DNA of 64,000 bases from Onchidella celtica (taxonomy: Eukaryota > Mollusca > Gastropoda > Systellommatophora > Onchidiidae): the NCBI GenBank assembly GCA_963931925.1, contig OZ007582.1:21513224-21577223 (forward strand), read 5' to 3'. Below the pieces are notes generated by a model, which worked only from the letters and a program-made list of their open reading frames with translations, made no database searches and was not told the DNA's origin. Made by a program: the position numbers and the translations under genes. Of this stretch, positions 1-64,000 are shown piece by piece; position 1 is the first letter of the stretch; each line of letters opens with the position of its first letter.

Positions 1-150
1 AGATGGATGACTGAATGCATGGAAGGTCGGTTGCTTGGGTGGGTGGACGGATGAATGAATGGATGGATGGATGGAAGGTTGGTTGGTTGGATGGATGGAT
101 GGATGGATGGATGAATATATGGATGGATGGAAGGTTGGTTGGTTGGATGG
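1..150. repeat. ATGG tetranucleotide array (partial at window edge)
   Basis: Degenerate tandem ATGG/GGTT units. On the sense strand of the lectin gene this reads as CCAT repeats. Similar arrays at 10.3, 13.6 and 15.2 kb lie on the 3' splice-site side of exons of that gene, so this one may announce the next exon just beyond the left edge (inference). Confidence 0.9.
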
Positions 151-1394
151 ATGGATAATATTGTTTATAATTGTCATTTCTCTCTAACAAACATTAGACA
201 AAAGGCAATATAAAAATGCATAATTATTATTATTCTCATCATAACCAAAGGAAAAAACGGAATTCTTGAGATACTGAGAACAGGACGAGATTTAGGGAAA
301 AAACAGCAAACAAGAATGACAACCAGCAAAATGAAGTTTGCGATAGACGAATGTAATTCTCGACACTTAATATTTGTATTAATAGTATTATGCCGAGCGA
401 AGAAAATTTTCCAACTGTCTGAATTTCAACTGTAAGTTTTCCTGGCCGTATTTGATAATCTTACGGCATCTTCCCGGGAATTGCATTTTCAGGGCTTTTT
501 CTGCTCGTCTTTTTCACTCAGTGAACATGCACCTGTTTTCTAAAAATCTGTCCTTTTCTTTTTATTGTAGGTGTTCTTTCTTATGATCTTTGCCTAGAGG
601 GGTGAAGCCTGTCCATACAATCTTTGTTTGAACATAACAATTTTATCTGCGTATCTAATTAATTCATGCTGTACATTACTCTGTAACTCATTATCAAAAT
701 CAACTTTCTTTCCTGTATATTATATTTTTCTGTCAAGTATCATCATCATCAAGTGTCTTGTCTGGAGCAGGCATTGACGGTTATGGTTCTCCAACACACT
801 CTTTCAATCGAGGCCCTCGTGAATGAGTTGCAAGTGTATTTTTGATCTAATTATAATACTTTTTAAAGTGCGCTCCTCTGAAATATGCCCGGAAAAAGTG
901 AAAAACTGGCGAAAAGAAAATGTATGTAGCAAAGCCTCCCATAAGAAATAATATACGGACGATACAATGAAACGCCGAGAAAAGGGGGGAGACAAAAAAA
1001 TCTTAGTATATGGGTAATGTACTTTTGTCAAGGAGAAAAAACGAAATATAAAAAACGGGAAAACAACATGGAAAATTGAACCGATTAAACAATCAAAGAA
1101 CAACCACAACAAAAATGAAGAATTTGTAGTATATAGAATCTTGAATTAATACGGTTGAAAAATCACGCTTAATGGGAACAAGCTTCAACATTCATAGCTT
1201 TTCCTGGTCGTGATTTGGAAACAAAAACAGGATCGAAAGACTTATAAATACATAATCTTACCTCATCCTGCCACTACTGGAATATTATATTTCACACCAA
1301 GTTTCGTCGGCAGACACATTTTTGTATTTAGTATTATATAAAGCTTACTAAAAAAAAAATATTTAAAAAATTTACAATTGTGAACCATACATTA
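151..1394. other. Intronic sequence, no exon found
   Basis: AT-rich sequence downstream of the last visible exon (1707-1880) of the minus-strand lectin gene. I looked for the second half of the C-type lectin domain here and did not find it. Around 890-960 there is a degenerate stretch resembling the family D inverted-repeat element best seen at 20001-20327. Confidence 0.5.
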
Positions 1395-1610
1395 TTAACC
1401 CCTTCAGGGACAGCTCAGTCAAAATTAATGAGAGTACATTTCGTGTCCAGATGTCACTAAGAAGGATTTGCTTGGCGATTAATTTACATTACAAACATGA
1501 AGTATGTTTTCAATGAAAGGTTCCTGCACTTAACAGTGGCAGTTATGAGAGCTACACAGTGTCCAAAATTATTACAAAATCAGTTTTACAGCACAGCAGG
1601 AAGGGGTTAA
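1395..1610. mobile_element. TTAA-flanked MITE, about 216 bp
   Basis: TTAA at 1395-1398 is followed by CCCCTTC, and the mirror GAAGGGG precedes TTAA at 1607-1610. The subterminal bases also partly match as an inverted repeat. TTAA target duplication is the hallmark of piggyBac-type elements. There is no coding capacity, so it is a non-autonomous copy. Its tips (CCCCTTC) differ from those of the piggyBac element at 43131 (CCCATAT), so it probably belongs to another family. Confidence 0.65.
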
Positions 1611-1706
1611 CCGGCTTACTGCCCAGCTGTTAGTGCTATATATTTAATATTACACTTTTTCGCTGATACGGTCTTTCGTTAAAATGCCATGTATAGGCCT
1701 ACTCAC

Positions 1707-1880
1707 ATGTCATGGCCTTTGAGATAAATGCCCACTCATTTTCGTCTCCCACACTGACAGGCAAACTGTCGAGTGAGCGGCAGTAGGCAAACTGCTCATC
1801 CATTTTGTCCACCTTGCGCTGAAATCTGTAACAGCTTTTCTTGTAAGCAACCCAGTTCTTGTCGCAATTGGCGGAACCGT
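1707..1880 (-). CDS. Lectin gene exon 10: first half of C-type lectin domain
   Basis: Sense strand is minus. The exon is preceded by an AG acceptor after a pyrimidine-rich stretch and followed by a GTGAGT donor. It enters and leaves in phase 1 and fits exactly to exon 9. It encodes residues about 376-433. The pattern CxxxWxxYxxxCYxF, a later YCRSL cysteine and an acidic ENEWAFI stretch match the first half of a C-type lectin (CTLD) fold of the long form, with an extra N-terminal cysteine pair (residues 381 and 392). The sugar-binding half (WND-type and QPD/EPN-type motifs) would be in later exons outside the window, so carbohydrate specificity and calcium binding cannot be judged. Confidence 0.88.
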
Positions 1881-1970
1881 CTGGAATTTTCAGAAAGGAG
1901 AAAACACAAGTCCCTGTAAAACTGAGTGGCTTTACTAATCAACAAAACATTACGAATACTGAACGGTCTT

Positions 1971-2258
1971 AAGGCCTGTTTACACTGGTAGGTTTTAGGA
2001 ATAGAAAAAAAGGAATGGATGACTGTGTGGGAAGAACTCTCCTGGCTTTCCGTCTTTTGTTCCGATTGCCCCCTTCGAAATGCTGTTTGTTTACACTGGT
2101 CCGTTTTCTGAATGAGAAACGATGCGCATCGTTTGTTTTGGTCATGTTTCGAACGGGGCAATCGGAAAGCAACAGTCTGAAAACTAGGAGAGTTCTTCCC
2201 ACACAGACCCCTATTCCTTTTTTCTATTTCTAAAACCTGCCTGTGTAAACAGGCCTTT
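1971..2258. mobile_element. Palindromic MITE, about 290 bp
   Basis: Long terminal inverted repeats: AGGCCTGTTTACAC near 1971 and its complement GTGTAAACAGGCCT ending near 2256, each continuing inward for over 40 bp. The flanks TTA and TAG suggest a 3-bp target duplication as in PIF/Harbinger elements (inference). It sits in intron 9 of the lectin gene. Open frames on both strands are by-products of the palindrome. Confidence 0.7.
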
Positions 2259-2535
2259 AGCCAGATTGTGAAAATACAAAATGAACATAAAACGAGAAAA
2301 TAAGTCTTAAAATCTCAGTGCAATGATGATAACTGAAGAGAAACTTTTATCTGTCTCTCAACTGAAGTTTGCAATTTATCAATGCAAAAAAAAAATCAAC
2401 GTACTAAACATGGGACAACACACAGAAACACTTTTACAAAGCCACAGAAGTGGTAAGAAAATGTTCAGGTGGAGCGAGACAGATGACGATCTTCAGAGGA
2501 AGAATGTATATTGATGTTTCGGGCGTTAAAATTTC
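2259..2535. other. Unannotated intron 9 spacer
   Basis: About 280 bp between a palindromic MITE and the 35-bp minisatellite. Nothing recognisable. Confidence 0.5.
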
Positions 2536-4869
2536 CTGACATCTTCTAGAACCCCGGCCACACCGAGTTCATGACATCTTCTAGAACCCCGGCCACACCG
2601 AGTTCCTGACATCTTCTAGAACCCCGGCCACACCGAGTTCCTGACATCTTCTAGAACCCCGGCCACACCGAGTTCCTGACATCTTCTAGAACCCCGGCCA
2701 CACCGAGTTCATGACATCTTCTAGAACCCCCGCCACACCGAGTTCCTGACATCTTCTAGAACCCCGGCCACACCGAGTTCATGACATCTTCTAGAACCCC
2801 CGCCACACCGAGTTCCTGACATCTTCTAGAACCCCGGCCACACCGAGTTCCTGACATCTTCTAGAACCCCGGCCACACCGAGTTCATGACATCTTCTAGA
2901 ACCCCTGCCACACCGAGTTCCTGACATCTTCTAGAACCCCGGCCACACCGAGTTCATGACATCTTCTAGAACCCCGGCCACACCGAGTTCATGACATCTT
3001 CTAGAACCCCGGCCACACCGAGTTCATGACATCTTCTAGAACCCCCGCCACACCGAGTTCATGACATCTTCTAGAACCCCGGCCACACCGAGTTCCTGAC
3101 ATCTTCTAGAACCCCGGCCACACCGAGTTCCTGACATCTTCTAGAACCCCGGCCACACCGAGTTCCTGACATCTTCTAGAACCCCGGCCACACCGAGTTC
3201 ATGACATCTTCTAGAACCCCGGCCACACCGAGTTCCTGACATCTTCTAGAACCCCGGCCACACCGAGTTCATGACATCTTCTAGAACCCCGGCCACACCG
3301 AGTTCATGACATCTTCTAGAACCCCGGCCACACCGAGTTCATGACATCTTCTAGAACCCCCGGCCACACCGAGTTCCTGACATCTTCTAGAACCCCGGCC
3401 ACACCGAGTTCATGACATCTTCTAGAACCCCGGCCACACCGAGTTCATGACATCTTCTAGAACCCCGGCCACACCGAGTTCATGACATCTTCTAGAACCC
3501 CCGGCCACACCGAGTTCATGACATCTTCTAGAACCCCGGCCACACCGAGTTCATGACATCTTCTAGAACCCCGGCCACACCGAGTTCATGACATCTTCTA
3601 GAACCCCCGGCCACACCGAGTTCCTGACATCTTCTAGAACCCCGGCCACACCGAGTTCTTGACATCTTCTAGAACCCCGGCCACACCGAGTTCATGACAT
3701 CTTCTAGAACCCCGGCCACACCGAGTTCTTGACATCTTCTAGAACCCCCGGCCACACCGAGTTCATGACATCTTCTAGAACCCCGGCCACACCGAGTTCA
3801 TGACATCTTCTAGAACCCCGGCCACACCGAGTTCATGACATCTTCTAGAACCCCGGCCACACCGAGTTCCTGACATCTTCTAGAACCCCCGGCCACACCG
3901 AGTTCATGACATCTTCTAGAACCCCCGGCCACACCGAGTTCATGACATCTTCTAGAACCCCGGCCACACCGAGTTCCTGACATCTTCTAGAACCCCGGCC
4001 ACACCGAGTTCCTGACATCTTCTAGAACCCCGGCCACACCGAGTTCATGACATCTTCTAGAACCCCGGCCACACCGAGTTCATGACATCTTCTAGAACCC
4101 CGGCCACACCGAGTTCATGACATCTTCTAGAACCCCGGCCACACCGAGTTCATGACATCTTCTAGAACCCCGGCCACACCGAGTTCATGACATCTTCTAG
4201 AACCTCCGGTCACACCGAGTTCCTGACATCTTCTAGAACCCCGGCCACACCGAGTTCATGACATCTTCTAGAACCCCCGGCCACACCGAGTTCATGACAT
4301 CTTCTAGAACCCCCGGCCACACCGAGTTCCTGACATCTTCTAGAACCCCGGCCACACCGAGTTCTTGACATCTTCTAGAACCCCCGGCCACACCGAGTTC
4401 CTGACATCTTCTAGAACCCCCGCCACACCGAGTTCCTGACATCTTCTAGAACCCCGGCCACACCGAGTTCCTGACATCTTCTAGAACCCCGGCCACACCG
4501 AGTTCTTGACATCTTCTAGAACCCCCGGCCACACCGAGTTCCTGACATCTTCTAGAACCCCCGGCCACACCGAGTTCCTGACATCTTCTAGAACCCCCGG
4601 CCACACCGAGTTCTTGACATCTTCTAGAACCCCCGGCCACACCGAGTTCCTGACATCTTCTAGAACCCCCGGCCACACCGAGTTCTTGACATCTTCTAGA
4701 ACCCCCGGCCACACCGAGTTCCTGACATCTTCTAGAACCCCCGGCCACACCGAGTTCTTGACATCTTCTAGAACCCCCGGCCACACCGAGTTCTTGACAT
4801 CTTCTAGAACCCCCGGCCACACCGAGTTCTTGACATCTTCTAGAACCCCCGGCCACACCGAGTTCCTGA
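2536..4869. repeat. 35/36-bp minisatellite, about 66 copies
   Basis: Head-to-tail units beginning GACATCTTCTAGAACCCC and continuing GGCCACACCGAGTTC plus a variable base (C, A or T). Units are 35 bp with four C's or 36 bp with five C's. The left two thirds are mainly 35-mers; from about 4500 to 4860 nearly all are 36-mers, which opens 12-residue repeated frames on both strands. Every unit carries TCTAGA. It lies in intron 9 (between exons at 5697 and 1880). No reason to think it is translated. Confidence 0.97.
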
Positions 4870-5696
4870 CTCTCGGTGTTCGTCACCCATCTTTCTTTTT
4901 TTCTTCTGTCCCCAGGCTCTTCTTTGGGTTTGAACCAGTACAACTGGTTTCTACTGTAGGTGTCTTATTCATTTTGTCAGTACTGCCACTGGTTATGTCG
5001 TATAATTTTAGGCTGTTTGAATTTAGTGTTCATTTCTTTTACATCAAATCCAGCAGAAAGCATTTTCCGCCGTTTTTGCAATTTCCTTATGGGTGTTTCT
5101 GATTCACCTGCCACTTAGATCGAGTTTCTTCAGTAGAGAGTATATTGTTGAACCGACAAATCCCCTTGCTCCTACTCCCACCGCGAAATACACTTGACTT
5201 CATCTCGGCATTCCTTAGATTTCTTAGAAGAAAATTCTGGAAAACGATATTTACTTGATTCAAACATTAAAGCAAGCCTAATGGCCAGACAGCTGGCATG
5301 ACAAAGTCACCAACGAATGGCTGTGGGAACGGACAGAGTAAGAGCCAGTGGACATCCAAATACAAAGGAGAAAGTGTGTGTGTGGGGGGGGGGGGGGGCT
5401 TGGACATACACTCCGAAAACCCCAAACCAGCATCGTTCGCTTGGCCCTCAAATGGAACCCCAAGGCAAACGAAGGCGTCCCAAGACAACACGTCAAAGAT
5501 CAACTGCAAGCAAAACAAAAAATGCTGGAACTCTCGTGGGGCCAGACTGAGGCCGCAGCCCAGGACAGGGCAAGGTGAAGGACCTTGGTGGATGACCTAT
5601 GCCCCCTATGGGTTCAAGGGTTTAATCAAGTCAAGTCAATGGCCAGATTTTCCCTCTCACTTTTGGTCAAAGCCCATGCTATTTCTTTATACTCAC
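4870..5696. other. Intron 9, right part
   Basis: Mixed unique sequence with a G-run at 5386-5398. No exon found. The exon 9 donor is at the right boundary. Confidence 0.5.
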
Positions 5697-5807
5697 CCAG
5701 AAAATTACAGTAAATTTTGGAGCCGTTGGTTAGATAATAGTTCCCATGGTAGAAAACGCCTTCATCGAAGATATCCTCACAGCTGTATACGATAAAATTG
5801 GTATCGT
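5697..5807 (-). CDS. Lectin gene exon 9: two-cysteine motif preceding the CTLD
   Basis: Minus-strand exon of 111 bp, phase 1 in and 1 out, with acceptor TTTCCTACAG and donor GTGAGT. It encodes residues about 339-375. Two cysteines (348 and 372) bracket a segment with the pattern CEDIF...G..Y.L..GSKIYC. This 'C...G.Y.L...iYC' layout resembles the N-terminal strand pair of fibrinogen-like or GON-like modules, but it is too short to be either in full. I do not assign a named domain. Its position, fused in frame directly to the CTLD, suggests a linker module of the lectin head. Confidence 0.85.
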
Positions 5808-6614
5808 CTGTAGGAAAGAAAATATTAACATATATATGATTCTTGGAATTGTTTCACTCACATCACACAAAAACTGATATGCATTCACGGTCCGAAAGTG
5901 CACGGCGGCTGAGCATGCATAATGGCAAAGATTTGTTGGGTTGGTCAGGGTGTCTGAGAAAACACACTGGCAAAGAGTATTAAGTAGTGGCGTAGAGTGG
6001 GCAGTGCCACAGAGGTGGTTGTCTCGGACGCAAAATTTGAAAAGAAGAGAGATTGGTGAAAAAACGTTTTTAAAATAACCCCCCCCCCCCCTGCACACAC
6101 AGACAAACAACACTCAGGCCTACATGAGCAGAAAATCTCAGTGTTCGGACATTCTACACAGTTTTTCAGCATGTCTGGGTAAATAAAGGTTGCCACGTGG
6201 TGACGGTCAACGGATCAAGAGGCATAAAAACTTGCCTTTTGTCCCGGGTGCTGGCAACCCACGTTAGGCCACTGGCTGTTATACCCCCCCCCTCCCCCCC
6301 CCCCCCCAAACAAACAAAAAAATCAAACCTCGTTGGAGAACTAAATATGGATTTAGAACTTCCGACCAAAGACGAAGATAAAGACAAAAATTCTGCAGGA
6401 ACACAAGTTTTGAGCAAACCAATAAGGAGCAGTTTGGAAAAACTTTTTAGCCAGTCAGATTTCAAGCAATATTCTTACACTCTTAACTTAACATTTCTCT
6501 ACTGTTTCTAACGTTGATCTTTGCAGACAAACTTTTTTTTTTTCACTTTACCTTGTTTTAATGGAGCTAGATAAGTGTAAAATAAATAAATGTATCACAT
6601 TTAACACAACTTAC
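5808..6614. other. Intron 8
   Basis: About 807 bp containing C-runs at 6079-6090 and 6285-6306. No coding or named repeat recognised. Confidence 0.6.
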
Positions 6615-6705
6615 CAGTCGAGTAAATCTCACCAGTTGTCGTATTAACTGGGAATTCCTCCAGAACTGTGCAGCGTGTCGATGCTCGGGCTATAAACTCT
6701 GGGAT
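6615..6705 (-). CDS. Lectin gene exon 8: end of WSC-like module 2
   Basis: Minus-strand exon of 91 bp, phase 0 in and 1 out, with acceptor CTCTAG and donor GTAAGT. It encodes residues about 309-338. It has one cysteine (320), placed 15 residues after the CxC of exon 7; in WSC module 1 the corresponding spacing (220 to 235) is also 15. It ends with GEIYST, similar to the VYST end of module 1. The two last WSC cysteines are absent, so this module is degenerate or has a rearranged disulfide pattern. Confidence 0.82.
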
Positions 6706-7379
6706 CTAGAGTGAGAAACAATGAATAGTCGGGTGGATGGGCTCGCTAAGACACATGCCCAGCCAGCAACATCGAGGAATTCCGACACATAGAACCGACG
6801 TCATGTTTTCAATCTTTCATCGCTCCCACGTATAGATTCGCTGGTTACGACATATCGCCGACGTCGGCTTGATGTAGGGAACCCGCCCCTGTGATAATCC
6901 GACCAATCGGATGTAAATCTACGTCGGAATGACGTAGGGTTGCTGGCTGGGTGTTCGGTAATGGTTCTCGTGTTCTTATTGAATTTGTGAACTGTCCCAG
7001 TGCGAACCGTTGGTGAAAGGTTTTCACATCGTTGAACCCACCTGTCATGCGACCACCGAGAGAATCCCAGCAAAGGGGCCATCCATTCCATTAAATTAAT
7101 GTGAGCGCTCGGGTGGGTCAGAGAGAGTGACCCCAACATATAAACAGCGCACTTGGCGGCGGGGGGGGGGGGGAGGGGTGGGTGGGGGGGGGGGAGACTC
7201 TTTGGAGCGCACGTGATGAGGGCGATAATTAACCGATAATGTGGATAACAATGACGCAGGCGACGAAGATGCTGATGATAAGAGTGATGATGATGAGGAT
7301 GATGATGATGCTGAGGACGACGATGATGAGCTGGAGGATGGTGGTGGTGATGACGACGGCAATGAAGAAGAAAGGTAAT
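6706..7379. other. Intron 7 with G-runs and GAT-rich sequence
   Basis: G-homopolymer clusters at 7161-7195 and an imperfect GAT/GAC-rich stretch at 7245-7375 leading into the 51-bp minisatellite. No exon seen. Confidence 0.6.
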
Positions 7380-7870
7380 GATTTATGTATATAGACGATG
7401 ATGATGGCGGTTGTTGGTGGTGGTAGTAATGATTTATGTATATAGACGATGATGATGGCGGTTGTTGGTGGTGGTAGTAATGATTTATGTATAGACGATG
7501 ATGATGGCGGTTGTTGGTGGTGGTAGTAATGATTTATGTATATAGACGATGATGATGGCGGTTGTTGGTGGTGGTAGTAATGATTTATGTATATAGACGA
7601 TGATGATGGCGGTTGTTGGTGGTGGTAGTAATGATTTATGTATATAGACGATGATGATGGCGGTTGTTGGTGGTGGTAGTAATGATTTATGTATATAGAC
7701 GATGATGATGGCGGTTGTTGGTGGTGGTAGTAATGATTTATGTATATAGACGATGATGATGGCGGTTGTTGGTGGTGGTAGTAATGATGTATGTATATAG
7801 ACGATGATGATGGCGGTTGTTGGTGGTGGTAGTAATGATTTATGTATATAGACGATGATGATGATGATGA
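7380..7870. repeat. 51-bp minisatellite, about 9.5 copies
   Basis: Nearly identical units of 51 bp: GATTTATGTATATAGACGAT followed by GATGATGGCGGTTG and TTGGTGGTGGTAGTAAT. One copy lacks two bases (near 7482) and the last expands into (GAT)n. The array ends about 14 bp from the donor of exon 7 (7885), so it occupies the 5' part of intron 7. Confidence 0.97.
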
Positions 7871-7884
7871 TGATGGTTACATAC

Positions 7885-8030
7885 CGTAGCCATACAGTTG
7901 CACTTGAGCAGTCCAGCTCTATAGAAAGCTAGTTTTTGGTCATCTCCCCTACAGAACTGTATACAGATTGTCGCAGAATACATGATCAGCGCCTGGGTCT
8001 CATCAACGTCGGGCACATCTACACACGGAT
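7885..8030 (-). CDS. Lectin gene exon 7: WSC-like module 2, first part
   Basis: Minus-strand exon of 146 bp, phase 1 in and 0 out, with acceptor TCTCTATAG and donor GTATGT. The T carried over from exon 6 plus the first two bases makes a Tyr codon, so the frame is continuous. It encodes residues about 260-308 with cysteines at 262, 282, 286, 303 and 305. The pattern C-x19-C-x3-C-x16-C-x-C parallels module 1 (C-x24-C-x3-C-x14-C-x-C), so I read it as a second, divergent WSC module. WSC domains occur in secreted and cell-surface proteins and are thought to bind carbohydrate. Confidence 0.85.
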
Positions 8031-8110
8031 CTATAGAGACAGAAACATACTAAGTATCGGGAGACAGGCTTAACGTCGTTGCACAAAATCAGTTTCAAAT
8101 CGCGACCTTA

Positions 8111-8310
8111 TGCTGAGTTCTCATATGTACGGAAACCGAAACGGAAACGAAAACGGCAACGGAAACGTCAAGAACCCTTAAAGTAGTGAAATAGAAAGAA
8201 TGTAAGGAAACACCATTTCCAGACACATGGAAACACTATCTTTTCATCGCTTAACGGGTTTTTGACATACCCGTCTCAGTTTCCGTTTCCGTACACATGA
8301 GAGCCCAGCT
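8111..8310. mobile_element. Family B palindromic MITE
   Basis: Inverted ends GTTCTCATATGTACGGAAAC and the complementary GTTTCCGTACACATGAGAG. The same family is at 31619-31797 and twice at 53.9-54.26 kb. It is in intron 6 of the lectin gene, next to a family A element. Non-coding. Confidence 0.75.
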
Positions 8311-8858
8311 TTTGTTCTTATTTGTTCCAACTCCACCTTTTGCATAGCTGGGAAATTCAACGTTAAAGGTTTGAGGCTTTAGTATTATGATAAGGGGTTA
8401 GAGTAAATCGGAACTGTAAAACAGCTTTTCAACAAGTGTCAAGATGTGCTTTTGTTCTCGTGCCTGTTCGAGAGAGTATTGTATTTATAGAGAGATCTCA
8501 CTTCCGCCAAATCGCGAAACTAAGTCGCTGCGGTAAATAAGAAATGAAAGAGACTGCCTTCACCACAGATAGTGTGCATCTGTTTACTGTGGTTTGTTCA
8601 CATTTTTGGGCTGATTGAAACTATTTAGAACCGTTTGTAAGTCCTTGCGCCCCGTGGAAATGCACAAACGGATATTGTTTACCACAGCGACCTACTTCCC
8701 GCTCAATGCTAAAAACTGATCTCCCAGTGCAAATCGGCCAATAGTGAAATCTCTCGATACATTACATACTCTCTGCCTCTTTTACATACTAAAAGATGTC
8801 CAGTGTTTAAGAAAGTGAAGATAGAACAAGTCAGAACTAAATTCGCGCAATGTTGGTC
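8311..8858. mobile_element. Family A inverted-repeat element, interrupted by family C
   Basis: The left end GTTCTTATTTGTTCCAACTC and the right end near 8830-8858 (AGATAGAACAAGTCAGAACT) are inverted copies of each other. Internal sequence matches the copies at 31501-31916 and 21059-26540. A separate element sits at 8469-8773 with its own inverted ends. Confidence 0.7.
8469..8773. mobile_element. Family C MITE nested in family A
   Basis: Inverted ends GAGAGAGTATTGTATTTATA and the complement-like CATTACATACTCTC. The flanks TGCCTGTT (8461-8468) and TGCCTCTT (8774-8781) match at 7 of 8 bases. An 8-bp duplication fits the hAT superfamily (inference). A second copy is at 19510-19831. Non-coding. 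Confidence 0.65.
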
Positions 8859-8897
8859 CTAATTACTCCTAACAACAAATCGCAACATTAGTTCCTG

Positions 8898-9055
8898 TTT
8901 GTTCCATCTCCATTTTTTGAATAGCTGGAGATCGTATAGTATGTAGAAGAGATTATTATAGCAAATGCACACTTTGATATATTAACGATTGTGTGTCGTG
9001 GCACTTATCAAGCTGTTTTACAGTTCCGATCAGTTCCAACTCCTTATCATGACAA
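8898..9055. mobile_element. Family A fragment, opposite orientation
   Basis: Starts CATTAGTTCCTGTTTGTTCC and continues with the family A right-end sequence in reverse (the GTATGTAGAAGA block, then CAAGCTGTTTTACAGTTCC). Truncated. With the copy at 8311-8858 it forms an inverted pair. Confidence 0.6.
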
Positions 9056-10189
9056 CTAAAATCGCAAACGGTTACGTCCAAAGAGGTTATAATATATAGC
9101 TAAAGGTCAGACTAGCGCTACGCAAGTCTCCGCGTGGCGTCGTCGGTAGGTGAAGTAAAGATGGCGGCCAACTTACGGCAAGCCTGCCTCGATCTTGACA
9201 CTACGGCTAAAGTAAACAAATCTTAGCCTAAAATAATACGGTCTTTCGGATTGTTTAAACGGGGATTACAGTAGTAACGAGCAGACTTAATTTATGGACT
9301 GGGTGAACCACGAAAATGTAAAAAATGTAATCCCACCAAAAGAAAAAAAACAAACATTATGAATTATGACAAAATACAAAATGTACGGATGAATTTGAAC
9401 CTCCATCTCTAAATAGGAATGAACAAGAATAAAATACTGAGGCCTTCCGACAAAAACTACTTTCGTTAGATAGCACTGGCCTTGACACAGTATTTGCAAT
9501 CGCTTGCCGTAAGAAAAGATGGCTGCCGGGCTTTCTATTTGCGGACATGTGACGTGACCGAGTTTTACCTCTAGGTTTATTATAAACTCTTTGGTTACGT
9601 CGAATTTCTCAGTTGTGCAAAAAGTGGACTCGAAACGAACAAGAACTGAGGTGGCCAAATCCTGCTTCAAAATTAAAAAAATTTTGGCCAGAGTTTTATT
9701 TTTACTGTGGCGCAAATTTGGCTTTTTATTTGTTTTGTTTTGCTCAGCGCTACAGCTTAAATGTCTATTTCAAAAGTTATCTAAAAAAAATTCTAAAGTG
9801 TCAACTAATCTAATATAATCGCATTTGTTTAAAAATACAGTGATCTTTCTTTGTGGCCCCTTTGCTGATAAGCCTGACATACAACATGCTATGTTCGGCG
9901 TGCGTTCAATTTGGTGGTCAAGGCCTTACCCCGCATGAGCTGTTTGGAAAAATTATGGGAACAAGTTAAGATTTTAATATCATCGAGTTAGACCCTTCTT
10001 ATGTGTTTAGCGAAAATTCTTCGAAACTACCCATCGAAAAAATACGAAGTTAAGTAAAAATAGTCGTAAGTTAGCCTGCCAGTTTGCGTGTGCATATTTG
10101 TATGAGAATACATAGAACCGTTACATTTTGATACTTTTATAGTTTCGCTAGTTTGAATCAGTCACAGATGGTCAGTTGTGAAGACTTAC
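9056..10189. other. Intron 6, left of exon 6
   Basis: AT-rich sequence with no exon whose splice phases would join exons 6 and 7; those two exons already join in frame without an insert. A 142-codon open frame (9287-9715, minus) has no recognisable domain and is probably chance. Confidence 0.45.
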
Positions 10190-10325
10190 ACAGTGTTGAA
10201 TACACGGAGTATACTGTGGCATTTCCTCCACAGAAAGAAAGGCCATCGTGACAACGTGTGTTACAGTCATCGTTCGTCAGCTGCTGGGAGGGCTGGTGGT
10301 CGTCAAGGCAATAACACTCGTCTCC
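10190..10325 (-). CDS. Lectin gene exon 6: second half of WSC domain 1
   Basis: Minus-strand exon of 136 bp, phase 0 in and 1 out, with acceptor CCACCCAG (supplied by the neighbouring CCAT array) and donor GTAAGT. It encodes residues about 215-259. Cysteines at 218, 220, 235, 239 and 246 sit in the motifs GDECYC, DDCNTRC and FCGG, ending in VYSVYST. This is the classical C-terminal half of a WSC domain (CxC, C-x3-C, CGG, then VY). Together with exon 5 it gives the full eight-cysteine set. Confidence 0.9.
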
Positions 10326-10329
10326 CTGG

Positions 10330-10990
10330 GTGGACGGATGGATGGATGGATGGATGAAGGGATGGGTGAATGGATAAAGGGATGGATGGATGGATGGATG
10401 GATGAAGAGATGGGTGAATGGATAAAGGGATGGATTGATGGGTGAAGGGATGGGTGGATGGATGGATGGGTGAAGGGGTGGATGGATGGGTGGATGAAGG
10501 GATGGATGGATGGATGAAGGGATGGATGGATGGATGGATGAAAGGATAGGTGAATGGGTTGATGGGTGAAGGGATGGATGGATAAAGTGGTGGGTGGGTG
10601 GATGGATGGGTGAAGGGATGATGGATGGATGAAGGGATGGGTGGAGGATGGATGGATGAATGGATCAGTGAAGGGATAGGTGAATGGGTGGATAGGTGAA
10701 GGGACTTATGGATGGATGGATGGGTAGATATAGGATGGATTGGTGGATGGATAGGTAAATGGAAGGAGGGATGGGTGGGTTGGTGGGTGAATAGATGAAT
10801 AGATTTATGGATGGATGGATGAAAAAATGAATGATTAGATGTGTAGATTGTTGGATGGATGGTGCGTGCATGGGTGGATGGATGCATGCACTGATTAAAG
10901 GATGGATGTATGGATGGATTAATGGATGGATGGATGGATGGACGGATGGATGTATGGATGTATGGATGTATGGATGAATGGATGGATGAA
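10330..10990. repeat. ATGG-type minisatellite filling intron 5
   Basis: Degenerate tandem GGATGGATGGATGAAGGGAT units over about 660 bp. It takes up nearly the whole 707-bp intron between exons 6 and 5. On the sense strand it reads (CCAT)n and runs directly into the exon 6 acceptor. Long Ser/His/Ile/Pro-rich open frames across it are artefacts of the repeat. Confidence 0.97.
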
Positions 10991-11032
10991 ACAAACAACA
11001 ACTACAACAATAAAGCAGTCTTCATGGCTTAC

Positions 11033-11175
11033 CTGCCTGAATGCAAATAGCTTATTCTGGTTACGACAATGAGATAGGCAGTTTTGTTTGTTGGTGCTGA
11101 TAGAAGGAGATGTCTCTTGGTACGGTGAGGCCAGGGCGCCTTCTTTGTGCAAACATCCTTCGTAATTTCCTGAAG
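11033..11175 (-). CDS. Lectin gene exon 5: first half of WSC domain 1
   Basis: Minus-strand exon of 143 bp, phase 1 in and 0 out, with acceptor TTTGTCTTCAG and donor GTAAGC. It encodes residues about 167-214. The motif NYEGCL followed by NCLSHC and then FAFR matches the N-terminal half of a WSC domain (YxGC ... C-x3-C ... FA). Cysteines are at 174, 199 and 203. An alternative AG six bases further in would keep the frame and remove two residues, so a NAGNAG-like choice is possible. The domain is completed by exon 6. Confidence 0.88.
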
Positions 11176-11487
11176 CTGAAGACAAACACGCAGAATTTTA
11201 AACAGACATTAGTTTCTATCGTGTAAATTTACTAGAGATAAAAAACAAGTTGAAACTCTTAGGTGAACAATCCTACCGGAGATGTTCCTATGAAAAAAAG
11301 ACCTATCCATGAAGTGTTTCTATTTTTTACTCCATTACACTCCATAGTGGCTGGTCCACACCCAGGTAGTGAGTTTAGATTCAGACAGACAGACGTAGAC
11401 AGACAGTCAGGCAGGCAAACAGCGAGTCTGGCAGACAGATGGGTAGGGAAACAGGGAAACTGGTGGAGAGACTGATAGACAGGACAG

Positions 11488-12355
<868 letters not shown>

Positions 12356-13441
12356 CCCAGTGCCTTTGGGAATGACAATTCCATATAGCGGCTATATGGC
12401 TAAAGTGGCTTATCCCACATTTTCCCCTAGTCCAAGAACTCGGCACAAAATGCATTCAACATTATATTTTATGTAACACTGTAAAATAATGCCACTGGGG
12501 CTCTTTTATATACTATTGTGAAGACCAACAGGTTTGTTAACCCTCTAGGTACCATAACTTATCATCAGTTTTACACAGACATGATTGTATTACTTGGTTG
12601 TAGTTTCCACAAGAATTCAGCGCGAGAAATTTTAGTGACTTATAAGAGTTTTCTACGATATACAAAATAAATCGACTAAATGATTGTGAAAAACCCTCAA
12701 TTTTGCCCCTGAGAACAAAATATTCAGGAAATCAGAATTCGCCTACAAGCAGAAATCGAGGCATGATTTAGAGAGTTAAAAAAAAAAAAGACAGTACAGA
12801 AAAATACTGACAAAGGAATGCAGAAAAATGTGATCAATACAAGCCTAACTGATCGAAAGCATGGCCAATGTGAAAGGGTCTGCTTTATTTTTGCAACGAC
12901 CGTTTGCTGTCATCAGACCGGATGTTAGGTAAACTCTGAACAGGTCAGGTAAATCGGAAAAACCGCTGGTGAAAAGTTTTTACTAGAAATGCACATATTA
13001 TTACTATTATTATTGCTTTGTCTCACTTGACTCTAAAGATCTTGTGCTCCTACGAAATTTTGGAAATTGTTTTGTCGTTCACCGGAAGTTCCAATTTTGT
13101 TTTTTGATTATACTTTATAGCAAATTTTGTGAGTGCAGAACCTCAGCCACAGTATCAAAAAGTAAATCTTAGCAACTGCACTAGGAGGGGTTGGTGAGGG
13201 GGTGGGGGTGAGGGCAGCTGCGCTAAGCATTACATTTCTGAGTAAGTTAACCCTGCCCTTACACCCTGAGATCTCACAGACAGCATACTGTAAAAGAGGA
13301 GTTTATCGCAGGATTTTATTATCATACCCTTAGTCGTACGACGTAGATACACATAGCTCCAAAAGAGACCTTGTTGTTTAAAACAAGCCACCATAACATT
13401 TCTGAGTGCATAAAAGCTCATGATTAAGAAAAAAGACTTAC
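12356..13441. other. Intron 4, right part
   Basis: About 1.09 kb of unique AT-rich sequence without a recognised element or exon. Confidence 0.5.
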
Positions 13442-13594
13442 TGAAGCACTTGAATTGTCGGGCAGATGCGGCAGGGGTAGCATATCCCATGGATACATTC
13501 CATATTCCTTGGTCTATACAGGTCACTTTCACTGTCTCCGCAGAGTCTAAGAAATGCGACTTGGGGAAATACTTCCCAGACTTGCATGCGTACA
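13442..13594 (-). CDS. Lectin gene exon 4: second half of CCP domain 2
   Basis: Minus-strand exon of 153 bp, phase 1 in and 1 out, with acceptor GCATCTAG next to a CCAT array and donor GTAAGT. It encodes residues about 116-166. It begins VYACKSG and carries TVKVTC and GIWN, matching the second half of a sushi/CCP module (C..G ... VTC ... G.W ... C). Cysteines are at 119, 141 and 165. The G carried from exon 3 restores a Val codon. The segment between Trp147 and the last Cys (17 residues) is longer than usual for CCP domains. Confidence 0.88.
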
Positions 13595-13597
13595 CTA

Positions 13598-13882
13598 GAT
13601 GCATGGATGGATGGATGGATAGGTTGATGGGTGGATAGATGGATGGATGGATGAATGCAGGGCTGGATGGTTGGATGGTTGGATGGATGGATGGGTGGAT
13701 GGATGGATGAAAGAATGGCTGGGTAGATGGATGAAAGGATGATTGGAAGGTTGGATGGATGGATTGATGAATGGAAGATTAGATGGATGGATGGATGGGT
13801 GGATGATGGATGAAAAATTAGATGGATGGATGGATGGATGGACAGACGATTGGATGGATGGCTTGGTGGATGGACGGATCGA
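13598..13882. repeat. ATGG-type array at the 3' end of intron 3
   Basis: Degenerate tandem GGATGGATGGATGG units beginning about 4 bp from exon 4. On the sense strand they form the CCAT-rich tract just upstream of the exon 4 splice acceptor. Confidence 0.95.
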
Positions 13883-14154
13883 TAATAAATTTTCACGACA
13901 AGCTAAACATCAATAATGTCAATCATGGAAATCAATTAGTTTATAATTTTTATTTATGTTTTAACATCATATTATGTTATCGGTTTGACTTACAGAAAAA
14001 AAAAAAAAGTTAACACTCATTTAAATATACACGGTTTCACAGCCGATGAAGTGAGAGTCTTGCCATGACACCATCAAGTGAAATGATCGAGGGGTTTAGT
14101 CCAATACTGTTAGTCTACTCCATTGAAAACTACAGATACTGGATTTACCTCAAA

Positions 14155-14320
14155 ATCAAAATTGGGCAAAAAGAAAAGGTTGTATGTACACAAATTGGGC
14201 AAAAAGAAAAGGTTGTATGTTAACATACCTGTTTTTTTTTTTTTTGCCCAATTTTGACTTTGATTATAGCCCTGCTGCGACCCCACAGTTTTTCTGTGGT
14301 TTTTATGATATTTCGTGGAT
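14155..14320. repeat. Family D inverted repeat, short copy
   Basis: Contains a direct duplication of CAAATTGGGCAAAAAGAAAA, then a T-run and the inverted TTTTGCCCAATTTTGACTTT. It is followed by CCTGCTGCGACCCCACAG, which also follows the family D copy at 20001-20327. The repeat and this trailer probably belong to one element. Confidence 0.6.
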
Positions 14321-15078
14321 TTACCTCAACTGATAAGGGATGGGAGGGGGGGGGGGGAGGTTAAACAATTATGGAAAATTTGAAGACAAACAAATATCAT
14401 TGGAGTTACTGCCTGTTAGATGCACCGCATCTCGGTGCGACATAGTGCCAAAGTCTGTCCGTCTTTGTCGTTTTTCTCAAAACCACATCATTGTGACTTA
14501 GGCACGGCATTGAACTAACCCTCTCTTATCTTTAGATACCAGGATAGGGTTAATTGCAGGCACTCGCAAGTAGCATTTTAAACTGCAAATATCCTATGTC
14601 AGCCTGTTAACACTCACACCGAACTGTATTAATTGGTTTCTCGTGGCTCTCATCCCACATCATTGAACAGCACATTTATGGGTACACCATTTTCATAATA
14701 GATGTCTACATGGTGCAAACTTTTACTACAACGAAAATAATTTCTATAAGCCATAGCCGTTCGATTCCATTAACTCAAACACAAGCCATACACAAGAGAA
14801 AACACAATAGACCTGATAGAGGAGTTTTAACCTTTTTAAAAAAATGGAAGCTTCTATTTACATTCTCTAAAAATATAGTGTTGTGTTGTTGTTTTTGTTG
14901 TTGTTGTTGTTGTTAGATTCAGGAAAGTGGTTTTATTTCAAAACTGCTCATTCTGTCTTTTTTCTGAAATCCTCTGCCAAAACGGCATGAGCTGCCGAGA
15001 GTTAAAGCCTGAAATATAAATGGTAATCGCCCACCATTCCATTTGGATTGTGCTTTAAAGTTAAGCTCGATGCGATAC
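14321..15078. other. Intron 3, left of exon 3
   Basis: Unique sequence with a G-run at 14345-14358 and a TTG trinucleotide run at 14885-14916. No further exon. Confidence 0.5.
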
Positions 15079-15171
15079 CTGCCACTTGTCCATAGTCAGA
15101 CTCTCCTAGGCCAGCGTTCTCGTATGTGATAACTGTTCCCGTGCCGGGCTCTGGCGATCCACAGTCGATTA
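15079..15171 (-). CDS. Lectin gene exon 3: first half of CCP domain 2
   Basis: Minus-strand exon of 93 bp, phase 1 in and 1 out, with acceptor GTCCATCAG and donor GTATCG. It encodes residues about 85-115. It begins [12 protein letters not shown] and ends SDYGQVA, the typical opening of a sushi/CCP module (C.SP ... YG..V). Its first cysteine is residue 88. Splitting of a CCP module by a phase-1 intron between the first and second cysteines occurs in other CCP genes. Exon 4 completes the four-cysteine set (88, 119, 141, 165). Confidence 0.88.
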
Positions 15172-15195
15172 CTGATGGACGAAACAAATATGTAC

Positions 15196-15483
15196 ACTGA
15201 ATGAATAGATGGATTGATACATGGACGGATGATTGAATGGATGGATTGATTCATGGGTGGGTGGGTGGATGGATAGATGGATTCATGGATAAATGGATGA
15301 ATTGATGGGTGGGTGGGAGAATGATGAGTGGATGGATGGATGGATGGATAATTGGATGGGCGGGTGGCTAGATGGATGGATGGATGGATGGATGGATAGG
15401 TGGGTGTGTGGGAGGATAGACGGATTGGTGGATGGATGGATTGACGGATGGATGCATATGTGGATGGGTGGGCAGACGGATGA
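15196..15483. repeat. ATGG-type array filling most of intron 2
   Basis: Degenerate ATGG/GGTGGGTGG units over about 288 bp, between exons 3 and 2 (intron of 359 bp). On the sense strand it is CCAT-rich and lies upstream of the exon 3 acceptor. Confidence 0.95.
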
Positions 15484-15530
15484 ATGTTTCTGACAGTGAT
15501 CAGTTTAAAAGCCCTGAAGAACTCACTAAC

Positions 15531-15716
15531 CATTACAAAGACGTATGTCTGGACTCCAGGTCCCGTCCACTTGACAATTGGAGGTCAAGGCCGTTTGTTC
15601 CGGTTGTATGACGTAACCAGCATTGCACGTGATGGTTACAGAACTTCCATTCTGACGGAGTGGATCACTGTACGTGATCACAGCATTGGTGTCGGCAACC
15701 TCTGGACAAGCAACGG
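15531..15716 (-). CDS. Lectin gene exon 2: complete CCP (sushi) domain 1
   Basis: Minus-strand exon of 186 bp, phase 1 in and 1 out, with acceptor CTCTCCCCAG and donor GTTAGT. It encodes residues about 23-84. Cysteines at 26, 53, 70 and 83 and the motifs [10 protein letters not shown] and GTWSP form a textbook CCP module (CP ... VTC..GY ... C ... G.W ... C). Such modules mediate protein or glycan binding in complement-like and adhesion proteins. Joined to exon 1 the frame is continuous (a carried G gives an Ala codon), placing the domain immediately after the signal peptide. No other exon is required between them. Confidence 0.93.
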
Positions 15717-15849
15717 CTGGGGAGAGATGGCTACATATAATGTAAAATTAATAAGTCAAAATCCATTAAGCCTCACGTCGTTGATGCCGTCTGTGGTGGT
15801 GTGAAGGTGTCGGCGGTACTGATGTGATATTGGCGGCATTGGTGATGTG

Positions 15850-16085
15850 ACTCTGAGAGACAGAGGGAGACAGAGAGAGCGAAGAGATAGAGTGAGGGAA
15901 AGAAACAGTGAGAGAGAAAAAGGAGGAGACAGGGAGACGGAAAAATACAGAAAGACGGAACGAGAAAGATAAACTCAGAGAGAGAGAAGGAGAGAGAAAG
16001 AGAGAGAGAGACGGAGGGGGGGGCCGACCAAGAGAAGATAGAAAGAGGGAGGGGGATAGAGAGGCTGGGAGATACAAAGAATGGG
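15850..16085. repeat. AG-rich low-complexity tract
   Basis: Imperfect GAGA/GGAGACAGAG stretch of about 235 bp inside the large first intron of the lectin gene. Open frames across it are compositional artefacts. Confidence 0.85.
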
Positions 16086-16089
16086 ACAC

Positions 16090-17036
16090 TGACGACGCTA
16101 GATTCCAATATTCAAAGGTCTCACTGAACCACAGCTCATTAAACATGCTCACACAGTTCCTATAGCTTTGAATCAGCACGTGAAATCTCCACACCTTTGA
16201 CGATTCTGTGAGCAATCGTGAACCTGTGTTCTGGATCAAAAATTCTTTTGTAGTTTTTTTCAATTGTTTTTTTTTTTTTTGGGTTCACCATTGACAAAGG
16301 AAATTTCCAACTGATCAATGTGATTGGGGTCACAAACGGACCACCCCTGGCGTGATAGCTGGCGTATCACAACCAGGAAAAGGCATGCATGGTTTAGAAG
16401 GTTAAATAGATAATCGCAATTACACATGTTTTATAAATAGTTAAGATAGCCAGTTCAGCCACCCGTTAATCCGATTAGTTTATCTGGCAGAAAAAAAAAA
16501 TAACAACAAGAAACCCAAGCTAATTACGGTCTCCGATATGGAAATGTTTCAGACTTTGAGCGCGCCTTTGGAGAAATAGCGTTGACACGATAAGGGCTGT
16601 ATTGTTCTAGAAAGAAGCAGGTCAGTGGAAAGACTATACGTAGAGGAATGATATAACTAAAGGGGATCCTAACCAGAAGCGTCCACCAATTACCCGCAAA
16701 TGTTACAAGCACCCTTATCTGAAACCGCTGAGTAAAACTGCATTCATTTTGTATAATACAGATGGCCATCGATTTCTGGGTGCCAGTAAGTTCAGAGATA
16801 TGAACAGCCTATTAATATACAGTGCCATTTTCTTCCTATAATTATCTTTGGCTAGCGAGGGCCTTCTCGTGATATCACTGTCTTCGAGCACGGCGTTCCT
16901 GTTTAATTACAAATAGTAAATCAATTTCCAAGTTCCACCTAGACGGATGGGTGGGCTTGTACATAACAAAAATGTATGATTGTCTGTGTAAATAAACGAT
17001 TTGTTTATAAAAATAACGGTTTATCCTAGCAGATTT
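16090..17036. other. Intron 1, leftmost part
   Basis: Unique sequence. Minus-strand open stretches at 16100-16250 and 16524-16769 have no recognisable domain and lack matching phase-1 splice sites. Confidence 0.4.
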
Positions 17037-17345
17037 GTGGGGACGAGATGGCCTAGAAGTAAGGTGCTCCTCTCTCATGCCGAAGATACCGGGTTCGAAT
17101 CCCGATCGGCGCAGGCAGGTTGGAATTTTGGAATTGTTCATTCTTACATTTTCCTGTCCCTGATCCTATGGTAGTTAGGATCGAGCACCTAGTCTTCTCG
17201 GATAAGGACGAAAAATTCGGAGGGCCCGTGTGTACGGTGCGCACGTTAAACATACCTTGGCAGTTGGAAATGGAAAAGAGCAGGCGGAACATGTCGCTGG
17301 GCAGGTCAAATTCTAAAAAAATAAAAAAGTATCCTTACCACAACA
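17037..17345 (+). mobile_element. tRNA-derived SINE, full-length copy
   Basis: The head has a box A-like TGGCCTAGAAGTAAGG (from about 17049) and a perfect box B core GGGTTCGAATCCC (17091-17103), the internal promoter of RNA polymerase III. The body contains CTTCTCGGATAAGGACGAAA and ends in an A-rich tail near 17315-17345. Two further copies of the body lie on the minus strand at 48148-48385 and 49340-49625. The downstream words TAAATGCC and AAAGACCT (17370-17415) also occur near 29735-29775 and may be a longer SINE tail. Confidence 0.85.
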
Positions 17346-18677
17346 AGAAAAATAAAACAAGAAACGTGGGGTGTAAATGCCAATGGCAACGGACCTCCTT
17401 AACTAAAGACCTAAACACAGGTGAATTCTCCAGGATACGTCCGGGTCTTTAAAATTACGATTTCCTTGGCACGTTCATTAGCATGACAAACTTGTTAAGG
17501 GCTATTAATCAAGAGGAAACAGGACATACTCTGTGTGTGTGAGAGTGTGCGCATGGGTGCGTGCGTGTGCATGTGTATGTGTATGTGTGTAGGTATGCAA
17601 GGGCGCATTTTCTTCCACAAAATGCAAACTGAAATTCTATTCTCCCTTATTGACCAATGAGCAGGTTCAAGCCACAGACAGAACTACGAAGTACCAGGTT
17701 TAGCCATTATAAGCCTCATTGCACTGAAAGTTGATCCAGAGAAACCAGAAATGGCTGACTGCTCACAAAGCACGCTTGCTGGAAATTAGATCTGATGATT
17801 TGAACTGGATAAATAAATTGATAATAGAAGATAAACAGGTAGAAATCCCTTTCACTACTTGTCATAAAATCATTCGTGATTTTTGTTTTGTTTTTCTTTA
17901 TTCCTTTGTTAGGAAGAATGAGCAATGCAGGCATGATAAATTTTAATAACAAAACAACATTTTTATCGCATTTTTAATGCGTATTGTGTTCCTCTTTCTG
18001 TCTATCTTTTTTTCCTTATCCTCTCTTCAGTTTCTCTCTGAATTTACTAGATTTCATTCCTTCCTCTTCCATTTTTAGTCTCATTTTCATTCTTTTCCTC
18101 CTCCGTTTCGAGAATTTCCTCCCGAATATTAAGGAAAACTGAGCAGGAAGTTGTTTTTTTCCCCATCGTCTCCTTCCTTCATATACTTTTGCTTCTTTGT
18201 ATATTCATTGTATTTTTCTTCTGTCTGTAGTATTTTCTTTCCTCCCAACCCCTTCATTTCTATGTTTATATCTAAATCCATTTCCTTCTCTCTCCTCGAC
18301 CAGCCATTCACTTTTATCAGTAACTGAAAAGTTAATAACAGACTGTTGTTGATGCTGCTGTTGCTGTTTTCCTACTCCCGTGTTGCATAACAGAATAATT
18401 TTATTATAAATGTTTAAATTGTCTCTTGTCGTGCAAATAGACCAGTATAGTGGATGAATAGTAGCAATAGTCATACGCCTCATAACAGGCAGATGTCCGT
18501 TTCCTGTCAGTTTGAACTGATATTCACTGTAATAATTATTTAGTGCTAGTAAATGTACCCGTTCTCCGAACGGTGAGTGGCAAACAAAACAAAAGAGATT
18601 GAGTGACTGCAAAGACAGGCGAGACAAATGCTGAGTTTTTTAAACTATTCGCTTACAGGACAATCATGGTCGCAAAA
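17346..18677. other. Intron 1 sequence with GT-rich stretch
   Basis: Includes a GTGTGT/GTGCGT tract at 17530-17592 and a pyrimidine-rich stretch at 18000-18300. A minus-strand open stretch (18205-18627) shows no known domain and cannot be joined in phase to exons 1 or 2. Confidence 0.4.
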
Positions 18678-18901
18678 CTTCAGGGGGAAGGTCTTCAACC
18701 CGTCCGCGCCACTTACCAAAAAGTTAACAAACATAATTATAATATGATGACCTCCCCTAACCCGCGCTTTCGTTCTTTCTTTCTTCTTTCTTTGTCCCAT
18801 ACAAATACTAAACCCAACCTTTTGATAAGCCCGCTCAAAAGTCCCCTCTTTAGTGTGTTTTCTTGACTGGCGCGGACGGGCGGAGGACCTCCCCTTCAGG
18901 G
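18678..18901. mobile_element. Family E MITE, about 224 bp
   Basis: Left end TTCAGGGGGAAGGTCTTCAA then CCCGTCCGCGCCA. The right end carries the inverted TGGCGCGGACGGGCGGAGGA then CCTCCCCTTCAGG. About 33 bp of imperfect terminal inverted repeat, no coding capacity. Confidence 0.65.
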
Positions 18902-19509
18902 TCTACAAAACATTGTCTGTGTAACATTGTCAGCACCACGCTGAGCACATGTCTTGTTTACTTTGAAGAGGGCCACGCTCAAAGGAAATGGCATATTCGA
19001 GACTGTGTATCGGTTTTGCTAGCGCCCAGTAAAGAGGTTGCGGAATCGCCATCCAAAACAATCATACAAACGTACATCACGGCATCCATGCAGCTCGGCA
19101 GGATAAAAAACAGTAGGCCTAGGCCTAGACATACCAAAATTGTGAGTGTCTCGCATTAAAGGCCATGAAATGCTTCTAGGACGGCATGCAGAAGTTTGGG
19201 CAAAATGACAGCCTTCGATACTGAGTATCGATTGCTACACCCATACGCAACACTCTAACAATCATAAAAACTACACCAGGAATTTAATCCGGGTTTAAAC
19301 GCTAAGGCGTTTCACATTTTTCAAAAAAATATAAGACGTGCTCAAATGCAAAAACTAAGCCAGCCATGCAGCTCGGCAGTATCAAAAACGGCAGTATGCA
19401 AACTTCCAAGTGTCTAGCTTGAATGGCCATGAAATGCATAAGCGTCACAGACAGTTTACCCCCTGCTTTCATTATTATAAGATTATGTTCATACCAGCAG
19501 AGGTACAGT
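18902..19509. other. Intron 1 sequence
   Basis: Two related short segments (near 19090 and 19365) share GCAGCTCGGCAG...AAAAAC followed by GGCCATGAAATGC, hinting at a local duplication of about 60 bp. No gene. Confidence 0.4.
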
Positions 19510-19831
19510 CAGAGAGTATGTATGTATAGAGAGGTTTCACTGTTGGTCGAGTTGCACTGCGAGACACGGGAGGCTCCGCGAAGCCACTGTCAGCATGGAG
19601 CGGAAAGCAGGTCTCTAGGAGAAACAATACCCGTTTGGGCGTTCCCATTGGGTGTAAGAACTTAGAAACGGCTCTAAATAGTTAGAATCAGTCCAGAAAT
19701 ATTAACATACCACAGTGAAACAGATACGCACACTGTCTTTGGTGGAGACAGTCTCTTTCAATTCTTGTTATTACAGCGACCTAGGATTGCGATCTGGCGA
19801 AAATGAGACCTCTCTATATTACATACTCTCT
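19510..19831. mobile_element. Family C MITE, second copy
   Basis: Inverted ends CAGAGAGTATGTATGTATAG and the complementary TATATTACATACTCTCT. The flanks GGTACAGT and GGTACTGC agree at 6 of 8 bases, compatible with an aged 8-bp duplication. Same family as 8469-8773. Confidence 0.6.
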
Positions 19832-20000
19832 GGTACTGCGCCGTCCAGGATAATTGTTCTTTGTTTGTTTGTTTCGTGTGTTCTTAGAAAATTATTGCAC
19901 ACCCCTTGCACCTTTTGCGCTTTAACGTTTTTCGCACTCCATCACTATTCAAGGTAAAGATTGTCATGAACTAAATCTAGCACGAATGTACACACTGGCC

Positions 20001-20327
20001 ATGTCAAAAACGGGCAGAAAGAAAAAGTTGTATGTTGCAAAGTCCCGCGTGAAAAATTGGCAGACGGATGTGCTCTTGTGCTGCTCCAAACAAGAACTCG
20101 CAGCTAAGTACCATATTCTGTTTCGCTTCGATTGTACACATTTCCTGTTGAAACCTTTTATTGTTCAATTGTTTTCTCTGTTTCATTTTTTTTTTCTTGA
20201 TAAAGGCGGAAGCCGAAAATTAGAACATTTTTTGTCTTCTCTTCAGTTTGCTTTGTATCGTTTGGGTTTTATTTTTCACGCGGGACTTTGCAACATAAAA
20301 CTTTTTCTTTTTGCCCGTTTTTGACAT
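20001..20327. mobile_element. Family D MITE with about 55-bp inverted ends
   Basis: Begins ATGTCAAAAACGGGCAGAAA and ends with the complement TTTTTGCCCGTTTTTGACAT; the inverted match extends through AAGTCCCGCG on both sides. Length 327 bp, non-coding. It is followed by CCTGCTGCGACCCCACAG as at the copy near 14155. Degenerate relatives are near 890 and 42335. Confidence 0.75.
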
Positions 20328-20752
20328 TGCTTATAGTCCTGCTGCGACCCCACAGTTTTCTGTGGTTTTTGTAATATTTCGTCACACACTGGCCAGTGTA
20401 TTTTATGCTGAACGCATCGGCAGGAATTAATGACGTCATGGGCTCATGAGTTTTTAAAAAAAAGAAAGATCGGAGTGGAAATTAGTGACACTAAAGCTAA
20501 AACAATTGTCCACCATATCAAGTCTCTATAATAAAAAAATAAAAAAAACTTATGCAGATCAAAAGGAAGGTACCATCGAACGTACACGCAAATCCGAACT
20601 GTATGAGCGGCGGTAAGTCTAGTGAAAAACAGAGTATATCAGACTAGTTCACAAAATAATACCTGCATGTCATTTCACGACCTTGGTTCTTGTCACAGAC
20701 TAATAAATTAACCAGACTGGAAACACGAGCTTCGGGCTGTGTCGTTTTTTAC

Positions 20753-20807
20753 GGAATTTCTCGAGCGGCGGCCGTATAATCAACATGGCCGCCGCTCGGG
20801 AAATTCC
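20753..20807. repeat. 55-bp palindrome with 21-bp arms
   Basis: Arms GGAATTTCTCGAGCGGCGGC... and its complement ending GCTCGGGAAATTCC match at 20 of 21 bases around a 13-base loop. The GC-rich tips (GCGGCGGCC) contrast with the AT-rich surroundings. It could be a hairpin-forming mini-element or the core of a larger decayed MITE. Confidence 0.7.
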
Positions 20808-21248
20808 GATTCTAGTTCTATCTGCAGCAGAAATTTCTTTTGATTTGTCAAGATTGGTTGTACATATATTAATTTCATGGTGCTGAACCACACTTCCGCC
20901 TTCAGTAGGCGCGTCAAAATGGTGTCATTCAAAATTGTAGCTATGCTGAAGCGTCGGTCTTTAGCGTAAACCTAATGTGGCGGATGGTTCATGACCTTTC
21001 GCTGTTTTGTGGCGTCACACAATGGGATCATCCAGTCTGGGTATTTTATTAGTCTGTGATTCTTGTTTGTTCTCACTTTTTTATTTTTTTTATTTTGGGC
21101 AACTGAGAAATTCAATATTAAACGTTTGCGGCTTGAATATTATGATGAGGAATTAGAATAAATGGGAACTCTGAAACAGCTTGATAAATGCCACAACGCA
21201 TTTTAAACAAGTGTCAAAGTGTGCATTTGTTACCTTTCTTCTACATAC

Positions 21249-21461
21249 TGTTTGGGTTCGTATTGTATTGATTTAGTGAACCAGACCATCAGGTACAAGA
21301 CAATGTTAATTCAACACAACAGACTCCACGTGTAGCCATTTCATAACTTCCTGTATTCTCTTCTGTCGCTCTTTTACAATGAAGTCACAGACAGTCATAT
21401 TAATAATAATCTAGAGTAAGTCTAAAATCCTAAACAATGTATTTAATATGATACCAGAACA
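21249..21461 (-). repeat. 3' LTR of the intact gypsy element
   Basis: On the plus strand it starts TGTTTGGGTTCG and ends ACCAGAACA. Same sequence as 26273-26485. A 5-bp target duplication CATAC lies immediately to the left. Confidence 0.95.
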
Positions 21462-22027
21462 TCTCCCTTCTTTTAGAGATTTAAAAGATTTTAAATTAAA
21501 GTGTCCTTTCAACTTATGTTGTAATAGTCCAACTTATGTTTCCATCAACGTTCTTTGGGGTGAATTTTAGTTTTGTAAATTTTCGGGTAAGTCCATAAAT
21601 ATTGTTTTTGTTCTGGAAGTAAAAACTATCTACTAATGTAATATTCCATACACACACACTTTCGTTCCATTAACTAATTTATGAACTAACAATTAAGTTA
21701 ATGTAAAAGTACTAAAAGTCATGATCAACTTAATTGTCCTTGATTTCTGGATATGTCATGCCATATCACAATGGATAGTTGCTTGAAATTAGTGATTTAA
21801 TTATTATGTCGTTAAATATCAACAGTAAATTGTTCGAACACTTGACATGTTAACTGAACTTAAAACTAAAATGAACAGTAACTTAAACTAAGTAAGTATG
21901 AACTACTGTATGAATAAGGTAGAGACTTCCTGCCTCTACATCATGGGAGGGTATTATTATGACCCTTGCTTTATCCCATGATTACTATTACACAACACTT
22001 CTAGCTTGGATTGAAGATGGAAGATGA

Positions 22028-25000
22028 CTAGTTCGACCTTCTCATCTCTTCCTCCCTGAATCTGGCTGGCTTGTTAGCAACATAGCCTCGAGCCATACGA
22101 GTGACAGGTCTATTTGTAGACACTGTTTCTGGAGGGGATTTGACGACTCTAGAATTTGAACTAGGTGTTGCAGGAATATCTTGGGTTTGTTCGTTATCTT
22201 GCAGCACATCATCTGGAGGATCTGGGCTTGGATCTTGATCAGGAAACGAAGACGGTACTGCTTGAAGGTGTTTCCGGTTTCTGCGCAGCACCCGGTCAGG
22301 TGTTTTCACCAAATATGTTCGGTGATCTGGATTTGTTGCAATGACAGTTCCTGGTCCGGTCCACTTGTTTTCTTCATCTGTCTTGAGAAGAACTTTCTGT
22401 CCAGACTCCAGTTGTTTTAGTTGTCTTGCGCCATGTCTGTTGTCGTAATTCCTTTTGTATCTTGTTTTCGTTTCTTTTGCTCTGTCTTGGATGTCTTGGT
22501 TGTTGACTTGTCGAGGGTAAAGGTTCCTCGGCAATGTGGGAACTTTTGTTCTCAGTTTTCGTCCCATCAGGGCGACTGCTGGGCTCACTCCAGTCGTTGA
22601 GAGAATTGTGTTTCTGTAGTTCATCAGAGCTACCTCTAATGAATTCTGTTTCAAAAGTTTCTTTGCAACCTTCACAGCACTTTCGGCTTGTCCGTTGGAC
22701 TGAGGAAAGTGTGGACTACTGGTCACATGTTGAAAGTCAAAGTCTTTAGCAAAGAGTTTGAATTCTCTGCACTGAAATTGTGGTCCATTGTCACTAGCCA
22801 GAGTTTCACAAATTCCGTGAGTTGCAAAAATGTTTGTTAGCTTCTGGATGATAGCTTGAGATGTTGTAGAATTCAGTTTTACTACTTCGATCCATTTTGA
22901 GTAGTAATCGACTACGACTAAGTATTCATTTTTCCCATGTGTAGCGAGATCTACTGCAATTTTCTGCCATGGCCTCTCAGGTAGGTCAGTTGGTATTAAT
23001 GGTTCATTCCGCTGAGAGGGTCTATTTTCTCTGCAGGAGAGACAGTTCTGAATCATGTTCTTGATATCTCTCGTGATGCCGGGCCACCACACGGATGCGT
23101 CAGCATTCTGTCTGCACTTTTCGATTCCTTGGTGAGTCTCATGTAGTTTAGAGAGAATGTAATCTCTTTGAGAATGAGGGACTACTATTCGGTTGTTGAA
23201 AACTAACAATCCATTCACAATAGACAGTTCTCCTTGCACTTGTTGAAAATTTTGTAGTGTTTTAGGTACCTCTTTTGGCCAGCCATCCATCACAAAATGC
23301 ATCACTTTCTGTATGTCTGTATCTTTCTTGCTTTCTTCCCTCAGATTTTCTAATCGTGAAGCAGTGACGGGCCAAAAGCTTTCCAGAGATTCCACATAAG
23401 CCTCTACATTCTGTCCTGTTTCTTTATCTTGAGTTGTATGGTAATTCATTGGACTTCTAGAGAGAGCATCAGCAATGACGAGCTCTTTCCCTGGCACATG
23501 AATGACATTGTAGTTGAATCTTAAAAGTCTCATCAGTAGTCTTTGGCATCTGGCAGGGCATTTATCTAAATCTTTTTTCTTCATCAATGGAACCAATGGT
23601 TTATGGTCTGTTTGTAATTCAAAGTTATCAAGACCAATTAGGTATTTTCCAAATTTTTCACATGCATAGACCGAAGCCAAACATTCTTTCTCTATTTGGG
23701 CATAACCTTTTTCTGTTTCTGTCAATGTTCTAGATGCAAATGCTATGGGCTGAAGTTTGCTTCCTTTCATCTGTATTAACACTGCTCCCAACCCAAAACT
23801 GCTGCTGTCTGCACTGACAATTGTTTCACAGTTAATGTCAAAGAATCCCAAGGTTGTAGCTTCTGCTATTTTCTTCTTTGCAAGGTTGAATGCATTTTTC
23901 TGCTCTGCTCCCCACTGATATTTTTCTGACTTTTTCATCAAATCAGTCAAAGGTTTCAAAATTGTAGCTAGTGATGGAACAAATTTACTCATGTAATTGA
24001 GTAACCCACACACAGTGCGTAGCTCTGTCAATGATGTTGGCGGCTGTAGTTTCTGTATGGCCTCCACCTTTTCAGGATTTGGTTTTATTCCCTCCTTGTT
24101 TATGAGATGTCCAAAGTATTTCACCTCTTTCTGTCTGAAACAACATTTTTCTTTATTTAATTTCAGTCCTGATTGTTCTATTCTCTCCAAAACAGCTTCT
24201 AGTTTTCTGTCGTGATCCTCTATGTCTTTCCCATAGATGATGGTATCATCCATAATGACTTCACAACCTGGCAGGCCTTTTAAAGTCTCTTTCATTTTTG
24301 ATTGGAATACTTCAGGACCTAATGATATTCCCATGGGTACTCTCTGGAAACAGTATTTTCCAAACGGTGTGATGAAAGTTGTGAGCATGCTGCTGTCTTC
24401 CTCGAGGGGAATTTGGAAGAAACCAGAGGTTGCGTCTAGTGTAGAAAAGACTGTTGCGCCATTGAATTTGGGAGCGATATCCTCTAAGTTTGGAAGCATG
24501 CAGTAGTTTCTTTTCACTGAAAGATTTAACTTCTTGAAATCCACACAGATCCGAACTTGCTTGTTTGGTTTTACTACTGGGACCATTGGGGCACACCATT
24601 CTGTAGGTTCATTAACTTTTCTTATTACCCCATTTCTTTCCATCCTTTCCAGTTCTTCTTTTACTTTACTTTCTAAAGGGAATGGTACTCTTCTTGCTGT
24701 TGCAACATTATATGGTTCAGCATCTTTGTTTAATGTTATTTTTACTGGTTCAGTTTTCAACAGTCCGGCAGCACCAAAAACTTGTTTTCTTAGTTCAGGT
24801 TTTAATTTTTCTGTGCGTTCTATGTCTTCTATGTGCCTGATTAAGCCTAGAGCTTCGGCCACATTTCTGCTGAGTAAATTGCTACCTTCTTTGTTGTTTA
24901 AGACCACAACTCTGAATTCAAAGGTCTTTTCCTTTCTCTTTGTCTTCGCTGTGAACTCTCCTTTCACTTGAATATTTCCTCCTGGTGAGGTTAGATTCAG

Positions 25001-26014
25001 TTTACATTGATGCAATGTCGGTTTGGTTCTCAACCTTTGAAATGTTTTCTGAGTAATACAAGTAATGTCAGCTCCTGTGTCCACTTTGAAAGGAACATTT
25101 GTATTCTGAATGTTGAGCATCGTGCTCCATGGTGGAGATTTGTCTGAAATGACTGTATCTATTGAAAATGTTTGTTCAAATTCTTCAGTCACCTCTCTAA
25201 TGTTTGACCTGCACATTTTGGCAAAATGATTTGCTTTATGACACTTGTGGCAGGTTCTCCCTTTTGCTGGGCATTGGTCACGTGGGTGACCTTTCCCACA
25301 CCTGCGACAATTTTGATACTGAACACTGGTAGGTCTGTGATGATTATGATTATAAGGTTTCTTATGTGGTTTGTGACCTTGTTGTGGTGCTGTTGCCCCT
25401 TTGTAATGCTTTTCATTCTTTTTAAATCCACCTGATTTTACTCTACTCATCTGAGTTTGCTGTGGCTGTGCTGTGTTATTTGTCAGCTTTTTTAAGAATT
25501 CTTCAGTCATTTCCAGACTTCTCGCGAACTGTAACAATCCTGCTACGTCAAGCGTTGATGTAGTGAGTCCTTTTTCTCTCACTTTCTTCGATGAGCAACC
25601 TGATATGAGTTGCGATTTTATTTCATCCTCCGCATTCGGAAAATTGCACTGAGACGCAAGTTGGCGGAGTTCGGAGTAAAAATCGTCAATTCGTTGAAAT
25701 TCTTTCTGCCGCTTGTGTCTGAATTCATATTTCAGGATCTCCAAATTTGATCTTGGATTAAAATGATCTGTTAGAGCTTTAATGAGGTCCTTATAAGATT
25801 CATCTGAGGCTTGTATGGTATTGATAGTGGGTAATGATTCTGCAATATCATTTAGATCTGGACCACCATAAGTGAGGGTAAGAGCGTATCTTCGTTTGCT
25901 GCTAGCTATCTCGTATCCATCAAAGATGTGCTCCAGCCTGCGGACCCATCTAGGCCATCGAACTGCGGCACCTTCAGTGTGGCAATCGAATTGTTCATAC
26001 GGTGGGAGATTCAT
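22028..26014 (-). CDS. Gag-Pol polyprotein of Ty3/gypsy retrotransposon
   Basis: 1328 residues in one frame without stop or frameshift. Order seen: Gag-like region (about 1-200); two CCHC-type zinc knuckles (about 235-268, CRRCGKGH..C and CHKCHKANHFAKMC); aspartic protease with DTGADITC (about 310); reverse transcriptase with the palm motif IMDD near 590 instead of the usual Y/F-x-DD; RNase H with DSSSFGLGAVL and TDHKPL (about 735-805); integrase HHCC finger (about 958-995) and core with VDLATHGK, SDNGPQF and PQSNGQAE (about 1022-1105). This is the standard protease-RT-RNase H-integrase order of Ty3/gypsy. Gag and Pol are fused, so no ribosomal frameshift is needed. I think a Mag/SURL-type lineage likely, but a tree is needed. 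Function: self-copying of the element. Confidence 0.96.
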   Translation of the reverse strand: MNLPPYEQFDCHTEGAAVRWPRWVRRLEHIFDGYEIASSKRRYALTLTYGGPDLNDIAESLPTINTIQASDESYKDLIKALTDHFNPRSNLEILKYEFRHKRQKEFQRIDDFYSELRQLASQCNFPNAEDEIKSQLISGCSSKKVREKGLTTSTLDVAGLLQFARSLEMTEEFLKKLTNNTAQPQQTQMSRVKSGGFKKNEKHYKGATAPQQGHKPHKKPYNHNHHRPTSVQYQNCRRCGKGHPRDQCPAKGRTCHKCHKANHFAKMCRSNIREVTEEFEQTFSIDTVISDKSPPWSTMLNIQNTNVPFKVDTGADITCITQKTFQRLRTKPTLHQCKLNLTSPGGNIQVKGEFTAKTKRKEKTFEFRVVVLNNKEGSNLLSRNVAEALGLIRHIEDIERTEKLKPELRKQVFGAAGLLKTEPVKITLNKDAEPYNVATARRVPFPLESKVKEELERMERNGVIRKVNEPTEWCAPMVPVVKPNKQVRICVDFKKLNLSVKRNYCMLPNLEDIAPKFNGATVFSTLDATSGFFQIPLEEDSSMLTTFITPFGKYCFQRVPMGISLGPEVFQSKMKETLKGLPGCEVIMDDTIIYGKDIEDHDRKLEAVLERIEQSGLKLNKEKCCFRQKEVKYFGHLINKEGIKPNPEKVEAIQKLQPPTSLTELRTVCGLLNYMSKFVPSLATILKPLTDLMKKSEKYQWGAEQKNAFNLAKKKIAEATTLGFFDINCETIVSADSSSFGLGAVLIQMKGSKLQPIAFASRTLTETEKGYAQIEKECLASVYACEKFGKYLIGLDNFELQTDHKPLVPLMKKKDLDKCPARCQRLLMRLLRFNYNVIHVPGKELVIADALSRSPMNYHTTQDKETGQNVEAYVESLESFWPVTASRLENLREESKKDTDIQKVMHFVMDGWPKEVPKTLQNFQQVQGELSIVNGLLVFNNRIVVPHSQRDYILSKLHETHQGIEKCRQNADASVWWPGITRDIKNMIQNCLSCRENRPSQRNEPLIPTDLPERPWQKIAVDLATHGKNEYLVVVDYYSKWIEVVKLNSTTSQAIIQKLTNIFATHGICETLASDNGPQFQCREFKLFAKDFDFQHVTSSPHFPQSNGQAESAVKVAKKLLKQNSLEVALMNYRNTILSTTGVSPAVALMGRKLRTKVPTLPRNLYPRQVNNQDIQDRAKETKTRYKRNYDNRHGARQLKQLESGQKVLLKTDEENKWTGPGTVIATNPDHRTYLVKTPDRVLRRNRKHLQAVPSSFPDQDPSPDPPDDVLQDNEQTQDIPATPSSNSRVVKSPPETVSTNRPVTRMARGYVANKPARFREEEMRRSN

Positions 26015-26272
26015 GATGGACTCTGTGGTGTAGATCTAGTAGATTTGGCTCAGGTCTGAACTCATAGACTCTGCACTGTGTCGATCTATTCTTGCTGTCA
26101 GGTCTGATCTCATAGACTCTGCTCTATCGATAATAGGTCTTGGTTCATGGGCTTGGCTTAGGGGCCTTTTTTTTTTTTTTTTTTTTTTTTTCAGATACGT
26201 CTAGATTCTAGATCTGGTAATGCCAGCTACTTTAACTGACAACATGTTTGTCAGATCCCACTTCTGACACCA

Positions 26273-26485
26273 TGTTTGGGTTCGTATTGTATTGATTTAG
26301 TGAACCAGACCATCAGGTACAAGACAATGTTAATTCAACACAACAGACTCCACGTGTAGCCATTTCATAACTTCCTGTATTCTCTTCTGTCGCTCTTTTA
26401 CAATGAAGTCACAGACAGTCATATTAATAATAATCTAGAGTAAGTCTAAAATCCTAAACAATGTATTTAATATGATACCAGAACA
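26273..26485 (-). repeat. 5' LTR of the intact gypsy element
   Basis: Identical to 21249-21461. On the minus strand it would carry the promoter and is followed by the primer-binding-like site TGGTGTCAGAAGTGGGAT ending near 26255. Confidence 0.95.
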
Positions 26486-26540
26486 CATACTAAAAGATCT
26501 CCGATTTCTCAGAAAACGGAGACAAAACAAGTAAGAATTA

Positions 26541-27380
26541 CCGGCACGATTCCCCTCTCGTTTTTTGTGTTTTTTTCAAATAGTGCCCTGGCATCGTTTT
26601 GTATAATTTTTTTCCCATTCCAAAGGAAAAATATAAAAAAAACAACTGAAACTCCTGGCAGGAAAGTGATGCCATAGCCGGGCTTCAAAGAACGAGAACC
26701 ATCGTCAGACAAGACGTGTTTCGGCCCTTGATTAACTTAATAATCCATGATGACCGGCTTTTATGGTAATTTCACTTTAGCAAATTTAAATTCCAGCTGA
26801 ACATGACTGATATTTATTTTACTCTCCCCGTGCGTTCCGGCGTTTAATTTTGATTCCTGTGACGATTTGAGGGTCCACCGATTATCTCAGCCGGAAGATG
26901 TAAATCTGAAAGAAATGGTCTGCGTGCAATCGAAATCTCGTTATGATATCGTGCTCGCTTTAATCACGCATGCTTTCCTGCACTGTTGATGAGATTTTGA
27001 TCAGCAAGTCGAGATGTAGGAATAAACATGCCTTTTCTATGTGAACGGACAGGAGACATGCAATCCAAATGTATTGGATCTCAATTTGTTTTGTTTGGTT
27101 TTGTTTTTCCCATAATTAGAATTTCATAATGGTTTTTTTTGCAGACAGCAAACGGAAATTTATTTTTTAATGTTTCTAAAACTTGTGAGACTTTACTGCT
27201 TTACCTTACTTTTTGTCTTGGAAAATGCAGTACAGAAAGATGGATAAAAGATTTTGGTTGTGCTAAAAGTGACAGTGAGGACAAAAATTATCCATTAATC
27301 AGGTCATATTATATCGTCAAAAAAATATGCATTAACTTGCACATTTGATTTCTCTCCACATTTGTCCTGGGCTGCTTCCC
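26541..27380. other. Intron 1 sequence right of the gypsy element
   Basis: Unique AT-rich sequence. No supported gene or repeat. Confidence 0.4.
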
Positions 27381-27384
27381 ATAG

Positions 27385-27700
27385 TAACTTCCTGGGCACT
27401 CTCTCGAATTGGGCCACCTGAATGTTTCTGAGTCGTGGAATTTTGACACTTTTTCCGGCTGTCACATATTTTCCCAAATTTTGAAATAACTAGGCTCCGT
27501 TTCAGTTGTATTTGGTGCCCCACATCATGTTGGCGTTGCAGCGTCAAAGTCATGAAAGGTAATATTTTGTTCCTCATTTATCTTCACCAACTCGTGAATG
27601 TGTGCCCAGTTTCCAAGAATGTCAGCGTTATAGCACAGGACAAAGGCCCAAAGATAGGGAATGTCAGCTGATACGTTATGAGCCCACAATGAAGTGTGGC
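27385..27700 (-). pseudogene. Decayed partial copy of an unknown coding block
   Basis: On the minus strand a frame near 27545-27695 reads LWAHNV, IPYLWAF, then NITFHDFDAAT before a TGA. Past a small indel it continues in another frame with CGAPNTTE and SYFKIWE. The segment from TTTCATGA to the KIWE region is clearly homologous to 28840-29020, which reads MTFHDFDAATQTCDGAP and SYFKIWEKR. This copy has stops and frameshifts. I do not recognise the protein family. Confidence 0.6.
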
Positions 27701-28000
27701 GCGACAGGCGTTCTTTAAATGTTGCTGGTTTGATTTAATTTGACTGGAAAATCGTGCGTCACACGAGAATCACCTACTGTTTTTAAAGTCCCCACTAACG
27801 TATTTTGACAAAATCCCTTTATCTCGAAAACATAGTCCGAGAAAATCAGGATTTGGTTTTGCTATGTAATTGAAAAAAAAACAACAACTACTAAACCATT
27901 TATATTTGTTTTAAATGTACAGCTGTTAAATGACTATGATTTTAATATCTTGTGATGTCTTTTTGACTTAGGTTTGAAAATCAATGAACTCTCAGGGAAA

Positions 28001-28063
28001 AGGGCGTTCTGTCGAAGGAATTCACTTAATTCTTTTAGGGAGTGTAAAATAACAGAACGCCCT
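28001..28063. repeat. Short inverted repeat
   Basis: AGGGCGTTCTGT at 28001-28012 and ACAGAACGCCCT at 28052-28063 are perfect 12-bp complements around a 39-bp loop. Origin unknown. Confidence 0.6.
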
Positions 28064-28668
28064 GACCTGAGGGAAAGCGCCAGCGTAGCCAATTGTCACA
28101 GTGACAAAATGCCTCTGTAAACACCTTCTATTTCGTCGTCGTCCAGCGACAAAACCCCTTTTGAATACAATACAGCCTCTCTCAAAGGCGATTAGAATCT
28201 TCTCTTCCTCCTTCAATCTAACCAATCTAAATCATTATCAACCAGCCACTATGTAGAACGTCGTGACATTCACTTTTGACACACAGGCGACAGCCACCAA
28301 AATATTTATAATTACAGACTATGAGAGATGGCTGAAGATAACACATTTGATAAAGTTATTAAATTTTTATGCTACAAGACAACTGTAGATTAGCGCAATA
28401 TCGACCAAATAATTTTTTTTTTTTAAGGGCATTTGTCGCATCAAAATAAAAGAGAATAACACACACACACACAAAAAAAAAACAAACAACTGAAACAAAT
28501 AGACACCAGGTTTCTCACTGCATTAGGCTAGACTACAATAACCCAAGTCATGGTATCCTCTGTATCAGTATGATCGACAGACAGATTATTAATTACCATA
28601 TTCCACTAAAACCAGGCTTTGTTTTCTGGCGTGCTATGGCTGAGTGTGATGGCGATTCCATCTCTCTT

Positions 28669-29275
28669 TCATTGTGGGGTGAGATGTTTCAATAATGTTT
28701 TACAATTCCAGGCTATCTCTAACACGTGTCTTTTGTTTCGGTTGACTGATATGGTCATAATTTTCCTTTTAATGACAAAATCAACATCTTGGAAGACAGC
28801 ATATTGTCGTGAGAAGGTTTGCATAATAGATTCCTAGAAACGCTCACGAATTTTGGCCACCTGAATGTTTCTGAGATCTGGAATTTTGACACTTTTTTCA
28901 AATGTCACGCGTTTTTCCCAAATTTTGAAATAACTGGGTTTCATTTCAGTTGTATTTGGTGCCCCGTCACATGTCTGCGTTGCAGCGTCAAAATCATGAA
29001 ATGTCATATTATTTTGTTTCTATTTCTCATATTCTTCTCCGCGAACTCGTGAAATGAGTCGGCCTAGAGAATTGTGTGCCCACTTTACAGCACAACAGCC
29101 ACAGTCATTGCCATACATGAATCGTGTCACTGTCGGGTATAGTTCTCGGTTTGGATTCAAAACGATGTCATACCAAGAGTGGACGTGATTGGCTTCTTCC
29201 GCCAACGTAGATATTGCCTTGATGAACCCATGAGCGGCGCACCGTCCGGAGATGGCTTCCCAGTGGCTGATCCAC
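28669..29275 (-). pseudogene. Unknown coding block, 200 codons with two in-frame TAG stops
   Basis: One minus-strand frame runs about 202 codons and is broken only by two TAG codons (near 29023 and at 28834-28836). The translation looks protein-like: WISHWEAISGRCAAHG, ELYPTVTRFMYGNDCGCCA, then MTFHDFDAATQTCDGAP, FEKSVKIPDLRNIQVAK and, past the second stop, QYAVFQDVDFVIKRK. An AG acceptor-like site precedes its start (near 29276) and a GT (GTAAAG) lies near 29090, so parts could be exons. It shares homology with 27385-27700. I recognise no domain. It is either a decayed host gene or the remains of an unclassified mobile element. Confidence 0.5.
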
Positions 29276-29467
29276 TATGAAACTTATGGGGCATAAGCTT
29301 CAAGGGCTAATCGTGGAGGGACCCTGAACAAACTTTTTCAGTGAGTGAACGTTGGATGTTGCTTTGTTATTGTGAGGGGTCCCCATAATAGGTCAAACTT
29401 CATGGTCTCATAAAAGGGTCCGCCATCGTTTGGGCCAAAGGGTGGGCAGTACATGCTTTAGATATTT

Positions 29468-29690
29468 CTATTTCTTCAGGTCAGTAAGGGACCCAAGAAT
29501 TTCATATCCCGTTGAAACATATCCCGTTTCAATGTGCACAACCAGCCAGTTTCCAGTGACACATGATTTAATCCTCAGCATGTACCCCTGCATGATGACC
29601 CCCTTGCTGGTGCGCAGATACACGGATGGCCGTGCCTTCCTGTGGATCTTCTTCAACCCTCTAGGGAGCCATTTTGAGAGTTAAGAAAGC
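29468..29690 (-). pseudogene. Unknown coding fragment upstream of the block
   Basis: Minus-strand open stretch of about 70 codons with KIHRKARPSVYLRTSKG, then CVTGNWLVVHIETGY and YEILGSL, ending in a stop. Protein-like composition and the same strand as the block at 28669-29275 suggest one original gene. No recognised family. There is no plausible start codon within it. Confidence 0.4.
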
Positions 29691-29945
29691 CAAGAAGAAA
29701 TAGAAACATCAACAACCAAATAAGAACAAGAAAAAGAGGGGTGCAAATGCCCTCGGAAAATAAAGACCTCAAGACATGAATTTCCTTCAGAGTAAATGTT
29801 GAAGTGTGTTCGGCTACATGTATAACCGTTTACGTTGTGGGCATATTCTACGCATTCCTCACAGCCAGCATTATTTTCACGGGATTTGATGTTGGTGTAG
29901 TTTGAAAGCCAATCATTGTTCGCATTCTTCCAATCCTGGTTTTAC
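29684..29945 (-). pseudogene. Unknown cysteine-containing coding fragment
   Basis: Minus-strand open stretch reading NNDWLSNYTNIKSRENN, AGCEECVEYAHNVNGYTC and FNIYSEGN. Upstream in another frame is NGAYHLRVAKEGYQRC, so a frameshift may separate two halves. The CxxC...C spacing is loosely PAN/apple-like, but I cannot assign it. The left part overlaps SINE-tail-like words (AAATGCCCTC, AAAGACCTC, 29735-29775). Confidence 0.4.
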
Positions 29946-31500
29946 AACGCTGATAACCTTCTTTTGCCACACGCAGATGATAAGCTCCGTTGCCGACTTT
30001 TAAATAAGTAATATCCCTCTTTGAAGTAGGAATGCAGGGTGGGTCAGATCAGATGGCAAATGGCGTCGGTGAAGAACGGCATTTCTTCGAAAATAGCTGC
30101 TGGATTGGTGAAATAATCCAATGATCGCATCTATTGCTTACCCAGTGTCGGTATCAAGTGTATGGGGGGCCTGTTGTTGTTTTCCCTCCCTTTTCAACGG
30201 GTACAAAAAGAATGTCAGCAGAGGCCAGCTTGTCAAAGGCCACCGTATACAAAATCGAATGCACGTGTTCATGAACTTGCTGAGAAAGTACTGTAACTCA
30301 AATATTAGTCATACAAAGGCCAGTTACATGCCGACAGTTTCAATTGTCCAACACACAAAGGGGAAATAATTTCCTAATGTCCCTTTAGGGTTTGAGTAAA
30401 ACTCGAATGAGACATTATTACAGTGCTTGAGATACCATTGCTCATTTCATGGCATGCAGATTATGCTAGATGTTTCATATTTATAGGTAAAGTTGATGAA
30501 TTCAAGTCCTTTATCTAGTTCATAAGTGCATCAAAATCATGTTACCAATGGCTATGAATAAGTTTGTTTAAAGTAACAAATCGCCATGTGTTGCGTGAAG
30601 AGTTAGTAGGACAGACCTTAAAGGGACAAAGACCCGTGAAAAAAGCAAAATTGCCTAATAAAAATTACTCATGTTTTCACCAGAACGTGTTTGTCAAAGA
30701 ACATCAAGTAATCATGAAGGGTCAAACCCCTCGCAAACCCCTTCAAACTACCTATGGAGGAGTTTTACCGCTATAATTATCTGTAAGTTCCTTGATAGTT
30801 CAAGCTATCACGCCTTCTGCTCTAACGCTAATGCGTAGGCCTACTGTCATTATGAAGGCGTTTTGTCCTTACCAGGATGTCTCCCAATCGAAGAGGTGTT
30901 TCAGAAACATAACATATTCACATTAATGTACATCCCATTTCTGAAACTTTTTTGTCGAAACGTTGCCTTCCTTTTTGCCTCGCCTCGAGGCACCAAAGGT
31001 TGCGCAGCGACTTGACGTACTAATAGTCTAGACTATCTTACAGAGCTATGTAGTACCATCCAGAGAGAGATTATTATGTTTACTATAAGCTCTTTCGTCC
31101 TATCTCACTAGCCCATGGCTCGGCAATAGGATGAGAACACCTGTTGTACATTATACAAGGCATGGTAATAAAAGCAACTCCGTGTATGTTTACTGAACAT
31201 TTTACGAGGTAGTCCCACACAAAGACGAAGGACAAAGAGAACAAAAGCTTTGAAACAAAAGCAGCGTATACGGCAAAGAATGACGTAGTCTACTGAATTA
31301 ATCATCCTCTCACAAGATGCATTCTCTGTATAATGTGTGAAAATCGCCATGTACAATACAATGACCAAAAAAAAAACAAAAAACATCTGATAGCTACGTA
31401 ACTGGCCAGATAAGAAATGTTGTTATTCTTGTTGTTGTTTTAATTTTGTTGTAAAATGAAGTAACCATTGGAATCCAGGGGCCAACTTGGATCTTCGCGA
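29946..31500. other. Intron 1 sequence between coding fragment and family A element
   Basis: No supported gene. Small open frames at 30121-30369 and 30564-30776 have no domain or splice context. Confidence 0.4.
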
Positions 31501-31916
31501 TCTTAGTTCTTGTTTGTTCCAACTCCACTTTTTGCACAACGGAAAAATTCGACTATAAAATTTTCGGCTATCATGATAAGGGGTTATAATAAATCAGAAC
31601 TGTGAAACAGCTCGATAAAGCTGGGTTCTCATGTGTACGGAAAAGGAAACGGCAAAAAATCCATCATGCAGTAAAAAGAAAGAGTGTTTCCAGGTGTACG
31701 GAAACGGCGTGCGGAAACGTTCTCTCTATTTCACTACTTGAAGGTTCTTGGACGTTTCCGTTGCCGTTTCCGTTTCCGTATACATGAGAACCCAGCTTAA
31801 GTGCCAAAACACATTTTAAACAAATGTCAAAAGGTGGATTTGCTGTACTTCTTCTACATACTAACAGATCTCTAGTTTTTCACAAAATGGAGATTGAACA
31901 AGCAAGACTAAGGTCG
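31501..31916. mobile_element. Family A element carrying a nested family B MITE
   Basis: Left end TCTTAGTTCTTGTTTGTTCC, right end GAACAAGCAAGACTAAGG, imperfect inverted copies of each other over about 30 bp. Inside, 31619-31797 is a family B element starting AGCTGGGTTCTCATGTG and ending with its complement, flanked by TAA at 31616-31618 and 31798-31800. Other family A copies lack that insert at the same point (GATAAATGCC), which proves the nesting. Confidence 0.85.
31619..31797. mobile_element. Family B MITE, 179 bp, TAA target duplication
   Basis: Terminal inverted repeats AGCTGGGTTCTCATGTGTAC and the complement ending in CATGAGAACCCAGCT. 3-bp duplications of TAA point to PIF/Harbinger-type mobilisation (inference). 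Interior A-rich, non-coding. Confidence 0.8.
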
Positions 31917-32203
31917 TATTTGTTTGGACAGTGAAAGTTAGCAAAGCACAAATTTTTAAGGTTTAGGTTTGGCTTCCCGGCCATAATAACATTTTCGCTG
32001 ATGAAATGGCCACAGTGTTGTATTTTTCTGAAACTGATCATAATACGAAAACAGCTCATTGTGAGTATTTGCTCTGCGTGGTTCAAATGATTTTTTTTTA
32101 CCTAAAATGAAATAAGATGAAACAAATAAAATCAAATGATCGGCCACACTTGGTTTTTAATTAATTAATGAGGGCTTTTGTTGAGTCATTGCTGAATAGA
32201 GAA
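31917..32203. other. Spacer with a weak candidate exon
   Basis: A minus-strand stretch at about 32000-32101 (after an AG preceded by TTTCATTTT) reads NELFSYYDQFQKNTTLWPF and would join exon 1 in phase, but it lacks a good donor. I do not call it. Confidence 0.3.
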
Positions 32204-32208
32204 CACAA

Positions 32209-33431
32209 TGTCACGAGTGGAGTGAGCGATAGTTAATAATTACGGGGGGAAAGGAGGAGAGTAAAATTAACGCACGGAGACAGGGAAGAAAAGTCGTGCA
32301 TGTCATGAGTGGGGGGTCTGAAGGAGGCGAAAGCGCTGTATAACTATCACTGCAAGTTAGAAGGTCCTAGGGATCGGACCTGTGAATAAAAGCCCATCGG
32401 GCGGACATAAAGGGGAAGCAGTCGAGAAGACTAGTGAGAGTCTTTCCAGTTATGACTGGTATGTAGAACGTTGATTGATTATTTTGATTGATGTATTATA
32501 TTATATTCGTCTATTACCATGATGTGAATAAGTATATGTGAGGAATGTGGAAGTCCTTGATATTGGATATAGCAATGTGCGCCATGAGCGATAGATGAAA
32601 GTGAGTTCATGGATTTGTAGCGCGAGTGAGTAGTGTGTACTCCGATGGAGGTGTGTTACCGTAAGATGTGTGGTGAGTGAAAGGTGAACTAGTGTGTGTA
32701 CGCTTCATGGGTTGTAAGGAGAGGTGGAGTGAATAGAAATGGTAGGGTATTATACCAATGTAATGTTATTCTTGTAGGTGTCGGGGACGGGCCGCAGAGC
32801 CACCTCGATGAGCACAGGGGATAGGCCAGCATAGGGCCGGAGGCCATACATGGGCCAGAAGTGAGACTGTCGGGGCAGGACAGTAGAGGCACATAAAGTC
32901 GTGGCAGTCAGGCCACGGACAGGGACGTAGATATGAGAGTGAATGAGATACTATATTGTTGCCATGTTGATAGGCTAGTGAACTGATACTATGTTGTTGC
33001 CATGTTGATAGGCTAGTGAACTGATACTATGTTGCTGCCATGTTGATGGCTATGGAAATAATAATGTGTTATTGCCCTGCTGAGGTGCTAGGGGAGTGCT
33101 AAGGTGTATGACAATAGGGAGGGGATATTGCGAGACTGCGGTGCCAGTGAATCATTAATGTACTATTAAGACCCTGAGGGGAGAGGCTGAGGCCGAAGTG
33201 CCTTTAGGAGTAACTACCGGATTGTGGATCCGAGGGAGCGTGTGTGTGAGAATAAGGCCGTGGTACGGCAGTCATTTCCATAATATAATGTATGTAATTG
33301 CGCTATTATATGTATAATTATGTTTAATAAATGTGTGAGTCTGATGGATTGTTCTGTTAAGTGTTAACTTGTTTGTTCGTGAGTGTTGTCCTGTCATACT
33401 TATTACATCTCCCAGTCTGGGATTTGTGACA
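32209..33431 (+). repeat. 5' LTR of the Gmr1-like element
   Basis: Begins TGTCACGAGTGGAGTGAGCG, ends GGGATTTGTGACA. Carries GAATAAAAGC near 32383 (TATA-like) and AATAAA near 33326 (poly(A)-like). Contains an internal tandem repeat of a unit with TACTATGTTGTTGCC near 32950-33050. It differs from the right LTR at about two positions (near 32486 and 33033). Confidence 0.95.
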
Positions 33432-33432
33432 T

Positions 33433-33445
33433 TGGGGGCTCGTCC
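33433..33445 (+). promoter_or_regulatory. Primer binding site (proline-tRNA-like)
   Basis: TGGGGGCTCGTCC begins two bases after the LTR end. This word is the known proline-tRNA primer complement of several retroelements. It marks the start of minus-strand DNA synthesis. Confidence 0.75.
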
Positions 33446-34348
33446 ATTGTGACTCGTCCATTTTCGTAATATTTAGTTGTAGTTAGTTAGTAGGTATTTG
33501 TGCTGTCTTGTTCGTTGGATGAATGGACATTTCATGATATGATTTATGTATATTAATGAATGTATATTGATGCATGTATTGCTATGAATAGGTATTAATG
33601 TGTATTTAAACTTTCCAGAGTGTGTGCGTGCAGCCTGAGGAGACGAGCAGCCAGAGCTCCGATTGAAGGGAGAGGTTTTACTCAAAATTTCAAAAGTTAA
33701 GTGAAAATTTTGTGCCCTGGATTAAGGGCTGTCTCTTCATCTGTCTGTTTCCCTGTTTTTGCTGTTGTTGTCGTTATAGGTTATACGGGCGGTGGCGCGG
33801 GTTTGCTGTGGTGAGCGTAGTTTGTCCTCTTCGGGAGGTGGGCTAATCTAGGAACCGCGTTCATCACAGTGAACAGTTCTATAGGGACCTGTATTTTTGT
33901 TTAGATTGTAGCGTTCTATCTTCCTCGTTGTTTTAGGAAGACGTTTCTCTTGTCCCTCTTCTACCTTTCTGTAGATACGTTCTTTTTTTTCAGACTCTGT
34001 TCTTGTTCGTACCTTGTAGTGTAATCGGCGTAGTTAGGTTGCATTCTTTTTTCCATTAGAGTTTTTTTTTGTAGAAGCTTTGTCCTAGTCTGGTTCGTTG
34101 TCCTTGACGTACTTGTGGTCCTTCTGCTGTATTTCTTCATTCTTGTCGTTCTATTTTCCTTTATAATTAATAGTGCATACATTTTATAGATATAGAATTA
34201 GTTGTGCTGTAAAGGTAAATTTCTGAATTGTATTCTGAACTGGGTATTGTTATATCTGGTGTGATCTCAGGTCTCTGGTCGTATCGTTAGTGATCATACC
34301 GATAGGTTGGTCGTCTTATAATAGATACCATAACCATAAATCTGTGAA
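33446..34348 (+). other. 5' leader of the Gmr1-like element
   Basis: About 900 bp between primer site and Gag start. No long frame. T-rich in 33900-34200. Confidence 0.6.
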
Positions 34349-36985
34349 ATGGCGGAACTCCAACAACTAATGAAGTTGGGTAAGGAACTTGGCCTGGAGG
34401 GAGAGGAGCTACGCGGCTGGATTAAAGAACAGCAGGCGGATTTGCGCGATGAGCGTGCTAAGGATAGAGAGCGAGAAAAAGAGGCTCAAGAGCGACAGAG
34501 AGAACAGGAAAGAGAGGCTAAGGATAAGGAACAGGAAAGGGAGTTTAAGCAACAGGAAAGAGAGGCTAAGGAACGGGAGCAGGAGAGGGAGTTAAAGTTA
34601 AAGGAGATAGAGGCACAAGTAAAGATTGCGGAGTTAGAACTCAAGAAGAATACGCCAGCGGAAACGGCTGAGCGGCAGGTACCCAATAAAGGTGGCGTTA
34701 GGATTAAGCTCCCTACGTTCGACGACCGGAAGGACGACATAGACGCCTTCCTTTACAGGTTCGAACTGAACGCACAATTGCAATGGGGGGAAAATAAGGA
34801 ATTATGGGCCACGTACCTGGCGTCGCTATTGCAGGGGCGAGCGTTAACATACTTTAAAGAGCTACAGCGCGAAGACGTACAAGATTACGATAAGCTGAAG
34901 GCTTTGCTGCTTCGCCGATTTGCGCGTACCGAGGAATACTTCCGGGAGCAGTTTAGGCGAGCACGTGCAGATACCAGGGAGGACTTTGCTGCCTTCGTCG
35001 CGAGACTAACGGAGTATTTCGCGAACTGGATAGACTTGGCGCATGTGGGCACGGATTTTGCTAAACTGAAAGACTTAATGATCCGTGACCAGCTGTACGC
35101 GTCGTGCCACAAAGATCTGGTGGCTTTCCTGAAAGAGAACGAACCCGCGACGGTGCAGGAAGCGTCTAAGTTGGCGGAGGCATACCGTACGGCACATCCG
35201 TCCAAACCAGTCGCCAGGGCGTACGTCCAAGATGCTGGGTACGTCGCCGTTGTCGAGGGGTCGCCGGCAGGACTTGGGGACAGGTCGCGTCAGCGTGGTG
35301 CCTATAGCGGGCAAGCCCAGGGGCAGCGTAGGGGCTATCACCAATCACCGGCATATGGATCCGGTAAGTTTGACCGAGCAGGAGGGCTAGGTCGCGGTAA
35401 TGGCCGGGGGCGAGTTGTGACCTTTGCCGATGACCGACGGCATAGGGACTCTAGTTCCGGTCGCGATGGGTCACGGGGACCCAGGCCTAGTGCAGCACAG
35501 GGAGCGGAGTGTTGGACTTGCGGACGCGTGGGCCACTTTTCACGCGAGTGTAGGGCCGCGAAGTGTTGGAACTGCGGTAGAGCGGATCACATCAGCGTGA
35601 ACTGCCCGGCAGGTAGGATAGCGGCGAACGTGGACAGTAGCTCCAGTCCATGTTCCCCAAATAAATTTCATCATGCGGCTGCGTGTGTTACATCGGACAA
35701 CGGAGGCGGACAGTATTCTAAGTGTCCCAGTTGTGAGAAGTTATTATCTTCCGGTGTTTTACCTTGTGGGAGAAAGATCCCCGTTATAAATTCATGTCAT
35801 ACAGGAGGTGGTCTTAGGGTTTATCCGGGGTTTGTTGGGGACGAACCGGTCTCGGTTTTACGAGATACAGGATCTACCGTTGTGGGAGTGCATAGGGACT
35901 GCATTCGGGATTCACAGCTTACAGGTGAGACTGTCCCGTGCATCCAATTTTCGGGGGCCATTGAGAAATTACCCATGGCAAAAATAATGATAGATACACC
36001 TTTCCTTAGCGGGGAAGTCGAAGCAGTCGTTGGTTGTTTTCCAGGCGCCCAGCTCATCATTGGGAATGTATCACGGGTAGTTTCCCCTTCCGATGAGAAC
36101 GTGCAAGCATGGTCGCAATCAAAAGGTATTGACTTTTGCGCCGCGGTCGAAACACGCCGACGGGTAGCCGATAAAGACAAGATTAGACCTTTGGCTACGC
36201 CAGCGGTCAACCTAGACATCACGCCAGAGCGCTTGGCGAGATTACAAAGGGAGGACCCATCATTAAACCCATGTTTTGGGGAAGCGCGAACCGAGAAAAC
36301 GAGGAGATATAAGAACGGGTCATCTTCTTTTTTTGTTCAGGCGGGCATTCTGTTCCGTATGTACGTCACAGTGGCTTCCGTTCAAAAGCAGGTCGTCGTG
36401 CCACGGTCGTTAATTGCTACAGTATTGCGTCTGGCCCATGATGTTCCACTAGCGGGTCATATGGGAAGTGCTAGAACCAAGCAGAGAGTTCTGAAAGATT
36501 TTTATTGGCCGTCAGTATACAGAGATGTACGTTTATATTGTAAGACGTGCAGTGCGTGCCAAAAGACGACGCATAAGAGTCGTACACCCCAGGCTCCTCT
36601 TCAAAAGATCCCCACGGTTTCGGAACCGGTTAAAAAGGTTTCGATAGACCTTGTTGATTTAAGAGAAAGATTATCTTCAGCGCGCACTATAGCAGAAGAA
36701 GCGTCTAGTATCGCTTCAGCAAGAGCAAGGAACTATAAAGATAGAGGGTCCAAACTGAGAATTTTTAAGCCAGGAGACAAGGTTCTGTTGTTGTTACCTA
36801 CGGACCATAATAAGTTATTGATGACATGGAAAGGTCCGTATGTTATTGAGCAAATTGTTTCGAAGGTAGATTACGCTATCCACATTGATGGATCAGTAAA
36901 GGTTTTCCATGTTAATATGCTGCAGAGGTTTCATGAGAGACCAGAGTATCTGTATTCTCGTACTAGTGTTGAAGGACATACCTAA
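34349..36985 (+). CDS. Gag-protease-partial integrase of the Gmr1-like element
   Basis: 878 residues. Residues 20-110 are a highly charged E/R/K-rich segment, probably coiled coil. Residues about 115-300 are a retrotransposon Gag core. Two zinc knuckles are at about 388-420 (CWTCGRVGHFSREC, CWNCGRADHISVNC). Aspartic protease has RDTGSTVVG near 504. An integrase HHCC finger (LAHDVPLAGH ... CKTCSACQ) is at about 697-737. SIDLVD near 765 is the start of the integrase core with its first Asp, but the sequence then jumps to a C-terminal integrase domain (PGDKVLLLLPTDHNKL, KVFHVNMLQRF, about 805-865). The rest of the core with the other two acidic residues is absent. A short out-of-context tail ends the frame. 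Gag and protease may still work; integrase cannot. Confidence 0.92.
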   Translation: MAELQQLMKLGKELGLEGEELRGWIKEQQADLRDERAKDREREKEAQERQREQEREAKDKEQEREFKQQEREAKEREQERELKLKEIEAQVKIAELELKKNTPAETAERQVPNKGGVRIKLPTFDDRKDDIDAFLYRFELNAQLQWGENKELWATYLASLLQGRALTYFKELQREDVQDYDKLKALLLRRFARTEEYFREQFRRARADTREDFAAFVARLTEYFANWIDLAHVGTDFAKLKDLMIRDQLYASCHKDLVAFLKENEPATVQEASKLAEAYRTAHPSKPVARAYVQDAGYVAVVEGSPAGLGDRSRQRGAYSGQAQGQRRGYHQSPAYGSGKFDRAGGLGRGNGRGRVVTFADDRRHRDSSSGRDGSRGPRPSAAQGAECWTCGRVGHFSRECRAAKCWNCGRADHISVNCPAGRIAANVDSSSSPCSPNKFHHAAACVTSDNGGGQYSKCPSCEKLLSSGVLPCGRKIPVINSCHTGGGLRVYPGFVGDEPVSVLRDTGSTVVGVHRDCIRDSQLTGETVPCIQFSGAIEKLPMAKIMIDTPFLSGEVEAVVGCFPGAQLIIGNVSRVVSPSDENVQAWSQSKGIDFCAAVETRRRVADKDKIRPLATPAVNLDITPERLARLQREDPSLNPCFGEARTEKTRRYKNGSSSFFVQAGILFRMYVTVASVQKQVVVPRSLIATVLRLAHDVPLAGHMGSARTKQRVLKDFYWPSVYRDVRLYCKTCSACQKTTHKSRTPQAPLQKIPTVSEPVKKVSIDLVDLRERLSSARTIAEEASSIASARARNYKDRGSKLRIFKPGDKVLLLLPTDHNKLLMTWKGPYVIEQIVSKVDYAIHIDGSVKVFHVNMLQRFHERPEYLYSRTSVEGHT

Positions 36986-37796
36986 TGTCGTGTCATTCTT
37001 TGACGATATAGCATGCCATACGTCGACATGGTCTGATCATATTCAGACACTAACAGTAATTTTTCAACGATTACGTCATTTTGGGTTAACTGCTAAACCC
37101 GCAAAGATGGATTTGGCATGTCCAGAGATAATATTCTTAGGACATATTGTGGGTAGAGGTGTTCAGAGACCTGAAGAAACAAAAATTGACAAGTTAGTAG
37201 GGTTGCAAATCCCTAAAACAAAGAAACAAGTCAGAAGCTTAGTGGGGATTTTAAATTATTACAGAAAGTTCATTCCAAATTTCTCCTCCTTGTCATCTTC
37301 TCTTACTGACCTTACTAAGAAGGGACAACCCGATAAGGTCCAGTGGACGTCTGAATGTCAGACAGCATTTGATAATTTGGTGACAGCATTATCATCGTCA
37401 CCCATTCTGATATTGCCCGATTTTCGATCTAATTTTATCCTCAGAACGGATGCGTCGGACTCTGGTGTCGGCGCTTGTCTTCTACAGGAGAAGAACGAAT
37501 GTCTCCATCCTGTATGTTATGTCAGTAGGAAGTTATTGCAGAGAGAAAGAAAGTATTCTGTGATAGAGCGTGAGTGTCTTGCCATTGTCTGGTCCGTCCA
37601 GAAACTAGGACGTTATCTCATGGGACGAGAATTTTGTATCCAGACAGACCACAAGCCGCTGACATTTTTGTCGAAGAATCGTTCGTCCAGCCCACGCTTG
37701 TCTAGATGGGCATTGGCTTTGCAGCCGTATACCTTCGTTATTCAACCAATTCCAGGAACCAGCAATCATATCGCCGACTACCTTAGTCGAGCCTAG
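36975..37796 (+). pseudogene. C-terminal half of RT plus RNase H of the Gmr1-like element
   Basis: A frame shifted relative to the Gag frame begins within the reverse transcriptase palm at VVSFFDDIACH (the catalytic x-x-DD box near 36998) and continues through FLGHIVG, LVGILNYYRKFIPNF and the RNase H motifs TDASDSGVGACL, ERECLAIVW and TDHKPLTFL, ending IADYLSRA. All RT before the palm box (fingers and the first catalytic Asp) is missing. It overlaps the upstream frame by a few dozen bases, where the deletion joint must lie (about 36950-36995). There is no start codon that makes sense for this domain. Confidence 0.9.
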
Positions 37797-38152
37797 GGCA
37801 AGATTTCAGGAGCTTATACATCGGAGGACAGGAACATTGACAGGATCTGTGTGAATAAGTCGACTTTAAAATATTGACATTATAAATATGATATGAAGAA
37901 TGGTTGATAGGTTGAATGGTTTTTGATTCGGTATTAAGTATTGGGGTTAGTTGGCTATTCATGATGTGACACATATATGCATATTGCAGGCCATATTGAT
38001 CCCCATATTTCCCCCTGATTTCGGTATTTTATATACTAGGGGAACTGCTAGGTCAGTTTTTTGAGTGTAGGTATTGCTCACGCTCACTCGTTGACAGTCA
38101 TCTTGATGCGATTTGAAATTAATTGCATTAATTTTTTTGGGGTGGGGGATGA
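37797..38152 (+). other. 3' non-coding part and polypurine tract of the Gmr1-like element
   Basis: No frame. Ends TTTTTTTGGGGTGGGGGATGA directly before the LTR; the G-rich stretch (about 38139-38152) is the likely plus-strand primer. Confidence 0.7.
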
Positions 38153-39375
38153 TGTCACGAGTGGAGTGAGCGATAGTTAATAATTACGGGGGGAAAGGAG
38201 GAGAGTAAAATTAACGCACGGAGACAGGGAAGAAAAGTCGTGCATGTCATGAGTGGGGGGTCTGAAGGAGGCGAAAGCGCTGTATAACTATCACTGCAAG
38301 TTAGAAGGTCCTAGGGATCGGACCTGTGAATAAAAGCCCATCGGGCGGACATAAAGGGGAAGCAGTCGAGAAGACTAGTGAGAGTCTTTCCAGTTATGAC
38401 TGGTATGTAGAACGTTGATTGATTATTATGATTGATGTATTATATTATATTCGTCTATTACCATGATGTGAATAAGTATATGTGAGGAATGTGGAAGTCC
38501 TTGATATTGGATATAGCAATGTGCGCCATGAGCGATAGATGAAAGTGAGTTCATGGATTTGTAGCGCGAGTGAGTAGTGTGTACTCCGATGGAGGTGTGT
38601 TACCGTAAGATGTGTGGTGAGTGAAAGGTGAACTAGTGTGTGTACGCTTCATGGGTTGTAAGGAGAGGTGGAGTGAATAGAAATGGTAGGGTATTATACC
38701 AATGTAATGTTATTCTTGTAGGTGTCGGGGACGGGCCGCAGAGCCACCTCGATGAGCACAGGGGATAGGCCAGCATAGGGCCGGAGGCCATACATGGGCC
38801 AGAAGTGAGACTGTCGGGGCAGGACAGTAGAGGCACATAAAGTCGTGGCAGTCAGGCCACGGACAGGGACGTAGATATGAGAGTGAATGAGATACTATAT
38901 TGTTGCCATGTTGATAGGCTAGTGAACTGATACTATGTTGTTGCCATGTTGATAGGCTAGTGAACTGATACTATGTTGTTGCCATGTTGATGGCTATGGA
39001 AATAATAATGTGTTATTGCCCTGCTGAGGTGCTAGGGGAGTGCTAAGGTGTATGACAATAGGGAGGGGATATTGCGAGACTGCGGTGCCAGTGAATCATT
39101 AATGTACTATTAAGACCCTGAGGGGAGAGGCTGAGGCCGAAGTGCCTTTAGGAGTAACTACCGGATTGTGGATCCGAGGGAGCGTGTGTGTGAGAATAAG
39201 GCCGTGGTACGGCAGTCATTTCCATAATATAATGTATGTAATTGCGCTATTATATGTATAATTATGTTTAATAAATGTGTGAGTCTGATGGATTGTTCTG
39301 TTAAGTGTTAACTTGTTTGTTCGTGAGTGTTGTCCTGTCATACTTATTACATCTCCCAGTCTGGGATTTGTGACA
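38153..39375 (+). repeat. 3' LTR of the Gmr1-like element
   Basis: Copy of 32209-33431 with about two base differences. It is followed by the duplicated target CACAA. Its end is 77 bp from the coding end of lectin gene exon 1. Confidence 0.95.
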
Positions 39376-39451
39376 CACAACTCAATGTTTTCTCTCTTTA
39401 GCTTTATAATTAGGCTCCGCGCCCCTAACAATATTCATTAATGAGACTTAC

Positions 39452-39518
39452 CTTGACACGACCCAAAGGCTGTGTAGACGACCAGCATAAACAGAGCGTA
39501 ATGACAAATTCCAGTCAT
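39452..39518 (-). CDS. Lectin gene exon 1: start codon and signal peptide
   Basis: Minus-strand ATG at 39516-39518 opens 22 codons (MTGICHYALFMLVVYTAFGS then CQ), a typical short signal peptide with hydrophobic core and small residues before the expected cut. The exon ends with a GTAAGT donor in phase 1, and the carried G completes an Ala codon with exon 2 at 15716. The sequence just before the ATG (TTCTTTCTCATCAG) looks like a splice acceptor, so an untranslated exon may lie further right. Between this exon and exon 2 is a 23.7-kb intron with two retrotransposons. Assigning it to this gene rests on phase, strand and the missing signal peptide elsewhere; cDNA would settle it. Confidence 0.72.
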
Positions 39519-40189
39519 GCTGATGAGAAAGAAGATAATAATATTAATATGAATTAACCTTGCAGTGCCAAATATTCCATATTTGGAACATCTCTTCATG
39601 TGTCCAGTGTTGTATGCCCGAAACCTTTATTAATTTATCAATAACATCGTTACTAATTTTTAAATATGAAATAGATACTAACGTTTTTGCGTTCCTTTGG
39701 CCGTTTGAAATCAGTTTTGCAACTGACAGAATTGATGGAAAAGGCAATATTTAATAAAGATGTGTGGGAATTAGGGGAATACGTAACTGTATAAAATCTA
39801 TCGTTCCTCAACTCTTTAACTTCCCCTTTCTTCAACCCCCCCCCCACCCCACCCCCACCCGTATGGGCAAATCTTGTGTTCCCCAATTAACTTTTTGATT
39901 ACTTTTATTATTCTGTTCATTGTCAATTTTTTTCTCAACTTTTCCTGTCTGCTTTTACTTTCTTTCTCTGAATTCCTGTTCTTCGCAATTCTTCTTCTTC
40001 TTTCTAATATACTATCTTTTGAAAAAAATCCACGCAGATGCAGAGAAACAACAGTGTACATGCATAACGACAAAGACTCACCGTTTTAATCCTTCCTGTC
40101 TGCCGGTGCTCATAACTAAGTTATAACACATACAAAGACAGTAGACCGAAATTTGCCGCAGTTTCAGGATACTGTGACATAACGTTATT
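39519..40189. other. Region upstream of lectin exon 1
   Basis: AT-rich with a C-run at 39837-39862. No clear TATA box or initiator. Any promoter or 5' untranslated exon of the lectin gene could be here or further right. Confidence 0.4.
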
Positions 40190-41345
40190 TTCAGGGGACT
40201 GTGTTTTCATGAAATTGTCAGGGGAATGTGTCTTCATGAAACTGTCAGGGGACTTTGACTTCGTAAAATGGCCAGGGGAATGTGTCTTCATGAAATTGTC
40301 AGGGGGCTGTGTCTTCATGAGATTGTCAGGTGACTGTGTCTTCATGAGATTGTCAGGGGACTGTGTCTTCATGAGATTGTCAGGTGGCTGTGTCTTCATG
40401 AGATTGTCATGGGGCTGTGTTTTCATCAGGGGACTGTGTCTTCATGAGATGGTCAGGGGGCTGTGTCTTCATGAGATTGTCATGGGGCTGAGTCTTCATG
40501 AGATTGTCAGGGGGCTGTGTCTTCATGAGATTGTCAGGTGACTGTATCTTCATGGGATTGTCAGGGGGCTGTGTCTTCATGAGATTGTCAGGGGGCTGGG
40601 TCTTCATGAGATTGTCAGGTGGCTGTGTCTTCATGAGATTGTCAGGTGGCTGTGTCTTCATGAGATTGTCAGGTGACTGTGTTTTCATGAGATTGTCAGG
40701 TGACTGTGTCTTCATGAGATTGTCAGGTGGCTGTGTCTTCATGAGATTGTCAGGTGACTGTGTCTTCATGAGATTGTCAGGGGGCTGTGCCTTCATGAAA
40801 TTGTCAGGTGACTGTGTCTTCATGAGATTGTCAGGGGACTGTGTCTTCATGAGATTGTCAGGGGGCTGTGTCTTCATGAAATTGTCAGGGGACTGTGTCT
40901 TCATGAGATTGTCAGGGGACTGTGTCTTCATGAGATTGTCAGGTGACTGTGTCTTCATGAGATTGTCAGGTGGCTGTGTCTTCATGAGATTGTCAGGTGA
41001 CTGTGTCTTCATGAAATTGTCAGGGGACTGTGTTTTCATGAAATTGTCATGGGTCTGTGTTTTCATGAAATTGACAGAAGACTGTGTCTTCATGAAATTC
41101 TCAGGGGACTGTGTTTTCATGAAATTGACAGAAGACCGTGTCTTCATGAAATTGACAGAAGACTGTGTCTTCATGAGATTGTCAGGGGTCTGTGTCTTCA
41201 TGAAATTATCAGAGGACTGTGTTTTCATGAAACTGACAGAAGACTGTGTCTTCATGAAATTGTGAGGGGGCTGTGTCTTCATGAGATTGTCAGGGGACTG
41301 TGTTTTCATGAAATTGACAGAAGACTGTGTCTTCATGAAATGGTG
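40190..41345. repeat. 27-bp minisatellite, about 43 copies
   Basis: Tandem units of CTGTGTCTTCATGAGATTGT plus CAGGGG(G/A), with variants GAAATTGACAGAAGA on the right side. Because 27 is divisible by three, both strands stay open for long stretches: 9-residue units of the type MRLSGDCVF on plus (40498-41265) and MKTQSPDNL on minus (40407-41354). No splice site, signal or domain supports translation. Confidence 0.96.
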
Positions 41346-43130
41346 TAATACCATAATATGGGCAGTTGACTTTGGCTTTTTTTTTTGAAAATGCCAGGAA
41401 TCTATGGCTTTACAATATTGCAGGTGTTATGTCAGAATTTCTCCAGTGTGATAATATTTACATCATCGCTTCACTTACACTTCAAAATGCTGTGTACGGA
41501 CTTAGACTTTATATTATGACTGAAATAAACTCTTATAAGCATGAATTGCCCCTTGAACGTTTAAATGTCTTCAGTAACATTGTTGTTGTGTGAAGAACTT
41601 GGTTTCTGTTCAGGTTTTTTTTTTTTTTTGCTTCTTTCAAGTTGTTTGCTGGATTTAGTTTATGTGTTTCTGTAGTTCATTAAATGAAGTGTTAAAGACG
41701 GAAACATATTAATCTTGCAGCTTTAGTATGGAGATAATGTTTGCTGAAAATCAAAGACTCTAAGCATGGTATTAACTCACTTCCACCAAAATTGCCACTT
41801 AAGACAATTAGGCTATCAGGGATCGAAATTAGAGGGCACACGTTGAAACTGTGCACAGGCAGATAATCAGTTTACTCTGGAAGCTAAGTTCACGCTCCAT
41901 AGCCAATCCGGTTACTTGTACAAGTGATTAAATGGCAGGATCCGCTCTGAGAAAACAGCACTTTATCAGTTAAGGGTGATTTCAGCTGAAACGGGCTTTT
42001 GGTTTGATTATTGATTCCTCACTCAGAGTCATCTTTCTGGGCAGACTGGGCAGTTACCCCGGGGTCCCAAACATGCAAATCTACATTCGTTTTTGAAACA
42101 GGTAAGAAAATCCGGTGCATTACAAAAGAATCTGTTCATGGAGCCCATAATGACGTTCAAACAGTCCTGCATTAATTGTCTCTTGTTTCTTTGTGTATAC
42201 ATCATACATGTATTAGGTTTTTCGTGGATACAATGACTCTACATGACAAAATATTATATATATAAATAAAAACAACAACACACATACATACAAACAGAAG
42301 ACACCTGCGGGGTTGCAGCAATTCTTAAAACAAAGTCAAAATGTGGCAAAAAGGAAGGAAGTTGAATGTTGCGAAGTCTCACGTAAGAAATAATAAAGAA
42401 GCAACAAAATACATAATGCTTAAGGAAAGACACAGTGGGTTTTGGGACAAATGACCTTCTTCAGGCAAAAAAAACAACAACAAAAAAACTGCTATAAACA
42501 GAAAGTCAAAAACAAAACAAAAAATACATGAAATTCTCAAAATTGCGGAAACTTATCATAGGCGAGGTCCAGCCTTGGAAACAGCCTGTTTATCAAGGTG
42601 TGTTGGTTCGAATGAGGAAGGGTCTAAATAGTAAATAACTTAAGCATGACAGCCAAGTGCCCCGTCTGATATAATTATCGAACTGATGGATTACATAATT
42701 TGTCTGATTTAGTCCGAGCATTCACACGTTTAGGAGAATACAATGTTGTCCTTTTTTTTTTAAGTGGGTGGAAAAGGGGGGAGGGCACCAGGTTCATCTG
42801 ACCAGGTGGTCAGACTAATCTAAAAAAAAAAAGTATCTCCTTGACTTTGCGAATAATTCAAGCTGGTGAACAAACCCATCCAGCGCTCTAACTTCATTTC
42901 AAGAAACGTACTGAAAGCCTCCTTCATGTCACTGGTCGCCATTTTAAGACCTAACTTCGAAGCATCCGGGCAGCATGGCGAGAAACGCAATGATTGGTCA
43001 AAATAAAAAAATAAAAAAAAAAGGCTGGTCAGAGGAACCCTATAATGAAAAGAATCACTTAGCAAAAGGTCGTCGACCGCCGAGTTCGAGAAATCGCACC
43101 CCCCCCCTCCCCCCCCCCCTCTTTTTTTTT
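41346..43130. other. Spacer left of the piggyBac element
   Basis: Unique AT-rich sequence. Around 42335-42400 (GTCAAAATGTGGCAAAAAGG...GCGAAGTCTCACG) is a degenerate end of the family D inverted-repeat element. Confidence 0.45.
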
Positions 43131-43251
43131 TTAACCCATATCCTACCAAGGATTTTTTTTTTTGTTTTTTTTGTGTGTTTTGAACTATTTTGGGTATAAT
43201 TTAGGCAGTCTGTAAAGTATTTTGAAAAAAAAATATTTTGAGTAGGGTTTT

Positions 43252-43293
43252 CGAGGTGCACCCTGGTGGGGTGCGCTAGTAGGGAATGGGTAC
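43252..43293. repeat. Internal end-like repeat of piggyBac, left
   Basis: GGTGCACCCTGGTGGGGTGC then GCTAGTAGGGAATGGGTAC. It is an inverted copy of 45781-45826 and resembles the right tip (GGTGCGCAAGTAGAATATGG) in the same orientation. Confidence 0.75.
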
Positions 43294-43390
43294 TTCTAAA
43301 TCACTATAGCTAATATAGGAACAAAGAAGCGCAAAAGCATAATCTTATCATGTCTGTATAATAAAATCGTTACGAAATCATTAACACAAC

Positions 43391-43428
<38 letters not shown>

Positions 43429-43486
43429 CCGCCACCGCAAAAATGCAGCCACAACCATAATATCACCACCACCACTCCCACCATCA

Positions 43487-45274
43487 TCAATGTCCATGAA
43501 ACATGTTGAAGCAGCTCTGGTGTAGACCAAATGGGCATTTGGAACAGCCCTTTCTTGTGTTCTTGCCACAAAGACCGCATCTTCTCTGAGTTGTGAGATC
43601 GACACTAAAGTGTCCCATGTTATCAAGACGAACTTCGTCAGGGACTCTGGTCGCAATCGGTCTGGATCGGCCATTTCCTCTTTGCTCACCACAGTACCTC
43701 AACATGTATGTATTGACAATAGACCTGCGGAATGCCAACAGATCCAGGGGAGACTCCTGGTGCAGTGTGCTCTTCTTGTAAAGAATCCAGGCATTTTGGA
43801 TCATTGCATCCAGAAGCCAGGCGAACAGGGGCCACCACCATTTCTTGGTACGCATGCTGACCCTGTAATATGAGATATTTTGATCTGCATGATCCAATCC
43901 TCCCATACTCTGGTTGTATGCATTGATCAGATTTGGCTGCGGGATGTTGATGAACGCCTTGTCCGTCTTTGACCATCGTTTGACAGTTTTCATGGCTTGC
44001 ACGGAGTCACAGTTGGTGGCAATTGTCACTACATTGTTATCATTCCACTGTAAAACGAGAATGTCCTCTGTTCTATCCATTCGGTAATCACACACACCTC
44101 TGTTTCCGTTTTTGATCTTTTTTCCATCAAGAGGACACTTATCCACTCGGTTTGTTCGAATTGTTCCTGTTGCGCCGATTCCTTTATCTGACAGGGCTTT
44201 TAGAAGAGGCAGCCCAGTAAAAAAGTTATCAATGTAGAGCTTGAATGGCAATTCCAATGGAAGCTCTGCAAGAAGGTCCAACACAACAGCAGCGCCAAGC
44301 CCTAGTTCTCCCTTGTGTTTTACATCTGCTCCACAATAGGGTTCAAATTGGATGATGTAACCGGTATCAGCTGCCAATGTCCACATTTTGAACCCGAACT
44401 TGACAGGCTTGCCCCGTATGTACTGTTTTGATGAGTGACGTCCAAAGTAAGGAATCATGGATTCGTCTACACAGATGTTCTGTGACGGCACGTAGTAGCA
44501 AAGGCATCTTTCATTGATGAGACTATAAATCTTGCGGAGTTTTGCCATCTTGTCATTTGCCGGTAGTTTATTATTGTCACAGAGGTGGAGGTACCGCATA
44601 AGCAAGTCAAATCTGTTACGGCTCATCATTTCAGCAACACCAGTAATGTGGCAATCCTTGCTGCGTTCCCAGTACATTGTGCGACGTGGTAATACTGTGT
44701 ACCCAGATATCATCAGGATTGTAAAAAAAGCCCTTATCTCATCTTTGTTTGTGACAAAAGTGTGATCACCACTGTCTCTACTGGCATATAAATTTGTCAT
44801 TGTCACAATATCATCAATCACTTCATCGTCAAAGTAAAGTTCGAACAGTTGGGCCGGCGACAGATTTCGAGAAAGAAAGTTTGGGAGTGGAAGAGGATGC
44901 CATTCTCTCTGCTCTTGATAGTTGTCCTCTTTTCGCCAAACTCTCTTCACTGGCGCACGTTTCTTTCTTGCAGAACGAGCTGCTTGCTCTTCACCACCAA
45001 TTTCTGTTTCATCTCCATTATCTTCCTCACTCTCCTCTCCATTCTCTTCCTGTTCTGCTTCCGATTCATCTCCAAAATCTTCCTCAATCACTCCATTTTC
45101 TTTTGTCCGAGTTATGTGGGCACTTGCAGCTGCATTGAGCTGGCATCTAGGCAAGTTACTGAAGGTTCCTCCCGCCTCGTCATCTCCACTGTCTTCATCA
45201 GAGAATTGTCCATTTCCAGGAGGCGTCAAAAAAATTTCTGCAGTCACGAAGTCTTCATCTTCAAGCATAGACAT
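43487..45274 (-). CDS. piggyBac transposase
   Basis: 595 residues, uninterrupted. An acidic serine-rich N-terminus (1-110) is followed by a KRAPVKR basic stretch, then the DDE-type piggyBac domain from about 130. The catalytic aspartates are visible in CVDESMIPYFG (about 270), LYIDNFFTG (about 349) and GGLDHADQN (about 461). The C-terminus carries a cysteine-rich finger: CGLCGKNTRKGC, KCPFGLHQSCF (about 560-590), which in this family recognises the transposon ends. Length is near the usual 550-600. The element cuts and pastes at TTAA. With catalytic residues, finger and both ends present, the copy may be functional. Confidence 0.95.
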   Translation of the reverse strand: MSMLEDEDFVTAEIFLTPPGNGQFSDEDSGDDEAGGTFSNLPRCQLNAAASAHITRTKENGVIEEDFGDESEAEQEENGEESEEDNGDETEIGGEEQAARSARKKRAPVKRVWRKEDNYQEQREWHPLPLPNFLSRNLSPAQLFELYFDDEVIDDIVTMTNLYASRDSGDHTFVTNKDEIRAFFTILMISGYTVLPRRTMYWERSKDCHITGVAEMMSRNRFDLLMRYLHLCDNNKLPANDKMAKLRKIYSLINERCLCYYVPSQNICVDESMIPYFGRHSSKQYIRGKPVKFGFKMWTLAADTGYIIQFEPYCGADVKHKGELGLGAAVVLDLLAELPLELPFKLYIDNFFTGLPLLKALSDKGIGATGTIRTNRVDKCPLDGKKIKNGNRGVCDYRMDRTEDILVLQWNDNNVVTIATNCDSVQAMKTVKRWSKTDKAFINIPQPNLINAYNQSMGGLDHADQNISYYRVSMRTKKWWWPLFAWLLDAMIQNAWILYKKSTLHQESPLDLLAFRRSIVNTYMLRYCGEQRGNGRSRPIATRVPDEVRLDNMGHFSVDLTTQRRCGLCGKNTRKGCSKCPFGLHQSCFNMFHGH

Positions 45275-45780
45275 AACCTCATGCGCCGTAAACTTATTCC
45301 TGTTTGGGCTGGGAATTGGGGTTGGGGACAGTGGAAAAAAAGAATAATATCAAAAAGAAATTATTTTGTGATAGATGTAGATCTATGTGTGTAAAATATA
45401 CTGCATGAAATCTAAATTTCATTATCAGCTGAATGGGACTAGGTTGCACCCCCTTCCCCTCCCCCCTCCCATGCCATTGTCATCATCGAATGCTCCCAAC
45501 CCTCCCCTCACCTCACTTGATGTGAACGGCCCCTTACCATTATTGCAAGTATTGCGGTGACAAGATATGTCAGCAGAGTAGGCCTCCCCCCCCCCCACCC
45601 TGCACACACACACACACACATCCAACCTCTAGATCTAGGCCTAGTCACGTTTCTATACATCTCGCCAACCTTACCCAGCCTGCCCACCTATGTACAGTCA
45701 AATACAGTATGATAGCATGATAGGCACATGCCTATCGCAAACCACACACAGACTAAGCTGGCATTGCAGGCATGATTTTA

Positions 45781-45826
45781 GAGGTACCCATTCGCTACTA
45801 ACGCACCCTGACAGGGTGCACTGATA
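45781..45826. repeat. Internal end-like repeat of piggyBac, right
   Basis: GGTACCCATTCGCTACTAAC then GCACCCTGACAGGGTGCAC. Itself contains a small palindrome (GCACCCTGACAGGGTGC). Inverted copy of 43252-43293. Confidence 0.75.
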
Positions 45827-46189
45827 AAGTTGCACTAAGTCCAATGGAAAATGAACCAGTCATCTAAAATAGGAATTCACACATTTATTATGATAACTAA
45901 AGTACATAATTCCGTACCAATCAGAATTTTTCAACAAGCGATGTAATTGCTACACTTACCGATTTGCAGAGGTTGAAGGCTGGTCCATTTTTTTTCTCAA
46001 TCAATGTTTCCCTCCACATTAGCTGAACAACAAAAGGCAAGGGAAATCACTCTAATCTATATTGAGCATGTAAAAACAATCCACTTCAAGGGAAAAGAAA
46101 CAAAATTTGGTTAATAGTACATGTTGAGTCCAAAATGGGTCATTTTTCATTTGCACCCCAGGGGGGTGCGCAAGTAGAATATGGGTTAA

Positions 46190-47738
46190 AAATCCTTTTC
46201 TGATTGCGCATTTTCTTTTATTGTTAAATAGGATCAATGACCCAAGAATCTTGACCCGATTTACCTGCGTACTCACTTACGCAATATATTTTTCCGGAGC
46301 TATAGTCTTAACATTTCACTTGGCGTTGGTAGACAGTATTGGCCAAAGAATTCAAAATGATTTGAAAATAAAAGTACAGTAAAAGTTGTTTGTTTTTAAA
46401 TACATGGTTTGTAATTCTAACCAGGTGTCGGCATTTAATAAACGTTCGTAGAAAAAAAAAATACAACAACACACACATGGTCACACACTTGTTTACTTTT
46501 TGTTTTCTAAATCTTCGATGTCATTTTACGAGAATCTCAGCTAAACTTTTTTGTTGTTATTTTTTTGTTGTTGTTATTGTTTTCTTTCTTACTTACAAAA
46601 TGGACTTGAGGGGACAGGAAGAAGAGAAAGAGAAAAACCCGTACTTTTGGCTGACCCTAATGATTTTTTTTGCACAATGGGAGTTATTGATTTTCGAACT
46701 TCACCTCGGTGACCCCTGCATTGTCAAACAGTAATTGTACCGGCACGTCGAAATTAAAGAAACAAACGTTAAACAAAAACAGAATAATTTGCGAATGTAA
46801 ATTTGAGTTCCATTCAGCACTGGCCAAAAGATTCGCTAAGTGTTAAGAATGCAAAATTTGCTGTCATAAAATGATTGAACTCTTGAAGGAAAGTGGGGCT
46901 TGCATTTTGTGCTTCACAGGCTTGGGTACATACGGAGACAGTTGTATTTCTTCTGTCCTTATTTTCTCTTAAAATGAATCAATATTTTGAAATTCCATTC
47001 GATAATAGTTCAATAATAATGCTTCAGTGTTTGTGCTGGATCCAATGTCTTTGAACTAAAGTAAATTGCTTTTTTGTGCTCATGTGGTGAAATGTTGAGT
47101 ATCATTTTTGCATTTCTTTCCTGGTATCCATTACATATTTCAGTAACTTGCAACCTTTGGCATGACTAACTGACCAAACTATACACTTTTCAGGCCTTAA
47201 ATTTGGCAGGAAGGTGGCAATTCGGATAAGGAAGATGATGGCTATAATTAAAAGTTGTTTACTTCAAGCATGTATTTTTAAAAAATAACAATGTTTATTG
47301 CTATGTAACATTTGTATATTTGCATGTTTGTTTCGTAATATATATAGTACCGTGCATGTCATAAAAAGTAACCGCATCAAGCGTTTAGTTTACTGCGTAA
47401 TGTTGTGGTGCGCATGAGTTCTGAAGCAAGACTGTAGTCTATTACTTTTATTATACTAGAGAGAGGGAGAGAGGGGGGGGGGATCACATGATTGTTTATT
47501 CTGGGCAATGCCCGGTAGCTCATCTAGTAAAGAATAATTTAATTCAAGGTAATGGTTAGTTTCCCACAATATATTCGTGCTTTGTTTGCCTATAGAGTGA
47601 AAAACAGTCTATGCTGTATTCTATATCAGATCGCGACCACTCGCTAAGTTTCCAGACTCTAAGTAAAAATTCAGATTTTACGATGAAAATAATCACGATA
47701 TCAGTAGTCAACTAGCTCTGTCGCTCTGTGATACTTCA
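46190..47738. other. Spacer, no gene seen
   Basis: AT-rich unique sequence. Includes a TTG/TTTTTG-rich stretch near 46545-46580 and a short GAGAG/G-run at 47460-47483. No domain in any frame. Confidence 0.45.
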
Positions 47739-47815
47739 GCAATAATAATAATGTATAGCATTTATATAGCGCATATCCATTTAAAATGCTCTATGCGCTT
47801 TACAGAAACAACATG
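47739..47815. repeat. Family F short interspersed repeat, copy 1
   Basis: AATAATAATAATGTATAGCATTTATATAGCGC...ATGCGCTTTACAG. Related copies at 50726-50785 and 51337-51415 share the layout (AATAAT)n, TATAGCGC, then GCGCTNTACA. Widespread in invertebrate genomes. Confidence 0.7.
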
Positions 47816-48147
47816 TCAACCACAGAGCAGAATGGAGCTGCCTGCGAAGCGCTCAACACACTGCACTGCTTCTTTCTCTCTCCCTGTCTCGCTCACTCTC
47901 TCTCTCTCTATCTCAGAGCAAATTGTAACGCAGCCTGTTAGGCGCAGTTCACAACTCGCAACAGTTCACAACTCACAGCAGTTCACAACTCACATCAGTT
48001 CACACAACACACAACTCAAATAATATTTGAATATTTATTAATAACAATAATAATCATGATATATGATTTTGTTGTTGCTGGTTTGGGGGGGTGGGGGGGG
48101 GGTGGGGGGTGATATGGATAAATTTTAATCTATTAATTTCAATTTTC

Positions 48148-48385
48148 AATTTTGCCCGGGCAGCGGCCTTTCGGCCTGCTCTTTACGATTTCCAACTGCC
48201 AAGGTATCTTTAACGTGCGCAACGTGCACACGGGCCCTCCGAATTTTTTCGTCCTTATCCGAGAAGACTAGGTACTCGATCCTACCCCCCAATAGGACCA
48301 GGGACTTGAAAATATGAGAAAAATCCAATTTCCAACATGCCTGCACTGCCCGGGTGATGACTGACCCGTGATACACAGCTAGACC
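48148..48385 (-). mobile_element. SINE, 5'-truncated copy
   Basis: The minus-strand body matches the SINE at 17037-17345 (TTCTCGGATAAGGACGAAA and the GGGCAGCGGCC/CGGCCTGCTC end), but the tRNA-like head with boxes A and B is missing. Confidence 0.75.
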
Positions 48386-48998
48386 CGAGACACAGGATAC
48401 CGTGACATTAAAATGACATTAAATTTTAATATGATGATGAAAAGTTGCAAAAATTGTCTGAGGCAACAAGTACATTAATATGTATGCACACTGACGTAAT
48501 GAATTACGACAATCATGGTGACGACAGATAAACAAATTATTTAAATAACAACTGTCTACAGCCAAAAAGTATGATTATAAATGAGCTAAAGTCCCTGTTT
48601 CACAATAATTCACGATGTTTTACAAAGGTGCCTACAGCTCTCTTATCTCAAATATCATACATCAAAACACATTTTGCCCTCTGAGTAGTCAAATATTCAT
48701 TTACATTGATTATGTGTGGTCAATACAATATCTCTTAACAAGACAAACTGATTGTCTGAAATATGGTTCAGTTTGTACAAATCCGTACACAACTCGACCG
48801 TGCTGGTGAATGTAATGTCGATTAACCATTTCTGATGTAGGCTTGAATGGACCATTAGTTTACGTTCGTTATAAGATGTGGCAGTGAGCCAGACAGTTAC
48901 GAAATGGAGTCAAAACTAATTATATGGACAAAAACGGCCCTGTCCAGCTTCATTCATGAAGTATACACGCTCGATTCTGGCTATTTTTGCCGCATTCA
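48386..48998. other. Spacer, no gene seen
   Basis: Unique AT-rich sequence between a SINE and the CTAT array. Confidence 0.4.
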
Positions 48999-49266
<268 letters not shown>

Positions 49267-49339
49267 CTTGTTGGCATTTAAACCTCACTTTTCTTGTTTC
49301 ATTTCTCTTGTTGTGGTAGGGAATCTTTTTTTTTTTTTT

Positions 49340-49625
49340 TTTAGAATTTTGCCTGGGCAGCGGCCTTGTACGGTCTGCTCTTCACGATTTCCAATTTGCC
49401 AAGGTATCTTTAGCGTGCGCAACGTGCACGCGGTCCCTCCGAATTTTTCGTCCTTCTCCGAGAAGACTAGGTGTTCGAGCCTACCTACATTAGGATCAGG
49501 GACATGAAAGCATGAGAAAAATCCCCCAAAATTCCAACATGCCTGCACCGACCGAGATTTGAACCCGGTATCTTCGGGATGAGAGGGGAACACTTTGCCT
49601 CTAGACCCCCTTGTCCCCACATAAT
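49340..49625 (-). mobile_element. SINE, near full-length copy
   Basis: Minus strand: head with TGGGGACAAGGGGGTCTAGA and box B-like GGTTCAAATCTCGG, body with TTCTCGGAGAAGGACGAAA, and an A-rich tail read as the T-run at 49327-49344. Same family as 17037-17345. Confidence 0.8.
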
Positions 49626-50439
49626 ACGGGGGTTGCGTGAATTTCGCTTTGTAAATGAAGGTCTCGGTGACCCCCCCCCACCTCCCCACCCACCCACCCA
49701 CCAATGCAATTCCTGTCATTTGAATATTATCATAGCAAGGAACAACGATTTTCTCTTTTTTTTTTTTTTTTTAACAGGTAGTGTTGAATGAGGACTGACG
49801 TGGACAGTGGAATGATTTAACCTTTTGAAACTGCTATGTAAGATAAGAATCAAATAGTCACTTGAAGTCACTGGCCTTGAAGAATGAGGTATATTAGCCG
49901 TAAACTTACTACTTCATAATTCATCATTTGTTCAGTTTTTCTGCCCTGCAGACAATGCTCTGAGAGGTGAATTAAATAATTGATTGAATTTGCTGCCAAC
50001 AGCATGAAGTTTTTTTGTTTTGTTTTTGTATTATTTTATGGAACTATCGTTTGGTTGGTTACAATGAAATTTCTTATAAGAAAAGTATGGTTTATTGAAC
50101 AGTGGGTCTGGCTTGCCTGTATTCATCAAGTGGAAATGAAAAGGAATAACAGATAATGTTTGTATGACGTTGTCTCCGGGTAACAACAATTTCTTTTTAA
50201 ATGCGAAATAAACAATATGTGTGATTCAGGTGTTGTTACTGTCTTAATTCTATTGCTGCTAAAGAGTAATTTTATTGTTGTCGTTGTTGTTGTTCTCACT
50301 TGTAATTATTGTACTTTGGCGAGCGCTTTTTATGTGCAAGTAATTTTCAAGTTGCAAGTTGCAAGTTATTTGGTATTAAGGAGTTTGCATTTTCTGAAAA
50401 TTTTGTCAAGAACATTATTATTGTTGTTGTTGTTTGCAG
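49626..50439. other. Spacer with T and TTG runs
   Basis: No supported feature other than C/A-rich 49670-49705 and T-run 49757-49773. Confidence 0.4.
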
Positions 50440-50582
50440 ACAGTTGGCATTGTCTTGAAAACGCAGAACAAAATATACGAGAGTGTACGAGTCAATTGGC
50501 TTTTGGCATTGAAAGGATTAAGGACCCACCCGTGTTGGAACTACTCCCGAGTTTGCCCATTTTCAACCGCCCCTTCACCCTT
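50440..50582 (+). CDS. Weak candidate exon (unknown gene)
   Basis: Plus-strand stretch after TTGTTGTTGTTTGCAG. Read in phase 1 it gives SWHCLENAEQNIREC, GIERIKDPP and LELLPSLPIF, and a GTACGT donor-like site follows at 50583. Composition is protein-like with two cysteines, but there is no partner exon and no recognised domain. Chance remains quite possible. Confidence 0.25.
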
Positions 50583-50725
50583 GTACGTTTTTCATACGTC
50601 ATGTTTGAAAACTGTAAAAAAAAAAAAAAGGCATTGTGCATGAAGTATTTGACTGTTTGATTAGAACCGTTGGGTATAAAAAGTTGTTGTTTTTTAAAAC
50701 ACCTCATTGAAAAACGAATACAAAT

Positions 50726-50785
50726 AATGAAGATCGTTTATATAGCGCCCAATTCAAATAAATTGATCTAGGCGCTTTACAGAAA
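50726..50785. repeat. Family F repeat, copy 2
   Basis: AATGAAGATCGTTTATATAG then CGCCC...GGCGCTTTACAG, as at 47739-47815. Confidence 0.65.
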
Positions 50786-50809
50786 GTCTTGTTCTCTCAA
50801 TCTGCAACT

Positions 50810-50885
50810 CACCCCCCCTCTCTCTCTCTTTCTCTCTCTCTCCCTCTCTCCCTCTCTCTCTCTTGCTCTCTCTCAGTCTGTCCGT
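50810..50885. repeat. CT-rich microsatellite
   Basis: Imperfect (CT)n with CCCTCTCT interruptions, directly following the family F repeat. Confidence 0.85.
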
Positions 50886-51336
50886 CTCTTTTTCTCTTTC
50901 ATGCACAATCTGTTGCATACACTCCTAAGCTCGACATATACACGCAAACACACAATGTAGGCACGCAGAGACAAATAAAGTAGAACTTAAACAATAAAAC
51001 AGCAAGAAATAAAATGAATTGAGAAATAAATGGATTGGGGGTGAATATAAAAAAATAATACCTATGAAATACTATGCAAAATACTAAATAAATATACATT
51101 GATTAATTAATTAATTAATTAATAGAAACTAAATATCATGTGCCAATTTCCACTATATAGTGTGAAGGATTATGGAGTGCCAGCAAGAATTATAATAACA
51201 GCGATAACAATAGTAGAAATAATAACAACAACAACAATAATAATATTCTTGACAGTAGCAGTAAGTTGTCAGCTGTGGTTATAATGTTGTCAGCAGTTGT
51301 TATAGTAATAATAATACAATAAAGAGTGTCACTTAA
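50886..51336. other. A/T-rich spacer
   Basis: Low-complexity AT sequence including (TTAA)n near 51105-51122 and (AAC/AAT)n near 51215-51245. No gene. Confidence 0.5.
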
Positions 51337-51415
51337 TGATAATAATAATAATAATAAATATAATTTCTATAGCGCATTTCTAATAAAATTATTACTCAAT
51401 GCGCTGTACATTGCA
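51337..51415. repeat. Family F repeat, copy 3
   Basis: (AATAAT)n, then TTTCTATAGCGC...AATGCGCTGTACATTG. Third copy within 3.7 kb. Confidence 0.65.
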
Positions 51416-51731
51416 TCAATAATTTTATTCATGCATACACTTTCCAAATCTCATACTAAAACACGCACTCTCATCCAAATAAACTTTCAGTTCCACACAC
51501 ATAGACGCTCTTAGTCATATAACACTAGCTTATATAATCAAACCTACTTTTCACTACGAAAGCCGTGTCCAAATGAATTAGAAAGAAAATAAATAAATAG
51601 ATAAATAAGGAGAGAAAAAAAGGACGAATGAAAGCAGGAAAAGAAAGAAAGAAACTGAACAGCAGGTGTCTTTTATTTTTTCGCACAGCAAAGCGCATAA
51701 TAGTAATATATAATTTTAGGAAGTGGCTATT

Positions 51732-52035
51732 TTCACGACATGTCGTGGAAATCGCCTCCGTGAAGTTTTCCACGACATGTCGTGGAAATGGCCTTGGTGA
51801 AGTTTTTCACGACGTTTCACGACTTAATACAGCTACCCCAGCCCCTTTTCGCCTGATTAGTCAATCTGACTACCGCCCATTGATACAGACTGACTAGACC
51901 CTCACGCCCCCCAGGTTCCGACCTCCCGCTCAGTGGGGGCCGCCATTTTGAGTCAGAAAACGGTAAGCTCTGATTGGATGAAAAACGTGTCGTGAAAAAA
52001 TCTCTCCATGCTTTTTCCACGATATGTCGTGTGCC
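51732..52035. repeat. Cluster of CACGACATGTCGTG palindromes
   Basis: Perfect palindrome CACGACATGTCGTG at 51734-51747 and a longer one, TTCCACGACATGTCGTGGAA, at 51768-51787, about 34 bp apart. Relatives: TTTTTCACGACG (51803-51814), AACGTGTCGTGAAAAA (51984-51999) and TTTCCACGATATGTCGTG (52014-52031). The outermost ones are mutually inverted, so the whole may be a mobile element with repeated palindromic ends. Confidence 0.65.
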
Positions 52036-53914
52036 TAGACACTTCGATAATTTTAAAGTACTCACAGAGTAATGTCTAAGGGGTGAATCAATAATAATTA
52101 ATTTTTTATGACTGATAGATAAGCTAAGCAAATCAACGTTTTGAATACGGTAAAGCAGATATATATTCACTACTCACATTCCCCACCTACTCTGTGATCA
52201 GGACCCTGTAAAACTCTCCACCATCGAATGTCTATAGCACAAGAGTTAGGAGACTTCAGTACTGAACCAATATCTCGATGTCTCCTGGGCTTCCGTCACA
52301 CCACACTGGCAAAGTGCTCACGTCTGTGTGCTGGAGTACCCTGGCAATACGCCCGCGACATCGCTGGTCCTACCATGAAACCCCACACGTGCGCTGGCAA
52401 CAAAATCTACATGATAACTCCTTTATGCCAAACATTCTGTAAAGCAGCACTCTTTAATATTATGTGGCCCCTGCGATCAACTGTTGTTCGCCCTCCGCTT
52501 TACCACTTCGCGCCAAGGAAATCACATCTGCCTGCGTTTTACCCTTCGCAGCGTGGAGGGCAGCGTCTGTTCTCCTTATATGAGCCAGTGATGTAGCCGA
52601 AAGTTCAAACCCAGTTAGTTCTCGTATTAGTATGGTAGAACGTTTAGTCTGCACTTTTCATTGACATCAGTTGTGTTAAAAACGCACCAGTCTGGCAAAA
52701 GCTTTATTTTGAAAATACCCGTAAATGGAGAGAAATTCTGGGGTCCCTGTCATGCGTATACGGAGAATGGACTGCATCAATGCATCGCGGCGAATACAAG
52801 TTAAACAAATTTTCCCCGTATTTATTAACACTAAATGTTTATCTTTCGAACAAAAAGTGTATTTAAGATAAGGAATACAACACAAGCACGCATACAGGTG
52901 TTTCAACCAGCATACAGAGGAAATTCATGCGCGCACAAAACGTTAATGACCTGGAATGATTTAGTATCAATGTTTACAGTTACACTAGCATTCAGTGAGC
53001 ACATAATTTTGTCACAAGACAACAATTTGCACCACGCGTTACGATTTTGTGCCCACTGATCATTAACCCTACTGTTGTCACATGGCAGTTAAACTGACAT
53101 TTTTGTTCATCGCTGGGCTGCCACAGCTGTTAGAATCGGTTTTCCAGAGATAGACTTTGTTGAGGTCTCTAAATCAAATAATCGGCCTCAGATATAAAAT
53201 TTGTAGACGAAGCCTTGCACATCTGACACCCTTAGCAGGGCACATTGACTCCTTCCTGACAGTAACAGGGTTAACAGTTAGCGGAACAACCAGTACCACG
53301 CAAGAGTGTTTTCTTTTTTTTTTTTTCCTCTGGGTGTGAAACTATGTCTTTGTGTCACTTGCGCGGTTTCATGATAATGCCAACGATAACATTATCTCGC
53401 TGCATGGGCTGGTTCACTCTCCAGGTTTGCCCATGCCTGCTAGTGACGTTAGCTGGCAGCGGGTGTGGGTAAAATCAGACAGGAAAATAATCAGGGAACA
53501 TCCATAAAGGACGTATGCTCGATTTTAGCGAATGTTAACACCCCCTCCCCTTCTCACACGTTCACACTCCTGGCTTCACCACCACCCACCCCCTCCCCTT
53601 TCTTTGCAGAGCGTCATAGCCATTGACATACTGAATGTCCATGATACGCCTTTGATATCATAAAGGTGTAATAAGTGGCATTTTGCTTGAATGTGACTAT
53701 TTCATTAGAAACATAGCCTCTATTTCAGTTTAACACCATCGTAGGTTCCATTCTGTTTAAAAAAAATTAAGGAATAAAACTATGCTTTTTATGTTGTTTA
53801 CCGAAACTGGAAAGCGTGCTTGAACTTCACAGAACCACACCCGCCCCTCCCCTGTAAGATTTTTATTATATAATCATGCCGAATGCAAACCCTTCTCCAA
53901 GCGTTGTCATGTTT
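52036..53914. other. Spacer with one doubtful coding stretch
   Basis: A plus-strand frame at 52228-52596 contains SRCLLGF, LAKCSRLCAGVPW and PHTCAGNKIYM, loosely like cysteine-spaced extracellular modules, but without convincing splice sites. Otherwise unique sequence; C-rich around 53540-53600. Confidence 0.35.
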
Positions 53915-54257
53915 TAATATGTACGGACACGGAAAGAGCAAGGGAAACGTAGAAAGTCCCTCAAGTAGTGGAATAGAAAGAATATTTTCATACCGTTTCC
54001 GTACACAGGGAAACACTCATTTTTTTTTTTTTGCCACTTGTGGGATTTTTTACTTTTCCGTAGCCGTTCCCGTTTGCTTACACACGAAAATACAACTTTA
54101 AGCAGTGATTTCATGTGTACGGAAATGGAGACGTCAAAAATCCATCAAGTAGTAAAAAGACAGAGTGTTTCCATGTGTACGGAAACGGCTTTTCTGTAGA
54201 CATGAAAATATTCTCTCTCTTCCCGTTTCCGTTACCGTACATACGAAAACCCCGGAT
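53915..54257. mobile_element. Two family B palindromic repeats in tandem
   Basis: 53915-54100 (GTACGGACACGGAAAGAGCA to CGTTTGCTTACACACG) and 54108-54257 (TTTCATGTGTACGGAAATGG to CCGTTACCGTACATACG) show the same inverted CGGAAAC/GTTTCCG ends as 31619-31797 but are more diverged. Confidence 0.65.
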
Positions 54258-54339
54258 TTAGTGGTTTATGGCTGACCCCCTACATTGAAAAAGGTGATGG
54301 TGGTAGTGCTGGGGGGTGGTGGTGGTGGTGAAATTGTCA

Positions 54340-54715
54340 TGTTGTTTTTGTTGTTGTTGTTGTTGTTTTTGTGAAGTTGATGGTGAAACTGATGATGGTG
54401 ATGGTGAGGTTTTATCGTATTTTGTTGTTATTATTGATGATGTTTTCGTCAAAACTGGTGTCGTAGGTGACAAGTAGAACTACAAACAGATATTGCTGTT
54501 GTTGTTTGCTGCTGCTGCTGTTGTCATCGTGGTCGCTGTTGTTCTTGTTGTTGCTGTTGTTGTCGTCGTTGTCGCTGTTGTTCTTGTTGTTGCTGTTGTT
54601 GTTGTCGTCGTCATCGCCGTTGTTCTGGTTGTTGCAGTTGTTGTCGTCGTCGTCGCTGTTGTTCTCATTGTTTGCTGTTATCGTTGTTGTTGTTGTTGCG
54701 GTTGTTGTTTCGGAA
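54340..54715. repeat. GTT/GTC/GCT trinucleotide tract
   Basis: Imperfect GTTGTTGTTGCTGTTGTTGTC array, densest at 54485-54710, with a semi-regular longer period (GTTGTTCTTGTTGTTGCT recurs). Hydrophobic or Thr-rich frames are artefacts. Confidence 0.9.
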
Positions 54716-56850
54716 GTCCCTTGATAAAACAGAAGAGAATGTAGGCTGGATTCAGCTGTTGGGGACTAACCTATAAAAATACTGCTGCAATTACAGTACA
54801 CAGAGCCAAATGAGATCAGCTTATCGAAAGAACTTTAGGTGTGGAATATTTTAAGACAAGTGACAAGTTTGCAGGAAATAAGACGGGACAAAAAACTTAG
54901 GATTATGGAAATAATTGACATGCAAGAACATTGCCTTACTTTTTAATTTTTAATGTGAAGCGAAAGCAAGATAAAAAAAAAAAAGAAAAATGCTTGCGAA
55001 TAGAATTAATCATTCTTTTTTATTTGTTCACCACCCAGAAGTGTTCAGCATCAAACCAGGGCCGGATGTATAGTTGGCAAAGGGGGCAATTGACTCCCCC
55101 CCCCCCGCCCCCCCCCCCAGCAAATGAGGAGGGGGCTAACTCTAAATAAAAATAATGGTAAAATTAGTTTCTTTCTTCATTTTTTTTTTTTAATTATAAA
55201 GTTTGCAATAAAAGTACCAAGTCCACCACTGATGCTAAGGGAGAGTCAAACAAATATGTTGAACGTGACACATGAAGTACGAATACATGAATGATACTTC
55301 AAATTAACAACAAATTTAACCTTTCCGTGCTTGTATCACTTATCAGTTCAAATTTACATGACATTTGTAATAAACTGATTGTCATGTGTGAATTTGCTGA
55401 TGTGCGATGTATTTTAATTTCCGCCCCCCCCCCCCCCCCAAACCCACCCACCCGCCTCCTTTCCAAAGCCAAAGTCCGACCCTGCAGCCTAGAAAAAAAA
55501 ATTGCTGAACACCTGTGTGAAGTGGATGTGACCCAAACAGAATCTACTAAGGACCACTAATTTTCGTCTCTTAAACTTTCGCTGACGTCCATGAGCCCAC
55601 TGTCCAAGTTGATCTAGGACAAAGTGTAGCAAATTCAATTTATTGTTTGAAAAACTGCTGAAGTAGAGTTAGACCGCTCGTTTCCTCATGGGCACATATA
55701 TAATGCATTCACTTTCCTTTGAAGTTGGAAAACAAGCAATTAATATTTGTATAAAATACAGAAACGTTTCAACGTGAGAGACTGGCTGGTGTCCCTTGGG
55801 TTAATGGTTGTACTTTAGGAGGTAATCCAGAAAGTGTATACGCCCCAATAGGGAAGGGGAGGGGGATTTCCTTCCGCCTAGATGAAAAGCATAAATTATA
55901 ATGGAAGAAGGTCGATCCCTGCGCCATACTGAAAGCTTTGGTTCTTTTTACTCGCGACCCCCACCCCCAGCACCCTCCAAAATAAATAGGGCGACCCCCC
56001 TAGGTTGAAGACCTCTGGGTGAAGATCGATCTCTTCAACTTTCTGACCCATGACGCCAAACTGTCTAAACTAGTCACGGGGAACCGTTCATATAATAAGG
56101 GCCAGATCTAAATCACGTACGGAGAGCGAGCACCGGATACTCTCACAATAGCAAACTTTTAAAGCCCTTCTGAAATGACAAACTATTACTTTCATTCGTG
56201 ATTCAAAAATTCTAAAAGCCGATGTTTATTATAAATATTAATCCACAACATTCAGTGCTGCATCGAATAATCTTGGTTATAAACTCTTCAGCCGACAAAT
56301 AATCAAATAGCAACTTTCAAAAATCCATCTTAACTGGGCCAGTTGTGCTGAAATAGAATAGTTTTTTGCGTCTCCTGAAAAGTGGACAAAACCGAATACC
56401 AGAGTTTAAGGGAAAGGTGACGATTTGGATATCGATTTTTAAAGAGGAATTTCTTGTTTTTAGTTTTTCCGAAGGCTGGTTGCTGGAAAAAGAGGAAGGG
56501 GGTGGTGCTTTTTTGTGCATTATATTTAATTTGCCCATGTCTGATCTAAGCAAAGGTCGCCAAACATTTTTGCAGGAAACTGTAAAGTTTCAATGCAGTT
56601 GGGAGACACACTAGCACTGTTAAGTTTTGTAGTGGTTACAGCAGTATGTCATACTGGACACACGTTCTATTGATGTCTCTTTGTCTACAGGTGTGAAATG
56701 CACTTTGGGGACGGATGGGGGCGGGGGGGGGGGGGGAGTCACGATTTTGAGAGCACCTACAGCCCCTGGTAGTGGTAGAGACAAAAAGGTGGGAAGTGGG
56801 TTTACTGTTTATTGAGTCAAGTGAGACCCGCCATCAAAAATTGAAGACAG
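54716..56850. other. Spacer with C-runs, no gene seen
   Basis: C-runs at 55095-55120 and 55420-55440, G-run at 56717-56738. Frames in 56300-56620 have no known domain. Confidence 0.45.
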
Positions 56851-56998
56851 AATAATAATAATAATAGTTCGTCCATCAGGTATGATGATGACCTTAACAA
56901 CACCAGAGGAATAAAGAACAGAAATTGTTGAGAATTTCAACACATGGACAATAAAGAGAACTAAAGGACACAGAGGACAGAATGGAAAGACTGTTCTT

Positions 56999-57120
56999 TC
57001 ATGACTTATGGCTTCTCATGTGACTGATAAGTCCTATTTTTGCCCTGCAGACCCTTCCGCATAAATGACAAGAGTGCTCCGTTGGTTCAGTACCACTGGG
57101 CCTTTTCTTGCGCCGTTCTG
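56999..57120 (-). pseudogene. Frameshifted C-terminal C2H2 zinc finger of the LINE
   Basis: In the frame next to the main one, the minus strand reads KRPSGTEPTEHSCHLC, then GRVCRAKIGLISHMRSHK and a TGA stop at 56999. The finger CxxC...H-x3-4-H follows naturally on the RT C-terminus. The switch lies in a run of eight A's at about 57123-57130; with seven A's the finger would be in frame. Confidence 0.8.
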
Positions 57121-60100
57121 TTTTTTTTGATAGCCTGCTGGACTCTGTCAGCTTCCCATGCTTTGCTGCCTCTGGTAAGGGCCGCCCTCCAATTTGCACG
57201 ATCAAGCGAGAGCTTTTCCCACTCACTCACATCAATGGCAAAGGCCTTCAGCGATTGCTTGAGAGTGTCTTTGTAACGTCTCTTTGGGGCCCCAACATTC
57301 CTCGTTCCATTGGAGAGCTCAGAGAAGAAGATTTGCTTAGGGAGTCTGGAGTCGGGCATTCTGACAACATGTCCTGCCCAACGTAGCTGAATTTTTTTCA
57401 GGTGGCAGAAGATGCTCAATTCCTTGGCACGATTGAGGACCTCAGTGTCTGGAATTTTATCCTGCCATTTGATCCTTAGGATCTTTCTAAGGCAGGCCAG
57501 ATGAAAGTGATTTAGCTTTCTGGCATGCGATTGGTACACTGTCCAGGTTTCAGCCCCATAGAGTAGGGTGGGAAGGACCACAGCATTGTACACTTTCAGC
57601 TTTGTGTCTGTGCGAATGCCGGCAACATCCCACACTCTCTTTCGAAGCCTGCCAAATGCAGAGCTGGCTTTGCTGATTCTTGAGAGAATTTCAGTATCAA
57701 CACGAGCCGCGGAAGACAGTGTACTGCCAAGATAGGTGAAGTTCTCCGACACCTTCAGAAGACTGTCATGGACTTTGATATTTGGGGTCACAGGATACTT
57801 TTCGTCTGGAGTAGGCTGATGGAGCACTTCCGTCTTCTTTGTGCTTATAGTGAGGCCAAAGTTGTCACAGGCACTAGAGAACTTATCAACACAGTTTTGC
57901 ATGCTATCCTCATCGTGTGCCAGAAGTGCACAATCATCAGCAAATAGTAGGTCACAGACTTGAGTACTTTTGGTTTTGGTTTTTGCCTGAAGTCTCCTGA
58001 GGTTGAATAGACTGCCATCAGTTCGGTACTTGATGCTTACCCCTTGAGGAGGAGAGCTAAAGGCTTCTTGTAGCATTGCAGAGAACATGATGCTGAACAG
58101 AGTTGGGGCTAAGACACAGCCCTGTTTTACCCCATTTGTGACAGCAAAGGGCTCTGAAACACTGCCGTTGCTTTTGACTGCAGCTTGCATGCCATCATGA
58201 AACTGGCGCACTATTGTGATGAATTCGGGTGGACACCCAAACTTCGCCAAGATTTTCCAGAGGCCTTCACGACACACTGTGTCAAAAGCTTTTGTGAGGT
58301 CAACAAATGTGATATACAGCGCTTTATTTTGTTCCATGCATTTTTCCTGAATCTGTCTGGCAGCAAAAATCATATCCGCCGTTCCCCTCTCTTTACGAAA
58401 GCCACATTGGCTCTCGGGAAGCAAGTCATTTGACGAGAGGTGATCAAGAAGGCGATTCAGAAGCATTCTTGCCAATATTTTGCCAGCAATTGAAAGTAGA
58501 GAGATTCCCCGATGGTTGTCACAGACTTGGCTGTCCCCTTTGTTTTTGTACAGATGGATGATTGAAGCATCTTTGAAGTCCTGTGGCAGCTTCCCTGCTT
58601 TCAACATATGATTGAACAACTCGGTCAACCTTTCAATAAACTTTTCTCCACCGAAGGCATACACCTCAGCAGGAATTGAATCCACGCCTGGTGATTTGTT
58701 AAAGGACATCTGATTTGTGGCAGTCAGGGTCTCATTTGCTGTGAATGGCTTGGCAAGAGCTGCATTAATAGGAGTCTGAGGGAGGCGGTCAATGGACTCA
58801 GTATTTATATGTGATGGCCGATTTAGCACACCTCCGAAATGTTCTGCCCAACGCTGAATTATGGCATTCAATTCAACAATGCGTGTTGAACCATCTGTCG
58901 CAAGAAGTGGCGTAGTGCCAGAGCGGGATGGTCCAAACACAGCTCGGAGGCTCTCAAAGAACTTTCTAGTGTTGTTTGTGTCGGCATAGTTCTGAGTTTC
59001 TCTTACTCGCTCTTCAAGCCAGTCATTTTTCATTTTCCTCAGCTTCTTCTGGAGTACACCCTTACATGCACGCAGTGCATCAGCTTTTGCGGTGGAAGAG
59101 GGGTCACTGCAGTGAGCTTGGATGAGACTATTTTTTTCTTTGATGAGCACTTTGATTTCATTATCATTATCATTGAACCAGTCCTGGTGCTTGCAGACAG
59201 GAAAACCAACTGTGCTGCTGGCGCAAGAGTGTACAGTCGTATTTAGGTCAGTCCAGCTCTGTTCAATGTTCTCAGGGTCTAAAGTCACGCAATCCAATTT
59301 TGAGGAGAGTTCTGATGAGAGCTCGCTCTGTTTCTCCGCTGAGCAGAGTTTTGAAACATTTAGGCGTTTAGGTGGCGCTTTCCCTTGAGGGCGTCTATTG
59401 CGCCTCAATGTTAGTCTGAGCTTGCAAACAATGAGTCTGTGGTCAGTTCCACACTCGGTACCACACATCGCCTTTGTTACAAGGACATCCTTTTTGTCAG
59501 TCTTCCTCACAATGACATAGTCTATGAGATGCCAATGCTTTGAGCGGGGATGCATCCATGCCGTTCTGTTTCTCACGGGGAGACTAAAATTTGTGTTGGT
59601 AATGAACAGGCCAAATTCAGCGCACAAAGTAAGTAAGCGCAACCCATTGTTATTGCATGAACCAACTCCATGAGGGCCCAAAACATTTGGCCACGCTGAG
59701 ATTTCGGAGCCAACCCTAGCATTGAAGTTCCCCAAGAGCATCAGCTTATCAGCTGCCGGGACAGAGCATATGACAGATTCTAGATCAGAATAGAACTTGT
59801 CTTTGGCTTCATCTGGGTTTGTCATGGTGGGCGCATATGCGCTAATGAGGGTGGCTGACTGGCTTTTCCCAACTGGGATCCTGAGTGTCATTAGCCTGTC
59901 ATTTATTTCAATTGGCATGGACTGCAAGTTTCTGACAAGGTCATTTTTAATTGCAAACCCAACACCATGCTGTCTCGGTTCGACTGCACCTTTGCCTTTC
60001 CAGAAGAAGGTGTATCCACCACTGAGCTCTTTGAGTTGGCCACTATCAGGGAGTCTGGTCTCACTGACTGCCACTATGTCCAGGTTGTACCTGCTGAGCT

Positions 60101-60227
60101 CAATGGCAATAAGTGCAGTGCGTCTTTCCGGGTTGTTTGAGTTGTCCTGTAGTGTGCGTATATTCCAGGCTCCTAGCCTGAGTAAGTTGAATTTCTTTTT
60201 GTTTCGACCGCAAAAAGGGATCCCCAC
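57087..60227 (-). CDS. LINE endonuclease-reverse transcriptase
   Basis: 1046 residues. The N-terminal apurinic/apyrimidinic-like endonuclease (about 14-260) shows LGAWNIRTLQ, AVSETRLPDSG, LLGNFNARVG and CGTDHRLI. A linker is followed by reverse transcriptase (about 480-790) with NKSPGVDSIPAEVY, HRGISLLSIAGK, TFVDLTKAFDTV, GVKQGCVLAPTLF and the catalytic FADDCALL. The C-terminal part holds YGAETW and LRWAGHVVRM. The frame ends with AQEKAQWY at 57087 because of a one-base change in an A-run; the finger normally following is in the adjacent frame. This protein would nick target DNA and copy the LINE RNA in place. The last part may be lost in this copy, but endonuclease and RT are intact. Confidence 0.94.
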   Translation of the reverse strand: MGIPFCGRNKKKFNLLRLGAWNIRTLQDNSNNPERRTALIAIELSRYNLDIVAVSETRLPDSGQLKELSGGYTFFWKGKGAVEPRQHGVGFAIKNDLVRNLQSMPIEINDRLMTLRIPVGKSQSATLISAYAPTMTNPDEAKDKFYSDLESVICSVPAADKLMLLGNFNARVGSEISAWPNVLGPHGVGSCNNNGLRLLTLCAEFGLFITNTNFSLPVRNRTAWMHPRSKHWHLIDYVIVRKTDKKDVLVTKAMCGTECGTDHRLIVCKLRLTLRRNRRPQGKAPPKRLNVSKLCSAEKQSELSSELSSKLDCVTLDPENIEQSWTDLNTTVHSCASSTVGFPVCKHQDWFNDNDNEIKVLIKEKNSLIQAHCSDPSSTAKADALRACKGVLQKKLRKMKNDWLEERVRETQNYADTNNTRKFFESLRAVFGPSRSGTTPLLATDGSTRIVELNAIIQRWAEHFGGVLNRPSHINTESIDRLPQTPINAALAKPFTANETLTATNQMSFNKSPGVDSIPAEVYAFGGEKFIERLTELFNHMLKAGKLPQDFKDASIIHLYKNKGDSQVCDNHRGISLLSIAGKILARMLLNRLLDHLSSNDLLPESQCGFRKERGTADMIFAARQIQEKCMEQNKALYITFVDLTKAFDTVCREGLWKILAKFGCPPEFITIVRQFHDGMQAAVKSNGSVSEPFAVTNGVKQGCVLAPTLFSIMFSAMLQEAFSSPPQGVSIKYRTDGSLFNLRRLQAKTKTKSTQVCDLLFADDCALLAHDEDSMQNCVDKFSSACDNFGLTISTKKTEVLHQPTPDEKYPVTPNIKVHDSLLKVSENFTYLGSTLSSAARVDTEILSRISKASSAFGRLRKRVWDVAGIRTDTKLKVYNAVVLPTLLYGAETWTVYQSHARKLNHFHLACLRKILRIKWQDKIPDTEVLNRAKELSIFCHLKKIQLRWAGHVVRMPDSRLPKQIFFSELSNGTRNVGAPKRRYKDTLKQSLKAFAIDVSEWEKLSLDRANWRAALTRGSKAWEADRVQQAIKKNRTAQEKAQWY

Positions 60228-60990
60228 TGGTCGCGGTATACCAATCAGGGTGATGTGAAGTGGGCTTTCTTTAGGGCACCTTTTCTAGCCCCTTCCTCAG
60301 TTGAGGTGAGCAGTGATATCCTTAAATAAGGCTGCTCAGCTACTGTGGGTGCTGCCTCCCCACGCCTCCACTTCAATCGACGATGAAGCGACCATAGCCC
60401 ACAGCCACCAACGTGTAGGTCTGTGCTAACAGCTTCCAGTCTATCCAAACCTGCTGCCACCGCACTCGCCCATCGCCGTTGGAATTTTGAGAGGAAAGAA
60501 GACGAGACAAAGATGAAAGAAGACGAGGTGAGTGTTAAGACTGGCGCAAAGAATTTGTTTTTAGTGAGAAAGAGCTGCGCAAACATCAGACTCACTCTCT
60601 CGCCTGGACACAACTTATCCAAGTGGCAAGACAGGGTCAAGACGACTGGAAATGTATCCAGGTGCAGGAGGATGCCAGAGGGACAGTCATATTGCCTGAC
60701 CGGCTGCCTGTAGGCTACTCCACAGCCTCGCAGTCCCAACTGACTAGGGTGAAAGACCCAAACCAAAGAACACCAATGCTGGTGGATGCTCTGTGTCACG
60801 ATATCCAGGCCAGAGTGACGGTATATTGCCATCTGCCCTATCAATCAACCACTGGCCTGCTGCCGCCAGCTTCGAAGCTGCGTCCGGGAAGTTTGCTCAA
60901 TTCTTCGTCAGTGATTTAGGCAAACAAGCCTATGGCCACACCGCTACCGAGGGCCAATATGAAGGACTCAAATACTGAGGGTCACATTGT
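60228..60990 (-). other. Probable 5' region of the LINE
   Basis: A 199-codon minus-strand open stretch (60245-60844) lies directly upstream of the endonuclease frame. It has no recognised domain (no Gag-like knuckle). It may be an ORF1 remnant or simply 5' untranslated sequence. Confidence 0.45.
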
Positions 60991-61124
60991 GCCCTAGCAT
61001 GTGGCCGTTGGGTTAGATGAAACCTCCTCCGCCCTGGCCGTTTGCACCGACAGGTGCACGCCCACTGATACCATGCTAGCGTACCAGTTCATGAAACAGG
61101 TTGTACTGGATTACATGTTACCAG

Positions 61125-61510
61125 TAGCAGATTTTTCTGACCTGACACAAGAAGACAGAATAACAAACAAAGAAATATACGAGAAAACAAATCAGAAAGA
61201 GCTAATGAAGTTGATCAGGGAGAGAAGATTACGATGGTGTGGACATTTATGGCGGATGGACAGAAACAGAACCGCGAGAAACATAATAGAATGGAAACCA
61301 ACTGGAGGACACAGAGGCAGAGGAAGACCACGCCTGACCTGGCAAGCAAACGTTGAAAAGGATCTAAAGTCTCTCGGTAGCTCCCGGTACCAAGCAAAAT
61401 ATGATGCCCAGGACAGGACAGGTTGGCGAAGGATGGCCCGATGTGTCCGCAGTGGCACAGGATCAACTAAGCACTAAGTAAGTCATTATTATCATTATTT
61501 TTTTTTTTAA
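61125..61510 (+). pseudogene. 5'-truncated fragment of a second LINE (RT C-terminus)
   Basis: Plus-strand frame to a stop near 61477 reading RERRLRWCGHLWRMDRNR, HRGRGRPRLTWQANVEKD and DRTGWRRMARCV. This is the usual tail of an endonuclease-RT LINE protein (RLRW.GH..RM ... GRP..TW ... DR..WR). Only about 115 residues remain, as expected of 5'-truncated copies, and a T-rich CATTATTATCATTATT tail follows. It differs from the LINE at 57087-60227 (LRWAGHVVRMPDSR), so it is another family or subfamily, head to head with it. Confidence 0.8.
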
Positions 61511-61639
61511 TAAATCGAGGACTACATGGTGAACTATGATTGCAACTCTACTTTTTGTATCAACAATTTAAAATATTTGGCATGCTTGTAGCCATTGATA
61601 GCCCGCAGGTTGTTTTATAAGTTTGGGGTTGGATTCTGA

Positions 61640-61800
61640 AAACTAAGGGTTGAAGAACGGCACTGTGGGACAGCTTGATAAATGTCACAGTGCATTTTAA
61701 ACGTGTCAAAGCGTGTATATTTTGTTATACCTTTTCTTTATACTAAAAAATCTCCACTTTTTCAGGAAATGAAGCTAGAACCAAAAAGAACTATGGTCGA
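61640..61800. mobile_element. Family A element, degenerate copy
   Basis: Contains GACAGCTTGATAAATGTCAC, GCATTTTAAACGTGTCAAAG and AAAAAATCTCCACTTTTTCA, matching the right two thirds of the family A element at 31501-31916 (without its family B insert). Confidence 0.65.
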
Positions 61801-64000
61801 GATATGAATTTTGCCCAAATTACTAAACTGTATAATGAGTAGTTTGAAAGGGTTCTAGACCTCCCATCTGGCCTGGGTCTTGTACAGCAGCCTGGCAGGG
61901 GCCTGCATGTTAATCTTTTGTGGCTATCGTCCAGAGCTTGATAACCATTGTTCTTATGTTCCACTTGAATTGTTCTTAATTGGGTGGAACCACAATTTTA
62001 CAATTAAAAATATGAACGAAAACAGAATCGAAGAGTAACTATTCTATTGAACTTCCTATAAACTTTTCATGAACAGAATAAATAATCGATTATTATGATA
62101 TAATTTTTGAATTATCGAAGATAGCTGTTCATGTCTAATACTGAGTTGTGTGAGCTCCAATAGAGCATTTCAATATGGTGTGAGAAAAGAGAGGAGGGGC
62201 ATGTGGTGTGACGCCAGTTCGCATGATAGTGATTAACCTTTTTACCTTACGCCGCGCTGAAGCGGTTCATTCCCCGTGAATGGGCAGAAACTGCCAGAGA
62301 ACGTGTGAAGAACAAAATCAACAACCTAGTCATCAAGAAAATAATAATATGCGACATGGCAGACACGCCATTTTTGTCAGTTTTGACCATCCTGTACTCA
62401 CATGTTTGTGGAAAGAAATTTATACCCATCTTAAATGACAGTCACCATACCCTGTTTCATAAAATTTCTGGATCATCGAGGACCAACATTATAATACATA
62501 ATCAAAGCAAACAGAGATGGGTACAGAAGTTTGTTTTTGCCCGATGCAATTCGCCCTAACAAAACATAATAGCTGTATTTTATTAAGGCTCCATACAATC
62601 TTACTTCATGTAATAAGCTTACTATTTACAATGTAGTGATGATATGTTTATGTAATGATGTGTTAGATGTGATTTCCGTGTTTGTGCACTTAAAGGTTCA
62701 ATGAAAGTGAATTGCCCTCATGGGATAATAAAATAATCCTTATCTAATCTTATTCGTATGCGGGACAAAACGCTACAGCATTCCCTGCAGTTTACGTGCG
62801 ATTGTAGGTAGTTTTTTTTTTAAAAATCATAACTTTTGATAGACTGAAGCGTTTTCAACACAGCCTGTGTCAATGAAGAGAGCAGACTAAATTTTCTTCA
62901 ACATTAACAATAGGACTAGCAGAGGTAAAACTTTCAGCTTCACCACCTGATCCTATAAGGATATCAGAGATTGTCCTCTCCGTATGGAAAGGTAAAAGCT
63001 CAGGAAAACTCAGTCACAGGGAGAAGAACGGACAACAGCCGATAGCCACGGCGCGTAAATGTTAACTATTCAGTGATCCCAAGGTAATGTATTAAATTAT
63101 CATTGCAATTTTTTTAAGGGGCCAGTGTCGCAGAATAAAACCTGAAAAAAAAAATCGATTTTTAAGTTCACCAAAAATAATATCGAGTCAAGGAGCAACC
63201 ACTGGTCAACAAACTACTACTGTTTCATTATTTATTTTTTACAATAGTCCTTGGAATAAACAATTACGATGTGTCAAAAACGTTAAAGGTACTTCTGATT
63301 CTGAAGAAGAAAAAAATTGATTAGCTAAATTCAAAGAAAGGGCTGAGACAGTTGCCGGTGAAAGTGATCCGTGGCCTAATAATGATACTCGTTGCTGTTC
63401 CCTGTAACCCTTGCAATGTATTGTCATAAACTGGTGTACTTCACAATAGGACCGTCTTAACATCACTAGGGGCCAGGGGCAAAGCAATAGGCTCCACCTT
63501 CCCGTTTAAAAAACCAGTATATAATTGCATGCATATGGCACATGAAACCCTTAGTGCAACTGACCCAAATCCGGCCCTGGGTGCGACTATCCAAAAACGT
63601 TTATATACAATAAATATTTCTCATTACAATGAATGCTCCCTATTCTGCAGTTGCAAAATAATGGCCTTGTCAATACCGCTGGTTGTAAACCTGAGAATTG
63701 GAGACAAACTGGTCTGATCAACCAATTTTTTTAACAATGTGAAAATCGAAACTGTCCGGAATTTTATTCTCGATTAAAGATCGCGTAGGCCCATGAAGCT
63801 TCATCAAACTATTGGAGCAATTGCAGACCACATTTCCTTTTAGAAAAAAATTTCTTTGAACTTCGTGAAGAAACGTTATTATAATTAGTATTATTTCTAT
63901 TGATTTAATAGGAGTGCAGTATTTCAATATTTTTGTTTATATAACTAAAATGTATTCGAGGTGAATACACATTAAACAGGACTCTTTTTTTCCTTCATTT
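61801..64000. other. Right end of the window, no gene seen
   Basis: AT-rich unique sequence. Small frames at 62305-62559, 63239-63487 and 63529-63717 show no domain or splice context. Confidence 0.45.

What the first reader, a model, noticed from the sequence alone, without database searches (positions are those of the whole stretch)
1707..39518. A ten-exon secreted lectin-like gene with signal peptide, two CCP, WSC plus WSC-like modules and a CTLD
The exons were found by splice sites and cysteine patterns, and every junction preserves a single frame, which is very unlikely by chance. CCP, WSC and C-type lectin modules are each known in extracellular recognition proteins; I do not know a described protein with this order. 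It could be a molluscan immune or adhesion receptor.
Basis: partly seen in the sequence, partly recalled or inferred. Interest (0 to 1): 0.78.

Follow-up and report, generated by a model that had tools for sequence, protein, structure and literature searches.

The report
Large secreted mosaic lectin-like gene
The ten exons are real, but they are only the first part of a roughly 104-kb gene, very likely of a mollusc, for a large, apparently secreted mosaic protein built from repeated sugar-binding-type modules; its function is not known and has to be tested.

Summary
All ten exons reproduce on the minus strand (39518 to 1707, 1300 nt, 433 residues, every junction in frame). They are not chance: Pfam accepts WSC across a splice (E 1.3e-10) and Sushi, CCP1-CCP2 align to C1r over three exons, and the first exon is the only phase-1 signal-peptide-like exon with a strong donor in 78 kb of minus strand.

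The model is incomplete. The CTLD exon 1880-1707 is only a first half. The gene runs about 64 kb beyond the left edge to a PAN exon with a stop codon and AATAAA. I list 34 segments, 5,126 nt, some tentative, with one unresolved phase break. Order: signal peptide, 2 CCP, WSC, WSC-like, repeated WSC / small Cys hairpin / CTLD units, WSC, 4 CCP, PAN.

The hairpin has no Pfam match; its predicted fold resembles the N-terminal stub of fibrinogen-like domains, at low Z.

The genome is very likely molluscan. No close paralogue was found. Bivalve C-type-lectin proteins with WSC or sushi domains are in print (PMC10140915); my listings showed no report of this order. Function is inference.

The parts
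39452..39518 (-). First coding exon: ATG and signal-peptide-like sequence, phase 0 to 1
   Evidence: only phase-1 candidate with donor of 4.5 or more in 78 kb of minus strand (donor 8.6); no second copy reported in the genome. TCATCAG just before the ATG looks like an acceptor, so an upstream 5'UTR exon is likely
15531..15716 (-). CCP1 (Sushi), phase 1-1
   Evidence: Pfam Sushi 33.0 and 33.6 bits, cut-off 20.7
15079..15171 (-). CCP2, first half, phase 1-1
   Evidence: pair CCP1-CCP2 aligns to C1r; donor weak
13442..13594 (-). CCP2, second half, phase 1-1
   Evidence: acceptor weak
11033..11175 (-). WSC module 1, first half, phase 1-0
   Evidence: joined with next exon: Pfam WSC 41.8 bits, model 1-82 of 82
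10190..10325 (-). WSC module 1, second half, phase 0-1
7885..8030 (-). WSC-like module, first half, phase 1-0
   Evidence: keeps six cysteines shared by all six WSC rows; 11.2 bits, 1 of 1998 shuffles as high; no Pfam call
6615..6705 (-). WSC-like module, second half, phase 0-1
5697..5807 (-). X module: two-cysteine hairpin of about 36 residues, first of five copies (four support each other); fibrinogen-stub-like predicted fold, phase 1-1
   Evidence: (0 of 1789 shuffles as high)
1707..1880 (-). First half of a C-type lectin-like domain, phase 1-1; its continuation was not found and would lie in a stretch that reads N left of the window
   Evidence: PDB matches to NKG2-D, NKG2-A, KLRF1 and ASGPR within residues 374-431, E 3e-4 to 0.09

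Best explanation
This is the 5' part of a real gene, very likely molluscan, of about 104 kb on the minus strand (window 39518 down to -64221, that is C16:21449002-21552741). It encodes a large mosaic protein; the segments found so far give about 1,700 residues.

Shown by sequence: signal peptide (by heuristic); two CCP; WSC; WSC-like; then units of WSC, a small two-cysteine hairpin and a C-type-lectin-like domain (four with at least part of a CTLD, a fifth with WSC and hairpin only); a last WSC; four CCP; a terminal PAN domain with stop codon and polyA signal.

Inferred: the protein is secreted and works as a multivalent extracellular recognition protein. The repeated WSC and CTLD-like modules offer several weak glycan-binding sites in a row. 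The hairpin, which looks like the N-terminal stub of a fibrinogen-like domain, caps or joins neighbouring modules. The CCP blocks at both ends act as spacers and protein-docking arms, and PAN as a further binding end. It would bind glycan-covered surfaces (microbes, mucus, egg coat or matrix) and cross-link them.
For: Exon model and phases. Counts of generic exon-like places 13 / 0 / 0 / 3 (thresholds not blind). Signal exon and no second phase-1 one between 15716 and -64300, which argues for one gene. Pfam: WSC1 41.8, WSC3 30.8, WSC4 30.4, WSC5 39.4 bits, cut-off 27.8; Sushi on CCP1 and three stretches of the CCP3-6 block; PAN_1 21.9 against 21.4; Lectin_C E 0.0011 over model 8-107 of 107 on CTLD2. 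The WSC profile finds Kremen-1 at 8.1e-9 and chain 7pz2_A (a fungal Wsc, recalled) at 1.9e-5 in the PDB. X copies: four of five support each other against shuffles. X fold: the 20 entries listed are 17 fibrinogen-like domains and 3 procollagen C-propeptides. Stop and AATAAA. Genome very likely molluscan.
Confidence: 0.6

Rival explanations
1. The same gene, but a structural extracellular-matrix, egg-coat, mucus or shell-matrix protein, whose CCP, WSC, CTLD and PAN modules bind host partners, with no role in recognising foreign glycans.
For: CTLDs look degenerate; the gene looks single-copy, unlike the clustered CTLD places elsewhere in the genome.
Against: Repeated WSC modules, called a carbohydrate-binding domain in PMC10140915 (passage); CCP closest in the PDB to complement proteases.
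Confidence: 0.3
2. Two or more neighbouring genes (a CCP-WSC-CTLD gene and a WSC-CCP-PAN gene) rather than one.
For: An 18-kb gap without recognised exons between -29849 and -48152, and a stretch next to the window that reads N.
Against: No second phase-1 signal-peptide-like exon between 15716 and -64300 at donor limits 4.5 or 3.0 (N stretches cannot be judged and other phases were not scanned); same module types and phase 1-1 symmetry on both sides of the gap.
Confidence: 0.12
3. A membrane receptor, with a transmembrane exon that I missed or an alternative 3' end.
For: I did not scan systematically for transmembrane exons, and part of the gene is unread.
Against: Terminal PAN exon with acceptor score 6.5, in-frame stop and AATAAA about 30 bases on.
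Confidence: 0.1
4. Polycystin-1-like gene (WSC and CTLD are both polycystin-1 modules, recalled).
For: Shared module types (recalled; the polycystin titles were seen in the listing only).
Against: No PKD_channel match listed on C16 nearer than 29.9 Mb (window 21.5 Mb); the genome has PKD_channel matches elsewhere, one group on C2 about 91 kb from another WSC pair. Terminal PAN exon and stop here.
Confidence: 0.02
5. Chance open frames or a decayed pseudogene.
For: Some weak splice scores; degenerate CTLDs; no transcript.
Against: Counts 13 / 0 / 0 / 3 (thresholds not blind); full Pfam WSC only after joining two exons; leave-one-out support among WSC and X copies.
Confidence: 0.03

Closest known systems
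Bivalve-specific CTL-domain-containing proteins (CTLDcps, category C of PMC10140915)
   Same: Molluscan, uncharacterised, C-type lectin domain combined with further domains; WSC and sushi are among those named (passages and section 2.4 read).
   Different: The text I read gives no order of modules that I could compare and does not say that WSC and sushi occur in one protein (figures and supplements not seen); nothing there about a WSC / fibrinogen-stub / CTLD repeat or a PAN end; the class of the present genome was not established.
Polycystin-1 (PKD1)
   Same: WSC and C-type lectin domain in one extracellular chain (recalled).
   Different: No polycystin channel match nearby; here CCP at both ends, a hairpin module and a PAN end.
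Kremen-1 and fungal Wsc sensors
   Same: WSC module; PDB profile hits 8.1e-9 and 1.9e-5 (that 7pz2_A is a fungal Wsc is recalled).
   Different: WSC in another context (Kremen: kringle and CUB, recalled); no CTLD.
C1r / MASP CCP pairs
   Same: CCP1-CCP2 of this gene align to the C1r CCP pair, E 6e-8.
   Different: No CUB, EGF or protease modules recognised here; resemblance is of the CCP module only.
Fibrinogen-like domains (ficolins, tachylectin-5A, tenascins)
   Different: The rest of the fibrinogen-like domain is not seen; no Pfam match and no significant sequence match.

Membership tests
WSC domain (PF01822) | Score above Pfam's cut-off of 27.8 bits over most of the model | tested here: met
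   WSC1 41.8, WSC3 30.8 and WSC4 30.4, WSC5 39.4; WSC6 24.4 is below and the WSC-like module has no match; WSC2 is half a module and was not scanned
Sushi / CCP (PF00084) | Score above 20.7 bits | tested here: met
   CCP1 33.0 and 33.6, 27.5 in the 433 aa; CCP3-6 block 55.9 in three stretches; CCP2 alone not called
C-type lectin domain (PF00059) | Score above 22.6 bits | tested here: not met
   CTLD2 20.1 bits over 8-107 of 107, E 0.0011; CTLD4 18.2 bits with an exon missing; CTLD3 no match; the half domain in the window matches CTLD structures weakly, E 3e-4 to 0.09. So called CTLD-like, not a tested member
C-type lectin, calcium-dependent sugar binding | EPN or QPD and WND motifs (recalled) | tested here: inconclusive
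   Read by eye on CTLD2 only: EPS, no WND; CTLD1 second half not found
PAN_1 (PF00024) | Score above 21.4 bits | tested here: met
   21.9 bits, model 7-72 of 76, marginal
Fibrinogen-like domain (X module) | Recognisable fibrinogen C-terminal domain by profile | tested here: not met
   three of five X copies scanned, no Pfam family up to E 5
Fibrinogen-like domain (X module) | N-terminal stub fold | tested here: inconclusive
Polycystin-1 | Polycystin channel region encoded next to the ectodomain | tested here: not met
   none of 25 PKD_channel matches lies near C16:21.5 Mb
Secreted protein | Signal peptide | tested here: met
   hydropathy and donor heuristic only, no trained predictor
Secreted protein | No transmembrane segment | not tested
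   not scanned systematically; the terminal exon read has none by eye

The most novel reading that the evidence does not exclude
A so far unnamed recognition unit, WSC followed by an orphan fibrinogen-domain stub and a CTLD, has been duplicated four or five times inside one secreted molluscan protein flanked by complement-type CCP blocks. It would be a soluble multi-site pattern-recognition string that evolved without tandem gene expansion, unlike the clustered lectins of the same genome.
Probability: 0.3. Interest if true: 0.6.

Novelty: new variant of a known kind. Interest (0 to 1): 0.42.

Why it matters
Extracellular mosaic proteins are built by shuffling phase 1-1 exons (general knowledge). 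Here one gene shows a repeated three-module unit with WSC (rare in animal proteins, recalled), an orphan fibrinogen-like stub and a degenerate CTLD. If transcribed as modelled, it gives a single-copy gene in which glycan recognition by repeat number can be tested directly, and it shows that a gene call made within one window of a large genome can miss most of a gene.

Tried and rejected
Polycystin-1 idea: rejected after (no channel domain nearby; a WSC pair and channel exons sit about 91 kb apart on C2 instead).

A sixth X copy at -37198 and a WSC half at -37822: rejected. X6 has no usable acceptor and scores 1.7 bits with 145 of 1712 shuffles as high; the -37822 stretch was dropped by eye. 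X6 was still one of the six rows of alignment A1 and a seed; A3 and leave it out of the profile.

CTLD5 between -29850 and -48100, a middle exon of CTLD4, and an extra exon before PAN: nothing at my thresholds. CTLD3 a and c exons are tentative; no Pfam match for CTLD3.

X against the PDB by sequence: FGL1 at E 0.51 and 0.6 and 1.3, not significant and outranked by unrelated chains; both profiles gave no fibrinogen-like chain.

Rfam and tRNA scans of the window: nothing. The sigma-70 scan has no meaning for an animal gene. In one search protein 4 is an artificial join of the window's CTLD half to the second half of CTLD2; it gave only a weak UL45 match and is not used.

Papers: searches were search listings; three were long and I saw 15 of 87, 8 of 9 and 15 of 226. 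PMC10140915 was read in passages and section 2.4, PMC4581086 in two passages. None that I saw describes this order of modules; figures and supplements were not read.
Full report
Setting. The window is C16:21513224-21577223 of a 1.14-Gb genome in 43 contigs. Window coordinate x is C16 position 21513223 + x; negative numbers below lie left of the window. The haemocyanin domain PF14830 occurs 33 times, all on C7 in three clusters. That family is molluscan (recalled), so the genome is very likely that of a mollusc; its class was not tested.

The observation. On the minus strand the exons are 39518-39452, 15716-15531, 15171-15079, 13594-13442, 11175-11033, 10325-10190, 8030-7885, 6705-6615, 5807-5697 and 1880-1707: 1300 nt, 433 residues, all phases consistent. 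Pfam on the product gives WSC 41.8 bits over the full model, which exists only after two exons are joined, and Sushi 27.5 bits. The CCP1-CCP2 stretch, from three exons, aligns to C1r, E 6e-8, over residues 21-149. The last exon resembles the first half of NK-type lectin domains, E 3e-4 to 0.09. Lectin_C itself is not called there.

Is it chance? I listed every stretch with an acceptor score of at least 1.5, a donor score of at least 3, phase 1 in and out, and at least two cysteines, using no domain knowledge. On the minus strand from 16000 to -64300 there are 13 such places (16 raw). The plus strand of the same stretch has none; 184.7 kb further left (15 kb of it N) has none on the minus strand and three on the plus strand. 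I set the thresholds after seeing many of these exons, and 2 of the 13 lie in the window. The first coding exon is the only ATG exon with a hydrophobic core and a phase-1 donor of at least 4.5 in 78 kb of minus strand upstream of CCP1; the plus strand of that span has none. At a donor limit of 3.0 one other candidate appears, at 69364; elsewhere in the 344 kb the same scan gives none in the gene region, two at limit 3.0 further left, and one at limit 4.5 on the plus strand. The sequence just before the ATG looks like an acceptor, so a non-coding exon upstream is likely.

The gene goes on. Flanks of 250 kb left and 30 kb right were fetched; parts of them, one next to the window, read N. Downstream on the minus strand I find, in order (final table):
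- WSC2 second half -5807 to -5917; X2 -6511 to -6633; CTLD2 -7466 to -7648 and -9937 to -10140.
- WSC3 -11746 to -11850 and -14006 to -14158; X3 -15054 to -15161; CTLD3 -16539 to -16703 (tentative), -18779 to -18875 and -20344 to -20489 (tentative).
- WSC4 -22138 to -22325 and -23331 to -23442; X4 -24163 to -24264; CTLD4 -24829 to -25043 and -27108 to -27200, with a middle exon missing.
- WSC5 -28648 to -28923; X5 -29733 to -29849.
- WSC6 -48152 to -48286 and -50035 to -50178; CCP3 -50746 to -50955; CCP4 -52466 to -52660; CCP5 -54075 to -54266; CCP6 -55343 to -55531.
- PAN -63959 to -64221, ending in the stop codon, with AATAAA at -64248.
The table holds 34 segments, 5,126 nt: 33 have GT after them and the last ends in a stop; 33 have AG before them and the first begins with ATG. 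One phase break remains, at CTLD4. A first version had four breaks; three went when I moved four segment ends, and three of the donors then used are weak (WSC2b -0.1, WSC4a -0.4, WSC4b 0.9); the CTLD3a donor is weak too (-0.2). Phase across the two unread gaps is not a test.

Pfam on these parts: WSC3 30.8, WSC4 30.4, WSC5 39.4, WSC6 24.4 (cut-off 27.8); CCP block 55.9 bits in three stretches; PAN_1 21.9 (cut-off 21.4); CTLD2 Lectin_C 20.1 bits over model 8-107, below the cut-off of 22.6; CTLD4 18.2; CTLD3 none. Profiles built from my own modules, run on six frames of the 344 kb, put every match better than E 0.1 on the minus strand inside the gene. This is circular, because those places were the seeds, one of them (X6) a stretch that I later rejected; what it shows is that nothing else in the region comes close. 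The leave-one-out tests are not circular: five WSC modules score 20.2 to 44.4 bits with 0 of about 2000 shuffles as high each; the WSC-like module 11.2 bits with 1 of 1998; X1, X3, X4 and X5 12.1 to 23.3 bits with 0 of 1685 to 1789; X2 fails, -2.5 bits with 1527 of 1545 as high.

One gene or several. No second phase-1 signal-peptide-like exon lies between 15716 and -64300 (N stretches cannot be judged). Searches of the whole genome with the 433-residue product, with a CTLD2-WSC3-X3 piece and with the CCP3-6-PAN piece find this locus. Beyond it they list only matches in the CCP part of the query (C5, within a 2133-residue open frame, best 1.2e-16; C3 and C1) and one match to the WSC part at E 0.108. 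The WSC family search lists five other places, all on other chromosomes. So the gene looks single-copy, in a genome whose Lectin_C search scored 150 of 476 candidates.

Function. Shown: module types, order, a signal peptide by heuristic, an end with stop and polyA signal. Inferred: secretion, multivalent glycan or protein binding, cross-linking. The degenerate CTLDs make WSC the likelier glycan binder. I could not test binding, expression or conservation.

Prior art. PMC10140915 states that the unique architectures of bivalve CTL-domain proteins include WSC and sushi domains, and that the bivalve-specific ones are uncharacterised. My nine searches (three of them cut lists) showed no title or abstract start that describes this order. 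I rate it a new variant of a known kind, moderately interesting.

Noticed in passing
window 21249-26485: Ty3/gypsy-type LTR retrotransposon inside intron 1: 213-nt direct repeats 100% identical, and a 1335-residue uninterrupted frame with gag, protease, RT, RNase H and integrase matches on the minus strand; looks young.
   Followed up: partly
window 32208 to about 38970 or beyond: Second LTR element in intron 1, reading frames on the plus strand, with 300-nt direct repeats 100% identical. Domain order is odd: SCAN-like stretch and zinc knuckle, then Integrase_H2C2, and only then the end of RT and RNase H in another frame, so it looks rearranged.
   Followed up: partly
window 43490-45349, minus strand: 620-residue uninterrupted transposase frame (Pfam DDE_Tnp_1_7, E 6.9e-90; piggyBac-type by recall).
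   Followed up: no
window 57090-60284, minus strand: 1065-residue LINE-like frame with endonuclease and reverse transcriptase; a fragment of nearly the same sequence lies about 95 kb left of the window.
   Followed up: no
window 2533-4870, 7375-7863, 40187-41338: Minisatellites: 35-bp unit x 66, 51-bp x 9.6, 27-bp x 43; the first two lie in introns of this gene.
   Followed up: no
G000:C7 at 0.27-0.37, 2.51-2.55 and 59.31-59.41 Mb: Three clusters of haemocyanin beta-sandwich domain matches.
   Followed up: no
G000:C5:48998000-49009000: A 2133-residue open frame with many CCP-type matches.
   Followed up: no
G000:C2:78558969-78560109 and 78650932-78654437: A WSC pair with polycystin-channel matches about 91 kb on, same strand: possibly a WSC-bearing polycystin-1 homologue.
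   Followed up: no
G000:C3:53.5-53.7, C11:33.7-34.0, C13:39.0-39.2, C15:32.3-33.1, C18:26.6-26.9 Mb: Clusters of Lectin_C matches, most of them nearly full-length in one open frame, in contrast to the split CTLD exons of this gene.
   Followed up: no
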